Positions 1 through 64,000 of a stretch of 64,000 bases of DNA are shown one piece after another; position 1 is the first letter of the stretch, and every line of letters begins with the position of its first letter. The translations under genes and the position numbers were made by a program. The notes beneath the pieces are model-generated. The model did not search any database. It saw nothing but the letters and a program-made list of their open reading frames with translations, and was not told where the DNA came from. Source of the stretch: Rhizophagus irregularis (Eukaryota; Glomeromycota; Glomeromycetes; Glomerales; Glomeraceae); assembly GCF_026210795.1 (NCBI RefSeq), contig NC_089453.1, positions 2,730,501 through 2,794,500 of the forward strand, given 5' to 3'.

Positions 1-152
1 GGTAGGTTATAATAATATATCATGTTTGTAAATAGTAATAATTTCAAACAAACTTATGTTTCTTTGTTTTTGATTATCATATTTCTTTATAAATATATAT
101 TATAATATATTTGTCTTTTTTTTTGTTACCGTTACTCTTTTGAATACTATAG

Positions 153-831
153 GATTACTCGATACATGTCGTACTGAGGAAAGTCAATTGTTGGCCAGTG
201 TTAACGAAATAGGTAATATCCATCAACATTACGATGATTATAATAAAGGTATTGTTCTCGATTCTTTGTCATTCATAAATGTTGGATACCATGGAGTAAA
301 TTTGAAATTCAAAACTCAGTCACGCTATAAACCGAAATACTTTTAAGAGCTAAATTTCTATCGTGATAAACATAACGAAGTTTTTAATCACCAACTAATG
401 AACAAAATGATTAAATAATAATGCACAATTTAATTTTTTTTTCATTAATTTAATAAATAACTCAAGCTTCCGATAAAAATAATGATGAAACCTTGACAGA
501 AAAAAGTCCGCCGAGCGAAAGAACTGCTGGATCGTCTACTGAAAGTGAAAGTTCGGCGGGGGAGACAAAATCACGCCCATGTAATTGGAGCGAAGGTGCG
601 ACCAAATGCTTCTCGTCCTGTTTGAAAAAACGAAGTAAATCACTAAAGAAACATGGTGGTATTAAATGGACTGAAGTCTCTGATGAGTTAAATAGTTACG
701 GTTTTACATTTTCACCCCAAAAGTGTTCTAATAAGTGGAAAAATATGAAACAAAATAAGAAGTACAAATTGCAGGTTAATGAAATTCTTGGTACAAAAAA
801 GAAAAGTAAAATTAAAAAAGAAGCAAATTAA
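153..831 (+). CDS. Myb/SANT-like DNA-binding protein, 5' end outside window
   Basis: Probable small nuclear DNA-binding protein. The C-terminal exon, 467-831, reads through an acidic and serine-rich stretch into a Myb/SANT-like domain. The domain has a tryptophan in helix 1 (CNWSEG), one in helix 2 (GGIKWTEV) and the helix-3 signature QKCSNKWKNMKQ, followed by a lysine-rich tail that could be a nuclear signal. The reading frame is open upstream to an acceptor AG at 465-466, which needs one base from the previous exon. An upstream exon probably starts after the AG at 151-152. Two donors fit the phase: GT at 213 (GTAATA, stronger) or at 249. The start codon is not visible and probably lies before the window. 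The nearest relative here is the 14202 gene, which shares the same domain order and a conserved I-x-EIL motif after the Myb domain. The domain call is firm; the 5' structure is uncertain. Confidence 0.75.
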
Positions 832-1580
832 TATATTAATCCAGTAGTTCAAAGAAAGCTTAATACCTTAATATTTTACTTCGTTTTTGTTATTATATTA
901 TTATATTTATTACTCAGATGTGTTGTTCTGTGATTTGGATTCGTCATATTAATCTCTTAATATACACGATCATGACCTATCCAAAAGTTTACGAAGTCCG
1001 ATAGAGTTTAATATAGGATTGAACATGGAATTTATAAAACTCAGAAATAAAATTTTTATTTATGAAATATTGAGCGTATTTATATATTCATTTAATATTC
1101 TCGTAGATTCGTACATGCCATTCTTAATAAAAAAAAACGAGCATTGAAATAAGCCAAATTTAGTTAAAATTTCTTTCACATTGAGCGAAATACAAAAATA
1201 GATTAATTGTGCCACTTAATACAGTGAATTTTTAATTTTTGAAAGACGATGAAAATCCATGTCCAAATTGAATGACCATTTTTAATGCTATACAGAATAT
1301 GTGTAACTTTTGTGAATAAATTACGCATTAATATTATCATCATTATATTTATACCATAAAAAGTAAATGTCGTAACGTTTAACTTATACTGTATATCTTT
1401 TTTTTAAAAAAAAAAATATTTTTGTATGATGTATGTGCAGGTAAAATTTTTAAATAAAAAATTTTTTTATTAATAACTTCATATGTTTATATGCCTTCAC
1501 TCACATTTTAAACAAATCATTATATAAATTTATAAATTTATTATTTAAGCAACTAATTATGGTACGGTAAGCCTTACATA
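832..1580. other. Intergenic, no gene seen
   Basis: AT-rich sequence following the Myb/SANT gene. I see no convincing ORF, splice pattern or RNA gene. Confidence 0.5.
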
Positions 1581-1953
1581 CAGTGCTGGCAAAAAGTAAT
1601 CGGAAAATATTTTTTAATTAGTATTTTACTGATAAAAAAAATATAATAGAGTTAAAAAATGATATGTTTTATACTATGAGAAATAGTTTTCTCTTAATGC
1701 ATAGTAAGTGGTTTCTTGTGTTAAATTTGCCTAATCGAAATATCAACTTTTTTTACATCATTTTTTTTTGAAATAAAAATTTAATTGAATTAAAATATCA
1801 TAAAATTTTCATTAAATATACTTGATAATTTAAGAATATTTAAATTTGGTTGGATATTTATGGCATATTGCCTTTCAAATTTATTTAATTTTTTTAATAA
1901 ATTTTTTAACATCTTTAGATAAAAATATTTTCCGATTACTTTTGTCAGCACTG
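1581..1953. mobile_element. Tc1/mariner-type MITE with TA target site
   Basis: A 373-bp non-coding element bounded by near-perfect terminal inverted repeats. The left end reads CAGTGCTGGCAAAAAGTAAT and the right end, reversed, CAGTGCTGACAAAAGTAATC; both continue CGGAAAATATTTTT. A TA dinucleotide flanks each side (1579-1580 and 1954-1955), as expected for a Tc1/mariner target duplication. The interior has no ORF, so it would depend on a transposase encoded elsewhere. Confidence 0.85.
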
Positions 1954-2134
1954 TAACTCTATATAGGACCTAAAGCTATCACGGCTTTAGCTCAAATCCA
2001 ACACTTCGTTTAACATAACCTCCTTCCCTCTTTATAACTTATGCTATTTGTCTCTTGTGTAATGATAAGAACTAATCAGCAAAAATTAAATAAAAATATT
2101 TTAACTATTATTTTGTTGTCCGGAGCGTAGCGAG

Positions 2135-2338
2135 TAGGGCTTCGATCCGGATTGATCCGTTAATTAGCATCACCACATTTTTCTATTATTTTTGTCAAAC
2201 TATAATTTTTGTCAGATTTATTCTTCTATAAATTTATTAATTTTGGCCAAACTAATAGCTCCAACTCAAATAAACCGATGCCAACCCGTTGTAAACCGCG
2301 GATTGATCCGTTAAAAACCCATCCGGATCGAAGCACTA
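2135..2338. mobile_element. hAT-type MITE with 8-bp target duplication
   Basis: A 204-bp non-coding element. The ends TAGGGCTTCGATCCGGATTG and, reversed, TAGTGCTTCGATCCGGATGG are inverted repeats. The flanking 8-mers GTAGCGAG at 2127-2134 and 2339-2346 are identical, which is the hAT-superfamily target-site signature. Confidence 0.88.
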
Positions 2339-2346
2339 GTAGCGAG

Positions 2347-4199
2347 AAATATTATATTATTTATTAATTACTATGAAATAATAATGATTGCTTACATTTA
2401 ACAGAAGTTTGAGATAAACAGCAGTAATTAGAGAATATGATCAAACTTGAAAGCTTTTTATCAATTATAAACTCAATTATGATTTGCAATTGACTTTTCT
2501 GAATCAAATCTCGTAAATAAATTGTATATTATATTTAGGAATTTAACAAAGTTTCATAAACCTTCTAGTCAAATTTTCAGCGGATTGTTTTCAACGAATT
2601 TGACGAATAGTAAATCAGGAATTTTTGAGGAAAAACCTTCTTTTAAAATGGATTTAATTTTACTTGTAGCTTCTAAATTTGAATTGTCTTTTTTTTTAAG
2701 AAAAGATATTTAAAAAGAAAATTCGCACTCGTAACTCGTGTTAATGATCTGCCACTGCCAGCAATCATGTTGCGCTTGTTAACTTTCTGCTGGCATTATG
2801 GCATTAGATGTGGCGTTTTGGCATTAAAGTATTTGACAAATAATATGTGACAAATAAGATTTCACAAACCGAAAAATCAAGTATACTTAGCAAAAATGGA
2901 GAGTGAGAGGTGTGACGCCAAGTGACAAATATTTTACTATAACCACGTGAGTGCAAATTTTGTTCGTGAAGATTGATTCGTTGTCGACATTGTATACATG
3001 GCCGGCACTATGTAGTGTGGTTTCGTAAATTGTTATTTAAAATATGGTAATAGCTTCGAACCTCCACATGAAAATTCACTAGATATACGATCGATTACTC
3101 AGAATAAGGTAAAAATTACATCGTTAGATTCGGAGCACTGATCCGAAGTACAGCGGTATGGTTTTTATTTTAATCTCTACCGAGTTTTACCGAGTTATTT
3201 GTAATATTTTTGGTTAATGTAAATTCTTTTCCTTCATTAACTATTTTAAAAACCTAATTTACATACTTCTAGCAAGAAACAAAATGCCGAATGTCCCGTA
3301 ACTTATTAAAACAGCTGTAAATTCGATAACTAAAGTTACATAAGTTACATAATATTTAAATGGTTGTAAAATTTGCTATGGAAATCTGTGAAATGTTGTT
3401 TATTATATTGGACCATCATGAATTTACCTTTTACCGAATCGCCCGCCAGAAGATAAATTTCTCTTTTTTAAAAAGCGGCGATTGTCAAGTTACATGCGAA
3501 ATTAGGGATAATATAAATACAGAAATAGAATTTTAATGTACCAATGTTCATAAATTTTTTACCGTGCAATAAGGAAATTTTTTACGATCATGTGATACAT
3601 TGGTATAATGATGCTAATTTTTGATATGTCACTTAGTGTTCCGAAAGGGTCGAGTCGGGTCGGGTTGAGAATGTACTTGAACTTGACCCGAGTATAAAAA
3701 CCAAACTCGATAAATATTCGGGTTAACAATTATGTAATTCGATTCCTGACCCGATTCGATATAGTTTAACTCCGGTCAGATAAATTTTTCAGATCTTCAA
3801 AACGAATTTGTTCGCACAATTTTTACAAGATTTTAATAAAATTCCATATTTTTATTGATAAAGTATAAAATTCTAAAATACTAATTCTCATTAGATCATT
3901 CTTTTCATATCCTACGCCCACCACATACACGCACGGATTGTATTAGTTTTGAGATTGTAATTAAATCAGCGCTACCAGAAAAGATCCGCTCTACTGGAAC
4001 ACTTGTAGCTAAATTAAAATCATTTTATTAGCTAGTAATTAGTAATATTAAAAATTGTAAATTGTTTAATTTTTTTACCTGTAATTGCGATATAATCCCT
4101 TACCATTATTGCTAGGTGCGATACCCTACTTCATTTAACTAATATGTTTATAATTAAATTAGTAAAACTAACCAATTATTATTAAATAGTTACCTTCCA
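2347..4199. other. Intergenic with transposon-end scraps
   Basis: No gene is supported. Positions about 2905-2965 resemble the right end of the small element at 6655-6785 (shared GGTGTGAYGCC, AATATTTTA and CACGTGRG words), so this is probably a solo remnant. Positions about 3640-3785 are rich in GGGTCGGGTT-type words and their complements. That is typical of hAT terminal or subterminal sequence, and may be one end of the neighbouring dead hAT element. Confidence 0.45.
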
Positions 4200-6310
4200 C
4201 CAAAGTAGAACATCTTGATTTCGATCTGCTCGAGGAGTTTTTAGGTATAATTCTACTTCATTTTGCTGAAGATTTTCTTTTTGCCAAAATATGATCTAAA
4301 ATTCTTTATCTTCATTATTATTATCATAAATCTCTACATTCATATCAGGCGCATAATCATTATTGTAAGCATTAAAGAACTGTTTCTTTTGAATAGCGAA
4401 TAAAACTTTGCCTCCACTTATTATCTTCACAATAGCCCAACTTAAACTGTGGATCAAGCACTATATAATTGTTAATATTATAAATTTTAATCAGATTTAT
4501 AATAAAATTATAATATTTTATATTTAACTTACCAGTAGCAATTGTATACATAGTAGTATCATCAGTTTTTTCATAATAAATCTCAAGTTTTTCTAATCCT
4601 GCTTTAACAGCAATTACCATAGTATCACTAGAGCTATCAAATTTTCACAATATGGTTCAGGTCCACCCATTAAATAATTATATATTGGTATATATAGCAG
4701 AAGAAAGCATTGGAATATTTTACAGATGAAAGTATTTTAGTAGTCTGCACGAATATCTGTTTTAATATAAAATAAAAAATTTTTAATTAATCATAAAGGT
4801 TAAACAAACAAATAAAACCTATAATAATTTACTTACCTTTAAAACAGAAATAATCTCTTTGATTTCATTCCATTCATCATCAGTAAGTCAATACTTCTAA
4901 GATCTCTATCTGAATTTACCATTGCATCTATTGCCTCTATTATAAAAGTAATATTATTATATATTAAATATAAATAAAAAGTAATTGTATTTTATAAATA
5001 CTCTAATCTCACGCATTTCAAACGCACGGTTAAGCATATCAAAGGTGGAATTCCACCGCGTCTTCACGTCCAAAATAAGTTTAAGATCTTTAAGATTAGC
5101 TGCTTCAGAGTGACGCGCAAATCTTTCTAGGTGTTGTGGTGAAAGTTTTATTATTACTACAAGTTTACGAAGCTAAAATTATCATATAAAATTAATATTA
5201 TTATAATTGAAAATTTCAAAAATAAATAATATAAATACAAAAAAATCAACTAACTTTTGGAATTATTTCTCCAGCATTTATAGTTGCATCAATATTATTC
5301 ATGATATCATCCTCAGTTTGCGCATCACCAGCTTTTAATTGCTTTGGCAATGAGAATTGATAGCATTAAAAGAAATATTTTCTTTGTGACAAACATCTAA
5401 ATATTTCATAAAAGTGATATTATTTGATGCATTATCACTTTTAACCGCAAAAACCTATTAAAGTTATAATGATTGATGAGATCTAAGTTCATATAAATAT
5501 TATATAAATTATTTATTTACCTTTGCTAAAATCCTGAATTCATGACAACTTTTTACAAAAGCATTACAGAGGTTCTCACCAGAATGAGGATCAAAAAGAT
5601 CTATAAAATCCAGTAATTTATCCTGTAGTCTTCAATCTTTTGTAATCCAGTGTGTTGTAATAGCTAAAAAGGCATAACTATTCATTGATATCCATGAATC
5701 TAAAGCTTCTGGTACACTCTATTAAATAATTAAATAATTTAATAATTTAATTTATTAAAAATTATTTACACGTATATTTAAAATTACCTGAAATAATTCC
5801 TTAATTTTTTTTTGTTCCACTTTAGAACTTTCTAATATATCATTTTTTAATGTATCTGCTGATGACACAAGTAAATCTGAATTGACCAGCTTGATCATCT
5901 GTCGAAAGTATTTATTTTCTAGTGTTGTGAACGGTTGATCATCATCATAGGTGAGGAAGGTTAGGTAAAGGGGGGAAAGCCTGAGCATTAATCAATAATT
6001 ATCATATAAGGCAAGGAAGAAAGAATTATCCATTTGAAATGAACCAACGAAAATCTTTTTGTGTAAACTTAAAATGAAGGATGTAAATATTATAAAAATA
6101 ATTTATATATTTTACTGTTTATATTAACTTACTTTAGATGGAAACTTGGATGACCTACAAATTCATCTAACGTACTTTAGCTTTCTATTATCAAATTCTT
6201 TTGCTTTTTTGGATTTTTATCTGGATAATTACGCTCTAAATGACGCCAAAGATTTGATGTATTAGAGTCTCCTCTCTTGCGAAGCCATGTTTTGTTTCTA
6301 AATATTAAGA
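4200..6310 (-). pseudogene. Degenerate hAT-family transposase
   Basis: Read on the minus strand, this stretch carries scattered landmarks of a hAT transposase in correct order. A BED-type zinc-finger region (WLRKRGDSNTSNLWRHL) lies near 6190-6300, DDQPFTTLENKYFRQM near 5900-5950, an SDNASNN-type block near 5400-5450, the TRWNST motif near 5050-5062, and the dimerisation-side motif LDPQFKLGY near 4440-4465. The landmarks sit in different frames separated by stops and short AT-rich gaps. Some gaps may be old introns, but the frame is clearly broken. The longest open pieces are 4372-4620 and 5755-5988. The family call is good; activity is ruled out by the interruptions. The element's true ends are not defined. 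Confidence 0.75.
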
Positions 6311-6654
6311 AAGATAAAATGTTAGCATATATTTATACTATTTAACCTTATAAAATACTTATGTACAGTAATATGAAAAAATTTTTTGTTCTTTTTAAAA
6401 AAAATACTTACGGAAAGTTCAAACACTTAACTTCTCGACGAGTTTTTTCATTTTATGCTGTGATGAGAAGCTCGTTTTCTTCAAAAAGTTCTCTAATAAA
6501 AGTTCCCTTCTTAAAGAATTTCACTTTCCAAGAGAGGTTTTTTCAGCTTCACTCTTTTTTTTTAAATAAGATCATCTAATCATCTGATTATAACCCGGGT
6601 TAACCCGGACAGGGGAATCAATTTACCGTGGTAACACCAACAACTATATTATTA

Positions 6655-6785
6655 AAAATTCTACCCACGTGACCGATGACATTTAAAGTATGTGAAAAAA
6701 AATAATTTTGGGAATTGGGAGGCAAAAAAAAGCGATGGGTGTGATGCCGGTGATGAATATTTTAGGTCACGTGGGGTAGAAAATT
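6655..6785. mobile_element. Small palindromic MITE
   Basis: The ends AAATTCTACCCACGTGACC and, reversed, AAATTTTCTACCCCACGTGA pair imperfectly over about 20 bp around a 90-bp centre. Similar words recur near 2905-2965, so it belongs to a repeated family. I saw no clear target duplication. Confidence 0.5.
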
Positions 6786-6837
6786 TGTTGTTGGATCAAA
6801 TCACAAAAACACAAAACGTCGTTCACCCTGGTGCTCG

Positions 6838-7427
6838 ATGATTCTCATCCTGTTTATCTCGTTTTACATAATTTGGTTCCCAAGTCCTAGTGGATTTGCT
6901 TTATGCACACACCAAAAATTTCAAGCTCACGAGTTCTTTGATCATGGAATTTATGCTTTCTTGTCAAAATCAATTCTATTCATCAATTGGCTTCGACACA
7001 CAGATTCCCTAAATTCATGGGAAAAACAACATGGTATCACCAAATCGAAAAGTAATTTCTTACGAAATCGCAGACGAAAATCTCAAAAGTTGAAGAAAGA
7101 CAACTTCAAGATCGTTACGATATTCAAGTTCGATCTAGTCCTGCTCCCCCAAGGCGCAATATACACCCGTCTTTAAAGATTTATGACCATTCTAACCGCT
7201 ACAACGATCGGTTGCGCATTGAATACTTACAAACGCATGAATCAATTGAATCATCATTTTATTCCACATTGAATCATTCTTACAACATCAGTCAAATTCA
7301 TGATTGTCATGATAGACAATCTTTTTATGATAAACATTTAAATTTTATGGATTATTTTTCTTTTATTTCTGTATCTTTTAATTTAGATTTTTATATAACT
7401 TCATTTAATTTTTCTTTCTACGGTTAA
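6838..7427 (+). pseudogene. Unidentified coding remnant with A-rich 3' tail
   Basis: Two overlapping open stretches (6838-7176 and about 7085-7427) are joined by a frame change near 7085. The second encodes a basic, proline-containing stretch (SPAPPRRNIHPSLKIYDHS) followed by a Tyr/Ser/His-rich tail. Downstream sequence to about 7605 is unusually GC-rich for the window and ends in AAATAAATAAAG, like a retroposon or mRNA 3' end. The best guess is the 3' part of a non-LTR retroelement or a retrocopied gene. I do not recognise the protein. Confidence 0.35.
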
Positions 7428-7633
7428 TCCGGCTATGCCTAGGGTTCCTTATAAGCATTGGGCAAGCGACTCCTCTCTAGTGCCTGGGGGGTTGAATTCA
7501 CTCGTATTAGTTTAGTTTTGTATCGTTGTTTGTATTTCGTACTACTAGCAGTTGTTTGTGGTTCCGGGCCGTGTCTCTTATCTTATAAATAAATAAAGAA
7601 AGAAGCTGTTTGCTGATCAGTATGGTACTGTAA

Positions 7634-7863
7634 GGACCCAGAAATATATATAAAAGGGTCAGGTTTGAGTTTGCGTATTTTGAACTAAAATATCATGAAA
7701 ATCTTTCCTTTTTTGGATGATTTTTGATAATTCCAGTCAGAATGTTTATTTCCTATTATAGTAATCGACTGACATTATCATAATTCCGGCCCTGAAAAAA
7801 TGCGTACAGCTCATAGTAAAAAATTTTTTTCATCACCTGACCCCTATATATATTTCTGGGCCC
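7634..7863. mobile_element. PIF/Harbinger-like MITE
   Basis: A 230-bp non-coding element. Its ends GGACCCAGAAATATATATAA and, reversed, GGGCCCAGAAATATATATAG are followed on both sides by GGGTCAGG. It is flanked by TAA on the left and TAT on the right, so the 3-bp target duplication is imperfect. The GG(G/A)CC start suggests PIF/Harbinger, but the superfamily is inferred. Confidence 0.65.
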
Positions 7864-8098
7864 TATACTGTACTGTACATACAAAGCTGAAGATGAAATT
7901 TTTCAATCTCTTTAGGAATGTCTCAGTGCCAACTTAAACATTATAATATTGCCAAGGTCCATTTCTCAAAGAATTCGTAGATAAATAAAATATATATTAT
8001 GTGATCACTGAAAAAATGAAATTCAGAGAAACATTCAACAAGTTAGTCAGTAAATTCAACAAATACTGAGCAATTTAAAAGTACATGCATAAACTTGA

Positions 8099-8564
8099 CG
8101 ATCACGATAAATCGGATTGATTTGTTTCAGGGAAATATGGTATATCAAGATATCCGATATATAAAAAAATCTTCTTATACCGGATTTTATATGAAATTAT
8201 GCTAGGATCCGGTGTATCAAGATATACAGAAAAATAAAGCTATTCCCAAACTTTGATTAAAATATCAAAATAAAAAAAGAATATGCAATATTTGTAAAGA
8301 ATTTCGGTATAAATGATTAATCTTAATTCTGGTCAAAATTAGCCATTTCGGCTGGAATTAAGCATTTTTTTAAAATTACGATAATATAACAGATAAGGTA
8401 TTCTAAAAAAGGATATATCAAGATTTTTTTTGATATAATTCAAATCCGACTTATGAAATATCGCGACTTTACTAATAAAATCCGGTATATCGCGATTGTT
8501 CTTATATGACAACCGGGAGAAAAATCCAAATCCGGTTTATCGAAGATCCGATTTATCGCGATCG
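8099..8564. mobile_element. MITE with CGATCRCGATAAATCGG ends
   Basis: A 466-bp non-coding element with ends CGATCACGATAAATCGGAT and, reversed, CGATCGCGATAAATCGGAT. The interior repeats ATCCGGTATATCGCGA-like words. No target duplication is clear. Confidence 0.55.
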
Positions 8565-9888
8565 CCTGTGTATTTATTTATTTAAATAAAAAAAGTAATG
8601 GATCACATGTGATCAAGGTACGATATCGAATGAAATTAAATAATTCAATTATGTTAGAATTTATGTTGACAAGGTAGTTACTGAATAGACAAAAAGGCAG
8701 ATTAATTTTGGCAAGCGAACACCTCCAAACATCCGTAACGTGAAAAGAAAAGCAATTGATTGGCTGATAGTTACAGATTCTGTCCATAGCAAATACAGAA
8801 TAGCGTCTTAGAAATGTCTTTTCTATGTCTCTATAAAAAAAAAATCTGGAAAAACTCCGATAAATGATCATTTTTCTAATTTTCATTCCGAAGAAACTCA
8901 GACACGTGATCATTTTTCCGAAAAATTTTTTATAGGATGTTCATTAAACAATAACAAATATTAATAATAATATTGTTTCTTTTTTTGTGATTAAGCAGAA
9001 GGATAACATAATCTTTCTCTACGGTTTATTTATATAGTAATCAATGGATGACAAAAATACCGTCCCCGTAAAAAATTTGATCAATGTTTTATCATCCATG
9101 TTTTTTCCGTGAATGTATCATTTTCATGCCTTAAATCATGAAAATTTTCATCTCGCTAACACGGATATCCGTGAATGTACCATTTTCACGGAATATTTAC
9201 GGAAGACACGGAAAAATAATGGAAATATTCGGATAAAAATTTTATAGTGATTATTCGTCATTAACCATTATATGCGGCAACGAGCCGCATAAGTATTAGT
9301 TATTTACTAATCTAGTAGTATAATAATGTTTATGCCCTATAATAGCGATGAGTTTTAAAATTAGATTTATTCTGTAATGATTTTATAAATTATTATAAAC
9401 TTTATTTAAACTTTTGCAATCCACATCGCATTTTTTTTTAAAAAATAATTTTACGCATTTATTTTTAAGAAAAGTAAAAAAAAAAAAATCAAATTATAAT
9501 TATGATAATATAATAATGTCAAATATACTTTTTTCATTGTTGGCATAATTGTAGTGATACCAACTTTAACTGAAACCAATAATTTAAGTTTTAGCTAGCT
9601 GTTACAATCGTTAAAGCTATAATAAAGCTTTTTGTTAAAACCTATTTTAAAGTTAAAATTAACTTTTGTATACAATACGCATCTGATATAACAATGCATT
9701 CCAAATTGGTTTCATTTAGAATAATAACAAAATGTGGAAATTTTAAATGAAAAGTCTTTTCATAATAAAATTAAATTTTATAGTTAAAATTTATCATTAC
9801 GAAAGTGTCCATTGTATGCAGATCTTAGTGACTTAACAATTTAAAACAATTTCACCAACGTTGGTTTTTTGCTTTAATTATAATTCTG
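8565..9888. other. Intergenic
   Basis: No gene is supported; the ORF on the minus strand at 8578-8913 shows no domain and odd composition. Near 9108-9200 the word CCGTGAATGTA(T/C)CATTTTCA is repeated, part of a decayed repeat. Confidence 0.45.
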
Positions 9889-10440
9889 TTAAAATTCATC
9901 AGTTAAGTCTGCGTCACTGTGTGTCACTGTGTCATTATATAATTGATAATTTTTTTGCTGCAGTAAGACCTCATGCCCTGATGAATTTTGTATATCTGGT
10001 ATATCTGTTATGTAATCATAGCCAGGTCCCATAGTATCTTCTCGAATGTCATTAATGCCATTATAAAAATTGTAATTTTGCTGAGAATTCTGAATAATAT
10101 GCCTTTGAATTGAATTTTGTATATTATAGTGATGTGGAAACTGGTGATTAGGAATGTGAGATAAATTAATATTATTATTCAAGAGTTGCGTGATTTCAAA
10201 CTCATCTATCTCGGTATACGTAACATGAAAGAAACGCCGTTCGTTTGGCATAGGCAAATAACATTCATATGTCTCAGATTTGGGAGCCGCAGGGTTGATA
10301 AAGTTATTTTGCATTCCTACGCTTGAAATTTGTCGAATGTTAGGTTCATCGTTTTGATAAATAGCGAAGTCATTTTTGGTTGAATAATTCTCCATAGTAT
10401 AATTATTTGGAATAATATTTGGCATAATATTTGAACTCAT
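9889..10440 (-). CDS. Hypothetical protein, FTC/VTC-domain family, no Myb domain
   Basis: Uninterrupted 183-aa frame starting at an ATG at 10440. I do not recognise it in any named family. Residues about 55-95 include ERRFFHVTYTEIDEFEITQL followed by LNNN. This matches the pattern Y/F-x-F/V-T-C/Y-x-x-I...LLN in the 12730 and 14202 genes (YYVTCKYI...SLLNKE and LYRFTCRNL...QFLNKS). The N-terminus (MSSN) resembles the 14202 gene's (MNSN). The rest is Asn/Gln/His/Tyr-rich and probably disordered. It is the shortest and most diverged of the three. No signal peptide or membrane segment is seen. The upstream region carries a 14-bp word shared with the 13822-14201 promoter. It could be a decaying paralogue; function is unknown. 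Confidence 0.65.
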   Translation of the reverse strand: MSSNIMPNIIPNNYTMENYSTKNDFAIYQNDEPNIRQISSVGMQNNFINPAAPKSETYECYLPMPNERRFFHVTYTEIDEFEITQLLNNNINLSHIPNHQFPHHYNIQNSIQRHIIQNSQQNYNFYNGINDIREDTMGPGYDYITDIPDIQNSSGHEVLLQQKNYQLYNDTVTHSDADLTDEF

Positions 10441-10601
10441 ATTTAATTTATTTAGTCAAAAAAAAATTGAATTTTTTTTTAAGACAGTTTTCAGTTGTCT
10501 ACTTATATACATTTTTTGATTAGTCATGTTATATTTTTGTGTGAAACAGGAGATAAATATGATACGGATTAGATTGTATTGTTATCCAAAAATGGGTAGG
10601 T

Positions 10602-10615
10602 CCAATCCCATCCAA
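10602..10615. promoter_or_regulatory. Candidate shared upstream element
   Basis: CCAATCCCATCCAA lies about 160 bp upstream of the 10440 start codon. The same word with one change (CCAATCCCATTCAA) lies at 14046-14059 between the divergent 13821 and 14202 genes, which encode relatives of this protein. A role as a regulatory site is inferred from conservation only. Confidence 0.4.
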
Positions 10616-11254
10616 TTGATCCTGTTACATCATACACTCATTCGATTAGCAGTTCCGTTTTGTGCGCGGTTTCTATTCACGCACGATGCCGATCCTACTG
10701 TAAACTGTATAAATAAACTTCACGTGATCATGTAAAACCACAATCAGGGGTGCATTGCATAATTGCATTTGATTAGGCGTTAATTAATCCTAGGCGTTAA
10801 TTCAATTATATTACATGATTTAGCGCGCACAATGACTTTCATACTGTATATATATATATATAATAGAATACTATTTTTTTTTTAGTAAGAAAAAAATCAA
10901 AATTTTATTTCACACTTATTAAAAATTATACTAAACTATTATCCTTCAATAATATCAGTGTTATTATTTGTTTCAACATAAGATAAAATAAGTCCATCTT
11001 TAATATTTCCGTGTAATTATGAGTAAATGAGTGCAGACAAAAAAAATTACCTCCATGTACAGTATATATATATATATAATTAGAATAAGTTCAAAATACT
11101 TATTTATCTATCTGAAAGAACTTAAAGATCAATTAATGATAAGATGTAATAATTATTTTATTGCATAGCACTGTAACACTGTATGATATTTTTATTTTAC
11201 TCACTATAGTATAAATTATAATATAAATAATAATCTGATTATTTGACCAATTAA
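10616..11254. other. Intergenic
   Basis: AT-rich, with (TA)n runs near 10850 and 11065. No gene seen. Confidence 0.5.
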
Positions 11255-11490
11255 TAGAGCTTGGACTCGTAACTCGAGTAACTCGAGTTCAACTCGTACT
11301 CGACATTTTTTGACTCGAGGCTTGAGCTGACTCAAGTAAACGTGATCGATAATAAAAACCGAGTGCGATATTGGCCAAAATTATAAACGATTTTGGCCCG
11401 CACTATGGTATTGACTCGAGGTGACTTCTGATTTTCAAGTCTTGTCTCGTTTACTCAAATTGATTCATCCTAACTCGAGTCCAAGCTCTA
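11255..11490. mobile_element. hAT-like MITE with TAGAGCTTGGACTCG ends
   Basis: The ends TAGAGCTTGGACTCGTAACT and, reversed, TAGAGCTTGGACTCGAGTTA are inverted repeats. The interior is full of ACTCGAGT words. The TAGAGC terminus resembles other hAT-type ends in this window. No exact 8-bp duplication is visible, so the superfamily is inferred. Confidence 0.7.
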
Positions 11491-11514
11491 AAAAGGTCTG
11501 TATTATTCGATATA

Positions 11515-11647
11515 CAGTCAGCTCTCGATATAACGAACCCTACGGTTTTCTATAAAATTATAGAGAAGATATTTGACGTATTTGATTGGTTAAATGTCAC
11601 GTGTCAAAATTTCGAGTTCGTTATTATCGAGAGACGAGAGTTGACTG
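11515..11647. mobile_element. Pogo/Tigger-like MITE
   Basis: A 133-bp element with ends CAGTCAGCTCTCGATATAAC and, reversed, CAGTCAACTCTCGTCTCTCG; both reach GTTCG/CGAAC-type words internally. A TA flanks each side (11513-11514, 11648-11649). Pogo/Tigger elements are known for a CAGT...CTCTCG...AACGAAC end. Confidence 0.78.
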
Positions 11648-11649
11648 TA

Positions 11650-11870
11650 GGCCTGTTCATTTCGATAAATTGGCTGACGGAAATGTGTTACCCGATCAAT
11701 GATCCGATTTTTGCGTTCTACAAAAAAGTGGAATTTCTTGATCGCAATTTAAAATAAGCAAAACGAACGTGTTAATTGGTTATTGTTGAAAAAATTTTAC
11801 GATCAGCGATCAGCTAATAATTTAATCACATGCTTGGATTGGTTAACGGATTTTGCGAAATGAACTGGCC
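11650..11870. mobile_element. MITE with GGCC(T/A)GTTCATTTCG ends
   Basis: A 221-bp element directly abutting the Tigger-like MITE. The ends GGCCTGTTCATTTCG and, reversed, GGCCAGTTCATTTCG match over 15 bp with one change. No ORF. Confidence 0.6.
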
Positions 11871-12729
11871 TTGTATTAGGATTAAAGATTAAATCAATAT
11901 ATCTAAAATCCTACTGGTTGCACTATAAACTTTCGTAGTAATTTTCCAACTTATTGTAAATTATACAAAAGTAATATTGAAGTTTCTTTTCATGAATAAT
12001 GATTTGAAGTTCGAAATTTGTTCGATTAATAAAATTTTCTCTAAAGCTTTGTTATTGTGAGACGTGAATAGCCGCTAGCTTAAAAATTACTAGCCATGAA
12101 AATCTTACACTAAAGCTCTTGAAATTTAACTAGGGTTAATTTATTATACAGTATACACTAGCATATATGCTCACGTAAAAGACTGTTCTCATAAAGTAGA
12201 AATAGTTCCATAACGGTTTAAGTAAACCTAAAATTAATGTTTATCAAGGTAAAAGATATGTATTTAAGGCAAGGGATATTCTTTTCACATTTCCCTGTAC
12301 AAAGTAAAATGGACAATGACATTAATCATTTGATAAAACACAATAACCGTTGTGCCTAGAAAACTTCGCAGTTTCATGATCATATGATCGTAATATTTAA
12401 TATTTTATTAGACTACAAAAATCAACCTATCCCAAAAGTTAATGTTCTGTTGTATTTATAAATTTTAACAATGTTTTAAAAATGGAGATAACTTAGAATA
12501 ATTTAAATGCTGGTTCTGTCACTTCCGGTTCCAGAAGAAAATAAATAAATAATAAATATGTTTAAGCTTAACGTTAATCAATCTGGTAATTTTGTTAATA
12601 TTTGAATGCTTGATATTTATTAAGGTTATTTATAATTTTATGGTATTAATTATAATAAGGAAAAAATTTAAAAATCGAATACGGTAATTAGGATATATAT
12701 TAAATATCGCATTACCCATTTTAATAATT
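11871..12729. other. Intergenic
   Basis: No gene is supported downstream of the minus-strand 12730 gene. Confidence 0.5.
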
Positions 12730-13821
12730 TTAATCTGGAACAGCTTGTGTTATAGTTAAATCATTCCCAATATTTCCATCAAACGCATTATCAAAATCCA
12801 GTTTCGTTTCAGGAATGTGTTGTGATGGAAAATCGGATAGCTCAACTTGCTGATGAGTATATACATTTTGGCGATAATTGTGATCATTGCGATCATTGCG
12901 TGGTAAGTCATTATCGATATAATTTTGATTAGTATCTGCCATTGGAACTACTGATGTCACATAATTTTCAATATTTTCTTTACTCTCAAGAATATGATAT
13001 TGTGGGAAATTGGCGAGATCAACTTGTTGCTGTGAGTTATGAGTATAGTCAACATCTTGGTGATCATCATCGGGAATTTGAAAACTTTCAACTCCATTTT
13101 GGTGGTGCGAGCTATTGAAATTGGTTTGATCATTAGTTATTGAGTCTGTTTGTGTTGTCATTGCAATATTGTCATGGAATGAATTTATATTTCCATTATA
13201 ATCTGGTCTCGTATCTCTTTCGAGAATTTGTTGTGGGATACTATTATTGAAATGTGAGTCAATGACATGAGTGTAACCTCCAACCGCATTTACTCTTTGG
13301 TTGGCAAAATAATTATCATTAAACGATAAGTTATTATCAAAATTAGTTTGAACGGTTGTTCGTGTTGTCGGTATATTATTAACATGAAAATTTATATCAT
13401 CTTTCCTTTCAGGAATATTATGCTCTATTAGGTGTGAAGGAAGAATTTGTTTCAAGTCTTGCTCTAAATTGAACTTTTGACTCAAAAATAATGATTCTTT
13501 TCGATTCAAATTAATTGCGCCATGATCCATTCTACATAATTCTTTATTCAATAAACTTATAATCAAAGAATGTGGAATATATTTGCATGTAACGTAATAT
13601 TTTGCAACTGAATTGCTGAAAAAAAATCCATGATCATAAACATGGTTATCTAAGAACGGTTCTTGTAAAATATTTTTGCAAGTTACAAGATAAAAACAAT
13701 CATCTTCAGGTGTGTAATGAAAAAATGTTTGTTTATTCGTTTGCTGAATTAATGTGTTACTTTGTGTAACAGGTCGAATTGAAGCGGCAGGATCAATTGT
13801 CACAGCACCCATAGCATCCAT
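12730..13821 (-). CDS. Hypothetical Asn/Gln-rich protein with paired VTC domain and degenerate repeats
   Basis: Intact 363-aa frame from an ATG at 13821, with no visible intron. Residues about 33-100 hold two similar halves, CFYLVTCKNI and AKYYVTCKYIPHSLIISLLNK, which align with the N-terminal half of the 14202 protein. I know no named family for this. The remaining 260 residues are hydrophilic and Asn/Asp/Gln/His-rich. They contain about four loose repeats around F-P-x-x-H-I-x-E (LPSHLIEHNIPE, SIPQQILERD, FPQYHILESK, FPSQHIPETK). There is no Myb domain, signal peptide or membrane segment. It is transcribed divergently from the 14202 gene across 380 bp, and the two N-termini are paralogous. 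It may be a partner or a Myb-less relative of that regulator; this is inference. Confidence 0.75.
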   Translation of the reverse strand: MDAMGAVTIDPAASIRPVTQSNTLIQQTNKQTFFHYTPEDDCFYLVTCKNILQEPFLDNHVYDHGFFFSNSVAKYYVTCKYIPHSLIISLLNKELCRMDHGAINLNRKESLFLSQKFNLEQDLKQILPSHLIEHNIPERKDDINFHVNNIPTTRTTVQTNFDNNLSFNDNYFANQRVNAVGGYTHVIDSHFNNSIPQQILERDTRPDYNGNINSFHDNIAMTTQTDSITNDQTNFNSSHHQNGVESFQIPDDDHQDVDYTHNSQQQVDLANFPQYHILESKENIENYVTSVVPMADTNQNYIDNDLPRNDRNDHNYRQNVYTHQQVELSDFPSQHIPETKLDFDNAFDGNIGNDLTITQAVPD

Positions 13822-14201
13822 CTTGCTTTTGGTGATTGTTTTTTTTTATTTTGCCAAATATTCGTTGTGTATTATGGTATTATATATTTTTTTCAAACTT
13901 CATGACCTGAAACTTTCTCCGTAATAAACCGGTCATATTTAGGTAACTAAAGTATCACCTCATCCGATTAAGGTTATCGCCTATCCAAATATAGTATCTA
14001 ATTAAGGCATCACTTCAACTCAATTCCCAATTAAGGTATCTCAATCCAATCCCATTCAAAATGATTCCTATCTAAATTTAGACTAAATATGATTGATTTT
14101 CCAATTTCCAAAAATAATCACTTTGAAAGACGATAATTATATAGTGATTATTTTTTTTTTATTTAAGACCATAGAGAGGAAATCAGTTCATTTATAAAAT
14201 T
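13822..14201. promoter_or_regulatory. Bidirectional promoter region of two paralogues
   Basis: This 380-bp gap lies between divergent start codons at 13821 (-) and 14202 (+). It holds four degenerate copies of a TAAGGTATC(A/G)CC-like word (near 13948, 13970, 14005 and 14032) at about 30-bp spacing. It also holds CCAATCCCATTCAA at 14046-14059, which recurs upstream of the related 10440 gene. The regulatory role is inferred. Confidence 0.55.
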
Positions 14202-15263
14202 ATGAATTCAAATCAACAAATTCCAAGAAACTTAAGCATTTTATCCAATTCTACTCCCCAATATGACTTTGAATTTTGCGACCAACAGGCTACTATCATT
14301 TCTTATCCGTTTAATTATTCATATGATCAAACTGCCGAATACTCATTTTTTTATTCGTTATCCAATGAAATTTATCACATTAAATGTGAAGAAATTAATA
14401 ATAATCACAACAACTTAAACAATAATTCTTTTCAGTATGATAACGTTTATCATTTTGATTATGTACAATCTGATACCAAGAGATTGTATCGCTTTACATG
14501 TAGAAATCTTTCGTCTACATTTATTTTCCAGTTTTTAAATAAATCTACTTATGGAATCGAATTCACTCAAGATAAACAACTTCCCATGAAAAATATGAAA
14601 GATCAAAAAATTCTTGAAAGTAGCTTAAAAAGAGATTTGACTTGTTACTTGGCACTAGACCAAGATTGCAAGAAAAATTATTATTTAGATTTGATGTTTG
14701 TAGAAGATTATCAAAATTATTGTAAATGTACGCTTAAGAATTTTTTATCATTATTGTCTTGAATTTATTTTTGCAATTTTTTAAATTGAATGATTAAAAG
14801 CGAATTTAATGTTTTATTATCAATTATAGTAGGATTAAGCAAATCTTCTAACGTATATGAAAATACAAAAAGTTCAAAGAAAAAATCATGCAGGTGCACG
14901 TGGGATGAAAATTCCGTGAAATTATTACTTTCCTTTCTAGTAAAACGCAAGAGGCAGCACGGTGGTAAGAAAATTAAAACAAAACTTTGGGATGATGCCG
15001 TTACTATGCTATCTGAGAAAGGCTACAAATATACTGCTAAACAGTGTTCTATTAAGTGGAAAAATATTAAACAAAATTATAATGATGACAATAATCAAAA
15101 TGACAATAATCCAATTGAAATTCGGTATAAGTCGAAAATTGAAGAAATTCTTAATGGAGAAACTATGCTAAACTTAGTTGATTCGGATAAACTTGCTGGT
15201 AAGCGAAAGATATTGGATGAAGATAGTTCATCAAATAAAAAAATTAAATTTACTCAAAGTTAA
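14202..15263 (+). CDS. Two-domain regulator: paired FTC domain plus Myb/SANT-like domain
   Basis: Likely 317-aa nuclear protein made from two exons, 14202-14721 and 14830-15263. The donor GTAAAT and the acceptor TTATAG match in phase (phase 1), so the two open frames join without loss. Residues about 40-115 form the FTC/VTC domain (IYHIKCEEIN, then LYRFTCRNLSSTFIFQFLNK) shared with the 12730 gene. Residues about 195-260 form a Myb/SANT-like domain with three tryptophans (CTWDEN, KLWDDA, CSIKWKNIKQNY). An I-EEIL motif follows, then a basic C-terminus (GKRKILDE...KKIKF) that looks like a bipartite nuclear signal. It is divergent from its paralogue at 12730-13821. Known Myb/SANT proteins bind DNA and some come from Harbinger transposons; the target here is unknown. 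Intron retention would truncate the protein at 14762. Confidence 0.83.
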
Positions 15264-17048
15264 TGAAAAACAAAGTTTCTTATTTGTTTACCACTTGGGA
15301 TCATACAACTCTACTCATATGTCCAATATGATTGTTAAGTTTTAAACAAAATTATTTTGTTCACTTATATTTAAATTGCAGATCATAGTGATTCTCTACT
15401 ATTTAGTATGATATTTATAATAAAAATAATACTTATTCATTTATTTACTTTTACAGTATTAAAAGAATAATTATTTGAATTATCACCATTTTCAAATTAC
15501 TATAAACAATGTAAATAGGAAAAATAAAATAAAAAAATGAATTTTTTCAAAAACCCATGAAAACAGTAAATTTTATTACATTTTTAGATAGAGAAGATGT
15601 GATTATAACTTAAAAATGTTAATTTTAGAGCAGAATATAATTGTTAAAAATAATGTTATATTGTACCTATAATCTGAAATTTTCAAAATTTAGGCCAACA
15701 TTATGACTTTGGCCAGAATTATTCTTAATTTTGGTCAGAGTTCTTATAAAGTTGTTTTTTTATTATCATGTATAAAAAAATTTATTACTATTTAGATCAA
15801 TTGCTATTAGTCTTCTTTATGTTTTCAATAACTATCATAAAACTTATAAATCATTCCTTTTCCTTTTTTAAGTATTAGTTTTAATTTCAATTCTTCCAAA
15901 AAATTCTTTACCTGCAGTTTGACATATATTGCATAATGGAAATACAAATTTGTATTTTGATGATGCATGCGTTGGAATGGGCGTCCTTAACGTACAGTGA
16001 GGGTGTTGTAATGCCAGGATTCATCTAAGGCATTTATTAATTATAAACCGCAGCAATATATTTATTGTAGGTATATAACCTACGAATTTTGAAGCGTTTT
16101 AAAATAAAATACATATCAGAACCTTCTGGATCAACTTATTCATATACAATGTTTAGTACATGTATAGTTTTTTATACTATTTTGAGAAATAGTTTTATGA
16201 TTTTATTACTTCGGGAAATAATTGATTTTATTAGTTAACAAAATGAGGATAATGATATAATGTTTATTCATTGAGAAATACTATTATGGACGATCATTAC
16301 GATCATAATTTAGGAAATAATTAATTTTATTGGTTTAATTTTGAAGGATGATTATTTTAATGAAAATCACATAATTATTTAGAAATTACGTATGAATCAG
16401 TTAGAGGTTTTCACAAAAAAGAGATATATAATTTTAAAATTTCATTAGAGTAATTTTTCAAGTCGGTGGAAAATAATAATTTCATAAGAGTTGGCGTAGT
16501 AGCTTTACTATTATAAAACGTTGGAATTATTATAATTCGTAAGCTTCACTTTATCTTATTTTATTTTGTTTCTATATTTTTGGGAGGTGAATTCGTGAAT
16601 TTCATGAATTTTTATTAAAGAAATAATTTTTAAAAGTGGGTTTTAGTGAATTTTCATGGGAATAATTTATTTTAAGAAAATGGAAGGGGAAACTATCGCA
16701 TTTTATTAGTAACAATTTATTTTATTTGATGAATTTCATGAAAATTGTTTATTTTATTTATTTTATTCGATGGATTTCATGAAAAACATTTATTTTATTA
16801 GATGAATTTTATTTTTATTTTATTATTTTTATTTATTTTTATTATGAATATTTTATTTTTGAACAAATGTTATTAATTATTTTATTTAAATAAAGAATAT
16901 TCACGTAAGGCCGCCTTACAGTGTGCGATATTAACGTACGAACTGGCCCGAGTTTAGGGGTTATGCACTTGCACGTGATAGCGTGAAAATATCTATCTAT
17001 CACTTCAGTACAAATAAAATATTGTACTGTACAACGCATGATCTAAGG
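15264..17048. other. Intergenic, AT-rich
   Basis: No gene is supported. Positions about 16580-16850 are a run of loosely repeated GATGAATTTCATGAA and TTTATTTTATT words. Positions 16907-16917 form an AAGGC/GCCTT palindrome. Confidence 0.45.
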
Positions 17049-19372
17049 AACGACCCTAGCATTACTAGCATTACCATAAAAAAATGGTAGCCGGATTTGT
17101 TGCAGGTTACTGCAGGTTACACACGATCTGCGCACATGATCCGGACGATTATTTTGTATACTATAAAAAAAAATTATTTTTGGTAATTTTATTTTATCGT
17201 GACGTATTTCTTTATTGGCAAAAAATGTTGTTATAAAGTTATTTTATGTATTTTTAATTTTATTATTTATTATAATTTTTGAAACGTTAGGGAATATTAA
17301 ATTGAAGAATGATCTAATAGGTAAATGACGATAGAAGAAAAGATAGATGAAGATTATAATGTTAGAATTGACAATATTGATAAATTAGTAAAATATTATA
17401 GACGTTTTAAAGAATAGTTAATAGAAGGAGACGAAAGGGAAAGAAAACTAAATATATAATTCTAGATCATAAAAAAATAAAATAAAAAGTAGGAGGTAAA
17501 AAAGAAAGTAAAGACGTAATTTCGTGGGTAATCAGGGAAGATTAAGATAAGAGTGATACCGAAATTAGAGTTAGTATTATAATAATATCTAAGGACAAGA
17601 TTAGCGTTATTTTACATGGTTAATAATGGTGCTTTTATTATTAGACAATAATAATCGCTTATGTATCAAAACTCTAGAACAAATAGAATCAAGGATTTTT
17701 TAATTTTATAAAATTAGGTAGTAAAAGAAAAAGATTGGATGATCGTTATTTTATTGAAGATTGGTTAAACGAAAGAATATAACGTTGGGTATTTTCAATA
17801 ACGAGGAATATATTAAGGCTAACAAAATTAGGACTTATTTGATAAATTATATGAATTCAATGAACGATTCTACGTTGGAAAGACTGTTCTATTATGATGA
17901 AGGGATTGATAGTAAATGAGTTCAATTTATACTGGAATAAAAATTTGATATCTGAAGATTTTAGAGAATGGGGAAAATCAAAGATAAACGTGAAATACAA
18001 AAACGAAATTTAAATAGTGAATTAACTTAAGACTTATTTTACTATAATTTTTTATGAATTTGATGAATTTGATTGGAATAAGTCTTTAAATTTTGTTAGC
18101 CATTTATACAAATTTTCAAAACAGCAAACCAATAATCAAGACGCGCTAGAACGATCATATAAAATTAAAATTTTATTAAAAGAGCTTCCTACTTACGCTA
18201 CTTTGTTCAAAATATGATTGATTCAACAGTATGTATACGATGTGAGAAAGAAGATGAGGATTGAGATCATGTTTGGACATGTGAAGCAAATGAATTTACG
18301 ATTAGAGAAATAATTTTGAACGCGATAGTGTCATTTGAAGATATAATTTAGGAATCAGCGGACGAGTATCAAGTAGAGATAGTAAGAGACGTAAATGTAC
18401 CTTTTACTCAGATCTTATTCGAAAATTCCACGATTTTACTAGGTAAAACAAGGGAATGGGAATTGCTTAGAGGAGTTTTTACAATAGATTCAATAAAATT
18501 ACTAATAATAAGGACGAGAAAAAGGTAATTTTTGATTTATGGGTCTATTGTTACGATCAATTAAGACAAAAAATTTGGCTTAAGAGGTGTGAGGAGGTAG
18601 TTGAGATAGAAAGAAAAAGAGGAATTGGTAAAAAAGACAAGAGAAGTAGGCACGAGTCAAAGAAAAAAACAAAAACAGAAGAAAATAACGAAAAAAATAA
18701 AAAAGAAACGAAAAATTTAATAAAATTAGTAACTGAACAGAAAATGATGAATAGCATTATCGATAATAGACCAATAGGTTTGATATGGCACGGGTTTATG
18801 AATAGTTAAATTTAGATGTCAGTTATAGGGTTAGCAATAACTTATTATTATTGATACCTTTATGTATTTTATATGATTAGGTAGTCGTTTGTGACTTAAA
18901 TAATTAATAATAAAATGCGTTACTAATTTTTTTTTTTAAAAAATTATTTATTATAGTAAACTATTAAGATACTATATTTTACTGAAGCTAAGTCAGCAAT
19001 TGATACAAAATTCCAATCATATGCATCATAATAATATTTCACCAAAAGTTCATATACGGCATTCGGTAACGATACCCGATTTCTTGGGTAAGCATCTCTT
19101 CTGGAAATTCTTCGCTACCAGTAATCGTGTTGTCGATATTTTGATGAAAAATTTGCATAAACGGGTAGCCGAACTTCCAGTTGTTAGTTGAAAATTACTT
19201 TTACTATAATAGATCACGTATTAAAGAAAGGTGGTGTATAGCGTAAAAAGATCGATCAGATCAATAAAAGTTTATAATTACCAAAAATAATCATCCGGAT
19301 CATATGCGTGGATCAAATGTAACCTGGCAACAGATGAGGCTACCATTTTTTTGTGGTAATGCTAGGGTCGTT
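17049..19372. mobile_element. Long-TIR DNA element, split by a LINE
   Basis: The two ends are inverted repeats of about 110 bp. Both start AACGACCCTAGCATTAC, continue through AAAAAAATGGTAGCC and GTTGC-AGGTTAC, and reach ATGATCCGGAYGATTATTTT. Without the LINE insertion (17275-18941) the element would be about 660 bp with no coding capacity. A shorter relative in reverse orientation lies at about 48270-48905. Superfamily is unknown; no target duplication was seen at the outer ends. Confidence 0.75.
17275..18941 (+). mobile_element. 5'-truncated, dead LINE ORF2 insertion
   Basis: Flanked by identical 13-bp copies of ATTATTTATTATA (17262-17274 and 18942-18954), the mark of target-primed insertion. 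Plus-strand frames give the distal part of a LINE ORF2. A C-terminal cysteine/histidine cluster (VCIRCEKEDED, stop, DHVWTCEANE) lies near 18230-18300, followed by DLWVYCYDQLRQKIWLKRCEE near 18540-18600 and a Lys-rich tail. At least one frameshift (near 18215) and several stops break it. Some stops fall where the family usually has tryptophan. It lies inside the long-TIR element and ends in a T-run/A-run junction. The insertion call is strong; the clade is not determined. Confidence 0.82.
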
Positions 19373-19439
19373 GTACCAAAAGTGATCCGCAAAGCAATTA
19401 TAATCCCAATCATTAATAACGTGTTGAAATTCAGATTTT

Positions 19440-22400
19440 TGCATGGTCGTTAATGCTTTTTCACTATAAAGACATCAGAATTTTCCACATTGAAAAGCAT
19501 TGGATAATATCACGAACTTTGGTATTTGTTAAGATAGCTGGTGGTGCTCTTGTATTTTCCATAGCTGCCATTAAAGTAGGACGATATTTCTCAGATGTTT
19601 CAGTATTACAGTTAAATCCTTCATAACAATCAGTATTAGCTGTTAAAATTCGTATAGAAATTATATTTAATAATAAAAGCAAAATATAATATAAAAGGAA
19701 TATACTTGCATTTTGACGGAATAGGATCTGGTAAAAAGTCTATATTTTCAAAAATATGCTGAGGAAGCCGAACTTGTTTACAAACATTACAATTAACATT
19801 ATTACATTTTTAATCTGTAGAATAATAAAACGGAATTGTTAAATTCATTGAACTCAATATATAATAAAAATAAAAAATACAAAAAAAAGCAATGAAATTT
19901 TACTTGAAATGAGTAATGACAAATTCTATAATGTGTTCTTGAAATCCTTTTTCTTTGATAATATTTCTGCCGTTGTTTCACATGCATCTAATAATTTATC
20001 AATTTCAAGAATAATCTGTGTAATAATTTATATAATAAATATACAGTAATATGAATTAATATTTTAAAATTAAACAGATACTTAAAAAAAATCATCAATA
20101 TCATGATCACTTGCAGGATCATAGCAACAAAAAGATTTTCATGTAATACCAATCTTTCAGTTCGTGAATGTAACAACTGTTGAATATTAAGTATACAATC
20201 ACGTAATCCATTTTTTAGATCTTCATTTTTAGCTGCAGCTGCATGAATTTCTTCTAATGCGTCAACTTTTTTGAATATATCTTCCAATTCTGTACTCATT
20301 ATATCTCTCATAATTGCAACTCCCTGAAGTCCAAAATTAATAATAGACATAATTTACTCTGCAGGATTTGCCCTTCCCCTTCTTTAGGTACCTACCGACA
20401 TAATGACACTATTACTCGTATTGATTTTGTCTGGTCCTGTCCTCTTCTTCGGCGATATATGTTAACTGCATCTATCTTTGATGCTTACGACATGCACATT
20501 TCTGATCACAACCCAACTGTGATATGGCGCAGTACGTAATGCAATTAGCATATCAAAATCACCACGAAGAAATAAAGAAATTTGAACTGAACCAAATGTA
20601 GTTCGATGATCAGGACCACCATCAGTATAAAGACATAGAATAGATGGAATAGCTGAAATATGATGTGTTTGAATTGCATTGAAAACTATGATAAAAAGAA
20701 TCCTCAATAGTTGTTGGAACATCAATAAAAAAATAACTGAAGGAGTAAGGAGCAATTTTGCAGAGTCATGATCACTTGCTGCTAATGTTGAATTTGTACC
20801 AACCAAACTTTTCTTATTACGTACACCAGTTGATGTAGTTACACCCTCTTCAATTGGAACTTTATACTTGTCATATGCTGCAATAAGACAAATATAATCA
20901 TGATAAAGGATGGCAAATTCATGAAAATAACGGAAAAGACAAGCACAATAGTGTGCATCTGGATGATCCTTACGTAATTGTCTAGCTTAAATTTGATATT
21001 TAAGATTGAACTGACCAGTATAATGCATTGCTCGAGTGGAAGTAGGATTAGTTGGCCAAAATTGGAGGTGAATCCATTGAATATTGATGTTGTATGGTAA
21101 TGGTACATCATATTTAGCCTCTAACCGATGTATAATAATTTCACAAAGATCAATTGCAATTGGCATATACAAAATTTCTTGCCGCCATCTATCATCAACT
21201 GCAGGTGTATTCTACAGGCAAATAAAAATATTTATTTACTTATTTAAATAAAATCTGAATAGAAATACATTTTACTTAATTAAAATATCTACTTCATTAA
21301 AATATGCTCCCATTTCATCCCAGAAAACATCAAACTTATCCATTATTAGCGTCCAGATCAACAATAATTGCTTAAGTTGCATCATTATACGTAAACGTTC
21401 TTCAATTTCTTTGCTAATTACATTATTTGTTGTTGAGGCATCACCAGTTAAGTCAAAATATAAAGTTCAAAGTACAGCTGGTGTAACCTTTTTAAAAAGA
21501 GAATACACGAAGGAAATTGAATTTAACTATAATACTAGCAATGCATTGTATAAAAAAACTCACTTTATCTAAAGCATTTTTGCGCATTTGACGTGTATAA
21601 TATTTTGGTAAATTTTCATTAATCGCTGCTATTACACGCGCATTTTCTGTTCTGATCGATGGTGTTAATAGTTCCAATTGCCTTGGTAATACCAATAAAT
21701 TGTCACAAGAACATTAAGTTGTAAATTTTTGATGTAATTATATTTTGTATTACATCATGTGGCGTATATTCATCAAAATCAAAAAACTCGTAAGAATCTT
21801 TTTCAAATAAAAAATTCGAGAGTTCTTCATATTTGGAATGAGTATATCATTAAATAACAACCAGGATTACGTATTGAGACATCACTATTATGTATTGTAT
21901 TCATTTTTTGATTAACCTCTCTTGTAAATAAATGATATACTTTGCCCAAGGCTGTACAATAGACATTTTACCAGTTGCTCAAGTTTTTCATGTGAGAGCT
22001 GCTCCTTTTTATGATGTCCAATGAAATAAAATTTATTATAACTTTCATTATGTTGATATTGCTCTAACTCTTTGAATATATCTGATAATTTTAATGACCA
22101 AGTAATTAGTTTATTTCTATGTGGATCAATATACCAGAGAAGAGCAACTAGCCTTTCCACAAATTTATTAGCCAATGACTCTGAATTTACGCCACTCCAT
22201 TTTTTTATTTATTTCTCAATAAAGTAATAACATCATTGTATAAAATATCACATCGAGTATCCTCTCTTTTTTGCATAGAAAAGTAAGGTTGGCGAGCTCT
22301 TTCCATCATGTTGTCAAAAATATTTGTTTTATTCTGTTGAATCACTTGATTTCTAGAATTACTTTTACCATTATCTTCCTCTCATTGAATAATGAATCTT

Positions 22401-22560
22401 ATATGTTTTAATTCTAACTCTGACATCATCATATAACCCTTCTTCTCCATTTATTATCAATTTTTCCCACATAAACACGAACATTTCGTGTAAAAAATAA
22501 ATCTTTTTTAATTGCATCATACATTTCCTTAAAAGTATCTGTATTTGAGTCAATTCTAAC
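19440..22560 (-). pseudogene. Degenerate DDE-type transposase, Glomeromycotina-type family
   Basis: Minus-strand pieces in order include MANKFVERLVALLWYIDPHR near 22110-22175, AMHYTGQFNLKYQ near 20995-21035, a SLVGTNSTLAASDHD block near 20760-20810, YTDGGPDHRTTFGSV near 20590-20635, TAPYHSW near 20510-20535 and GLQGVAIMRDIMSTELEDIF near 20275-20335. A CNVC pair lies near 19785. TDGG is a plausible catalytic aspartate. I recall this family as abundant in Rhizophagus, but it has no gene symbol here. Several frameshifts, intron-like gaps and an opposite-strand LINE fragment between TAPYHSW and GLQGVA break it, so it cannot be functional. Confidence 0.65.
20365..20520 (+). mobile_element. LINE endonuclease fragment inside the transposase relic
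   Basis: A plus-strand open stretch encodes YRHNDTITRIDFVW, then LTASIFDAYDMHISDHNPTV. This is the last part of an APE-type (exonuclease-endonuclease-phosphatase) nuclease with its SDH motif. It separates two adjacent minus-strand motifs of the surrounding transposase, so it was inserted later. About 155 bp. Confidence 0.7.
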
Positions 22561-23718
22561 GTTTTTGAATGATAATATTTTTTTGACCTTCGTCAATGCT
22601 AACAAAAAATGTGGTATACTGAAAAATTAGTAAATAGTAACGCGTCAAAAAAAAAATCAAATTGCGTAAAGTAAATTCATTTTATGTATTACCTGTTACG
22701 GTAAATTGGTAATTCATTTGTATCCAGTAAATTGCTGATTCACAAATGGTAAAATGCTGAAATTTCCGATTTCTTTTTGAAGTATTAAGTAACGGAAGGA
22801 TGTGAGAGATTTTCTTATTTATATGATGTGGTACTGCATGTGAAATCGTTAAATTTCATAATTAATTGATGAATCACGTGATAATATCTATAGTTGTTCA
22901 AGAACAACAACTGACCCTAAATATACTTTTTGCCTAACTTAATTAGTATTGTGATATTTTATAGTACAAAAAAAAACTCTTTTATATTTTGTGATATTTT
23001 CACTGGCCAATTATTAAAAATCTAATTTTTCTTTTCTGTTTAAATTATTAAGTAAAAGCAAACTTGTTTTTTTACAATTATTAGTATTACATATTTTTTT
23101 TTGTGACATTTTATAGGTAATAAAAAATTAACAATTTCATCTATTTGGCTTAGTAATTTGTTTCTTAAATAATTTATTTTTTTGAAAATTTCTAATTTTA
23201 ACTAAAGAGAATCTCCTCACATTAAAGAACTAAATTTTGTAATAAATAAACCTAACTCCTTAACCTAACCATAACTTAACTTTAATTCTAATTCCTAACT
23301 CTAATAAATATTAGGAATGAATTTTCCTTTTAATTAGATGTAATAATATTATAATTAAGCTTTTTTTTGGTTGACTATAGTTTTTATGATAAAGTTTTAT
23401 TTTTATTATATTTAGTAATTATACATGTAACAGTTACTTTTAATATCAAAAATTGTAGTAATTTCCTTATATAATAAATAGTAATAAATTTTAATATTGT
23501 TTTTTATGTTATTAAATATCTAAAAAGTATTAATAATTATTACTAATTAAAAAGGTGGGTCCTGTGAATGCCTTGTAAAGAAAGAGGGGCATTTATGCTA
23601 AGAATGGTCATTTTAAAACGAACTATACCCTCTGAGCAAAAATTTCACCCGACAGTGCATATGTGGAGTGCTTTATAGCATGACGAGTGGTTTGGTAATT
23701 AATAATATTAGATAGTTA
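22561..23718. other. Intergenic; solo direct-repeat unit
   Basis: No gene seen. Positions about 23640-23715 (from GCATATGTGG through ATGACGAGTGGTTTGG to AATAATATTAG) recur in direct orientation near 24290-24355. Positions 23250-23310 have loose CCTAACT words, too weak to call a telomere tract. Confidence 0.45.
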
Positions 23719-24081
23719 CTTTACTAAAAATGGCCAATTTTTTGAAATATTTTTATAAACCTAAATACAATAGCTTTCAAAACAATTGTGCAATTGTTTT
23801 GTAAAATTTTTAAAATATATCAAAATATATTTGAGGTATTTTTAAGATTAAAATATTAAAATAATATCAAAGTTAATTATATTATAATAATAAAATAATA
23901 ATAAAAACATTAAAAAATTATTGTGATATTATTTTGAGTTATTTTTATAGACCTAGATACAATATAATTACAAAATAATAACAAAAATATAATAAAAACA
24001 TTTTGATGTATTAAATGTATTTTTGTAGTATTTTAAAATTATTACAAAATCATTTCAAAAAATTAGCCATTTTTAGTAAAG
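23719..24081. mobile_element. TA-flanked MITE
   Basis: A 363-bp non-coding element with ends CTTTACTAAAAATGGCCAAT and, reversed, CTTTACTAAAAATGGCTAAT, both continuing TTTTTTGAAAT. A TA flanks each side (23717-23718, 24082-24083), suggesting Tc1/mariner type. It lies just after the first copy of the nearby direct repeat. Confidence 0.8.
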
Positions 24082-24989
24082 TAGATTAGGTGTTAGTACT
24101 TTATGTATGTCCTGATTCTTTTTGCTGTTTAATAAATTATCAAATGCATTGCAGAAATAAAAAAAAAAACTAATTAAAAAGTTTTAGTTATATTTTAAAT
24201 TATTTATAAAGAAAATAAAGATGTGCTTTTATTAATAAATGGTCTTATAGTCTATCAGGCAGAAACATTAGAGCTATATATTAATCTAACAGTACATATG
24301 TGAGATTTCATAGAGAAATGACGAATGGTTTACAAATTAATAATATTAGTATAGTTATATAATTTTTTACTTTTATATAATTACTAACATTATTCTAATA
24401 AAATTGTAAATATATTGCAGTTAATAAAAAATATTTCTTATTTTTTATATAATTGTTATATTTATATAACTAGATTTTTGATTTTTATATATATATTATA
24501 ATAAATGTTATCTATAACAACAATAGTCCAAAATTTAAAATTTTAATTACTTATTATTATATAACTTGTTTTTTAAAGTACTTTGTTAAAATATTAATTG
24601 CAGTAAATTTTTTTTATTACCATATTATATTAAAATTTTAATGTTACATAAATAATATTAGTATAATTTATAAGTAATAGTTACCAAATAATAATTTTTA
24701 TATATCAATATTTTTGCATTAACCTATATTTTTTAATACAATTAAAAAACTTAATACTTTTTAAATATTTTAAAAGTTAATAATAAAAAAAAAATTTAAA
24801 AATTAATATTATTATCAAATAATACAAATAATACTAATATAACATAACTCAAATAATTCAAATAAAAAAAGTGAAAAAATACATTTTTTACAATATTTTA
24901 TATTGAATTTCTCTTATCAAAATAAATTTAATAATATAAATTTTATTAAAATTCAATTAAATTGCTTGAAAATAAAAATTTGTAAAATA

Positions 24990-25480
24990 AAAAATTTTTA
25001 AAAATCTTCTACAATTTAGCTAAAATTAATATATAAACTTAACAGTTAATATAAAATTTAAATCTGAATTAAATTAATATAGTTCAAGTTCTATTATATT
25101 TATATTTATAAAAATTAATATATAAGTAGTTTTAACCTTACTAAACAACTTTTATTTAATAAAAAAAATCAATTTTAGTTTAATTAAAATGGTAAAATTA
25201 TACTTTAAGGCTAAAAAATAAAGTTAATACTATTATAAAAAATGCAATTTTTTCATAAATAACAATATATCTATACTCATAAAAATTAATATATAAGTAG
25301 TTTTAATTTTGCCAAATAATATTTAATTTGATTTTATTTAACTAAAATAATAAAATTACTGAAAAATTTGTATTAATAAAAAATATATTTTTAAATGAAT
25401 TATATTATATCTAGCTTTATAAAAATTAATATATAAATTAAATTTACTAAATAACTTTAGTAGGCAAATTTTATATAATT
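24990..25480. repeat. Degenerate tandem repeat, about 150-bp period
   Basis: The word AAAATTAATATATAA recurs near 25022, 25111, 25283 and 25420. Each is followed by a similar TTTTAA...ACTAAATAA(C/T)TTT context. The region 24082-25588 as a whole is extremely AT-rich and gene-free. Confidence 0.5.
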
Positions 25481-25588
25481 AAAGTAATAATTAATAAAAT
25501 TATATTTTAAATAAATATAATACATAATTATTTAATAAAATATTTTATATTTAAAAAAAAATATTAAAAAATCACTATGCAGTATATA

Positions 25589-25757
25589 CATGCCACCCAA
25601 ATTATTTTGGACTGCCGTAATTATAAGTAAAATCCCAAATTCAATTATGGCATCCCAAATTATTTTGGCACTTTACATAGTAAATTATATATAAACCGAA
25701 TGAATTATGGCATCCCAAATTATAATTATGGCATCCCAAAATAATTTGGGCAGCATG
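25589..25757. mobile_element. TA-flanked MITE with CATGCYRCCCAAATTATTTTGG-type ends
   Basis: A 169-bp element. The ends CATGCCACCCAAATTATTTT and, reversed, CATGCTGCCCAAATTATTTT are inverted repeats, with TA on both sides. The interior holds direct copies of AATTATGGCATCCCAAATTA. Confidence 0.8.
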
Positions 25758-26214
25758 TATAATGCAGTAATCATTACTATACTAGTATTAGCAAATATTA
25801 GCAATTAATTCTATTCTAATTCTTGGTAATATTTAGCAATACTCTTATATAAAAATTGTAAAATATAATATAAAATTAAAATAAAAATTACTAGTAGTAA
25901 ATAAAATTAATAATCCCCTGTCGCACTAAGTATCACTCATGATCACCTTCATACTAATTTTTAAAAATTGTGAGTAATTAGCTGAGTTTATAAATGACTG
26001 GGAATCTTCATTTAGTCATTTTCTGGTCTCATATAGATAGTGCTCCTAACAGATCGGTTCAGACCGGATTCAGCTTAAATCTGATCTGATCTGATTTTTA
26101 TTTTAATAGATCTGATCTGATCTGAATCCGATCAGATCTGGTTCAATTTGATCTGAATCTGGTTCGGATCTATTTGAATCCGATTTGAATTTAATCTGAA
26201 TCTGATTCAGATCT

Positions 26215-27725
26215 AGTTCTTGTCCTAAAAAAAGGAAGGGAACGTTAATTACGTTCCTCAAGTAAAAAGAAAAAAAACAAAAAAAAATGAACTTACCATA
26301 GTTCATTTTTTTTTGAATCCTGGTCGTTCAGCTTTGTCTCACGTCCAGATTTCCTAAAAAAAAAAGAAAGGGAACGTTAATTACGTTCCCTTAAGTAAAA
26401 ATAAAAAAAAACAAAAAAAAACGAACTTACCATAGTTCGTTCTTTTTTGAATCCTGGTCATTTAGCTTTGTCTCACGTCCAGGTTTCCTAAAAAAAAGAA
26501 AGGGAACGTTAATTAGTACGTTCCCTTAAGTAAAAATAAAATAAAAATAAAAAAAGAAATGAACTTACTATAGTTCGTTCTTTTTTTTGAATCCTGGTCG
26601 TTCAGCTTCGTCTCACGTCCAGGTTTCCTAAAAAAAAAGAAAGAGAACGTTAATTAGTACGTTGTAACCCGAGAAATCAGGATAATCACGTGAGCGGATG
26701 AATAAAAGACTGAATGGAACAAGGATAAATAATTAACTGATGGATAAATAATTAACCGATAAAATAATATTTATAGTTTAGTTTAGTTTAGTCACGAGAT
26801 AGTCATATGATAATACATCTTTATTTTCTTATTATTCTTAAATTTTTATTAGTAGAAAAGTTAGAAATAGTAGAAATAATTTTCTTAAAAATGTATAAAT
26901 ATAGGTGGGATTCGTTAGGAATTCCGCAGTCAGTTTTTGACTCAAATTTAATAAAATAAATATTAATTGTTAAAAGTTATCTTGAATATGCTCATTGTAC
27001 GCTTGAGAATTAATTAATGTTATATTATTAAGTCCAGAAAAGTAAAGAAAAGAAAGTTATTCTCATTTCATTATATGAAATATAATAAGAAGTTAGGAGA
27101 ACTCTTCAGTTTATAAGAAATAAAGTGGTAATATTTGAAAGAATAAATATTACATAAAGAATAATATTTTGGGAATATTATGAATGAGTGGTAGTATTTG
27201 AAAAAATAAATATTACGAATATATGAGAAAGAAAGCGAGAAGTTAAGAGAAAAACAAAATCTAAACCAAGCGAAATAATGAGAAGTAAAGTTGTAATGTA
27301 AAAGATGTGTTTATCCACGGGTGGCAGACGTGGGTGACAACGTTCCCTTAAGTAAAAATAAAAAAAAACAAAAAAAAAACGAACTTACCATAGTTCGTTC
27401 TTTTTTTAAATCCTGGTCGTTCAGCTTCATCTCACATCCAGGTTTTCTAAAAAAAAGAAAGGGAACGTTAATTATGTTTCCTTAAGTAAAAAAAAATAAA
27501 ATAAAATAAAATAAACGAACTTACTATAGTTCGTTCTCTTAAATCCTGGTTGTTCCTTCATCTCACGTCCAGGTTTCCTAAAAAAAAAAGAAAGGGAACG
27601 TTAATTACGTTCCTTTAAGTAAAAAAAATAAAATAAAAATAAAAGAAACGAACTTACCTAGTTCGTTCTTTTAAATATTGGTCGTCCAGCTTCGTCCGTT
27701 CATCCAGAAAAAGTTTTTTAAAAAA
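26215..27725. repeat. Minisatellite of hairpin-forming units, about 110-125 bp
   Basis: At least six units contain, in order, TCCTGGTCGTTCAGC, TCTCACGTCCAG, then GGGAACGTTAATTACGTTCC (palindromic), an A-rich run, and ACGAACTTACCATAGTTCGT (a stem-loop). Units begin near 26225, 26357, 26497 and 26635, and resume near 27340, 27460 and 27590 after an inserted LTR. Spacers vary by a few bases. Confidence 0.8.
26663..27339. mobile_element. Solo LTR inserted in the minisatellite
   Basis: A 677-bp block begins TGTAACCCGAGAAATCAG and ends GTGGGTGACA. It interrupts one repeat unit exactly, with ACGT on each side (26659-26662, 27340-27343). It contains a TATAAATATA word near 26894, polyadenylation-like AATAAA words after it, and no ORF. 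This is the pattern expected of a recombined LTR, with orientation probably plus. Confidence 0.72.
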
Positions 27726-27914
27726 AAAATTTTTTTTTTTTATTTAAAAAAAAATCTGATCTGAATCTGTTCAGATCGGATCAGATTTTCTTGTGTTATG
27801 ATCTGATCCGATCTGATCTATAGATCAGAATTTTGAAAACCGAACCGGATCTGACTCGGATCAAATCTGTGGATCTAGATCAGATCAGATTTTTTTTGGA
27901 GCACTACATATAGA

Positions 27915-28924
27915 TAGCCAGGAAATTACTAATTTTAGTTTAAAATAGTTAAAATAGTTAATATTTAATGAGTGACATACTCCAGGGAATTAATTACTCA
28001 TTTATTTTCTGGAAAGGAAAACAATAGGGTTTTTTTCCCTTCAGGAAAAAACCCCTATTATTTCCAAATAAATAATACAAATTATTAAAATTATCTTGAT
28101 AATTAAAATTTAAATTTCATTAGTAGTGAAATTAAAGAAATTTAATAATAAAACTTTTTTTATAAAGATTTTTTTATATATATAAATCATAAATAAGTTG
28201 TTTAATAATTAATAGTACAATAATTTTATAGCAAATCTTTTAATCATCTTCTATAAACTGTAAGTATTTAAGAAAACCTATTCTATATATAATTTATATA
28301 TACAGGAAAATGGTGTACATATAAGGTCTTTTAGATAACTAATGGATGATTTATAATTACAAATAATTTGCTTATTGATTATAGTAGAAAATTTGATTTT
28401 AATGTAATCTTTATATATATTATTTAAGATTCTCATAAATTATATTATTTGATTTATATATATATTATTTGCAGCTTATTTAATTTAAAAAATTAATATT
28501 TGAAGATATATAAAATAAAAAAAAATTTAAAATAAGATTTAATATATATTACTTATTTTCTTAAATTAAATTTTAATTGGTTATAAAATAATAACCATAA
28601 ATGTAAATGTATAACTACCACTTTTGTTCTTAAAATTCATGATTTTGTACTATTATTATTTTGATTTAATGTCAGTTATCAGTTTATACTGAATTAATAT
28701 TCTTAGAAAGTAATTTGTTAATTACTGATCTGCTGATCAATAGAACCACCTGATCATAATTTAATATAAAATCGTCGTGCTAATAAATAATAATAAAATG
28801 CGCATTTTGCCTCAATCTTCAAAACCAATTCCTTATGTCTACTCAAAAACATAAAAGACAACTGGTAATATTGTTCAGAAACTTCATTATGGTCATTTTG
28901 CTATAAATTGGTGGTTCTTTATTG
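27915..28924. other. Intergenic, AT-rich
   Basis: No gene is supported. A GGGTTTTTTTCCCTTC/AAAAACCCC inverted word lies near 28027-28058. Confidence 0.45.
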
Positions 28925-31900
28925 GAATAAAAACAAAAACAGCTCAAACAAAACAGACGTATTCCTATACGCGTTAATGAGATTAAAATTTGAACTTAAC
29001 CAAATAGAATTTATTATTCGAGTATTTGATAATAATTAGAAGCCTGGTTATATATGTGAATTAGATAAGAAAGCTATAGTTTACTCGACACCAAGTGCTG
29101 AAATAAATGAAATGTTAAGACGCGTTTTTCTGGACCAGATGTTTTAGGTTCTGATAATGAAATAATAATTGAACAATTACAAGCATAAGTTTTGATTTTT
29201 CCATTGCAAATTATTACCAATGGTATTACAGTTTTTGTGGCAACATTGGGTAGTTCAGATCAAGCAGAATGGTTCTGGTTATCGCTCATCTTTTTATCAT
29301 AAGTATCATGGACAACACTCTTTAATATGTCAATCAATAATGAACAATGAATATAAATTAGATATATACTGTATTAACAAGAAAAAAAAATTGACACTTA
29401 CATTGGAAAATCTCCCACTGATATTTGAAAAAATTTGACGGCAAAGAATTATTTGGCTTATGTCAACTTGTTATAAAAGCCACATGAATACGCCATATTG
29501 CAAATCATGTGACTGGAATAATATTCAAATAATAACGCATGCTTTTGAAAGAAAAAAAAATATCAGTTGTTAATATAAACTGGTATCAATTTTTTCGTTA
29601 AATGGAAACAGCAACTAACAACTATTATTAAATTTACCTCACATCTTGCTTCTATATATCCAGCAGATTGTGAAATTACTGACATTATATTAGGGGCATG
29701 GAGAACAATGATGGATGTACTGATATAACACCTTATAAAAAAAAGAATCATCCCATGAGTAGTTGAATTGCTAAAGCATTTTTTGAATATGATGATACAA
29801 ACAAACAATTTACCCAATATAATAGCTTGAATTTTGGACATGTGTAGAGGATTCAAGAAGTGATAGAGCTTTGATACTTGACTTGTATACAAAAAATCTT
29901 CTCCATATGATCCATCAAAGGCAGAAATATTGGAAAAGAATCATGAACTCCAAAATAAGTTGATCAATTTTGGAAATGAACAATCGTGACTTGGATGGTA
30001 AACAAAGGATATTATCAGTAATTGCTAATAATTTTTCGCGTCAAGATATAAAAAAGAATTTGAATGTAGGTTTAAAAGAATAATAATTGTTTGTAATTAA
30101 TTTTTTTTTGCTAAAATATACCAAATTTTTTAGATTTCAAATGATTTGATGGATGCAGCAGGGAAATATTCACGATCTAATGGACCTGGTTGTATTGCTA
30201 TAAGCAAACCAATAGTAACTCAGAGTCGGATATCAGAAGTAAAAGATTACGAGTTTGAAGCTTTTTTTGCGGATAAAGACAATGTTTCTATGAGCTCCTA
30301 TAAAGTTGGTTCAAAAACTAATCTTCCAATTTGTATTTGAAAGACAATAAAGAGGCACTTTGGAAAAAATTTGAGGCAACTTACACAGATGGAATTAAAC
30401 GGACATCATTTATGGCACGATTAGCAAATGGACAATATATCTATTGAAATGATATAGGTGGTCTATGTAGTATTTGTAACGAATACTTCTATGAAGTTTT
30501 TGATACCTAGTCTAATCTGATTAAAAATTTTTCTATTATTACAAAATAAGTTAAATTATGGAATTGGAAAAATTACGTAGAAGAGGTTTTGAAGAAGAAC
30601 TAACTATGAATGGGATGGTACAACAATTCACATGAACACAATTAATCATTGTTTACTGGGAAATGCCACGAAAAACATACTAATCGATGTACTGCATGTG
30701 ATCAGCTATTTGTACTCTTCCAATATCTTATGATACATCTTGAAGAACACCATTCAACAATCGAAGAATGCAGGGATAAACTATATTATTTTTTGGCACA
30801 CCAAGCGAGAAAAGTATATTTAAATAGTCAGTTTAAAGCTAGACTAGCAAAGTTAGACAGTAATGGTGCAATTTTGGTATGTGATTATAAAATGCGTATA
30901 CCTAAGAGCGCAAGAGAAACTGAAGATCAATTTTTTGGAAAACGTGGGTGGACCTTGCACACAATTTTGGTGTTAACAAAATATAGCTGATCAACTTAAC
31001 GTTCAAGTATTCGATCATTGGAGTATAGACACAAAACAGGAACCTTGGTTTACTATTTCATCATTTGATTCTGTTTTTGAAACTCTTAACCCTAGACCAC
31101 AATGGATTGTAGTAGTATCAGATAACGGTGCTCATTACCATAACTCTGAATTAATTGCCGCTGTTGCTAACTGGTACCAATGGTACAATATTGAAATTCG
31201 TGGCTGGTATTTCCTTGAGTCGGGAGAAGCCAAAACAAGCGTTGATTCTCATCACGCACAGTTAAGCTTTCTAAGTAATTTTTCTAAACTATAAAACAAT
31301 AATTAATTCATTGCTAGATTGCACATGCCACAAAAAGATATATTCGTATTGGACATAATTTAGACGAAGGAGAAAAGATACAAACTGCAATAGCTGATTT
31401 AGGAGGAACTTCGGTTGCAAATCTAGAACCTATACGTGATGATCATAATGTTAAAACAATTGCTGGTATTACTAAATTGTTTTACAAATAGCGTAAATTC
31501 CCTATGAGCTTTGCTCAGAATATCAAATGACAACAACTGAAGAAATAAACAAAATCAGGACGGGACTTTGACCGGCAGGCGTGACTGGTATCTATTCCCT
31601 GCCCAATTGATGGTGATTACGCTGGATATATACGAGCTCAATGCTTGCCACATATTGGATCATGGTCTCAGGTTTCACCATTTGAAATATCAAAATTAAC
31701 TACAGCACCCATAAATAAGCCAAGGTCCAACGTCACACCTCACTCAATTCCAAAAAACCCATGGAACTTTTCACTATCTCACGTTCAAAGTAATTATTTA
31801 TTATAATGAAAATGATATTTTTTTTCTGATTTTTTTTCTATATTTACAACTGGTAGATACAAATAAACAAGAAAAAAGTAATAATCAAGCTTATTCATTA

Positions 31901-32370
31901 TTAGGCAAGATAATAATTTCTTCATTTTTCTTATACATTAGTTAAAATTTGTTGGTAATTATTTCTAGTAATTTTTTATTTAGCTATTGGAGAAACGTTT
32001 GAATTGAAAAGAAGGCGTTAAAACGTAATCAGAAATATGGTAAAAGAGGAGTAGGAAAACGAATGACAAAAACAGTGAAATCTTACCTTGAGAGCTACTT
32101 TTTAGCGGGTAATATGAACAGAATAGATCGTATGTCAGCAAAGGATATGGTAGAGTAACTTGCTAGCGAAGGCGAAATTCAGGCTGAAAACGTTCCTGAA
32201 ATAACACCAGTTGCAAGTTGGATCACACAAAATGCAGCAAGTTTGAAAAAACAATCAGCAATAGAAAAAATAGCAGAAGGAAGCAGTACCGCTAGAAATA
32301 TCCATAATTTTCAAGAAATAGCGAAATCTAGTATTCGTGATGTAAATATTAATAGCGAGCAGGTATAAAC
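28925..32370 (+). pseudogene. Degenerate DDE-type transposase with C2H2-like cysteines
   Basis: Plus-strand pieces run in order. They include IPIRVNEIKFELNQ near 28955, ELDKKAIVYSTPSAEINEM near 29065, a Gly/Tyr-rich block near 29250-29330 and SICNEYFYEVFD near 30470-30510. An intact 113-aa stretch at 30649-30990 has CTACDQLF...HLEEHH and VCDYKMRIPKSARE. After a frame change come VFDHWSIDTKQEPWF, VVVSDNGAHYHNSEL (31100-31155) and FLESGEAKTSVDSHHAQ (31210-31262). TKRYIRIGHNL follows a short intron-like gap, and VKSYLESYFLAGN near 32085 belongs to the C-terminus. CDYK, SDNG and the GEAK region are plausible catalytic acid positions. I recall this family from Rhizophagus genomes. Stops and frame changes show it is dead. 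Confidence 0.68.
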
Positions 32371-35300
32371 AAAACGGCAGAGAAAAACGTAATTTTAGGA
32401 AATAATGTTGGCTAGTGTTCAAAAATTTTGTGTTTATATATATATATACAACCACCCAAATCTCTAGTCCAGTATAGGAAAGTTCTTGACGAAAGTTTTT
32501 TTTTTATTTTTTTCAAATAAAAATTCATTGTTTGGTTCTTGTACCCTTGTACGTTTCTCTGTTTTACCTGGGCACCATATTATTTCATAAAAGCTATTGA
32601 GCGGCGGGTTGAATATGCTTTTCCTAATAAATATCTGGGGAATTAATTTTGATATTGGACTCGTGTTATGCAATTTCTTGCTTTTCAAGAACTCACTTTG
32701 TCTTGCGCGTTATATAACATAAACATCCTGACATTTTGTACATTTTGCAAGATGCGTTTCTGTTTCATTTGTTAATTGCATGCTAAACATTTTAAATCGC
32801 CGTAAATTTTATAGTGTCTTTCTTCATCTGTTCTAGGTAGGAAGTGTAAGCGCAATAGATTAATATATCTTCAATATATTCTTAAGGAGGTGCATTTCAA
32901 CCCTGTGTTTGCTTCTAAGATACATTCAGCTCATATATATCTAGATCCGGATGGAAGAAATTCCTGTCATTTGTGGTGAATTTCCATTTCCCCAAAAGTA
33001 TGCAATTTTGTCTTTGTTAGGAAAATACCCCTGTCATGTGGTTGATTCTCTTGACTAACCTATCCGGCCCACAATTCCTACTATGACCTTTCACCTTTAT
33101 TAAATCTACACTATCTATTAAATCTAATAATATGATTTTACCAAGTTTCGATGATCAAAATAAAATTAAACACCTCTTCATTAACCGACCGGTACTTATT
33201 TTGGTCAACAGTGTACTATGTAGAAATGTTTTGCATTATATGTGTTCTTGTGTCAATAATATCACCATTATGCGATTAATTCTTAATTAACGCTTTGATT
33301 TTTTTGGTAATTCCTGAATGCTTCTCATGTTTTTTATGTAAATTTTCACCAACATAGATAACGACAAGTTTTAAAAAAAATTTACATGACCAATGTTCAA
33401 CCAACCTTGTCACTTATTTACATCGTGAATTAGCCAATATCTTATTAATCAACTTATTCCAGTTATATGTATTGTCCGAATTTTTCTTTTTAATCATGGA
33501 TTATTCTAATACGACGTGGCAAAATTAAAACCAATCATACATTGACCTATAGCGTTGAATATTCATTCTTTTGCTTCTATCCGCTGTTGTTAGCCAATTT
33601 GTTTAGCTTGAAGCAAAATTATGCTATCATACTCTTGTTCAGGGCTTTTTGAATCTCCTTTTATAGTCAGTTCACCATTTTCGTTAATAAGTAAAGTTGT
33701 CTCAGCTGAGAGTTTGTCTCATAATCATATTCGAGGTTCTTGTAAGCTTGTTAAATGAAGAAGATCCTTATGATTGATGTAAAGTATTTGAAGCTGCTTT
33801 TGCAGCCAATGACAATAGAAAGGTTGCTCTAGCTGTTGAATTTCTTAGAGATGCTGCCAGAGACTGGTACGAAGCAATGCTGTAAGCTAATCTAGATCAA
33901 ATTAAGCTGAGCTTTCCTTAACGATGGCACTTGTGTATTCAGAAGGATAAAAAATTTAGGTATCTGAGCTACTCATTGATTGCTTCGAGGTAGCTTCACT
34001 TCACTCCTAAAATTACTGGACGTTTTGCATATCACGGCTTTGGATTTTTATTATTGCAAAAATTGATGGAATAAGGTTTCGTAACGTTGTGTAGGTCTCA
34101 AAATACGGTATATATACGCGTTATTTGTTCTCTTTTTCACTTTCTCTTTTCTAATGATTTTGTTGGTATTCTCAAGTTCTTTTTTATAAGTTGGTATCCT
34201 TTTTCGCTTTAAACCAAACACTTAGGATTCTCATAGCTTCGTGTTTAAGATTTTCACTTCGGTTCTGATCTACTCATTACATACTATTGGTTGTATCCTA
34301 ATTATAATTTCAATCTTAAGTTTCTGTATAATTGAACAAAGAACCCATCTTAAAAAGAATTATCTGTAATTAAACATATTCATCAATTCTTTGAAAATTC
34401 TTTGTGTCCGGGTTTGTTTTTTTTAGTCAAAACATAGCTTATACCCAAATTTCTGACTCCAACACTCATAGCACTCATTACATTCCTCCTCTGATAGAAC
34501 TTCGTTTAGCAATTCACCATAATACTTAACCTTGGTGAATAAATTCTGCCTATTCTTCTGGTATTTGATTAAATTCATGGTTTAGTTCAAAAAATGTTAG
34601 TGAAACCTTAACTATTCCCAGTTAATATCATCTGGCTCGATTAAAAGAATCCCTTTCTTCGTTGTTAGCAATTCTTGAAAGATCCACCATTAGCTGAAAT
34701 TAACGTTCTTCTCTGATCGCTTACAAAGTTTCAATTCTTGCTTGATTATGGTGTCCCGTCGAATTCTGATCGAATAAAGGATCTTTTCCCGTGAACTTGT
34801 CTTTTCGTGTAATAAAGTGCTTTATTGTTTTGTCCCGTAACTAAACATCTTTTATCCACAGGTGTGTTGCATCAGTGATATTGTGATAACAATGTTTTTT
34901 GATAATCTTAAAGAATAACAAATCTCCTCGTTTTTGTTTCTCGAACGCGCTTCTTGCATTTTTAATTTCTTTTTTGGTACGTTGCTGATGGATGAATGTC
35001 ACGAGTAAAATGTCTATTGAGCTCATTTAAAGATCGTGTGTATCAAAAATCTCTTTTATCTATCATAGACATTCTCTTGTGCATCATTACTTTATATTTA
35101 TCCTACAATATATTTATCTTTTGCATCACGAGTAATTGAGTGTACACGTGAATCCTATATTTGGACCATCGCACGTTTTTCTCAACTCTTATTGTTTTTT
35201 TCCTAAAGGTACAAACAAGATGGTGAGATTTTATGAATTGATGATCTTTGATGGGACGTTTGACTAACTTACAAAGTGCTACATGGTCTAAACTAGCTAT

Positions 35301-37331
35301 GATTCACGATAGAATTAAATCTTCGCTGTGTATTCGTCATTATTCCAATTAATTCGCCTTTTTAACCTTACAGTAATCATAAACATCATCCCTTAGATAT
35401 CATTTAAGTTATGCATTAAATTTCTTAAAAGAGCAATCAACGTTACTATTATTTAAATCTGATCATTCTTACTTGGAATATAAAAGGCTTGATCGCTTCC
35501 TGACCCTCTGCTCTAATTTCCGCCGGGCTTTTCATAAAACTTTTTCTCCTTTTTCGTTTATAATATTGAGAAGGTCATTTTAAACGTTCAAATAAAGTCA
35601 CTATCTAAGAGTTAGATCACAGTCTTTCTTTTTATCGGCTTACAACTTGTTTCTTGCATCTTCAGTTTGTGTTGTTTCTCTTGTAATGTGATTTTTTACT
35701 TCCCACATATATTCTTTGTATTATTATAAACTTATGTAAGAACATCTTCTAAATACTTATTTCGAAGAGACTTTATTGGAATAGACATACATTCTTATTC
35801 TTGTATTTTCATGGTTTGCTTTTGTAATTATGTATGCATTTTTTGCCAGCACCTGAGAATTCAACAAATGCTATGTTATTTCTACATGTTTTCCATTTAT
35901 AAGTTGTGTTTCTTCTAAAATCCTGACTGCTGTAGCGTATTCGACCAGATTTATAAACTTTGCTATATATTTCGGTTTTTCGGGAGAACCCCGCCGATAC
36001 GTTTATTGATTTGGAAAGGTCTAAATCTTTAAATATTTTATATTTCTTCGCAGATTGTATACTGTGTTGTCTGATGTTCATATAAGTTCTTCTCCATTAT
36101 TCGGAACAGCAATTAACTTGAATTTTCTATTAGGAGAGAGAGATACTTTATCTTCATTTATTTTATCTAGAATTTGATGTGATGTTCGTGCAACTTCCAA
36201 TGATCATGATCATATGATAATGAATTGATGTCCTTCCCCTGAAAACGTGCATTTTTGGTTTTCTTTTTTCCTTTAATATATACTGTACATGCAGGAGAAT
36301 CCCCATCTTTTTTGTTTCATTCCTAGTGGATGTATGAACTCATTTATTGTATGATATTGTTCTTTTTCCTTTTAGATCATGTTGTTTTGTTGGATTTCAT
36401 ATTTACATGATTAGTTTTTGAAGAAATTACATTGCATCTCATTTCTTTTCGAGATGTTATGAGATAAAAATTATTCGCGATTTTACCGTACTGAAAGACA
36501 CACAAATTTACTCAAACAAAATTCTGTTAAAGAAAGTACGATTTTATAGTGTATATAAAATTTGAATTTGTGGATAGTCCGTGAAAGCTATATAATTTAT
36601 AAAAATTAGAAGGAAAAAATACGAATATAACGAAATTTCAATAAAATATTATTACGTATTTATTATAATAATAAAAAAATAAATGGAAATGATATAAACC
36701 AACGAGATTCTTAAATAAGTAATTAATAGTAGGTGTTGGATTAATTTTTTTTTGAAATAAATGCTACTAAGTAATTTGTTAAACATTCTATTACAAGAAA
36801 TTTTATTCAAAGAAATAATTTCGTATAATATTAGACAAAATCGGGGTATCGTAAAAATGCGCTTGGAAAAAAAAAATATCTAATAACAGATAATACATGA
36901 ATACAAACTATCGTTCATTCATTACATCCCTTTTCTATCAACCTTTTTTGTCGATCTGTAAACGATATGGGTTACATATTTAACTAAACAAGTCATAAAA
37001 TGAATGTAGCACTAGTTTCTTTGTTAAATTACTTTATTAATATAAATTATAATTGTACAGGGCTATCATTTGTTACATTTTTGGCTTATCGTAAGAATAT
37101 TCATTATTAACTACCTAATAGGGGAAATATACAAAGAATTATTAAATAAATAATATTTAATAAATAACAAATTAAATTCAATTAAAATAAAAAAAAAATA
37201 TATATATATAGGTGTTCCCTTCTGCACCAGAGAAAATTAAAAAAAAAGCAATTGATTTTGCTAATTTCGTTCGCCCCTTTTACCAGATCAATTTCTACCA
37301 AGAATTTCATCGACACTGATGTTTATATTTT
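32371..37331. other. Long gene-poor stretch
   Basis: Apart from a gag scrap at about 33740-33910 I can support no gene. The base composition at 32500-36500 is less AT-rich than the surroundings, with short unassigned minus-strand frames (32464-32688, 34841-35026, 35809-36081). That suggests decayed coding or retroelement sequence, whose family I could not identify. Positions 36500-37250 are plain AT-rich DNA. Confidence 0.4.
33740..33910 (+). pseudogene. LTR-retrotransposon gag fragment
   Basis: A plus-strand frame reads NEEDPYD, stop, CKVFEAAFAANDNRKVAL, AVEFLRDAARDWYEAML, stop. The spacing DP..W...FE.A......K...A..FL..AA..WY is the core of retrotransposon gag proteins. The first stop is a TGA where a tryptophan is usual. 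Nothing of pol is recognisable nearby. Confidence 0.65.
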
Positions 37332-38974
37332 TTAATAGTGATTTAATCGTAAATTATTTTTGTGCCTCAATGCACATTGTGGTGGAGAATAATTATATTC
37401 ACGTTCTGATAGTATGAATGAAACACATTCCCACAAACCGGTCTTAATGTTGCCGTGATTTGTTTTTAACTTATTTATATATTCATCATATTCCCCCACG
37501 ATCGAATTAAAGGCATTAGAAGTTTCCTCATCCCAATTGCACCTAATCCCTATAGATTAAATATATTTATTGTGAGCGACTCGTTGATGATTTATTTCGA
37601 TAATAATGGATACAGTACTCACCCCCATGATGATGATAGTTAGACTTCTTGTAAGTTGGATGCTTAATTATACCACTAATATCGGCAAACAATTTGGGTC
37701 CTACATCGTTATTCATTAAACATCGATCAACAATTTCGGGAGTAACTTTGTATGAGAAAAAAGTAACGAAGGGAAGAAAAAATATTATTAATATTATTAT
37801 TAATTATTTTTTTTATAAAATGCTGAAAGAACTGTAACTATACTTAGAATCTGATCACAGAAGAATGATCATACAACTTTTTAAAAACAAATAATGAATT
37901 AAACCAGGATATTAACCTTTATGACCATCAACTACTTTTTTAACATAAAAATTTAGTATCTTTTGAATTATTATTTGTTTTCGGTTATCTAGTAGTTTAT
38001 GCAGATGCTGAACTTTATGAAGTTGAAGCTCCCGGGTCCGTCTTAGCTGAATTCCAGTCTCATCTAAAAAAAAAAAAGGAAAGATAAAATATCAAACTTT
38101 AGAATGTTATTCATCATATTTTATTTATCGCAAGTGGATCGCGTCAACAAAATGAAAAACGGCGACATAACTCTTTCTAAAATAACATAAATGAAGTGAG
38201 ATATTAGAAATCGGCATTACCTGGACTTTGTTGAACCAAACTTAGATGAATTTGAATTTGCTGAATAAGTTGTTGACTTAACAAGATTGTACTTTTAAGC
38301 TGACGAATTTGATGATCGAAACTACTTCGCTCAATGGTACAAAAATGTTGAAATTGAAGTTGCAGATCATTTATCCGAATTTCAATTTCATCAACTCCGT
38401 CTAAAATAAAAAGAAAAAAGACAAAATATCACATTTTATTTATCACGTTTCAATTTATAAAGGGTTGCGTCGTCAGTGATTAAGGGGATGGCCAGAAATG
38501 ACGTAATTTAAATTTTAGGATTTTTGACCCCCCTCCCTATGTCATCATTCATTTTAGGAAATGTAAGATTAAAACATAATTCTGGCTAGAATTATATTAA
38601 CTACAAGTGTCTAAAAATAGAAGGTGTGTAACATCATCGTCTTAACCCCCTCCCCCTTAGGAAATGACGTCATTTCTGGCCATCCCCTAACTAGAAAACC
38701 AACATAAATTAAAAGAGATATTTACCTTCATGGGCACTAAAGTAACTTCGAAGAATGAGTTCCTGATTTTGCTGAATATTTGGAAAAATTTCATCTACAG
38801 CTTCATCTAATATAGAGGGGAAAAAAACAATATATACAGTATTTCATTTGTGAAAATAACGATATAACTTTTTAAAAGCAACGTATATTCACCTTGTGAA
38901 CCAGCATAATTTTGAATAGCTTGCGTATAATATTGTATGGTCCCTTGGACCCATTCATCAGCATTGTCCACCAT
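37332..38974 (-). CDS. Six-exon Myb/SANT-like protein with coiled-coil-like N-terminus
   Basis: Not visible as one ORF. Six minus-strand exons join into a 276-aa protein with no stop: 38974-38893, 38806-38726, 38400-38221, 38063-37917, 37745-37623 and 37549-37332. All five introns have GT...AG ends (one GTGAGT) and all are phase 1. Residues about 56-160 are Gln/Leu/Ile-rich with helical character (QLKSTILLSQQLIQQIQIHL) and could be a coiled coil. Residues 150-200 match the 41936 protein (KILNFYVKKV, then VTPEIVDRCL). Residues about 206-270 are a Myb/SANT-like domain with two of the usual tryptophans (CNWDEE, GLWECV) and SPPQCALRHKN, where helix 3 has histidine instead of tryptophan. Intron 2 holds a MITE. 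It is divergent from 41936-42807. Function is inferred as DNA binding. Confidence 0.85.
38484..38687. mobile_element. PIF/Harbinger-like MITE inside intron 2 of the Myb/SANT gene
   Basis: A 204-bp element with ends GGGGATGGCCAGAAATGACG and, reversed, the same 20 bases. TAA flanks it on both sides (38481-38483, 38688-38690), fitting the TWA target of PIF/Harbinger elements. It lies wholly within the 325-bp intron 38725-38401, so it accounts for that intron's length and leaves the exons intact. Confidence 0.82.
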
Positions 38975-39060
38975 GTTAGATAGAAACAAAAATAAAATGC
39001 AAAAAGGAAAAAAAGTCTTTCAAATCACCGAAATCACCGTCATAATATATGTTTTCTTGG

Positions 39061-39082
39061 TCTAATCCAACTGATAAAAATG
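39061..39082 (-). promoter_or_regulatory. Upstream TTGGATTAGA element of the 38974 gene
   Basis: Read on the gene strand it is CATTTTTATCAGTTGGATT followed by AGA, about 90 bp before the ATG. A second copy (CATTTTTATCTATTGGATT, AGA) lies at 39302-39323. The paralogue at 41936 has CATTTTTGTCAACTGGATT, AGA at 41751-41772, in the same orientation relative to its gene. Conservation across paralogues suggests a regulatory site. Confidence 0.5.
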
Positions 39083-39323
39083 TTGAACAGCTTGTTAAAA
39101 ATGTGATGAAATATAATATTTATCCGGCTTAATCCAATTCAAATTAACAGATAAATAAATAAATAGAAACGAATTGGATTTGATTGCATGATCATCCGCA
39201 TTTGAGCACTATTATCTACAAAAGTTATTACTAAAAAGCAAAAATAAAAAACAAAAAATAAAAAAGTCCTTCCAATCATTGTATGGTATATTTTTTCTTA
39301 ATCTAATCCAATAGATAAAAATG

Positions 39324-41750
39324 TTGAAGGAATAATGAGAATTCTAAAGTCCTTGTTAAAATAAATTTAATTTTATCCGACATATAAATCGGAGATGAAT
39401 TGGATTGCATGATCGACATAACACAATAAATTGGATTTTATTTACAAATCAGGTTAAAAATATGATAAAGTTCTCGAAAAATTTGAATCAAATTAAAGTA
39501 ACGAAAAGCTAGCATTCATTCAAAGCATCTTCAGCAGCAATTATTTACTCCGATTAAGACGACATTACCATATTGAAAAAGAAAATTTTGTATTTGATAA
39601 ATTATTACTGCGTTAAACAAATATCAGCATCAGGTTACACATTCATTTAACTGTGTAAACACATACAGTTACGAGTTAAATGCCAATTCAGAAACTAATT
39701 TAGCAATGTCACAAGCAGCTATTTATAATTACGTTGATTCAATAAAACAATTTTATATATTATAAATAAACTATAAAATAAATTTCCCCGTAAAAGAATA
39801 TTCTATTGAAAGAGCGTAAATCTAATACAAAATGGTATCTTTGAACCTGAAATGTCAGAAAATTTTTTGACGGAAATATCCAAATTGTCTCTGTACGGGT
39901 GGCAGATATATAGAGTCGGCTGCTTACAACTATTTCGGAACGAAATTTTTTATGATAATAAAAAGCGACTGAAAATAACTAAAAAAACATGACTTGTTTT
40001 CATTTTTATTATTTTAATTTTTGTGACTAAGTGTGATCACATCATAAGTCAACAAACATTTTTTGATTTTTTGTAATAATTTCTATTTACAATAAACACT
40101 ATATTGTTATATGTAAACTATTCATTTAATTGTGACGCAAATAAATGAATGAATGTGATCGCCAAAATACGCAAAACTGAAAAAAATCAGCAATATATAT
40201 TATCTTACTTAATTATTAAAAGAATTAATTTGACAATCCAGATTTCTTGAAATTAATAATCTAATAACAGAGATCTTGGAACCTATAAATTTAAAAAATT
40301 TTGAAATCGTTTTAATATTTCCATATAAATTACAAGCTTGTGGATATTAATTAAATATGCGGCTTGTCGATCATTTGTTTTTCCCTATGATTTATTAGTA
40401 AAGATTCGTCACATGTAAACTTTAATTTTTATCCTTTGTCTTTGTTCGAACTAAATGAAGATGGGCTAATTTATGTAGTACAAATTTTTAATTGGTGATT
40501 GGAGCTGCGCCGTGACTGATATCTGATATTTACATGTTTTTCCCACATTTATTTATTGATAATACTTTATGATAGTATTTACCTATGATTTTCTTTATTT
40601 TAATATCAGATATGAAAATTTTAATTAATTAATGCACAACTGATGATTTAGTTCGTAATTTACAGATAATATCTCTTTAACCATATTCGTTTCATAGACA
40701 ATTCTTTATCATCTTATAATCTATCTTTGCATTGAAATTTTTATTTTTTCCACAAGTAATTATGTTTTATAAAATTTTCTTGATTTATTTATCGGATTAG
40801 ATTAACAAATTTCAAACAACGTAATTATAATGGGTTGGCATAGCTAAATACAACATATTAAAATTCTGTGTTCCGTTTATTATAAAATATATGTGCTAGT
40901 GTTACTGTCAAAATTTTAATTATATGAAAAATATAAAATTCAGATCGTCATTTTTTTTTTAAAAAAAAAAGGGAATGACAATAATGTAGATCATGATAAA
41001 AATGGTTACCTTGATAAACAAACAATATATATACAGTATATTAGCAATCCAATCTAATAAATTTTGATAATTTTGGCACGGAAAATATTTATTTAGGATA
41101 CGTTTTCATGGGACGATCTTTTTATAACTTGTTTCAGATACCTGAAAGTCAAAAAAAAAAAAAATCTCAATGATCGAAGCAATAAATGTTGTCCTTGATA
41201 ATGATTTAAATTAATCTATTAGGTTTCCTTCAATCTGATTTCGATTCGAAATTTTCTAAAATCGAAGAGAAAACATTTGAATTTATCATATGATTTTGAT
41301 TAAATTATGTCATCGAATATATAGAATATAATAACAATGATAACAATGTATTTTTTTAGAGATTGAATTGTAAATTATTATTTGGAATTATATTAATAAC
41401 TATGATATCAGGAATCTCTGTGTGTGGGACTGCCATGAAGGAGATCTCTTGCTCCTCGAAAAAATCACGTACAACTGCCCACTTCGGTTCATTGAGGTAT
41501 CTGCAAATAAGAATTACTGCGTCACATAACACATACCTTCCCCATCCTCCTTAAAAAATTATATTAATAATATTACTATTTTTATTTTAATATTTTAAAC
41601 CAACCAAAAATCATTAATTTGTGTCGCATATGATGTTCGACGATCGTTCTGAAGTCAAATCCAATAGATTAGATTTGGCTTGGATCATCGTTTAAAATAA
41701 AGTTCATTTGCATTTTTGACAAGAAAAATTTTTTTATTTTTTTTATTCAT
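39324..41750. other. Long intergenic between divergent paralogues
   Basis: No gene seen. Includes the left copy (39632-40340) of a segment repeated inverted at 61785-62793, and further TAATCCAAT/ATTGGATT words near 39171, 39412 and 41048. Confidence 0.5.
39632..40340. repeat. Inverted repeat copy A (partner 61785-62793)
   Basis: Sequence from GTTACACATTCATTTAACTG through CTAATAACAGAGATCTTGG to TTTCCATATAAATTACAAGC is present, reverse-complemented and with small gaps, at 61785-62793. The partner has an extra block of about 360 bp near 61895-62255. Identity looks high by eye. Confidence 0.8.
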
Positions 41751-41774
41751 CATTTTTGTCAACTGGATTAGATT
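41751..41774 (+). promoter_or_regulatory. Upstream TGGATTAGA element of the 41936 gene
   Basis: CATTTTTGTCAACTGGATT then AGATT, about 165 bp before the ATG, matching the element upstream of the 38974 gene. A further AATCCAATAGATTAGATTTG lies near 41658. Confidence 0.5.
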
Positions 41775-41935
41775 AAAAAAATAGTTCTGACAATGTTTTC
41801 ACTTATTAATGTGGAGTTGTTACTCTTTTTATTTTTATTTTTTAATTTTCATTATTATTTCTTCTCTATCATCTTTTTCTTTTTTCTCATCTTTTTTATT
41901 TTTAAAAAAAAAAACTAGTATCTAATATTCTAATC

Positions 41936-42807
41936 ATGGATTTCAATTATTCTTATTCTACATTTTTCGAAAACAAAATAGAAGAAAATAAAATAACTCG
42001 CGATACTTTCGAAAATCAAGGTGACACCCAAAGGGAAGAACTTCAACACAGGACTTCTGGCACAACTTACGTTTCTTCGGAGATTCAAAGAAACATCCAA
42101 AGTGATGACTTAGAAGAAGAAATCCAACAATGCAAAATTTCGCTTGATAGTATAATTCAAAAAGGTCCTATTGATACAGTAATTCGATCTATAGTAAATT
42201 TCTATGCTGAAAAGTTACGAAATAATAAAGGTTAATTTTTTTTTTTACCTGTATTGCACTCAGAAACTTGTATCACTAATATTTTCCATAAAAACATAAG
42301 TGTCTTAGTCACTAAAATTACTTTTCTCATACAAAAATAGTCACCTACAATATTGTTGAGAAATGCTTAACGGAATATCGCAAAAATGCAAATACATATA
42401 AACCAAAAGAACCTGAATTATTCATTGAAATTAGTAAGTCAATTGGACATAAAAAATATTGTAAGACTTACTATAAAAATAATGATGATGGTAGGTAATC
42501 TTTTTATCATGTTTAACACTTTAATACTTTAACGTCATAAATCTTCACTCACGATATATAATTATATACGTATTTATATACTATGAAAGGAAAAAAATGT
42601 GACTGGGATAAAAAAGCTAACGATAATTTCAAATTAATCATTGGAAAATATGAAAGTTATACAAATAAATTAAAATCAAACCGTGGTAATATTAAAACTG
42701 GATTTTGGGAATATGTATGTTTTATTTTGTCAAAGCATGGGCATAATAATTATACTCCGACACAATGCGCAGTGAAGTACAAGAATTGTAAAGCTAAAAA
42801 AAAGTAA
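41936..42807 (+). CDS. Three-exon Myb/SANT-like protein, paralogue of the 38974 gene
   Basis: Exons 41936-42230, 42341-42490 and 42590-42807 join through two phase-1 GT...AG introns into a 220-aa protein without stops. Residues 1-75 are acidic and polar. Residues about 70-148 include IRSIVNFYAEKLRNNK and VTYNIVEKCLTEYR, aligning with KILNFYVKKV and VTPEIVDRCL of the minus-strand gene. Residues about 150-215 are a Myb/SANT-like domain: CDWDKKANDNF, NRGNIKTGFWEYV and TPTQCAVKYKN, where helix 3 has tyrosine in the usual third tryptophan position. It ends in a short Lys-rich tail. The first exon ends at 42230, and reading on would stop at 42235. It is divergent from 37332-38974, with a shared upstream element. 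A DNA-binding regulator is the likely role; targets are unknown. Confidence 0.85.
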
Positions 42808-43296
42808 TTTAACGTTATATCCTTTTTCTTGAGATAAAATTATAAATTATTGTTTTATTGTTTTACTTTTAATTTTTTTTTTAAAAAAAAGCCTTGATGT
42901 GGGAGGGATTTTATACTTTTTTTTTGTCTTATTTTATTTTATTTTATTTATTACATATTCACTTAAAAATAAAATATTTTAACGTTCTTTATTAAGTAAA
43001 TAAATAATGATGAGCAAAAATGGTAAATTTTCATTCAAAAATTGCAACGCATGATGATCTTCCGTTGTAAAAAAAAAATTTCATTCTTCTATTTCTATAT
43101 TGACAATAATTCAATGTCTTTCAATCATAATTTGCATTAATAAAGTAATTAATAAGGAGTAGGACTAACATGTTTTGTTTATTAAATATTTAAAACATGG
43201 GGCAAATATCCAAATGAAATCTGGTCATATTTATATTTTTAAAATACTGTATCTGGAGAATTTAACACTAATACATATACCGTATTTTTCTGTTAG

Positions 43297-43397
43297 TAAG
43301 CACCCCCGAAAATAAGAGCCCATGGCCAGAATTATGGCTATTTTGGCCAGAATTATGAGGATCTTGGCGCCGGCATTAAGTGCAAAAAGGGTGCTTA
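43297..43397. mobile_element. Short MITE with TAAGCACCC ends
   Basis: A 101-bp block bounded by TAAGCACCC and GGGTGCTTA. Inside are two copies of TGGCCAGAATTATG. Similar TGGCCAGAATTAT words near 15710 suggest a wider family. Target site unclear. Confidence 0.5.
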
Positions 43398-43689
43398 TTA
43401 CAAGTTCTTATATAATTTATACAACCTACTAAGGAATACATTTTAACTCCATTAGTAGCTCATAATCCAGTGATTTTTGATTAGTAAGAATACATTTAAA
43501 AATAAGAATAATAAGTTACAAAACATATATCATAAATAGAAAATTTCCCAAATTGTCATCGCGCTGACACCTGACAACATCCCAAAAAAATTTGACCTCG
43601 AAAACCTTAGAACGGAAGTTTAAATATACTAAGAAGTAAGAAACAAATATGAAAGACCGTCAGTAATTAAGGATTTCTGTACTTCATAT

Positions 43690-43950
43690 ATTTATTGTAG
43701 ATTATCAAATTTTTTAATGCGTCAAATTCTAACAAAATAAATATTTTTTTTTAATTTCAAATAATAATTCTCGTTTGCTAACTTTGGGGACTTCTAATCA
43801 AATGCTTTACTGTCATTACATTATGCAAGAGGAAATACACTTCCGGTTTGCAATTAATGAACATTTCTATGATTTGATGTACGATAAGCTTAATCGAAAT
43901 TGTTCATTTCAGCGCCAAAATTTATCAACTGCCTCACTGGACATTTCCAG
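43690..43950. repeat. Direct repeat copy (partner about 61540-61760)
   Basis: From ATTGTAGATTATCAAATTTT through ATTCTCGTTTGCTAACTTTG to AAGCTTAATCGAAATTGTTC, the sequence recurs in the same orientation near 61540-61760. The middle part differs, and the rest is nearly identical. Confidence 0.75.
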
Positions 43951-44429
43951 CGCAGCACCAATCACTAATTAAAAATTTTGTACTACATAAATTAGCCTAT
44001 CTTCATTTGGTTTAGGACAAGTGGACAACGTGGACAACGACTCTCAAAATAATTATAAGTTTTTTAAATACATTAAAAGTAATACGTATGAACTTTCAAA
44101 TGGCACTAATTTTATTAAATACCTCACTCCCTTAAAATATTTCAATATATAAATAAGGCTTTTCTATGACTTTTTGACCTTTAAACTGAGATCCTTCTGG
44201 CAATATAAGTTCTTTCGCGAAGATTTTAACACGAAATGTCGACCGTCAATATAGTGTATTATTGGTCAGAAGTTTATATGTATATTGTTGAAAGATTGGC
44301 TGATAAAAATCCTTTATTAATAACGGTAAATATATTACAATGTTTCTTTATAAAATACATTAATACAAAATATTGATACTAATAATTTATTTATTTAGAC
44401 TTAATTATTTTCGTTCTCGTTCCTCTCTT

Positions 44430-47400
44430 AACAACCTATCATTACGGGTTCGTGTTGTACCCATTTTATTACGCGTTGTCTATCCTACATATTTTCAGTT
44501 TGATTATTTGCTATGATATATTCCAATTATTCAATTGTTGAATCACTAGTGGTTCTAAAATGATAATTCTTGTGTATGGGTTGTTCTTTTGGTATGTATG
44601 GTTGGGCGGGATTTTGAATTGGGTCTGGAGGAGAATGAATAGCTTGTATATTAGGAAGATTCTGAATTTCTGCATTAGGGTTATATTGCGAGAGAACACT
44701 AGAATTTAAATGTATATTTTGTAAATTGTTGTAATATTTTGGTCAAAAGAATTATTGGAATTAGAAGGCATACTAGATGAATGTTGTGATTCATTAAATT
44801 TGAATTTGAAGATTGAGTCGTGAATATATTAGATGGCAATTCATGTTGTTCTCCATCTTTATTACCTCTACCACGACCCCTAGTATTATTATTAGATGTT
44901 TTCATATTTTGTTATTTTATAATATCCAATATTTTTTGCTCTTCTGCCCTGTTTTTCGCGGTTTAAAATGTCTTGTTTTAATATAACTCTTCTCCTATTG
45001 AATAACAAAATTAAATAATCTGTTCCGTCCTTCAAATGTATATTCTGCGGTCATATTAGATAATTCTGAAATATCTTCAAAAAGAGAATTATCCATTAGA
45101 TTATCAAATGCTATAATAAGTTGATTTATTACATTCCAAGTAATTTCTTTACGAGATTTTACTGCCCGATCACCTTGATGTGCAACATTATCATCTAAAA
45201 ATTCAATTAAAAACAGATTAATTCGATCCCTTTCATTTGAACAGCTTTAATCTGATTTTTAAGTTGATCGATATTAAGGATTTCCGGATATATTTTGTTT
45301 AATATATTTAACCCCAGGGTTTCTAAAGTCTCGTCAAACAAAGAAATGGTTTTCTCGATTAATATTAATGGAACAAGCATGTTTTAATAATTCTTTGATT
45401 CAGGATGTTTTGCTAAATGTGCTAGATTAAAGGCAACTGATGGGGCATAATTAAGTTTACCGACTACAATGCAAATGCAGAAAGTGATTCATGCTGCATT
45501 TCAAAATTTCCCATCCGAAATAAAGATACCAAATCTTTTATTAAATTATTGTCTTCATACATTATTTGTTCAATTGTTTTATTATATTTTTTTAAATGAA
45601 AATGAAGTGCGATACTCGACAGGTAGATCAATAATCAACTATTGCTTCTAATTTATCTAGAAATTTAGTTCCCAAATAAGCTGCCGCTAAATTAATATAC
45701 CAAATCCTGAAAAAATTGTAATAAGAACACTACATATGTCCTTACTTGTATGCCATTGACCCAGGATTATTCTAGTGTATGCATGATTTTCAAGATAAAG
45801 TATTGTTCTTCGAAATATTGCTTCATCGGAAACAATATCCATATATTTATTATTATCTAAATTAAAATCTTGTAAAAACATATCACATGCTTCAAATATT
45901 CCTTCATTTGAAATTGATTTATTTCCAGCTTCTAAAATAACTACATTGGCTGGTATAATTTGCTGATGTATATCGGGTAAATCAAAATCTTGAAAGTATT
46001 TGAAAGTATTTTCTAAGTTTGAAAATTGATGATCTTAAGGATATTAACTTTGCCTTACAAATTTATTAAAACAACAAATACATAATTGGATTAAATCGGA
46101 CTCATTACATGTTTTTTACTTCGACAGCGCGTCGGTGGGACAAAAACCTGATGAAAGTTAGAAATAAATTGTTGAGCTTTAATATTCTCACCCCAAAAGT
46201 TTTAAAGTTGAAGTATCAGATAAAGGAAGAATGTGAAGTAAGCAATATCATACGTACCGTTGCATGTATTGTATTTCTTGTTTGATCAAAAATATTTGAA
46301 TAAGCGAATGTTTTCTCTTTTAAATCTATATATCAATATTCCAAATATCATCACCTATCCAAAGTCTTTCACGCGGATTTGCTGCTTTTATTCTAATATT
46401 TTCTTATTTACGTTCATGTCTTTGAGTATGTGCAACTGCATTAAGTGTTGTAAAGTAACTGATGAAGTTGGGCGGTAAAATTTGGGATTCTTAAAAGTGA
46501 ATCAAGCATAGTTAGAAGTCAAAGATGAAGACCAGGAAAAGCAACATGAAAAATTATAGACATAAGAAAAATTCTAAGAGTACTATTTGGATCGAAAGAA
46601 GTTGTAGGTTTGTTATCAACTAGTTTTTTTCTATTAATTTCTTTAAATTTTGACATTTGTCACGTATTAATTTTAATCCCGAAAAAAAATTGGAAAGTAA
46701 AAAAGGAGATAATATTATGATGTTCAACTAAAGAATTTGGATTTTCAAATAAATTTTTGTTTTATTAATGTTTTTTCTATTTTTTAACCAAATTCTAAAC
46801 TTGCTTGTTCATTAAATTCTTTATATTCATAATTAAAAAAAATCTAATTTATTTAATTTAAAAGAAGCTTTAATAATAAAGGGGCTGGGAATGATATTAA
46901 GAGGGTTAAATTCTTTAGAAATAGACATATTAGATACATGTTGTGAAGAAGGTAAAAGTTGTAAAAGATTAATTGCTTCACGAGATAATTATATTCGGCT
47001 ACATAAAGTAGCCAATTAGCTATTAAACGAAGAGAATCTATGACATCATTTTTGTGAGAATTAAGACTAGCTTTTCCTTTTATTCCAGATCTTTGATGAA
47101 AATGTCCACCATGTTTTTCATAACAAGAAGAGTGATTTTTTATTAGATAAACTAGGATATAAAATTGGTTGAATTTCTGTTAAAGAAGTACAATGATATA
47201 GACCACCACAAGGGACTTGTAAATCACGATCAACTAATGTCCAAGAATGTTGATCACATTGCTCACCACGGGTATAAAAAGTCTTATTGATATTACAAAA
47301 AAGACATTTCCTATTGCTAATAAAACCCAAAGAAGAATTCTTAGTTCCTTTTGCATTTTTCACATGTAATTTAGTTTTGATGTGAATAACAAACTCCTGA

Positions 47401-48250
47401 TGAAGCCAAATCATCATTTAACTTACGAACTATTTCACTATCAATTTCCCTAGATACAAAATATTTTTTATACAACGTAAATTTTGTGAACTTCCACAGG
47501 AACGAATTCACCATTAAAATTATCTATTAAAACACAAGTAGTAAATTTCAGCCAAGAGTCGAGTGGATTTATCTTCATATAAGTTTACGACAAACGATCA
47601 TTGGAAATAAAGCGTGGAATCGTCCCAATCTTCACCCCACTAAAAGCTTGCAGCTTGTAAAATATTAACTTACAATCATCACCCAAAATAATTGTTTGAG
47701 GCTGGATCTTAGTTGACTTTGTTGGCTCAGAAATTTCAATTAGTTGTATTTCATTAGTAAATCAGTTGCCATAGAAATTACGGATTCATCTAATATATAA
47801 TCATCTATATTATCAGTAATAGTTGAAAAATAACGGCTGATTGAAAAGCATTTGTATCTAATTGAAAAAAATTAGGATTATTTGTATATCCTTCGCTATT
47901 TAAATAAATATTACTATCTTCAAATGTATCCTCCTCAGGTATTACATCGTCCAAATACTTATTAATATCATTTAAATTAACATACTAGTCATTGTCCATA
48001 CTTTTAAAGTCAAAATCGTTATTCTTCTTCCATAAAACTAACGTCGTCATAATCATGAAGGTCAGGTTTGTTTATGTTGCTTGCAAAATTAAGAATTTGT
48101 AAGTTCAAATTTAACAAAAATGACCAACTTTATAAGGAGATTCTTCTAACTTGTTATTAATAAACAACTCTTGGAGAGACGGTGAGAAAAATATTTTTTT
48201 ACGCATATTGATTGGGTAAAAATTTATAGTTTACATATGACGAATTTTTG
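44430..48250 (-). pseudogene. Large broken coding region, family not recognised
   Basis: The minus strand shows many coding-like pieces in shifting frames. A start-like MRKKIFFSPSLQELFINNK lies near 48200. An open piece at 47118-47417 has CLFCNINKTFYTRGEQCDQH and a Cys-Gly-Gly-Tyr-His segment, then GGHFHQRSGIKGKASL and VIDSLRLIANWLLYVAEYN near 47000-47110. Leu/Ile-rich stretches lie at 45000-46000. Near 44905 a separate ATG opens a frame with an arginine-glycine motif (TRGRGRGNKDG) and a Pro/Asn-rich tail split over two frames to 44513. The Cys/His spacing suggests a zinc-binding segment. I have a weak memory of similar long ORFs in Rhizophagus but no name. Stops throughout make it a pseudogene or a dead mobile element. 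Confidence 0.5.
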
Positions 48251-48269
48251 AATATTTACTAATAAATGT

Positions 48270-48905
48270 AAAAAAAAAAAAAGTGATTGACAAGCTGCAT
48301 ATTTGATCCGCGCACATGATCCGGATGATTATTTTCGGTATTAAATTATAAAACTTTTTATTGATCCTTTACGCCACACACCACCTTTCTTTCTTTTACG
48401 AAATATTTTTCTAAAAAATTGTTAACATGTCATATCAACAACAAAATAAGGTTTGTAAAGGGTGACATTATACTAGAGAAAGTTTTAATGAAAAAGGAAT
48501 TATTTTGAAAAAAATATTACAAGATCACATTCAATAAAAAAACAGAAAATCTGACGTATAAATAATTCTAATCATATTGAAAATATTTTAAGTGTGAAAT
48601 TGGGCGTTATAGTTATATATGGGTTTACATATTAAATCAGAAAAAGGACACTCTTCTTTTGACATAGCATGTTTAATAATATTTCATATTTGTAATGTAT
48701 AAGAACTAATTAGGTATATTTACAAATAAAATACATGATCTATTATAGCGAAAGTAAGTAAAATGTAGTATCTTAATAGTTTATTATAATAAAATTAAAA
48801 GTACATAAAATAACTTTAAAATATTTTTTGCCAATAAAGAAATACATCGTCCGGATCATGTGCGCAGATCATGTGTAACCTGGCAACAAATCCGGCCTTG
48901 TTCCG
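48270..48905. mobile_element. Unsplit relative of the 17-19 kb long-TIR element
   Basis: Left end (TTTGATCCGCGCACATGATC, CGGATGATTATTTT) and right end (CGTCCGGATCATGTGCGCAG, then GTAACCTGGCAAC) are inverted repeats. Its left half matches the right half of the 17049-19372 element reversed (CACACCACCTTTCTTT, TAGTATCTTAATAGTTTA), and its right half matches that element's left (AAATAACTTTA, TTGCCAATAAAGAAATAC). It is an empty version without the LINE, in opposite orientation. The outermost TIR bases are eroded. Confidence 0.75.
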
Positions 48906-49209
48906 TTTTTCTAGTACGGTAAATATTCACGCAGAGGTTAAGAAACTGGAGAATTGTTTCTATCTTATAAACTTTTTTTTTTTAATGATTTAGAATAAAT
49001 ATAAATAATAAATAAATAAATAAATAGTGCTATAGTTAATAAATTGTGAGATATGACATTTTAAAATATGAACGGATCGGTTCTTATGATAAAAAAAAAA
49101 GTAGAAAGATGCATGATTAAAAATATTTTTTAAAAAAAACCCTCCAACTAATTCACGTGCGATAACTTCGAATTCTGCGGATTTACTCCACGAAAACATT
49201 AAATTCATG
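48906..49209. other. Intergenic
   Basis: AT-rich; nothing recognised. Confidence 0.5.
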
Positions 49210-50570
49210 TACTGTATACAGGTCAATATAGATTAAAATACATTAAATAATATAAACACCACTCCCTAGTGTTGATAAAACACTTTAGAATCGTCTTCGC
49301 TTATCTATCTTCTTCCTATAGAAATTAAGAGCCGCGAAGTCAAGCATGAGATATGAAAGACGGAACTAATTAATGTGAAATTATTTAAATGATTAATTAC
49401 GAAGGAAAATAAAAAGTGGAATTAAAAAGAATAAAAGTATGATTGTAAAAAAGAAAATATTCTATGAGCGTGAAAATATTGTACGCACGATAGTATTCTT
49501 AATGACCGAATTATAATGGATAGGGCTTTCGGCCAATATTGTTACCAATCTAATAACTACTTAAATAAAATATTATCAATATCGCAGGTGAAACTTTCTG
49601 AAAACTTTTTTTTTAATTCCTGTAAAACGACTAATTTAAAGTCAGGTTTTTTTGTTAAAATATATACAGTATATGTATATATATATATATATATTAAATA
49701 ATAGTATTGCATATAATAACAAATAAAAACATAAAGTATAAACCAATCAGCATATCAACTCCAACGGTTTGGTAGTCCCATCGTTCCATTCTACTAGCCT
49801 CAAGTCGGACTAAACTGGACCGTTAGCAACATCATAAATTTTTATCAAGATAGAGAGGAATAAAAAAAGAAAGAAATAACGAAATTAGAGAAATAAAATA
49901 AAAGTAATAAAAACTTAATCACGTGTTTAACTATTATTAAATTCATAATAAAATAACCGAGACATTTCAAAATAAAAATGATTATTAAATAAAATATTTC
50001 ATCATTTCGTTAAATTGGTATCCTTAATTTAATACTTAGTACTTTACACAAAAAAGGAGTTAGTATATTAAGAATTTTGATGCATCATTACTCAGAAAGA
50101 AAAGTAGAAAAAACAAACTTCTATAAACATAAGCAAATAATGAATACTACGTACCAATTAAGGATTGTGAAATTGGGAAGATCAAAGTAATAAAAGGACT
50201 AAAAAGTTCGTTATTATTTTAGGTATTTTTAATTAAAAGTTCCTCTATATAATATATTAAATCAAAAATCAAACAATAATTAAATATAAGAGAATGTGTA
50301 ATATATAAATTTGATACAAAAAAAATATTTATTATAGTTAAAATACTATTAAATTACGTAGGATCATATTTTCATAGACCGAAATTCTTATTATAAAGCA
50401 TAACAATGATAATACATGATTGTTCATAATTGACATAATAAAGTGGAGTAAAAAATATGGCATGGCATAAGCGAAAAATTTTAGAGTCAGCTATTCACTA
50501 CTATATAGTGGTAAATAATTATTTATCACTAGCCCTTTGTGTTTAACTAACTTAATCCATTATACCATAA

Positions 50571-50621
50571 TCCTAACCTAACCCTAACGGCCTAACCCTA
50601 ACCCTAACCCTAATACTAACC
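50571..50621 (-). repeat. Interstitial telomere-like repeat, left arm
   Basis: About 50 bp of CCCTAA units, some imperfect. The G-rich strand is the minus strand, so it points outward from the centre of the inverted duplication. TTAGGG is a common fungal telomere unit. Confidence 0.8.
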
Positions 50622-51041
50622 TCTAAATTTTACTATAGAATCTATATACATCACCATATAGTTACAAATAGGTATTTCCAAAATTTTATAGGAAAATTTT
50701 AAAATTTAAATAAAGCTTATAAAATGGTTTAAAAATAGCATAAAATGAAATTCATAGAAACTTAGATAAAGCTTATTTATGATGTTATAATTAATGATTG
50801 GTGTAAAACATTCTTTGTGTACAACAGGTGATCGTCCTTTTATCAATGAATGTTACCAATTCGGTATGTTTTTGAATGAAAAATCCCCAATTTTGGTTTA
50901 ATAGAACGTAACCAAAGAAGTTCTTTCAAAAAAATAAATAAATAAATAAAATGAGGAAAAATATGTATATATAAACCTAAACCCCACTTCTTTTTGACAA
51001 TATTCTTTTCAATTATCGAAGAATTTTGAAAAATGGTTTTT

Positions 51042-52263
51042 TTATTTGTGCCAATTACTACCAAGAATACTGTCGACTTCTGATTTATATTGATATTCAC
51101 TATTATTCTAGATTAGATAATAAATTAATCAAAAATCGCAATTAATTTTTTTTTAAAAAAAGAAAAAAAAATATTACCTTATAATCTTGTTTTATGTTTT
51201 TCCATTTACACGCACATTGTGAAGGTGAAAATTTCTTATTGGTAAGTTGTAATAACGTATTTGATATATCTTCCCAGAGTGGTTTCTTTACATTTCCACG
51301 ATTTGAAGTCAGTCGCCTTACCTTTACTTTACGTTGTTCCAAAAGGGATAAAAACAATTTTACAATTTCTGGTTCCCACTTTTCTTTTATAGTGTAAATT
51401 AATATATACATTAATGTGGGTGAGTGGAACTCCGATCATAATAAAAAGATACCCACCTTTTTTATAGTCGTTTGCGCGAAAAGTCGATGATCCTCTAATT
51501 TCGGCAGGCCGACTAACACTCCCATGAGTCCCATCGGTAGCTTCTAAAATACACAAAGCGTTAAGTAATACTCATTATTAATTACTAAGATATTACTATA
51601 TTTCTTTTACGAATCTCAGCGGTTTAACAAAGCCAGAATGATTCTCAATCAATTGTTAAGTATTTTGATACCTAGCTGGACATTAGAGTACAAAGTAATA
51701 TTTCTTCGACGTCCTTCTGCAGAACTTGGTTGGTTTTGTGGGTGAGTTTTAGTGGGATCAGGAGGAAAGGAAACATTCACGCTATGTTCTTCAACTCCAC
51801 CCAAATTAACGTTGTTTTGATCTTGAACTTGTGAAGTTGTTACAACAGCAGTATTGAGACTAGTAAGAAGAGAGTCTAAATCAAAGTTAAGAAGAGATTT
51901 GGCATCCAAATCAAGAAGGGAGCCGAAATCCAAATTAACGTTGTTTTGATCTTGAACTTGTGGAGTGGTTACAATAGGAACATTGGGATCAGGAAGAGAG
52001 CTGAAATCAAAATCAGTGAAATCCAAATTAACGTCGTTTTGATCTTGGACTTGTGAAGTTGTTACAAGATCAGTATTGAGACTAGTAAGAAGAGAGTATA
52101 AATCAAAATCAGAGAAATCCAAATTAACGTCGTTTTGATCTTGGACTTGTGAAGTGGTTACAAAAGGAGCATTGGGACCGGAAGAGATAATATTCATGTC
52201 AAGTGGGTGAATTCCTTCTTCCTCTGCTCTGATACCTTGACTTTGGCCTTGTTGATCATTCAT
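51042..52263 (-). CDS. Myb/SANT-like protein, left-arm copy
   Basis: Exons 52263-51672, 51543-51457, 51383-51178 and 51107-51042 give a 316-aa protein without stops (introns phase 1, 1 and 0). Residues 1-165 are acidic and polar, with four copies of VTT(S/P)QVQDQN(D/N)VNL separated by Asp/Phe/Leu-rich spacers. This is a disordered, possibly activation-type region. The 87-bp exon encodes THGSVSRPAEIRGSSTFRAN. Residues about 227-295 are the Myb/SANT-like domain (KKPLWEDI; KFSPSQCACKWKNIKQ). The last exon ends YKSEVDSILGS, matching the I-EEIL motif of other family members. It lacks the counterpart of exon 2 of the right-arm gene. The end of its first exon lies in a segment inverted relative to that gene, yet a usable donor (GTATCA) keeps phase. 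Domain and later exons are firm; the first donor is inferred. Confidence 0.8.
51624..51722. other. Micro-inversion relative to the right arm
   Basis: Plus-strand sequence here (TCAATCAATTGTTAAGTATT, then TACAAAGTAATATTTCTTC and CTGCAG) matches the plus strand of 58876-58972 (TCAACCAATTGTAGAGTATT, TACAAAGTAATATTTCTTC, CTGCAG). All surrounding arm sequence matches the opposite strand. About 95 bp has therefore flipped in one arm. Confidence 0.75.
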
Positions 52264-52357
52264 TTTTTAAGAAATGAAACAATGTCGTTATGAAAAAAAA
52301 AGAGAAAAGGAAAGTGAAGAAAGAAAATTTTTCACATATAAATACATTATCGAGCGC

Positions 52358-52476
52358 TAATCTAATCCACGCGCTGGGATACGATTGCTTTACTGTTGCA
52401 ACTGTGAATTGGATACGATTGACTGCAACTATGGCACAAATCTGGATTGGATACGATTGACTGTGATAACTGGGAA
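52358..52476 (-). promoter_or_regulatory. Repeated GGATACGATTG words upstream of the left-arm gene
   Basis: Three copies of GGATACGATTG (near 52378, 52411 and 52449), two of them extended as ATTGGATACGATTGACTG, plus TAATCTAATCC lie 95-215 bp before the start codon. Related words lie at the same position before the right-arm gene. A cis-regulatory role is inferred. Confidence 0.45.
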
Positions 52477-53402
52477 ATTAAAGTTTGTTTTCGGATAACT
52501 TCTTAAAGTTTCATTTAATTTCAGATAAAAAAAACACTTAAACCACCCTCAGAGACCCTATATTCTTCATTTAGTTATAAAATAATTTTAAAACATTTTG
52601 TTTTTTTTATTTAATTTCATAATTTATATTGTAGAACTAATAAAAACAGAGAGAGCATGAAAAGGATCGTCTTCAATTTTAAAGTTGCAATCACAAATAT
52701 ATTTAAATAGTTATTAACACCCTACAATTAATCTAGTGTGATTATGACTTTAACAGTTAACTATCGTTTATCAGATTTAATCTAAATAGTATTAATGATA
52801 TTAACATAATTACAGGTTACAAAATTTGTATATGGCTTAGAAAGTGAATATTCGTATTCTAAAAATTTGGGATTTTATTTTTAGAAATCATGGGAAGGAA
52901 TGAATAAAATTAACGACAGTATTAATTCCTATCTTATTGTTATATGTAAGTATGATATAATGTGATTGGATTTCAAATTTTAAAATTATGCGAGAGATTT
53001 ATTATGACGAATTAAATTTTTGTGAAATGAAAAAATTGGGCGTATTTTTTATGGATTAGATTTCCACATTTTAATTTAGTCTAACCATAATTCCCAATTT
53101 GGACGCAAAAACTCTATGTTGTTAGAAAAGGAAATCACTTACCATTTTTATTCGAAAATAAAAAAAAAATGAAGATCGTTTCCCATTTTATAATGAGATA
53201 CAATCATCAAAAATTTCATTTGAAAAAAAGTAAGCAAATAGTTAATTCTGTTAATTCTGATGCTGAACAATATTAGATAAAGAAATCGTAAGTATGAATA
53301 TATAGATTTAAAATAGTCTAAGATTTAAATAAGGGTTTTAAAGACATGTAGTATTATTTTTCATATGAATTAAATTATGTATAGAAAACATTCATGTTTC
53401 AG

Positions 53403-56022
53403 GTTTGATCACTTTTTATAAATTTTGATAGTGCAAACCTTAACTTCTTCCAATAATATACTGTACACGAAATTTTTTTTCGCTCTACAAGTTAATATAC
53501 TGTATATAGATGTTCTTTTTAAAAGCAAATTAATATTTTTGAAAATGCGTAGGTAAACGCGAACCTGTAATAACAGGCGTTATCAAAAAATTTAATAAAT
53601 TATTAAGAATTATAAAGTTTCCGTATGGACAATAAGTTTTTTAACTATTTCTCAACAATGTTCTAACCAAATTTAACAATAATACACTTTATATTAAAGC
53701 TTTTTTACAGGTAACAGAAAATATTAATTTAAGAGTCAAAAAGTTTTATAAAAGCCTTAAATATGATAGGATGTTTAAGGAAACAAAAGAATTTAATAAA
53801 ATTAGTGTCCTTTGAAGTGCATTAAAAAAAAGTTAATTTATTTAACACAAATTCGAATCGATCCTAGGGATGCAACTTGGAGTTGGCTCTAGAGCCGAAC
53901 GTCATCTCCAGTTTGAGCTGAACCGAGCAGCTTGAGCGGAGTGAGCAGAGACTGCAGAGTCGACTCTGCGAGTCTGTTAAACATCTTTAATTATTATGGT
54001 TTGATTCTATTCCCCCCAGCATCATCATAAATTTATGGTCACGTGATCATACGAAAAAAATAATTTATCCCGGACCTCGAATTTTGATTGGGCAAAAATT
54101 GTTATATTTTGTAACATTTTTTTTTTTTTGTTAGTAACACGCATTTCTTTATTATATTTATAATAAGAATTTACATATAAAATTTATACAGAAATACAGA
54201 GTTAAAAAATACATATTTCTAAATGCGTTAACAAGAGCAACACTATTATCTATCTAAACTATTATTTAAAGTTCGATCTATAAATTAAAATACTATTTTA
54301 TCTGTTATTTTTTTCCTGTTTTTAATATTTTCGTTATGTTTTTGTTTTTTCTTTTGCTGATTATTTTGTAATAAATACCGTGCTGAATTTTACGTACAAA
54401 ATACAATTAAATTTCCAACTAAAAAATGCATAATTTTTTATAATGTATTTATTTCATATTACACTGCTGTTAAAAAAATTTTTATTAACCAGATCATTTG
54501 CGCCAAAAATACTTAATCAATACAATTGCAGTTTCTGTATAGTGCATAAAACAAATTTCCGCGCGATCAGTTTCTAATATTTTGTCTAAAAACAAATATG
54601 TAATGATAAATTGAGAAAATTTTATAATAATGAAATAAATAATGATTAAATATTATTTTATACCTTTATTTTGTAATATTTCAAAAATCAAGCAACTTTT
54701 TTGGTAGAGGATTCTGATCAAGTACATCCAAATTACTTGAAGTAATTCATTTTGTATCTCCATCAACTCTTATCTCATACTCAAATCCATCAATTTCTCT
54801 TTTAAGTTGGTTTAAATTCTTCTGCTTCAAAAAAGTGTTGTTTTTGTTTACAATTAACTGATATATAAAATTATAAATATCATTATAAATCCATCATGTT
54901 TATATTCTTACTTAAAAATTGAACGAATTGTTGGTACATTACAACCTGCTTGATGATAAAATATGATTCGTACTTTAATTTCTTGGGGAATTATTCTTTC
55001 ATTACTAAGAAATATTTTGTATTCAGGAGCAACCATTTCATGATTATGTTACCAATTTCATGGCTAAAGTCCACTATCATTATCAAGTGAAGCTCTGATA
55101 AAAATGGACAATTACATCTTTAGGATTTACGATCTCTTGAATTGACTTTATCCTCCTTACTTGCGCGTGAACATAAGCATAAGATTGTTCTTCTAATATA
55201 TATTTTTCTTTGTCACGACCTACTTTGCTCAACCGCATCTAAAAATTGCAATATGACGCGTAATTTTGAACTCTTGCTACAAATTCTTCATGGATTTTAA
55301 GCGTTGGTTGAACTTCATGTATACCTATCTAAATATATCTGACGGAAATTTAATCAGGAGATTGTTGTGACGCAACATTTTTTTTTGATAATTTAATAAA
55401 AATGTTGTGAAACGTTTTTATTAATTAATTTATTTAAAAAAAAACGTTGCGCAATGTTTTCTTTTTGATAATTTACTCAGGTTCGGCAGTATTCATAGTT
55501 ACTAAAAAAAATATATTAAAGAACGAGTTTTATACAATTAATTTTACTACTTATATTCATATTTTCTTATGTCTAAATAGTTGTAGTTATAATACTTACA
55601 TTTTAATACGTAGTGGCTAAGTGAAAATTGGCCAATCAAATTTTGATGTGCTGAAGACAGTCATGTGATATTACGTTCTGCAATTGCGTGAGCGTTTTAC
55701 TAAAAAAATTTACTAATTGAATGTGTTTCTTTAGGAGAATTGAATGTATCTTTAAATTGTATATTATTATAACACACCACTGGTACTCAACACCACACCA
55801 TAGTATGTGATTTCACAAAACTATAGCATAAACAACTGAAGTTGTACTAATTAAAATTACTTGGCACCCTTGAAAATGGTCAGAAAAAATCAAAAAACTT
55901 ATAAAATATAAGTTAAGTATATGCTGCAGCATTTAAGTACTTTGATGTGAAATATAATTATTAAATTAATAGCATCAGCTCAGCTAGACTATTAGTAATA
56001 TAGAATATATCTTTACTGAGTC
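53403..56022. other. Spacer of the inverted duplication
   Basis: No intact gene. A hAT-like end (TAGGGATGCAACTTGGAGTT) starts at 53865, without a visible partner. A minus-strand coding scrap is listed separately. The rest is AT-rich. Confidence 0.5.
54660..55320 (-). pseudogene. Transposase N-terminal scrap, possibly MULE-type
   Basis: Minus-strand frames give LKREIDGFEYEIRVDG (near 54790), then APEYKIFLSNERIIPQEIK with AGCNVPTIRSIL (near 54910-55040) and EQSYAYVHAQVRRIK (near 55150). The run 'N-x-P-x-I-R-x-I-L' after a Cys/His-poor segment resembles the N-terminal region of MULE/FAR1-like transposases I recall from Glomeromycotina. Order and frames are scrambled by stops. Low-confidence family call. 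Confidence 0.4.
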
Positions 56023-56901
56023 CGGTCCGATGATCTCCAAGTCATATCAATTTTTATTTAGCACAGTCATGTGAATTTGAGTCCGGATCATCGGACCATG
56101 CAGTCGCTTAGAATAATTACTTGGGTCCGATTGATTGCTGTATAAGCTTGATCTAACACGATTTTTTTTTATTGCTATTTGCTTTATAATGAGAGTTACT
56201 AAAAAAAAAATATTTTTTTTTATTAATTTAATGAGATAATGGTTGTAGTATACATATTTTTTTTTTTTTTGCGACACTACAATACTAAAATATTCTTAAA
56301 ATCATACGACAAACACTAAATTTATTTGTTACAAAGAAAATTATAGACAATAAAACATGAAATATGAAAATGACTATTTATTTATATTCAATGTCTTTTC
56401 GGAGATACTGCATGGTAAAAAAAAGATCATCCGATAATGCAACAATCTCAGCCTCACTTCTTTTAACAAACAATCATTTTATTTTTTTTCCAAAGATCAT
56501 ACATACTCTTTCGGACAATAGTTTTTTTATCTATAAGTCGGCGTATCGCTACTTCTGAATCGAAATTTGAAATTTAATAACGCTGGTTAGTTTTGGTCAA
56601 TATTAATATTTTTTTCCATAAATATGCACTCAAATTATTATTACGCTTGTTTTAAAGTTACAATAAATTAATATGCAAGCATTCCATTAACAATACTACT
56701 TACATGAGCTATTTTTAAATTTTTGTTATGAGTTTATTGTATAAAGAATATTTAAATTTACAACTAATTAAATATAAGAAATGTAGATCGGTCACGTCCG
56801 ATGGTAGCGAAGTCCGATCAAAGTTTAATTCGGTCTGCATCAAAATTCACATGACTATGCTAAAAATTAACATTACCGGACTCAGAAAGATCATCGGACC
56901 G
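56023..56901. mobile_element. DNA element with CGGTCCGATGATC ends
   Basis: Left end CGGTCCGATGATCT and, reversed, right end CGGTCCGATGATCTTTC. Both continue to AATTTTTA...GCA(C/T)AGTCATGTGAATTTT and a further CCGA word, so the inverted repeats extend about 100 bp with gaps. About 880 bp, with no transposase frame. No target duplication seen; superfamily open. Confidence 0.65.
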
Positions 56902-58112
56902 AAACCATAACCTCTGAAACATGAATATTTTCTATACATAATTTAATTCAGAGAAGACCCATATGAAAAAATAATAATACATGTCTTTAAAACCCTTATT
57001 TAAATCTCAGACTATTTTAAATCTATATACTTAACAATTTCTTTATCTAGTATTGTTCAGCATCAGAACTTACTACTTGCTTACTTTTTACTAAGCTCTT
57101 TTCAAATGAAATACGGATAAATTTTTTACAAAAAGAGAAAAAGATATGTCATGGAAAGTAATTTTTTTATTTGAATTTTTTTTTATAAAAATTGAGACGA
57201 ACTTTTTTTCTTACAAAAAGAAAAAAGATAAATCAAAATAGGAAACGATTTTCATTTTTTTTTATTTTTGAATTTTTCGAGTATTTATTACGAAAGATAA
57301 ATTAAAAATGGGTAAGTGATTTCCTCTTCTCTAACAAAAAAAATAATTAAAGATTAGTTTCACAATACATACGTCCAAATTAGGAATTATGGTTAGATTA
57401 AATTAAAATGTGGAAATCTAATCCATAAAAATACGCCCAATTTTCATTTAAAGATATGATTGTCAAAAAAATAATAAAAATCTGTGATAATTTACGTGTT
57501 TTTTAAATTTTTGAAATCCAATCACATGATGTCATACTTGCATCTATAACAATAAGATAGGAATTGATCAGGCAATAGTTCCAATTAACTGTCGTTAATT
57601 TTATTCCTTCATGATTTCTAAAAATAAAATCAAATCCCAAATTTTTAGAATACAAATGTTCAGATTTATTGCAATAAAAGCTTCCGCAAAGGGAAATATG
57701 ACAAATAAATATGTGCCCTTGAACTGCATCAATTTTACTTTCTAAGTCATATACAGATTTTGTAACCTGTAATTATATTAATATCATTAATACAATTTAG
57801 TCTAAATCTGATAGACGATAGTTAACTGTTAAAGTCACAATAACGCTAGATTAATTGTAGGGTGTTAATAACTATTTAAATATATTTGTGATTGCAACTT
57901 TAAAATTGAAGACGATCCTTTTCATGCTCTCTCTGTTTTTATTAGTTTCGCATTCATTCTACAATATAAATTATGAATTTAGATAAAAAAAAAACAAAAT
58001 GTTCTAGAATTATTTTCATAACTAAATGAGAAATAGAGTCCCTGAGGGTGGTTTAAGTTTTTTTTATCTGAAACTTTAAGAAGTTATCCAAAACTTAAAA
58101 CTTTAATTTGTG

Positions 58113-58217
58113 TCACAGTTGCCACAGCTAATCGTATCCAATCCAAATTTGCAGTTAATCATATCCAATTCACAGTTGCCACAGTCAATCGTATTCCAGC
58201 GCGTGGATTAGATTAGT
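58113..58217 (+). promoter_or_regulatory. Repeated ATCGTATCCAAT words upstream of the right-arm gene
   Basis: Three loose copies of CACAGTTGCCACAG...AATC(G/A)TATCCAAT(C/T)CA and a GGATTAGATTAG lie 90-190 bp before the ATG. The same core, ATTGGATACGATT on the other strand, repeats upstream of the left-arm gene. Confidence 0.45.
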
Positions 58218-58305
58218 GCTTGACAACTGAATGTATTTATACGTTCTTTCTTCACCTTCCTTTTCCCATTTTTTTCGTAACAACATTGTTTCATTTCTTA
58301 AAAAA

Positions 58306-59548
58306 ATGAATGGTCAACAAAGCCAAAGTCGGGATAACAGAGCAGGAGAAAAAGGAATTCACCCACCTAACAAAAATATAACCACTACACTAGCCCAAGG
58401 TCTTCTTGATTTGGATCCCAAATCTCTTCTTAATATTGATTTAGACTCCATTTTTAATCCCAATGTAACCACTCTACAAGCCCAAGGTAAAAACGACGAT
58501 TTGGATTTCGAATCTTATCCTATTAACCCTCTTGGAGTTGAAGAAACGTATAACTCTCCTTCTGGTTCCAATGCTATTTTTGAAGCTCAATTAAACGGCT
58601 CCGAAGTTGGATACCGGATCCCAAGAGGTAAGTTTCGAAAAGAATATTTGAAACTTTCTTTAACGTTTTTTTCTTTTTTTTTTAAGGAAATTGGCTCCCA
58701 AGTTGGACACAAATCCAAAGTGGAAACACCCTTTATTCGAGTGAAACTGAATATGGCACGAATCTCGCCTTTCCTACTAAGTTCAATGCCCAATTAAACA
58801 ATCAAAACCGGAATGGCATGAATTTTTCCTCGCCTTATGGTCTCATTGAAGCTCAGCAAAGTCTGTCTAATCAACCTTTTCAACAACAAAGTCAAAATGA
58901 TGCTCAACCAATTGTAGAGTATTCTAGTACCTGGTTGGACGATAGTGTACAAAGTAATATTTCTTCCTGCAGATTCGCAAATAGAATATAGTAATATCTT
59001 TAGTTAGTAATTAATAATGAATATTACTTAACGCTTTGTGTATTTTAGAAGCTACTGATGGGACTCATGGGAGTGTTAGTCGGCCTGCCGAAATTAGAGG
59101 ATCATCGACTTTTCGCGCAAACGACTATAAAAAAGGTGGGTATCTTTTTATTATGATCGGAGTTCCACTCACCCATATTAATGTATATATTAATTTACAT
59201 TATAAAAGAAAAGTTTGAACCAGAAATTGCAAAATTGTTTTTATCCCTTTTGGAACAACGTAAAGTAAAGGTAAGGCGACTGACTTCAAATCGTGGAAAT
59301 GTAAAAAAACCACTCTGGGAAGATATATCAAATACGTTATTACAACTTACCAATAAGAAATTTTCACCTTCACAATGTGCGTGTAAATGGAAAAACATAA
59401 AACAAAATTATAAGGTAATATTTTTTTTTTTTTAAAAAAAAAAATTAATTGCGATTTTTGATTAATTTATTATCTAATCTAGAATAATAGTGAATATCAA
59501 TATAAATCAGAAGTCGATAGTATTCTCGGTAGTAATTGGCACAAATAA
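58306..59548 (+). CDS. Myb/SANT-like protein, right-arm copy
   Basis: Five exons, 58306-58627, 58687-58953, 59049-59135, 59209-59414 and 59483-59548, join into 315 aa without stops. Introns are 59, 95, 73 and 68 bp, the first three phase 1 and the last phase 0. I chose the ATG at 58306 because it matches the left-arm start (MN-QQ-QS). Residues 1-195 are Asn/Gln/Ser-rich and probably disordered, with one copy of the VTT-Q-Q motif that is repeated four times in the left copy. The 87-bp exon is protein-identical to the left copy (SVSRPAEIRGSSTFRAN). Residues about 228-294 are the Myb/SANT-like domain with KKPLWEDI and QCACKWKNIKQNY. The final exon ends SEVDSILGSNWHK. It is transcribed outward from the centre of the inverted repeat. 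DNA binding is inferred from the domain. Confidence 0.85.
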
Positions 59549-59967
59549 AAAAAAAATTCTTCGATAATTGAAAAGAATATTGTCAAAAAGAAGTGGGGTT
59601 TAGGTTTATATATACATATTTTTCCTCATTTTATTTATTTATTTATTTTTTTTGAAAGAACTTTCTTGGTTACGTTCTATTAAACCAAAATTGGGGATTT
59701 TTCATTCAAAAACATACCGAATTGGTAACATTCATTGATAAAAGGACGATCACCTGTTGTACACAAAGAATGTTTTACACCAATCAATCCAATCATTAAT
59801 TATAACATCATAAATAAGCTTTATCTAAGTTTCTATGAATTTTATTTTATGCTATTTTTAAACCATTTTATAAGCTTTATTTAAATTTTAAAATTTTCCT
59901 ATAAAATTTTGGAAATACCTATTTGTAACTATATAGTGATGTATATAGATTCTATAGTAAAATTTAG

Positions 59968-60017
59968 AGGGTTAGTATTAGGGTTAGGGTTAGGATTAGG
60001 GTTAGGTTAGGATTATG
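59968..60017 (+). repeat. Interstitial telomere-like repeat, right arm
   Basis: TTAGGG-type units, some degenerate (GGGTTAGTATTAGGGTTAGG and onward), mirror image of 50571-50621. The G-rich strand is plus, again pointing outward. Confidence 0.8.
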
Positions 60018-61329
60018 TTATAATGAATTAGGTTAGTTAAACAGTGATAAATAATTATTTACCACTATATAGTAGTGAATAGCTGAACTCTAAAATTTTT
60101 CGCTTATGCCATATTTTTTACTCCACTTTATTATGTCAATTATGAACAATCATGTATTATCATTGTTATGCTTTATAATAAGAATTTCGGTCTATGAAAA
60201 TATGATCCTACGTAATTTAATAGTATTTTAGCTATAATAAATATTTTTTTTATTTCAAATTTATATATTACACATTCTCTTATATTTAATTATTGTTTGA
60301 TTTTTGATTTAATATATTATACTATAGAGGAACTTTTAATTAAAAATACCTAAAATAATATCGGACTTTTTAGTCCTTTTATTACTTTGATCCTCCCAAT
60401 TTCACAATCCTTAATTGGTACGTAGTTAGTATTCATTATTTGCTTATGTTTATAGAAGTTTGTTTTTTCTACTTTTCTTTCTGAGTAATGATGCATCAAA
60501 ATTCTTAATATACTAACTCCTTTTTTGTGTAAAGTACTAAGTATCAAATTAAGGATACCAATTTAACGAAATGAAATATCAATTTGAAATATTTTATTTA
60601 TAAACATTTTTATTTTGAAATGTCTCGGTTATTTTATTACGAATTTCATAATAGTTAAACACGTGATTAAGAATTTATTTCTTTTATTTTATTTCGCTAA
60701 TTTCGTTATTCCTTTCTTTTTTTATTCCTCTCTATATGATAAATATTTTTGGTGTTGTTAACGGGCCAGTTTAGTCCGACTTGAGGCCAGTAGAACGGAA
60801 CGATGGGACTACCAAACCGTTGGAGTTGATATGCTGATTGTTTATACTTTATAGTATATTTAGATATTACGTCTGTTAATTTATTTGTTATTATATGCAA
60901 TACTATTATTTCAATATATATATATATATATTTTTTAACAAAAAAACCCGACTTCAAATTAGTCGTTTAACGGAATTAAAAAAAAAAGTTTTAAGAAAGT
61001 TTCACCTGTTTTTGATTCGATATTAATACATATTTATTTAAATAGTTATTAAAATATTGTAATTCGGTCATTAGGAATAATATCGTGCGTACAATATTTC
61101 ACGCTCATAGGAGTATTTTTTTTTTTTTCAACCATACCTTTTTTTCTTTTTAATTTTTTTAATTCCACTTTTCATTTTTCTTCGTAATTAATCATTTAAA
61201 TAATTCAGTTCTTCTCATATCTCATGCTTGACTTCGCGGCTCTGATGGTTCTAAAGTGGTTTTGTCAACACTAGGGAGTGTGTTTATATTATATTTTATG
61301 TTTAATCTATATTGACCTATATACAGTAC

Positions 61330-61521
61330 TAGAGGTGCAAACTTTACCGTCATAACTGCCGTAACAAAGTTACGTCAATAACGTCACTGCAGATGTTCGC
61401 ATAGAAATTTTATAATAATTTATATAATATCGAGCTACGTGACGCAGTCTACGTCACGAGTTACAACCTTTCACTGACTTCATGAGTGAAGTAGCTAAAA
61501 AAGGAAAAAGTCTGCACCCCT
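61330..61521. mobile_element. hAT-like MITE at the outer edge of the right arm
   Basis: A 192-bp element with ends TAGAGGTGCAAACTTT and, reversed, TAGGGGTGCAGACTTT. The interior has CTACGTGACGCAG/CTACGTCACG inverted words. No exact 8-bp duplication, so superfamily is by end sequence only. It is absent at the matching edge of the left arm. Confidence 0.68.
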
Positions 61522-61539
61522 ATATATTTATTGTAGATA

Positions 61540-61760
61540 ATCAAATTTTCTAATGCGTCAAGGCGTGATAAAGGTGAGAAGATTCATGGCCAAGTAATAA
61601 TTCTCGTTTGCTAACTTTGGAAACTTCTAATCAAATACTTTACTGTCATTACATTATGTAAGAGGAAATACACTTCCGGTTTGCAATTAATGAACATTTA
61701 TATGATTTGATGTACGATAAGCTTAATCGAAATTGTTCAACGCCAAATTTATCAATTAAC
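61540..61760. repeat. Direct copy of 43690-43950
   Basis: Same orientation as the original, including TTCTCGTTTGCTAACTTTGG and GATGTACGATAAGCTTAATC. A short block is replaced near 61562-61590, and a stop codon interrupts the small frame seen in the other copy. Confidence 0.75.
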
Positions 61761-61784
61761 AACTGAAGCTCGCTTGTAAATTGT

Positions 61785-62793
61785 AATTCATATGGAAATA
61801 TTCCAACGATTTTAAATTTTTTAAATTTATAGGTTCCAAGATCTTTGTTATTAGATTATTAATTTCAAGAAATCTGGATTGTTATCAAAATGTTTTTATT
61901 TTTTTTGATATGATATTTATTCACCAAATAAGTTTGTTGAAAAGATGGTCTATTCTTGGCCAAAAGTTCATATATTAATTAATTTAATATCCATATGATG
62001 ATGTTTAACTGCAATTTCTTATTTTAATATTTCAAGTTAAAGGAAACTACAACGAATGAATTAAAATATTTAATAAATTTTTTGACATCAGGAGTTTTTG
62101 CCGCTTAATATTTGCCTTAATATTTAGTGGATTAAGCTCGTATCTTAATTTGCAAATGAATACGAAGTGATTTATCGATATTAACAACTCAAGTTATAGC
62201 GATAAATTGAAATTGATCGAACGATGATTTTTGCATGTGATTAAATAAAATATATTTTAATTCTTTTAATATTAAATAAGATAGTATATATTGCTGATTT
62301 TTTCAGAGTTTTGCGTATTTTGGAGATCACATTCATTCATTTATTTACGTGTCACAATTAAATGAATAGTTTACATATTAACAATATAAAAATGTTTGTT
62401 GACTTATGATGTGATCACATTAAGTCACAAAAATAAAAATAATAAAAATGAAAACAAATCATGTTTTAGTTATTTTCAGTCGCTTAAGTTTTTTATAAAC
62501 ATAAAAATTTCGTTCCGAAATAGTTGTAAGCAACCGACTCTAATATCTGCCACCCGTTACAGAGACAATTTGGATATTTCCGTCAAAATTCTGACATTCA
62601 GGTTCAAAGATACCATTTTGCATTAGATTTACGCTCTTTCAATAGAATATTCTTTTACGGGGGAAATTTTGTTTTATTGAATCGACGTAATTATAAATAG
62701 CTGCTTGAGACAGTGCTAAAATTAGTTTCTGACTTGGCATTTAACTTTAACTAAACGTAACTGTATGTGTTTATACAGTTAAATGAATGTGTA
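61785..62793. repeat. Inverted repeat copy B (partner 39632-40340)
   Basis: Reverse-complement match to 39632-40340 with an added block near 61895-62255. It directly follows the direct copy of 43690-43950, so two segments 3.4 kb apart in the Myb/SANT pair region are neighbours here, one of them flipped. The small frame 62396-62626 lies inside and is not supported. Confidence 0.8.
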
Positions 62794-62795
62794 AC

Positions 62796-63010
62796 TAGAG
62801 GTTGAAACCGGATTTAAAAAATAAATCCGGTTTAATTTTTACTTATAATATATCCGCTTTCCTTCGAATCCTTCGGATTATATCACGTTTTATTCGGTTT
62901 TCCTTCGGTTATCCAGATATGATAAATCCGGTTTCCTTCGTTCCATCCGGATTAATTATATACGGTATTCGGATTTAAATCCGAATATCGAATACCGGAT
63001 CTAACCTCTA
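62796..63010. mobile_element. hAT-like MITE with TAGAGGTT ends
   Basis: Ends TAGAGGTTGAAACCGGATTT and, reversed, TAGAGGTTAGATCCGGTATT. The interior is dense in ATCCGG and TCCTTCGG words. It directly abuts the end of inverted repeat copy B. Confidence 0.65.
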
Positions 63011-64000
63011 GCTTGAATTTTGTTAAAAAATAATTGTACATTTTCATTAAAAAAAAAAAATTTAAATTGCACATTTATCAAAATAAGAGATGTTTGGGAA
63101 CGATACAATATTGGAACCAGGTTTTGTTTCAAACCGGTTATTGGAACCGGTTCTATCTCCATCCCTAATCTAACCATATAAAGCAACACGTCTAAAAGTA
63201 TTCTTGACCATTAAGTATTGAACAAAAAATTTTTATGGCAATCAGTCATCAGTTAAGAATGCATTACTTACATATTCACTTTTACTTTACAGTTGCTTTT
63301 TTCTTTTTTCCATTTTTTTTTAAAAAAAAAATTCTCTGATATAAACAAATACTATAATCTGACAAGCAATCCTGTATGTATACTGAAAATAAAAGTTCTT
63401 TTATATTTATATTCAGTTACAAGTTAAGAAACACTAACACGTATACCGATATAGGACCGGAATCAACAGTGATAGGAACGATCGGTACTGTAAGACTTAA
63501 TTTGTACCACTATACAGTTAGTTGTACCGCTAACTCTTTAAGGCGCCTCAAGAGGTAGACGAACGTCCAAATCTAAAAAAAAAATGCAAAAAAATATAAA
63601 AAAAACTTTTTATAGGACTGATATATAAATTATAGGACTCTGGTCTTATAGGATCGACCGGTCGTTCCAGTCCTGGACTGCAGGATGAACCAGACCAGAC
63701 TATTAACATCCCTACCGTATAATTAATTTTACCGCATCATAAAACTTAAAAATACTATACTAAAAGACAATTATACTAAATCTTTTCATAATAATTCATT
63801 TGCTCAGTTAAATATAATATGTATTGACTTAAAATATTGCTTCAAGATAATCTTTTTGACCAACAGTAATGCCAATCTCTTGTTCCGTATTTTAACTTCA
63901 AGAAAATTTTTACTCAATTATTTGTTAACTAAAAGAGAGGAAACAATTTGACATAACACCTGATAAAATTGGCCATTAAATTCTTGTCGATAAAAGATAT
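63011..64000. other. Intergenic with two transposon-end scraps
   Basis: No gene is supported. Two right-hand ends of hAT-like type, ending CCATCCCTA near 63171 and ACATCCCTA near 63714, follow GGAACCGGTT-rich and GACCGGTCG-rich stretches. They look like ends of related but different elements; left ends are not evident. Confidence 0.4.

What the first reader, a model, noticed from the sequence alone, without database searches (positions are those of the whole stretch)
153..59548. Six small Myb/SANT-like genes packed into 64 kb of otherwise dead DNA
Nearly every intact gene here ends in the same kind of Myb/SANT-like domain (153, 14202, 37332, 41936, 51042 and 58306). N-termini differ by subfamily, while the DNA-binding part and a trailing I-x-EIL/SIL motif persist. 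A local expansion of putative regulators in a transposon-rich region suggests rapid birth of DNA-binding proteins. They may derive from the Myb-like ORF of PIF/Harbinger elements, which are known to carry such a second protein. The origin and any function are inference.
Basis: partly seen in the sequence, partly recalled or inferred. Interest (0 to 1): 0.82.

Follow-up and report, generated by a model that had tools for sequence, protein, structure and literature searches.

The report
Fungal gene cluster from a transposon
Six small genes in this stretch of a fungal chromosome encode DNA-binding-type proteins that most likely began as the helper gene of a jumping element and were then copied locally and given new front ends, a kind of gene capture already described in animals and plants.

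Summary
Six Myb/SANT domains lie at the stated places; four of six pass Pfam PF13837's cut-off. The genome matches the published Rhizophagus irregularis DAOM197198 assembly. The six belong to a local expansion: 15 related Mybs on contig C25, 13 within 280 kb. The guessed PIF/Harbinger origin is well supported: of 26 matches to one Harbinger Myb, 8 lie 1.1-1.8 kb from a DDE_Tnp_4 transposase, all convergent, while the 12 on C25 are over 558 kb from one. Harbinger and C25 Mybs group together against the genome's other Mybs sampled, and four of six window genes share the Harbinger YK-x-x-[VI]-x-x-IL tail. Among the 30 closest of 190 pairs, most older pairs have dN/dS 0.1-0.6, three 0.67-0.89, the youngest about 1 or more. 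Corrections: 51042 and 58306 are arms of one inverted duplication; 37332 has its tail out of frame; the rest is not all dead. Genes 153 and 14202 are predicted to be fused to an undescribed domain of a separate clustered family (113 places). Direction of transfer, expression and function are untested.

The parts
1..831 (+). gene '153' (3' part): exon from about 153 and Myb exon about 467-831; predicted 5' exons with the N-domain lie upstream at C25:2729731-2730501
   Evidence: PF13837 36.0 bits; upstream N-domain ORF L001:1231-1773; in-frame splice fits. Fusion is a prediction.
14202..14721 (+). gene 14202, predicted exon 1: undescribed N-domain
   Evidence: N-domain family match; no Pfam match
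14722..14829 (+). gene 14202, predicted intron GTAAAT...ATTATAG
   Evidence: joins two ORFs in frame into a 318-codon model with stop; no transcript evidence
14830..15263 (+). gene 14202, predicted exon 2: Myb/SANT domain, IEEIL tail, basic C-terminus
   Evidence: PF13837 47.2 bits; top-scoring PF13837 match of the genome search
37332..37803 (-). gene 37332: upstream exon within ORF 37567-37803 and Myb exon 37335-37556; VDEIL tail in another frame
   Evidence: PF13837 25.8 bits, below cut-off; tail frame
41936..42804 (+). gene 41936: exons by hand model, the Myb domain in 42562-42804
   Evidence: PF13837 17.7 bits, below cut-off; relative of 37332 and C25:2.7205 Mb
51042..52263 (-). gene 51042: N-terminal exon with internal repeats, Myb exon 51145-51435, SEVDSIL tail exon
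   Evidence: PF13837 39.7 bits; tail; internal repeats
58306..59548 (+). gene 58306: inverted-duplicate copy of 51042, Myb exon 59157-59432, SEVDSIL tail exon from 59483
   Evidence: PF13837 34.1 bits; tail
49209..53402 (.). arm 1 of an inverted segmental duplication
   Evidence: self-BLAST and alignment
56914..61329 (.). arm 2 of the same inverted duplication
12730..13821 (-). stand-alone N-domain ORF (363 aa), divergent from gene 14202
   Evidence: 80 matches genome-wide from 100 candidates

Best explanation
The six genes are members of a host gene cluster whose DNA-binding part comes from the Myb-like second gene of a PIF/Harbinger transposon. One or more such genes lost the transposase and the terminal repeats, stayed at one place on contig C25, and multiplied by local duplication, including one inverted duplication in the window. 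The N-terminal parts were exchanged repeatedly: for an unrelated domain of a neighbouring clustered family (predicted for genes 153 and 14202), for a different exon set (37332, 41936), or for stretches with short repeats (51042, 58306 and most of seven more on C25). The most likely mode of action is that the trihelix-like domain binds DNA in the nucleus and the variable N-terminus decides with what it interacts, so that the cluster works as a set of transcription or chromatin regulators. Shown here: domain identity, a lineage shared with Harbinger Mybs, no DDE_Tnp_4 match within 558 kb of the 15 C25 domains, no C2-type terminal repeat in the window, clustering, open frames for most, constraint on most older pairs measured. 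Inferred: direction from transposon to host, splicing, expression, DNA binding, regulatory role.
For: PF13837 matches for four of six and a profile match to the solved GT-1 trihelix domain, 2jmw E 2.6e-5 and 2ebi E 4.2e-5, over 37 profile positions. In 8 of 26 matches to the C2 Harbinger Myb a DDE_Tnp_4 match lies 1.1-1.8 kb away, all convergent; the 12 C25 matches are over 558 kb from one, and so are the other three C25 domains. The C2 and C3 elements carry inverted repeats about 3.0 and 3.15 kb apart; the C2 repeat (25 bases) has 0 matches in the window with up to 3 mismatches. C25, C29 and Harbinger (C2, C3 type) Mybs form one side of a branch against the other Mybs sampled, support 95/98 and 100/99. 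Tail: VKYKAEVEEIL (C2), IQYKEEIEAIL (C3), VRYKTEIEEIL (C29), IRYKSKIEEIL (14202), KYKLQVNEIL (153), YQYKSEVDSIL (51042, 58306); not found in four other Mybs examined, L022, L024, L026, L029. dN/dS: of the 30 closest of 190 pairs printed, 21 older pairs lie at 0.11-0.56; with window genes: 14202 against C2 0.21, and 37332 against 41936 pS 0.80 (saturated), pN 0.26. None of the 12 C25 matches has a stop inside.
Against: Two of six domains miss the Pfam cut-off and one gene has its tail out of frame. Young pairs show dN/dS of 1 or more: the two inverted arms 1.0 (5 changes), C25:2.895 against 2.911 Mb 1.5, the C29 triplet 2.5, 4.2 and one pair with no silent change; three older pairs lie at 0.67-0.89. 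This fits relaxed as well as positive selection; pairs are not independent, and most were between C25 genes outside the window. In one search five C25 matches carry one or two stop codons, probably because those matches run past exon ends, which was not checked case by case. The trees have 71-72 columns and give neither direction nor one origin. The seven repeat-type C25 Mybs show no convincing tail (one loose match), nor do the two at C25:2.718-2.7205 Mb, and one of three C29 domains lacks it. The intron one codon after the conserved Tyr/Phe is shared with Harbinger Mybs but also with 2 of 4 other Mybs. A more different Harbinger Myb (C13 type) fell on a very long branch and was left out. No transcript or population data were at hand.
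Confidence: 0.64

Rival explanations
1. The genes are dead or dying leftovers of Harbinger insertions, kept open by chance, with no host function.
For: 37332 has its tail out of frame; two domains are below the Pfam cut-off; the youngest pairs have dN/dS about 1 or more.
Against: No DDE_Tnp_4 match within 558 kb of the 15 C25 domains, no C2-type terminal repeat in the window, no stop inside the 12 C25 matches, most older pairs constrained, and duplication of a whole gene segment in two arms, with no third full copy among the 40 of 205 candidates scored.
Confidence: 0.18
2. The cluster is an old host trihelix family, and the Harbinger elements captured their Myb gene from it.
For: The tree gives no direction; the best tree does not make the cluster one clade, though holding it together is not rejected, p-AU 0.30. 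Not every fungal Harbinger lineage has a Myb gene (PMC12730594, passages), so gains and losses occur. Another Myb of this genome lies beside a tnp2-type transposase.
Against: PIF elements of plants and animals carry such a Myb gene as a rule (PMC9710019, section 3 read) and Nuwa-type Harbinger elements do too (PMC12730594), so the Myb was probably with Harbinger before this fungus. Outside C25 and the C29 triplet, the matches of the C2 query are beside a transposase, or the broken C6 place, or a C17 fragment.
Confidence: 0.1
3. The N-domain and the Myb of genes 153 and 14202 belong to separate neighbouring genes, so no fusion exists.
For: In both cases a stop codon ends the N-domain ORF, and in 14202 the Myb ORF has its own ATG at 14790. 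The other N-domain genes read appear as ORFs without a Myb behind them. Gene 153 may also start at an ATG just before its second exon.
Against: In 14202 only 27 bases separate the stop from that ATG, and a 108-base intron with GT-AG ends joins both parts in frame. Gene 153 also allows an in-frame join at a phase-1 intron after the same part of the N-domain.
Confidence: 0.35

Closest known systems
PIF/Harbinger Myb-like protein (second gene of Harbinger elements; R. irregularis C2:5595964 copy)
   Same: PF13837-type domain; YK-x-x-[VI]-x-x-IL tail in four of six window genes; intron one codon after the conserved Tyr in 51042 and 58306
   Different: No transposase or C2-type terminal repeat near the window genes; the long charged C-terminal stretch of the C2 protein was not seen in them; N-termini differ
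Domesticated Harbinger Myb genes: NAIF1, ALP2, HDP2, DPM7 (PMC9710019, section 3 read)
   Same: Host-retained Myb-like gene of a Harbinger lineage
   Different: Those are described with a domesticated transposase partner; here many Mybs in one cluster without one nearby, in a fungus, with differing N-termini
Plant GT-1 / trihelix DNA-binding domain (2jmw, 2ebi)
   Same: Profile match E 2.6e-5
   Different: Only 37 profile positions align; nothing outside the domain was compared
Other PF13837 ORFs of the same genome, one type beside a tnp2-type transposase (L022)
   Same: PF13837 domain; two of four share the intron place
   Different: Other side of the tree; no such tail found in four examined

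Membership tests
Pfam PF13837 Myb_DNA-bind_4 | score at or above 27 bits: genes 153, 14202, 51042, 58306 | tested here: met
   36.0, 47.2, 39.7, 34.1 bits
Pfam PF13837 Myb_DNA-bind_4 | score at or above 27 bits: genes 37332 and 41936 | tested here: not met
   25.8 and 17.7 bits; called relatives only through pairwise matches and tree
MADF (PF10545) | score at or above 22 bits | tested here: not met
   best 17.3 bits
PIF/Harbinger transposon (window genes as mobile elements) | DDE_Tnp_4 transposase gene beside the Myb gene | tested here: not met
   none of 42 matches (49 of 49 candidates scored) lies in the window; nearest to any C25 domain over 558 kb
PIF/Harbinger transposon (window genes as mobile elements) | terminal inverted repeats | tested here: inconclusive
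   C2-type repeat: 0 matches with up to 3 mismatches; repeats of other Harbinger types not searched in the window
PIF/Harbinger transposon (window genes as mobile elements) | 3-bp target-site duplication | not tested
   no element ends to test
Harbinger-derived host Myb gene | Myb of the Harbinger lineage | tested here: met
   direction not shown
Harbinger-derived host Myb gene | purifying selection | tested here: inconclusive
   met for most older pairs, not for the youngest
Harbinger-derived host Myb gene | conserved place in related species | not testable with these tools
   no other fungal genome held
Harbinger-derived host Myb gene | expression | not testable with these tools
   no RNA data

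The most novel reading that the evidence does not exclude
The N-domain family (113 places at E 0.001 or better, clustered on few chromosomes, dN/dS 0.05-0.42 in its 22 closest pairs, no good Pfam or PDB match) is a large fungus-specific system, and the C25 cluster is where it captured transposon-derived DNA-binding domains as output modules, making a fast-changing set of sensor-like regulators, perhaps for self/non-self or nuclear identity in a coenocytic symbiont.
Probability: 0.1. Interest if true: 0.85.

Novelty: new variant of a known kind. Interest (0 to 1): 0.57.

Why it matters
Host capture of the Harbinger Myb gene is described in insects, vertebrates and plants (PMC9710019), where a transposase partner is emphasised. 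Here the Myb lineage seems to have multiplied alone, in one chromosomal cluster of a mycorrhizal fungus, with differing N-terminal parts, while Harbinger copies of the same lineage remain in the genome for comparison. That makes the steps from transposon gene to host gene family testable by binding assays. The neighbouring N-domain family is a separate, strongly constrained group for which the searches named in Tried and rejected showed no description.

Tried and rejected
MADF membership: rejected, 17.3 bits at best against a cut-off of 22.

Window genes as part of a present-day Harbinger element: rejected. The inverted arm as a repeat family: no third full copy among 40 of 205 candidates scored, only short shared pieces. 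Link to the HMG-box set: 150 of 275 candidates scored; some lie near N-domain places on C16, but the two C16 stretches read showed no fused N-domain-HMG ORF.

A shared intron as proof of Harbinger origin: dropped, because 2 of 4 other Mybs have it too. One origin of the cluster: neither shown nor rejected, p-AU 0.30.

Rows dropped: loci L001, L002 (duplicates), L048, L050 (fragments) and identical sequences, 14 of the 23 'TE' rows, the C13-type Harbinger Myb, and the C19 Harbinger copy, whose pieces passed no threshold. The label 'TE' is mine: only 6 of 23 such rows, and 4 of 9, come from loci with flanks read; the rest are 700-base pieces without context.

Structure of the N-domain: not obtained. 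Literature: the listings (20 of 133 papers shown; 20 of 32; 20 of 765; 20 of 23; none; none) showed no title or abstract start about this cluster or domain; most subscription journals are not held. Papers: PMC9710019 section 3 and passages; PMC10234402, PMC11075540, PMC8647823 and PMC12730594 passages; all others as search listings.
Full report
WHAT IS THERE. The window is G000:C25:2730501-2794500 of a 146,748,485-base, 32-contig genome. Contig C13 is 5,085,394 bases long, exactly the scaffold N50 that PMC10234402 gives for its 32-scaffold Rhizophagus irregularis DAOM197198 assembly (passages); the published total is 24,516 bases larger. I take it to be that assembly. Six Myb/SANT domains are present; four of six pass Pfam PF13837, and my own profile finds six among window ORFs of 50 aa or more (five of the six were in its seed). 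Three of the 150 places scored genome-wide lie in the window, where 0.07-0.11 would be expected.

CORRECTIONS TO THE OBSERVATION. Genes 51042 and 58306 lie in the two arms of an inverted duplication of about 4.2 kb. Of 47 aligned 100-column blocks, the seven over the N-terminal coding exon are 43-79% identical; of the other 40, 37 are at 80% or more, with many gaps towards the outer end. An 82-base piece at the end of that exon matches in the opposite sense to the rest. No third full copy was among the 40 of 205 candidates scored. In 37332 the VDEIL tail is in a different frame from the Myb exon, and in 41936 there is only GGIL in a guessed exon. The window also holds an open ORF of another family at 12730-13821.

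A CLUSTER ON C25. Searches with five Myb exons and with the C2 Harbinger Myb converge: 15 domains on C25, 13 between 2.638 and 2.917 Mb and two at 1.761 Mb (counted); three tandem domains at C29:767 kb; the Harbinger Mybs; and fragments on C19, C6 and C17. A further PF13837 match on C25 at 2.7006 Mb is of the other, common type. In the tree seven C25 genes group together, joined on a long branch by C25:2.718 Mb; most of the seven have short repeats before the Myb domain. 37332, 41936 and C25:2.7205 Mb group (97/93), as do 51042 and 58306; 153 and 14202 are not firmly placed.

ORIGIN. DDE_Tnp_4 has 42 matches from 49 candidates, none in the window. The C2 Myb as query gives 26 matches. Eight lie 1.1-1.8 kb from a DDE_Tnp_4 match and all eight are convergent; the 12 on C25 are over 558 kb from one, and so are the three other C25 domains. 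Five further PF13837/DDE_Tnp_4 pairs, with more different Mybs where I read them, are convergent too. The C2 and C3 elements show inverted repeats about 3.0 and 3.15 kb apart; 3-bp target-site duplications are suggested by their flanks but were judged by eye. Other Mybs of the genome, one type beside a tnp2-type transposase, form the other side of the tree (95/98; 100/99); most of those rows are pieces whose context I did not read. The tail YK-x-x-[VI]-x-x-IL follows the domain in the three Harbinger copies examined, two of three C29 domains and four of six window genes; it was not found in the four other Mybs examined, nor convincingly in the other nine C25 domains outside the window. In 14202 and 153 the tail follows without an intron. 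The tree does not settle direction or number of origins. That PIF elements of plants and animals carry this gene as a rule (PMC9710019), and Nuwa-type Harbinger elements too, though not all fungal Harbinger lineages (PMC12730594, passages), favours transposon to host.

SELECTION. Nei-Gojobori estimates on 64-70 codons: of 190 pairs the 30 closest were printed. Among them 21 older pairs have dN/dS 0.11-0.56, three 0.67-0.89, one is saturated (37332 against 41936, pS 0.80, pN 0.26), and five young pairs are at 1.0, 1.5, 2.5, 4.2 or without silent change. The changes in the youngest pairs are few, pairs overlap, and only three of the 30 involve window genes. The pattern is constraint on old domains with looser or diversifying change after duplication; it does not separate the two.

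THE SECOND FAMILY. The N-terminal exon of 14202, the exon upstream of 153 and the ORF 12730-13821 share a domain of about 105 residues found at 113 places by two queries (48 of 106 and 80 of 100 candidates), 36 on C19 and 16 on C25; places include weak matches and tandem copies. None of 20 members has a convincing Pfam match (best E 0.0064, nine scattered families) and the profile has no PDB match up to E 1. In 128 of 128 pairs with pS under 0.6, dN/dS is below 1. Three of four separate Myb sites outside Harbinger copies (C25 main, C19, C29; not C25:1.76 Mb; the broken C6 place and C17 fragment not counted) lie within 50 kb of an N-domain place, whose surroundings cover 3.2% of the genome, P 1e-4. 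This test was chosen after seeing the data, the C25 site counts partly through the two predicted fusions themselves, and three C25 genes at 2.895-2.917 Mb lie about 150 kb away. The fusion in 153 and 14202 is a splice prediction that keeps the frame.

HOW IT PROBABLY WORKS. The profile's relation to the GT-1 trihelix domain and the reported binding of a 9-bp motif by the zebrafish Harbinger Myb (PMC9710019) make DNA binding likely. The basic end of the 14202 protein resembles a bipartite nuclear signal (motif recalled, not tested). The rest of the proposed mode of action is inference.

Noticed in passing
C19 0.14-0.75 Mb, C25 2.54-3.2 Mb, C22, C17, C8, C6, C16 and others: A clustered family, 113 places at E 0.001 or better, with an undescribed domain (F-F-Y ... 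Y-H-[IV]-T-C, twice, then L-N-K), often with Asn-rich tails, under strong constraint.
   Followed up: partly
C29:767130-768109 (L015): Three tandem Myb exons, perhaps in one gene, whose differences are almost all amino-acid-changing.
   Followed up: partly
window 51626-51707 and 58885-58966: An 82-base piece at the end of the N-terminal coding exon is inverted between the two arms, yet both exons stay open.
   Followed up: partly
L017, L018, L020, L021 on C25: Myb genes with in-frame repeats of the type VCESPRQMSFSSESPT before the Myb domain.
   Followed up: no
L022, L024, L026, L029 and copies: High-copy PF13837 ORFs in repeats; L022 and its copies lie beside a tnp2-type transposase, the others have no transposase assigned to the same unit here.
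   Followed up: partly
whole genome: 150 HMG-box places scored of 275 candidates, several in clusters.
   Followed up: no
window 9889-10440(-): A 183-aa ORF that looks to the eye a little like the N-domain; it did not pass the profile threshold.
   Followed up: no
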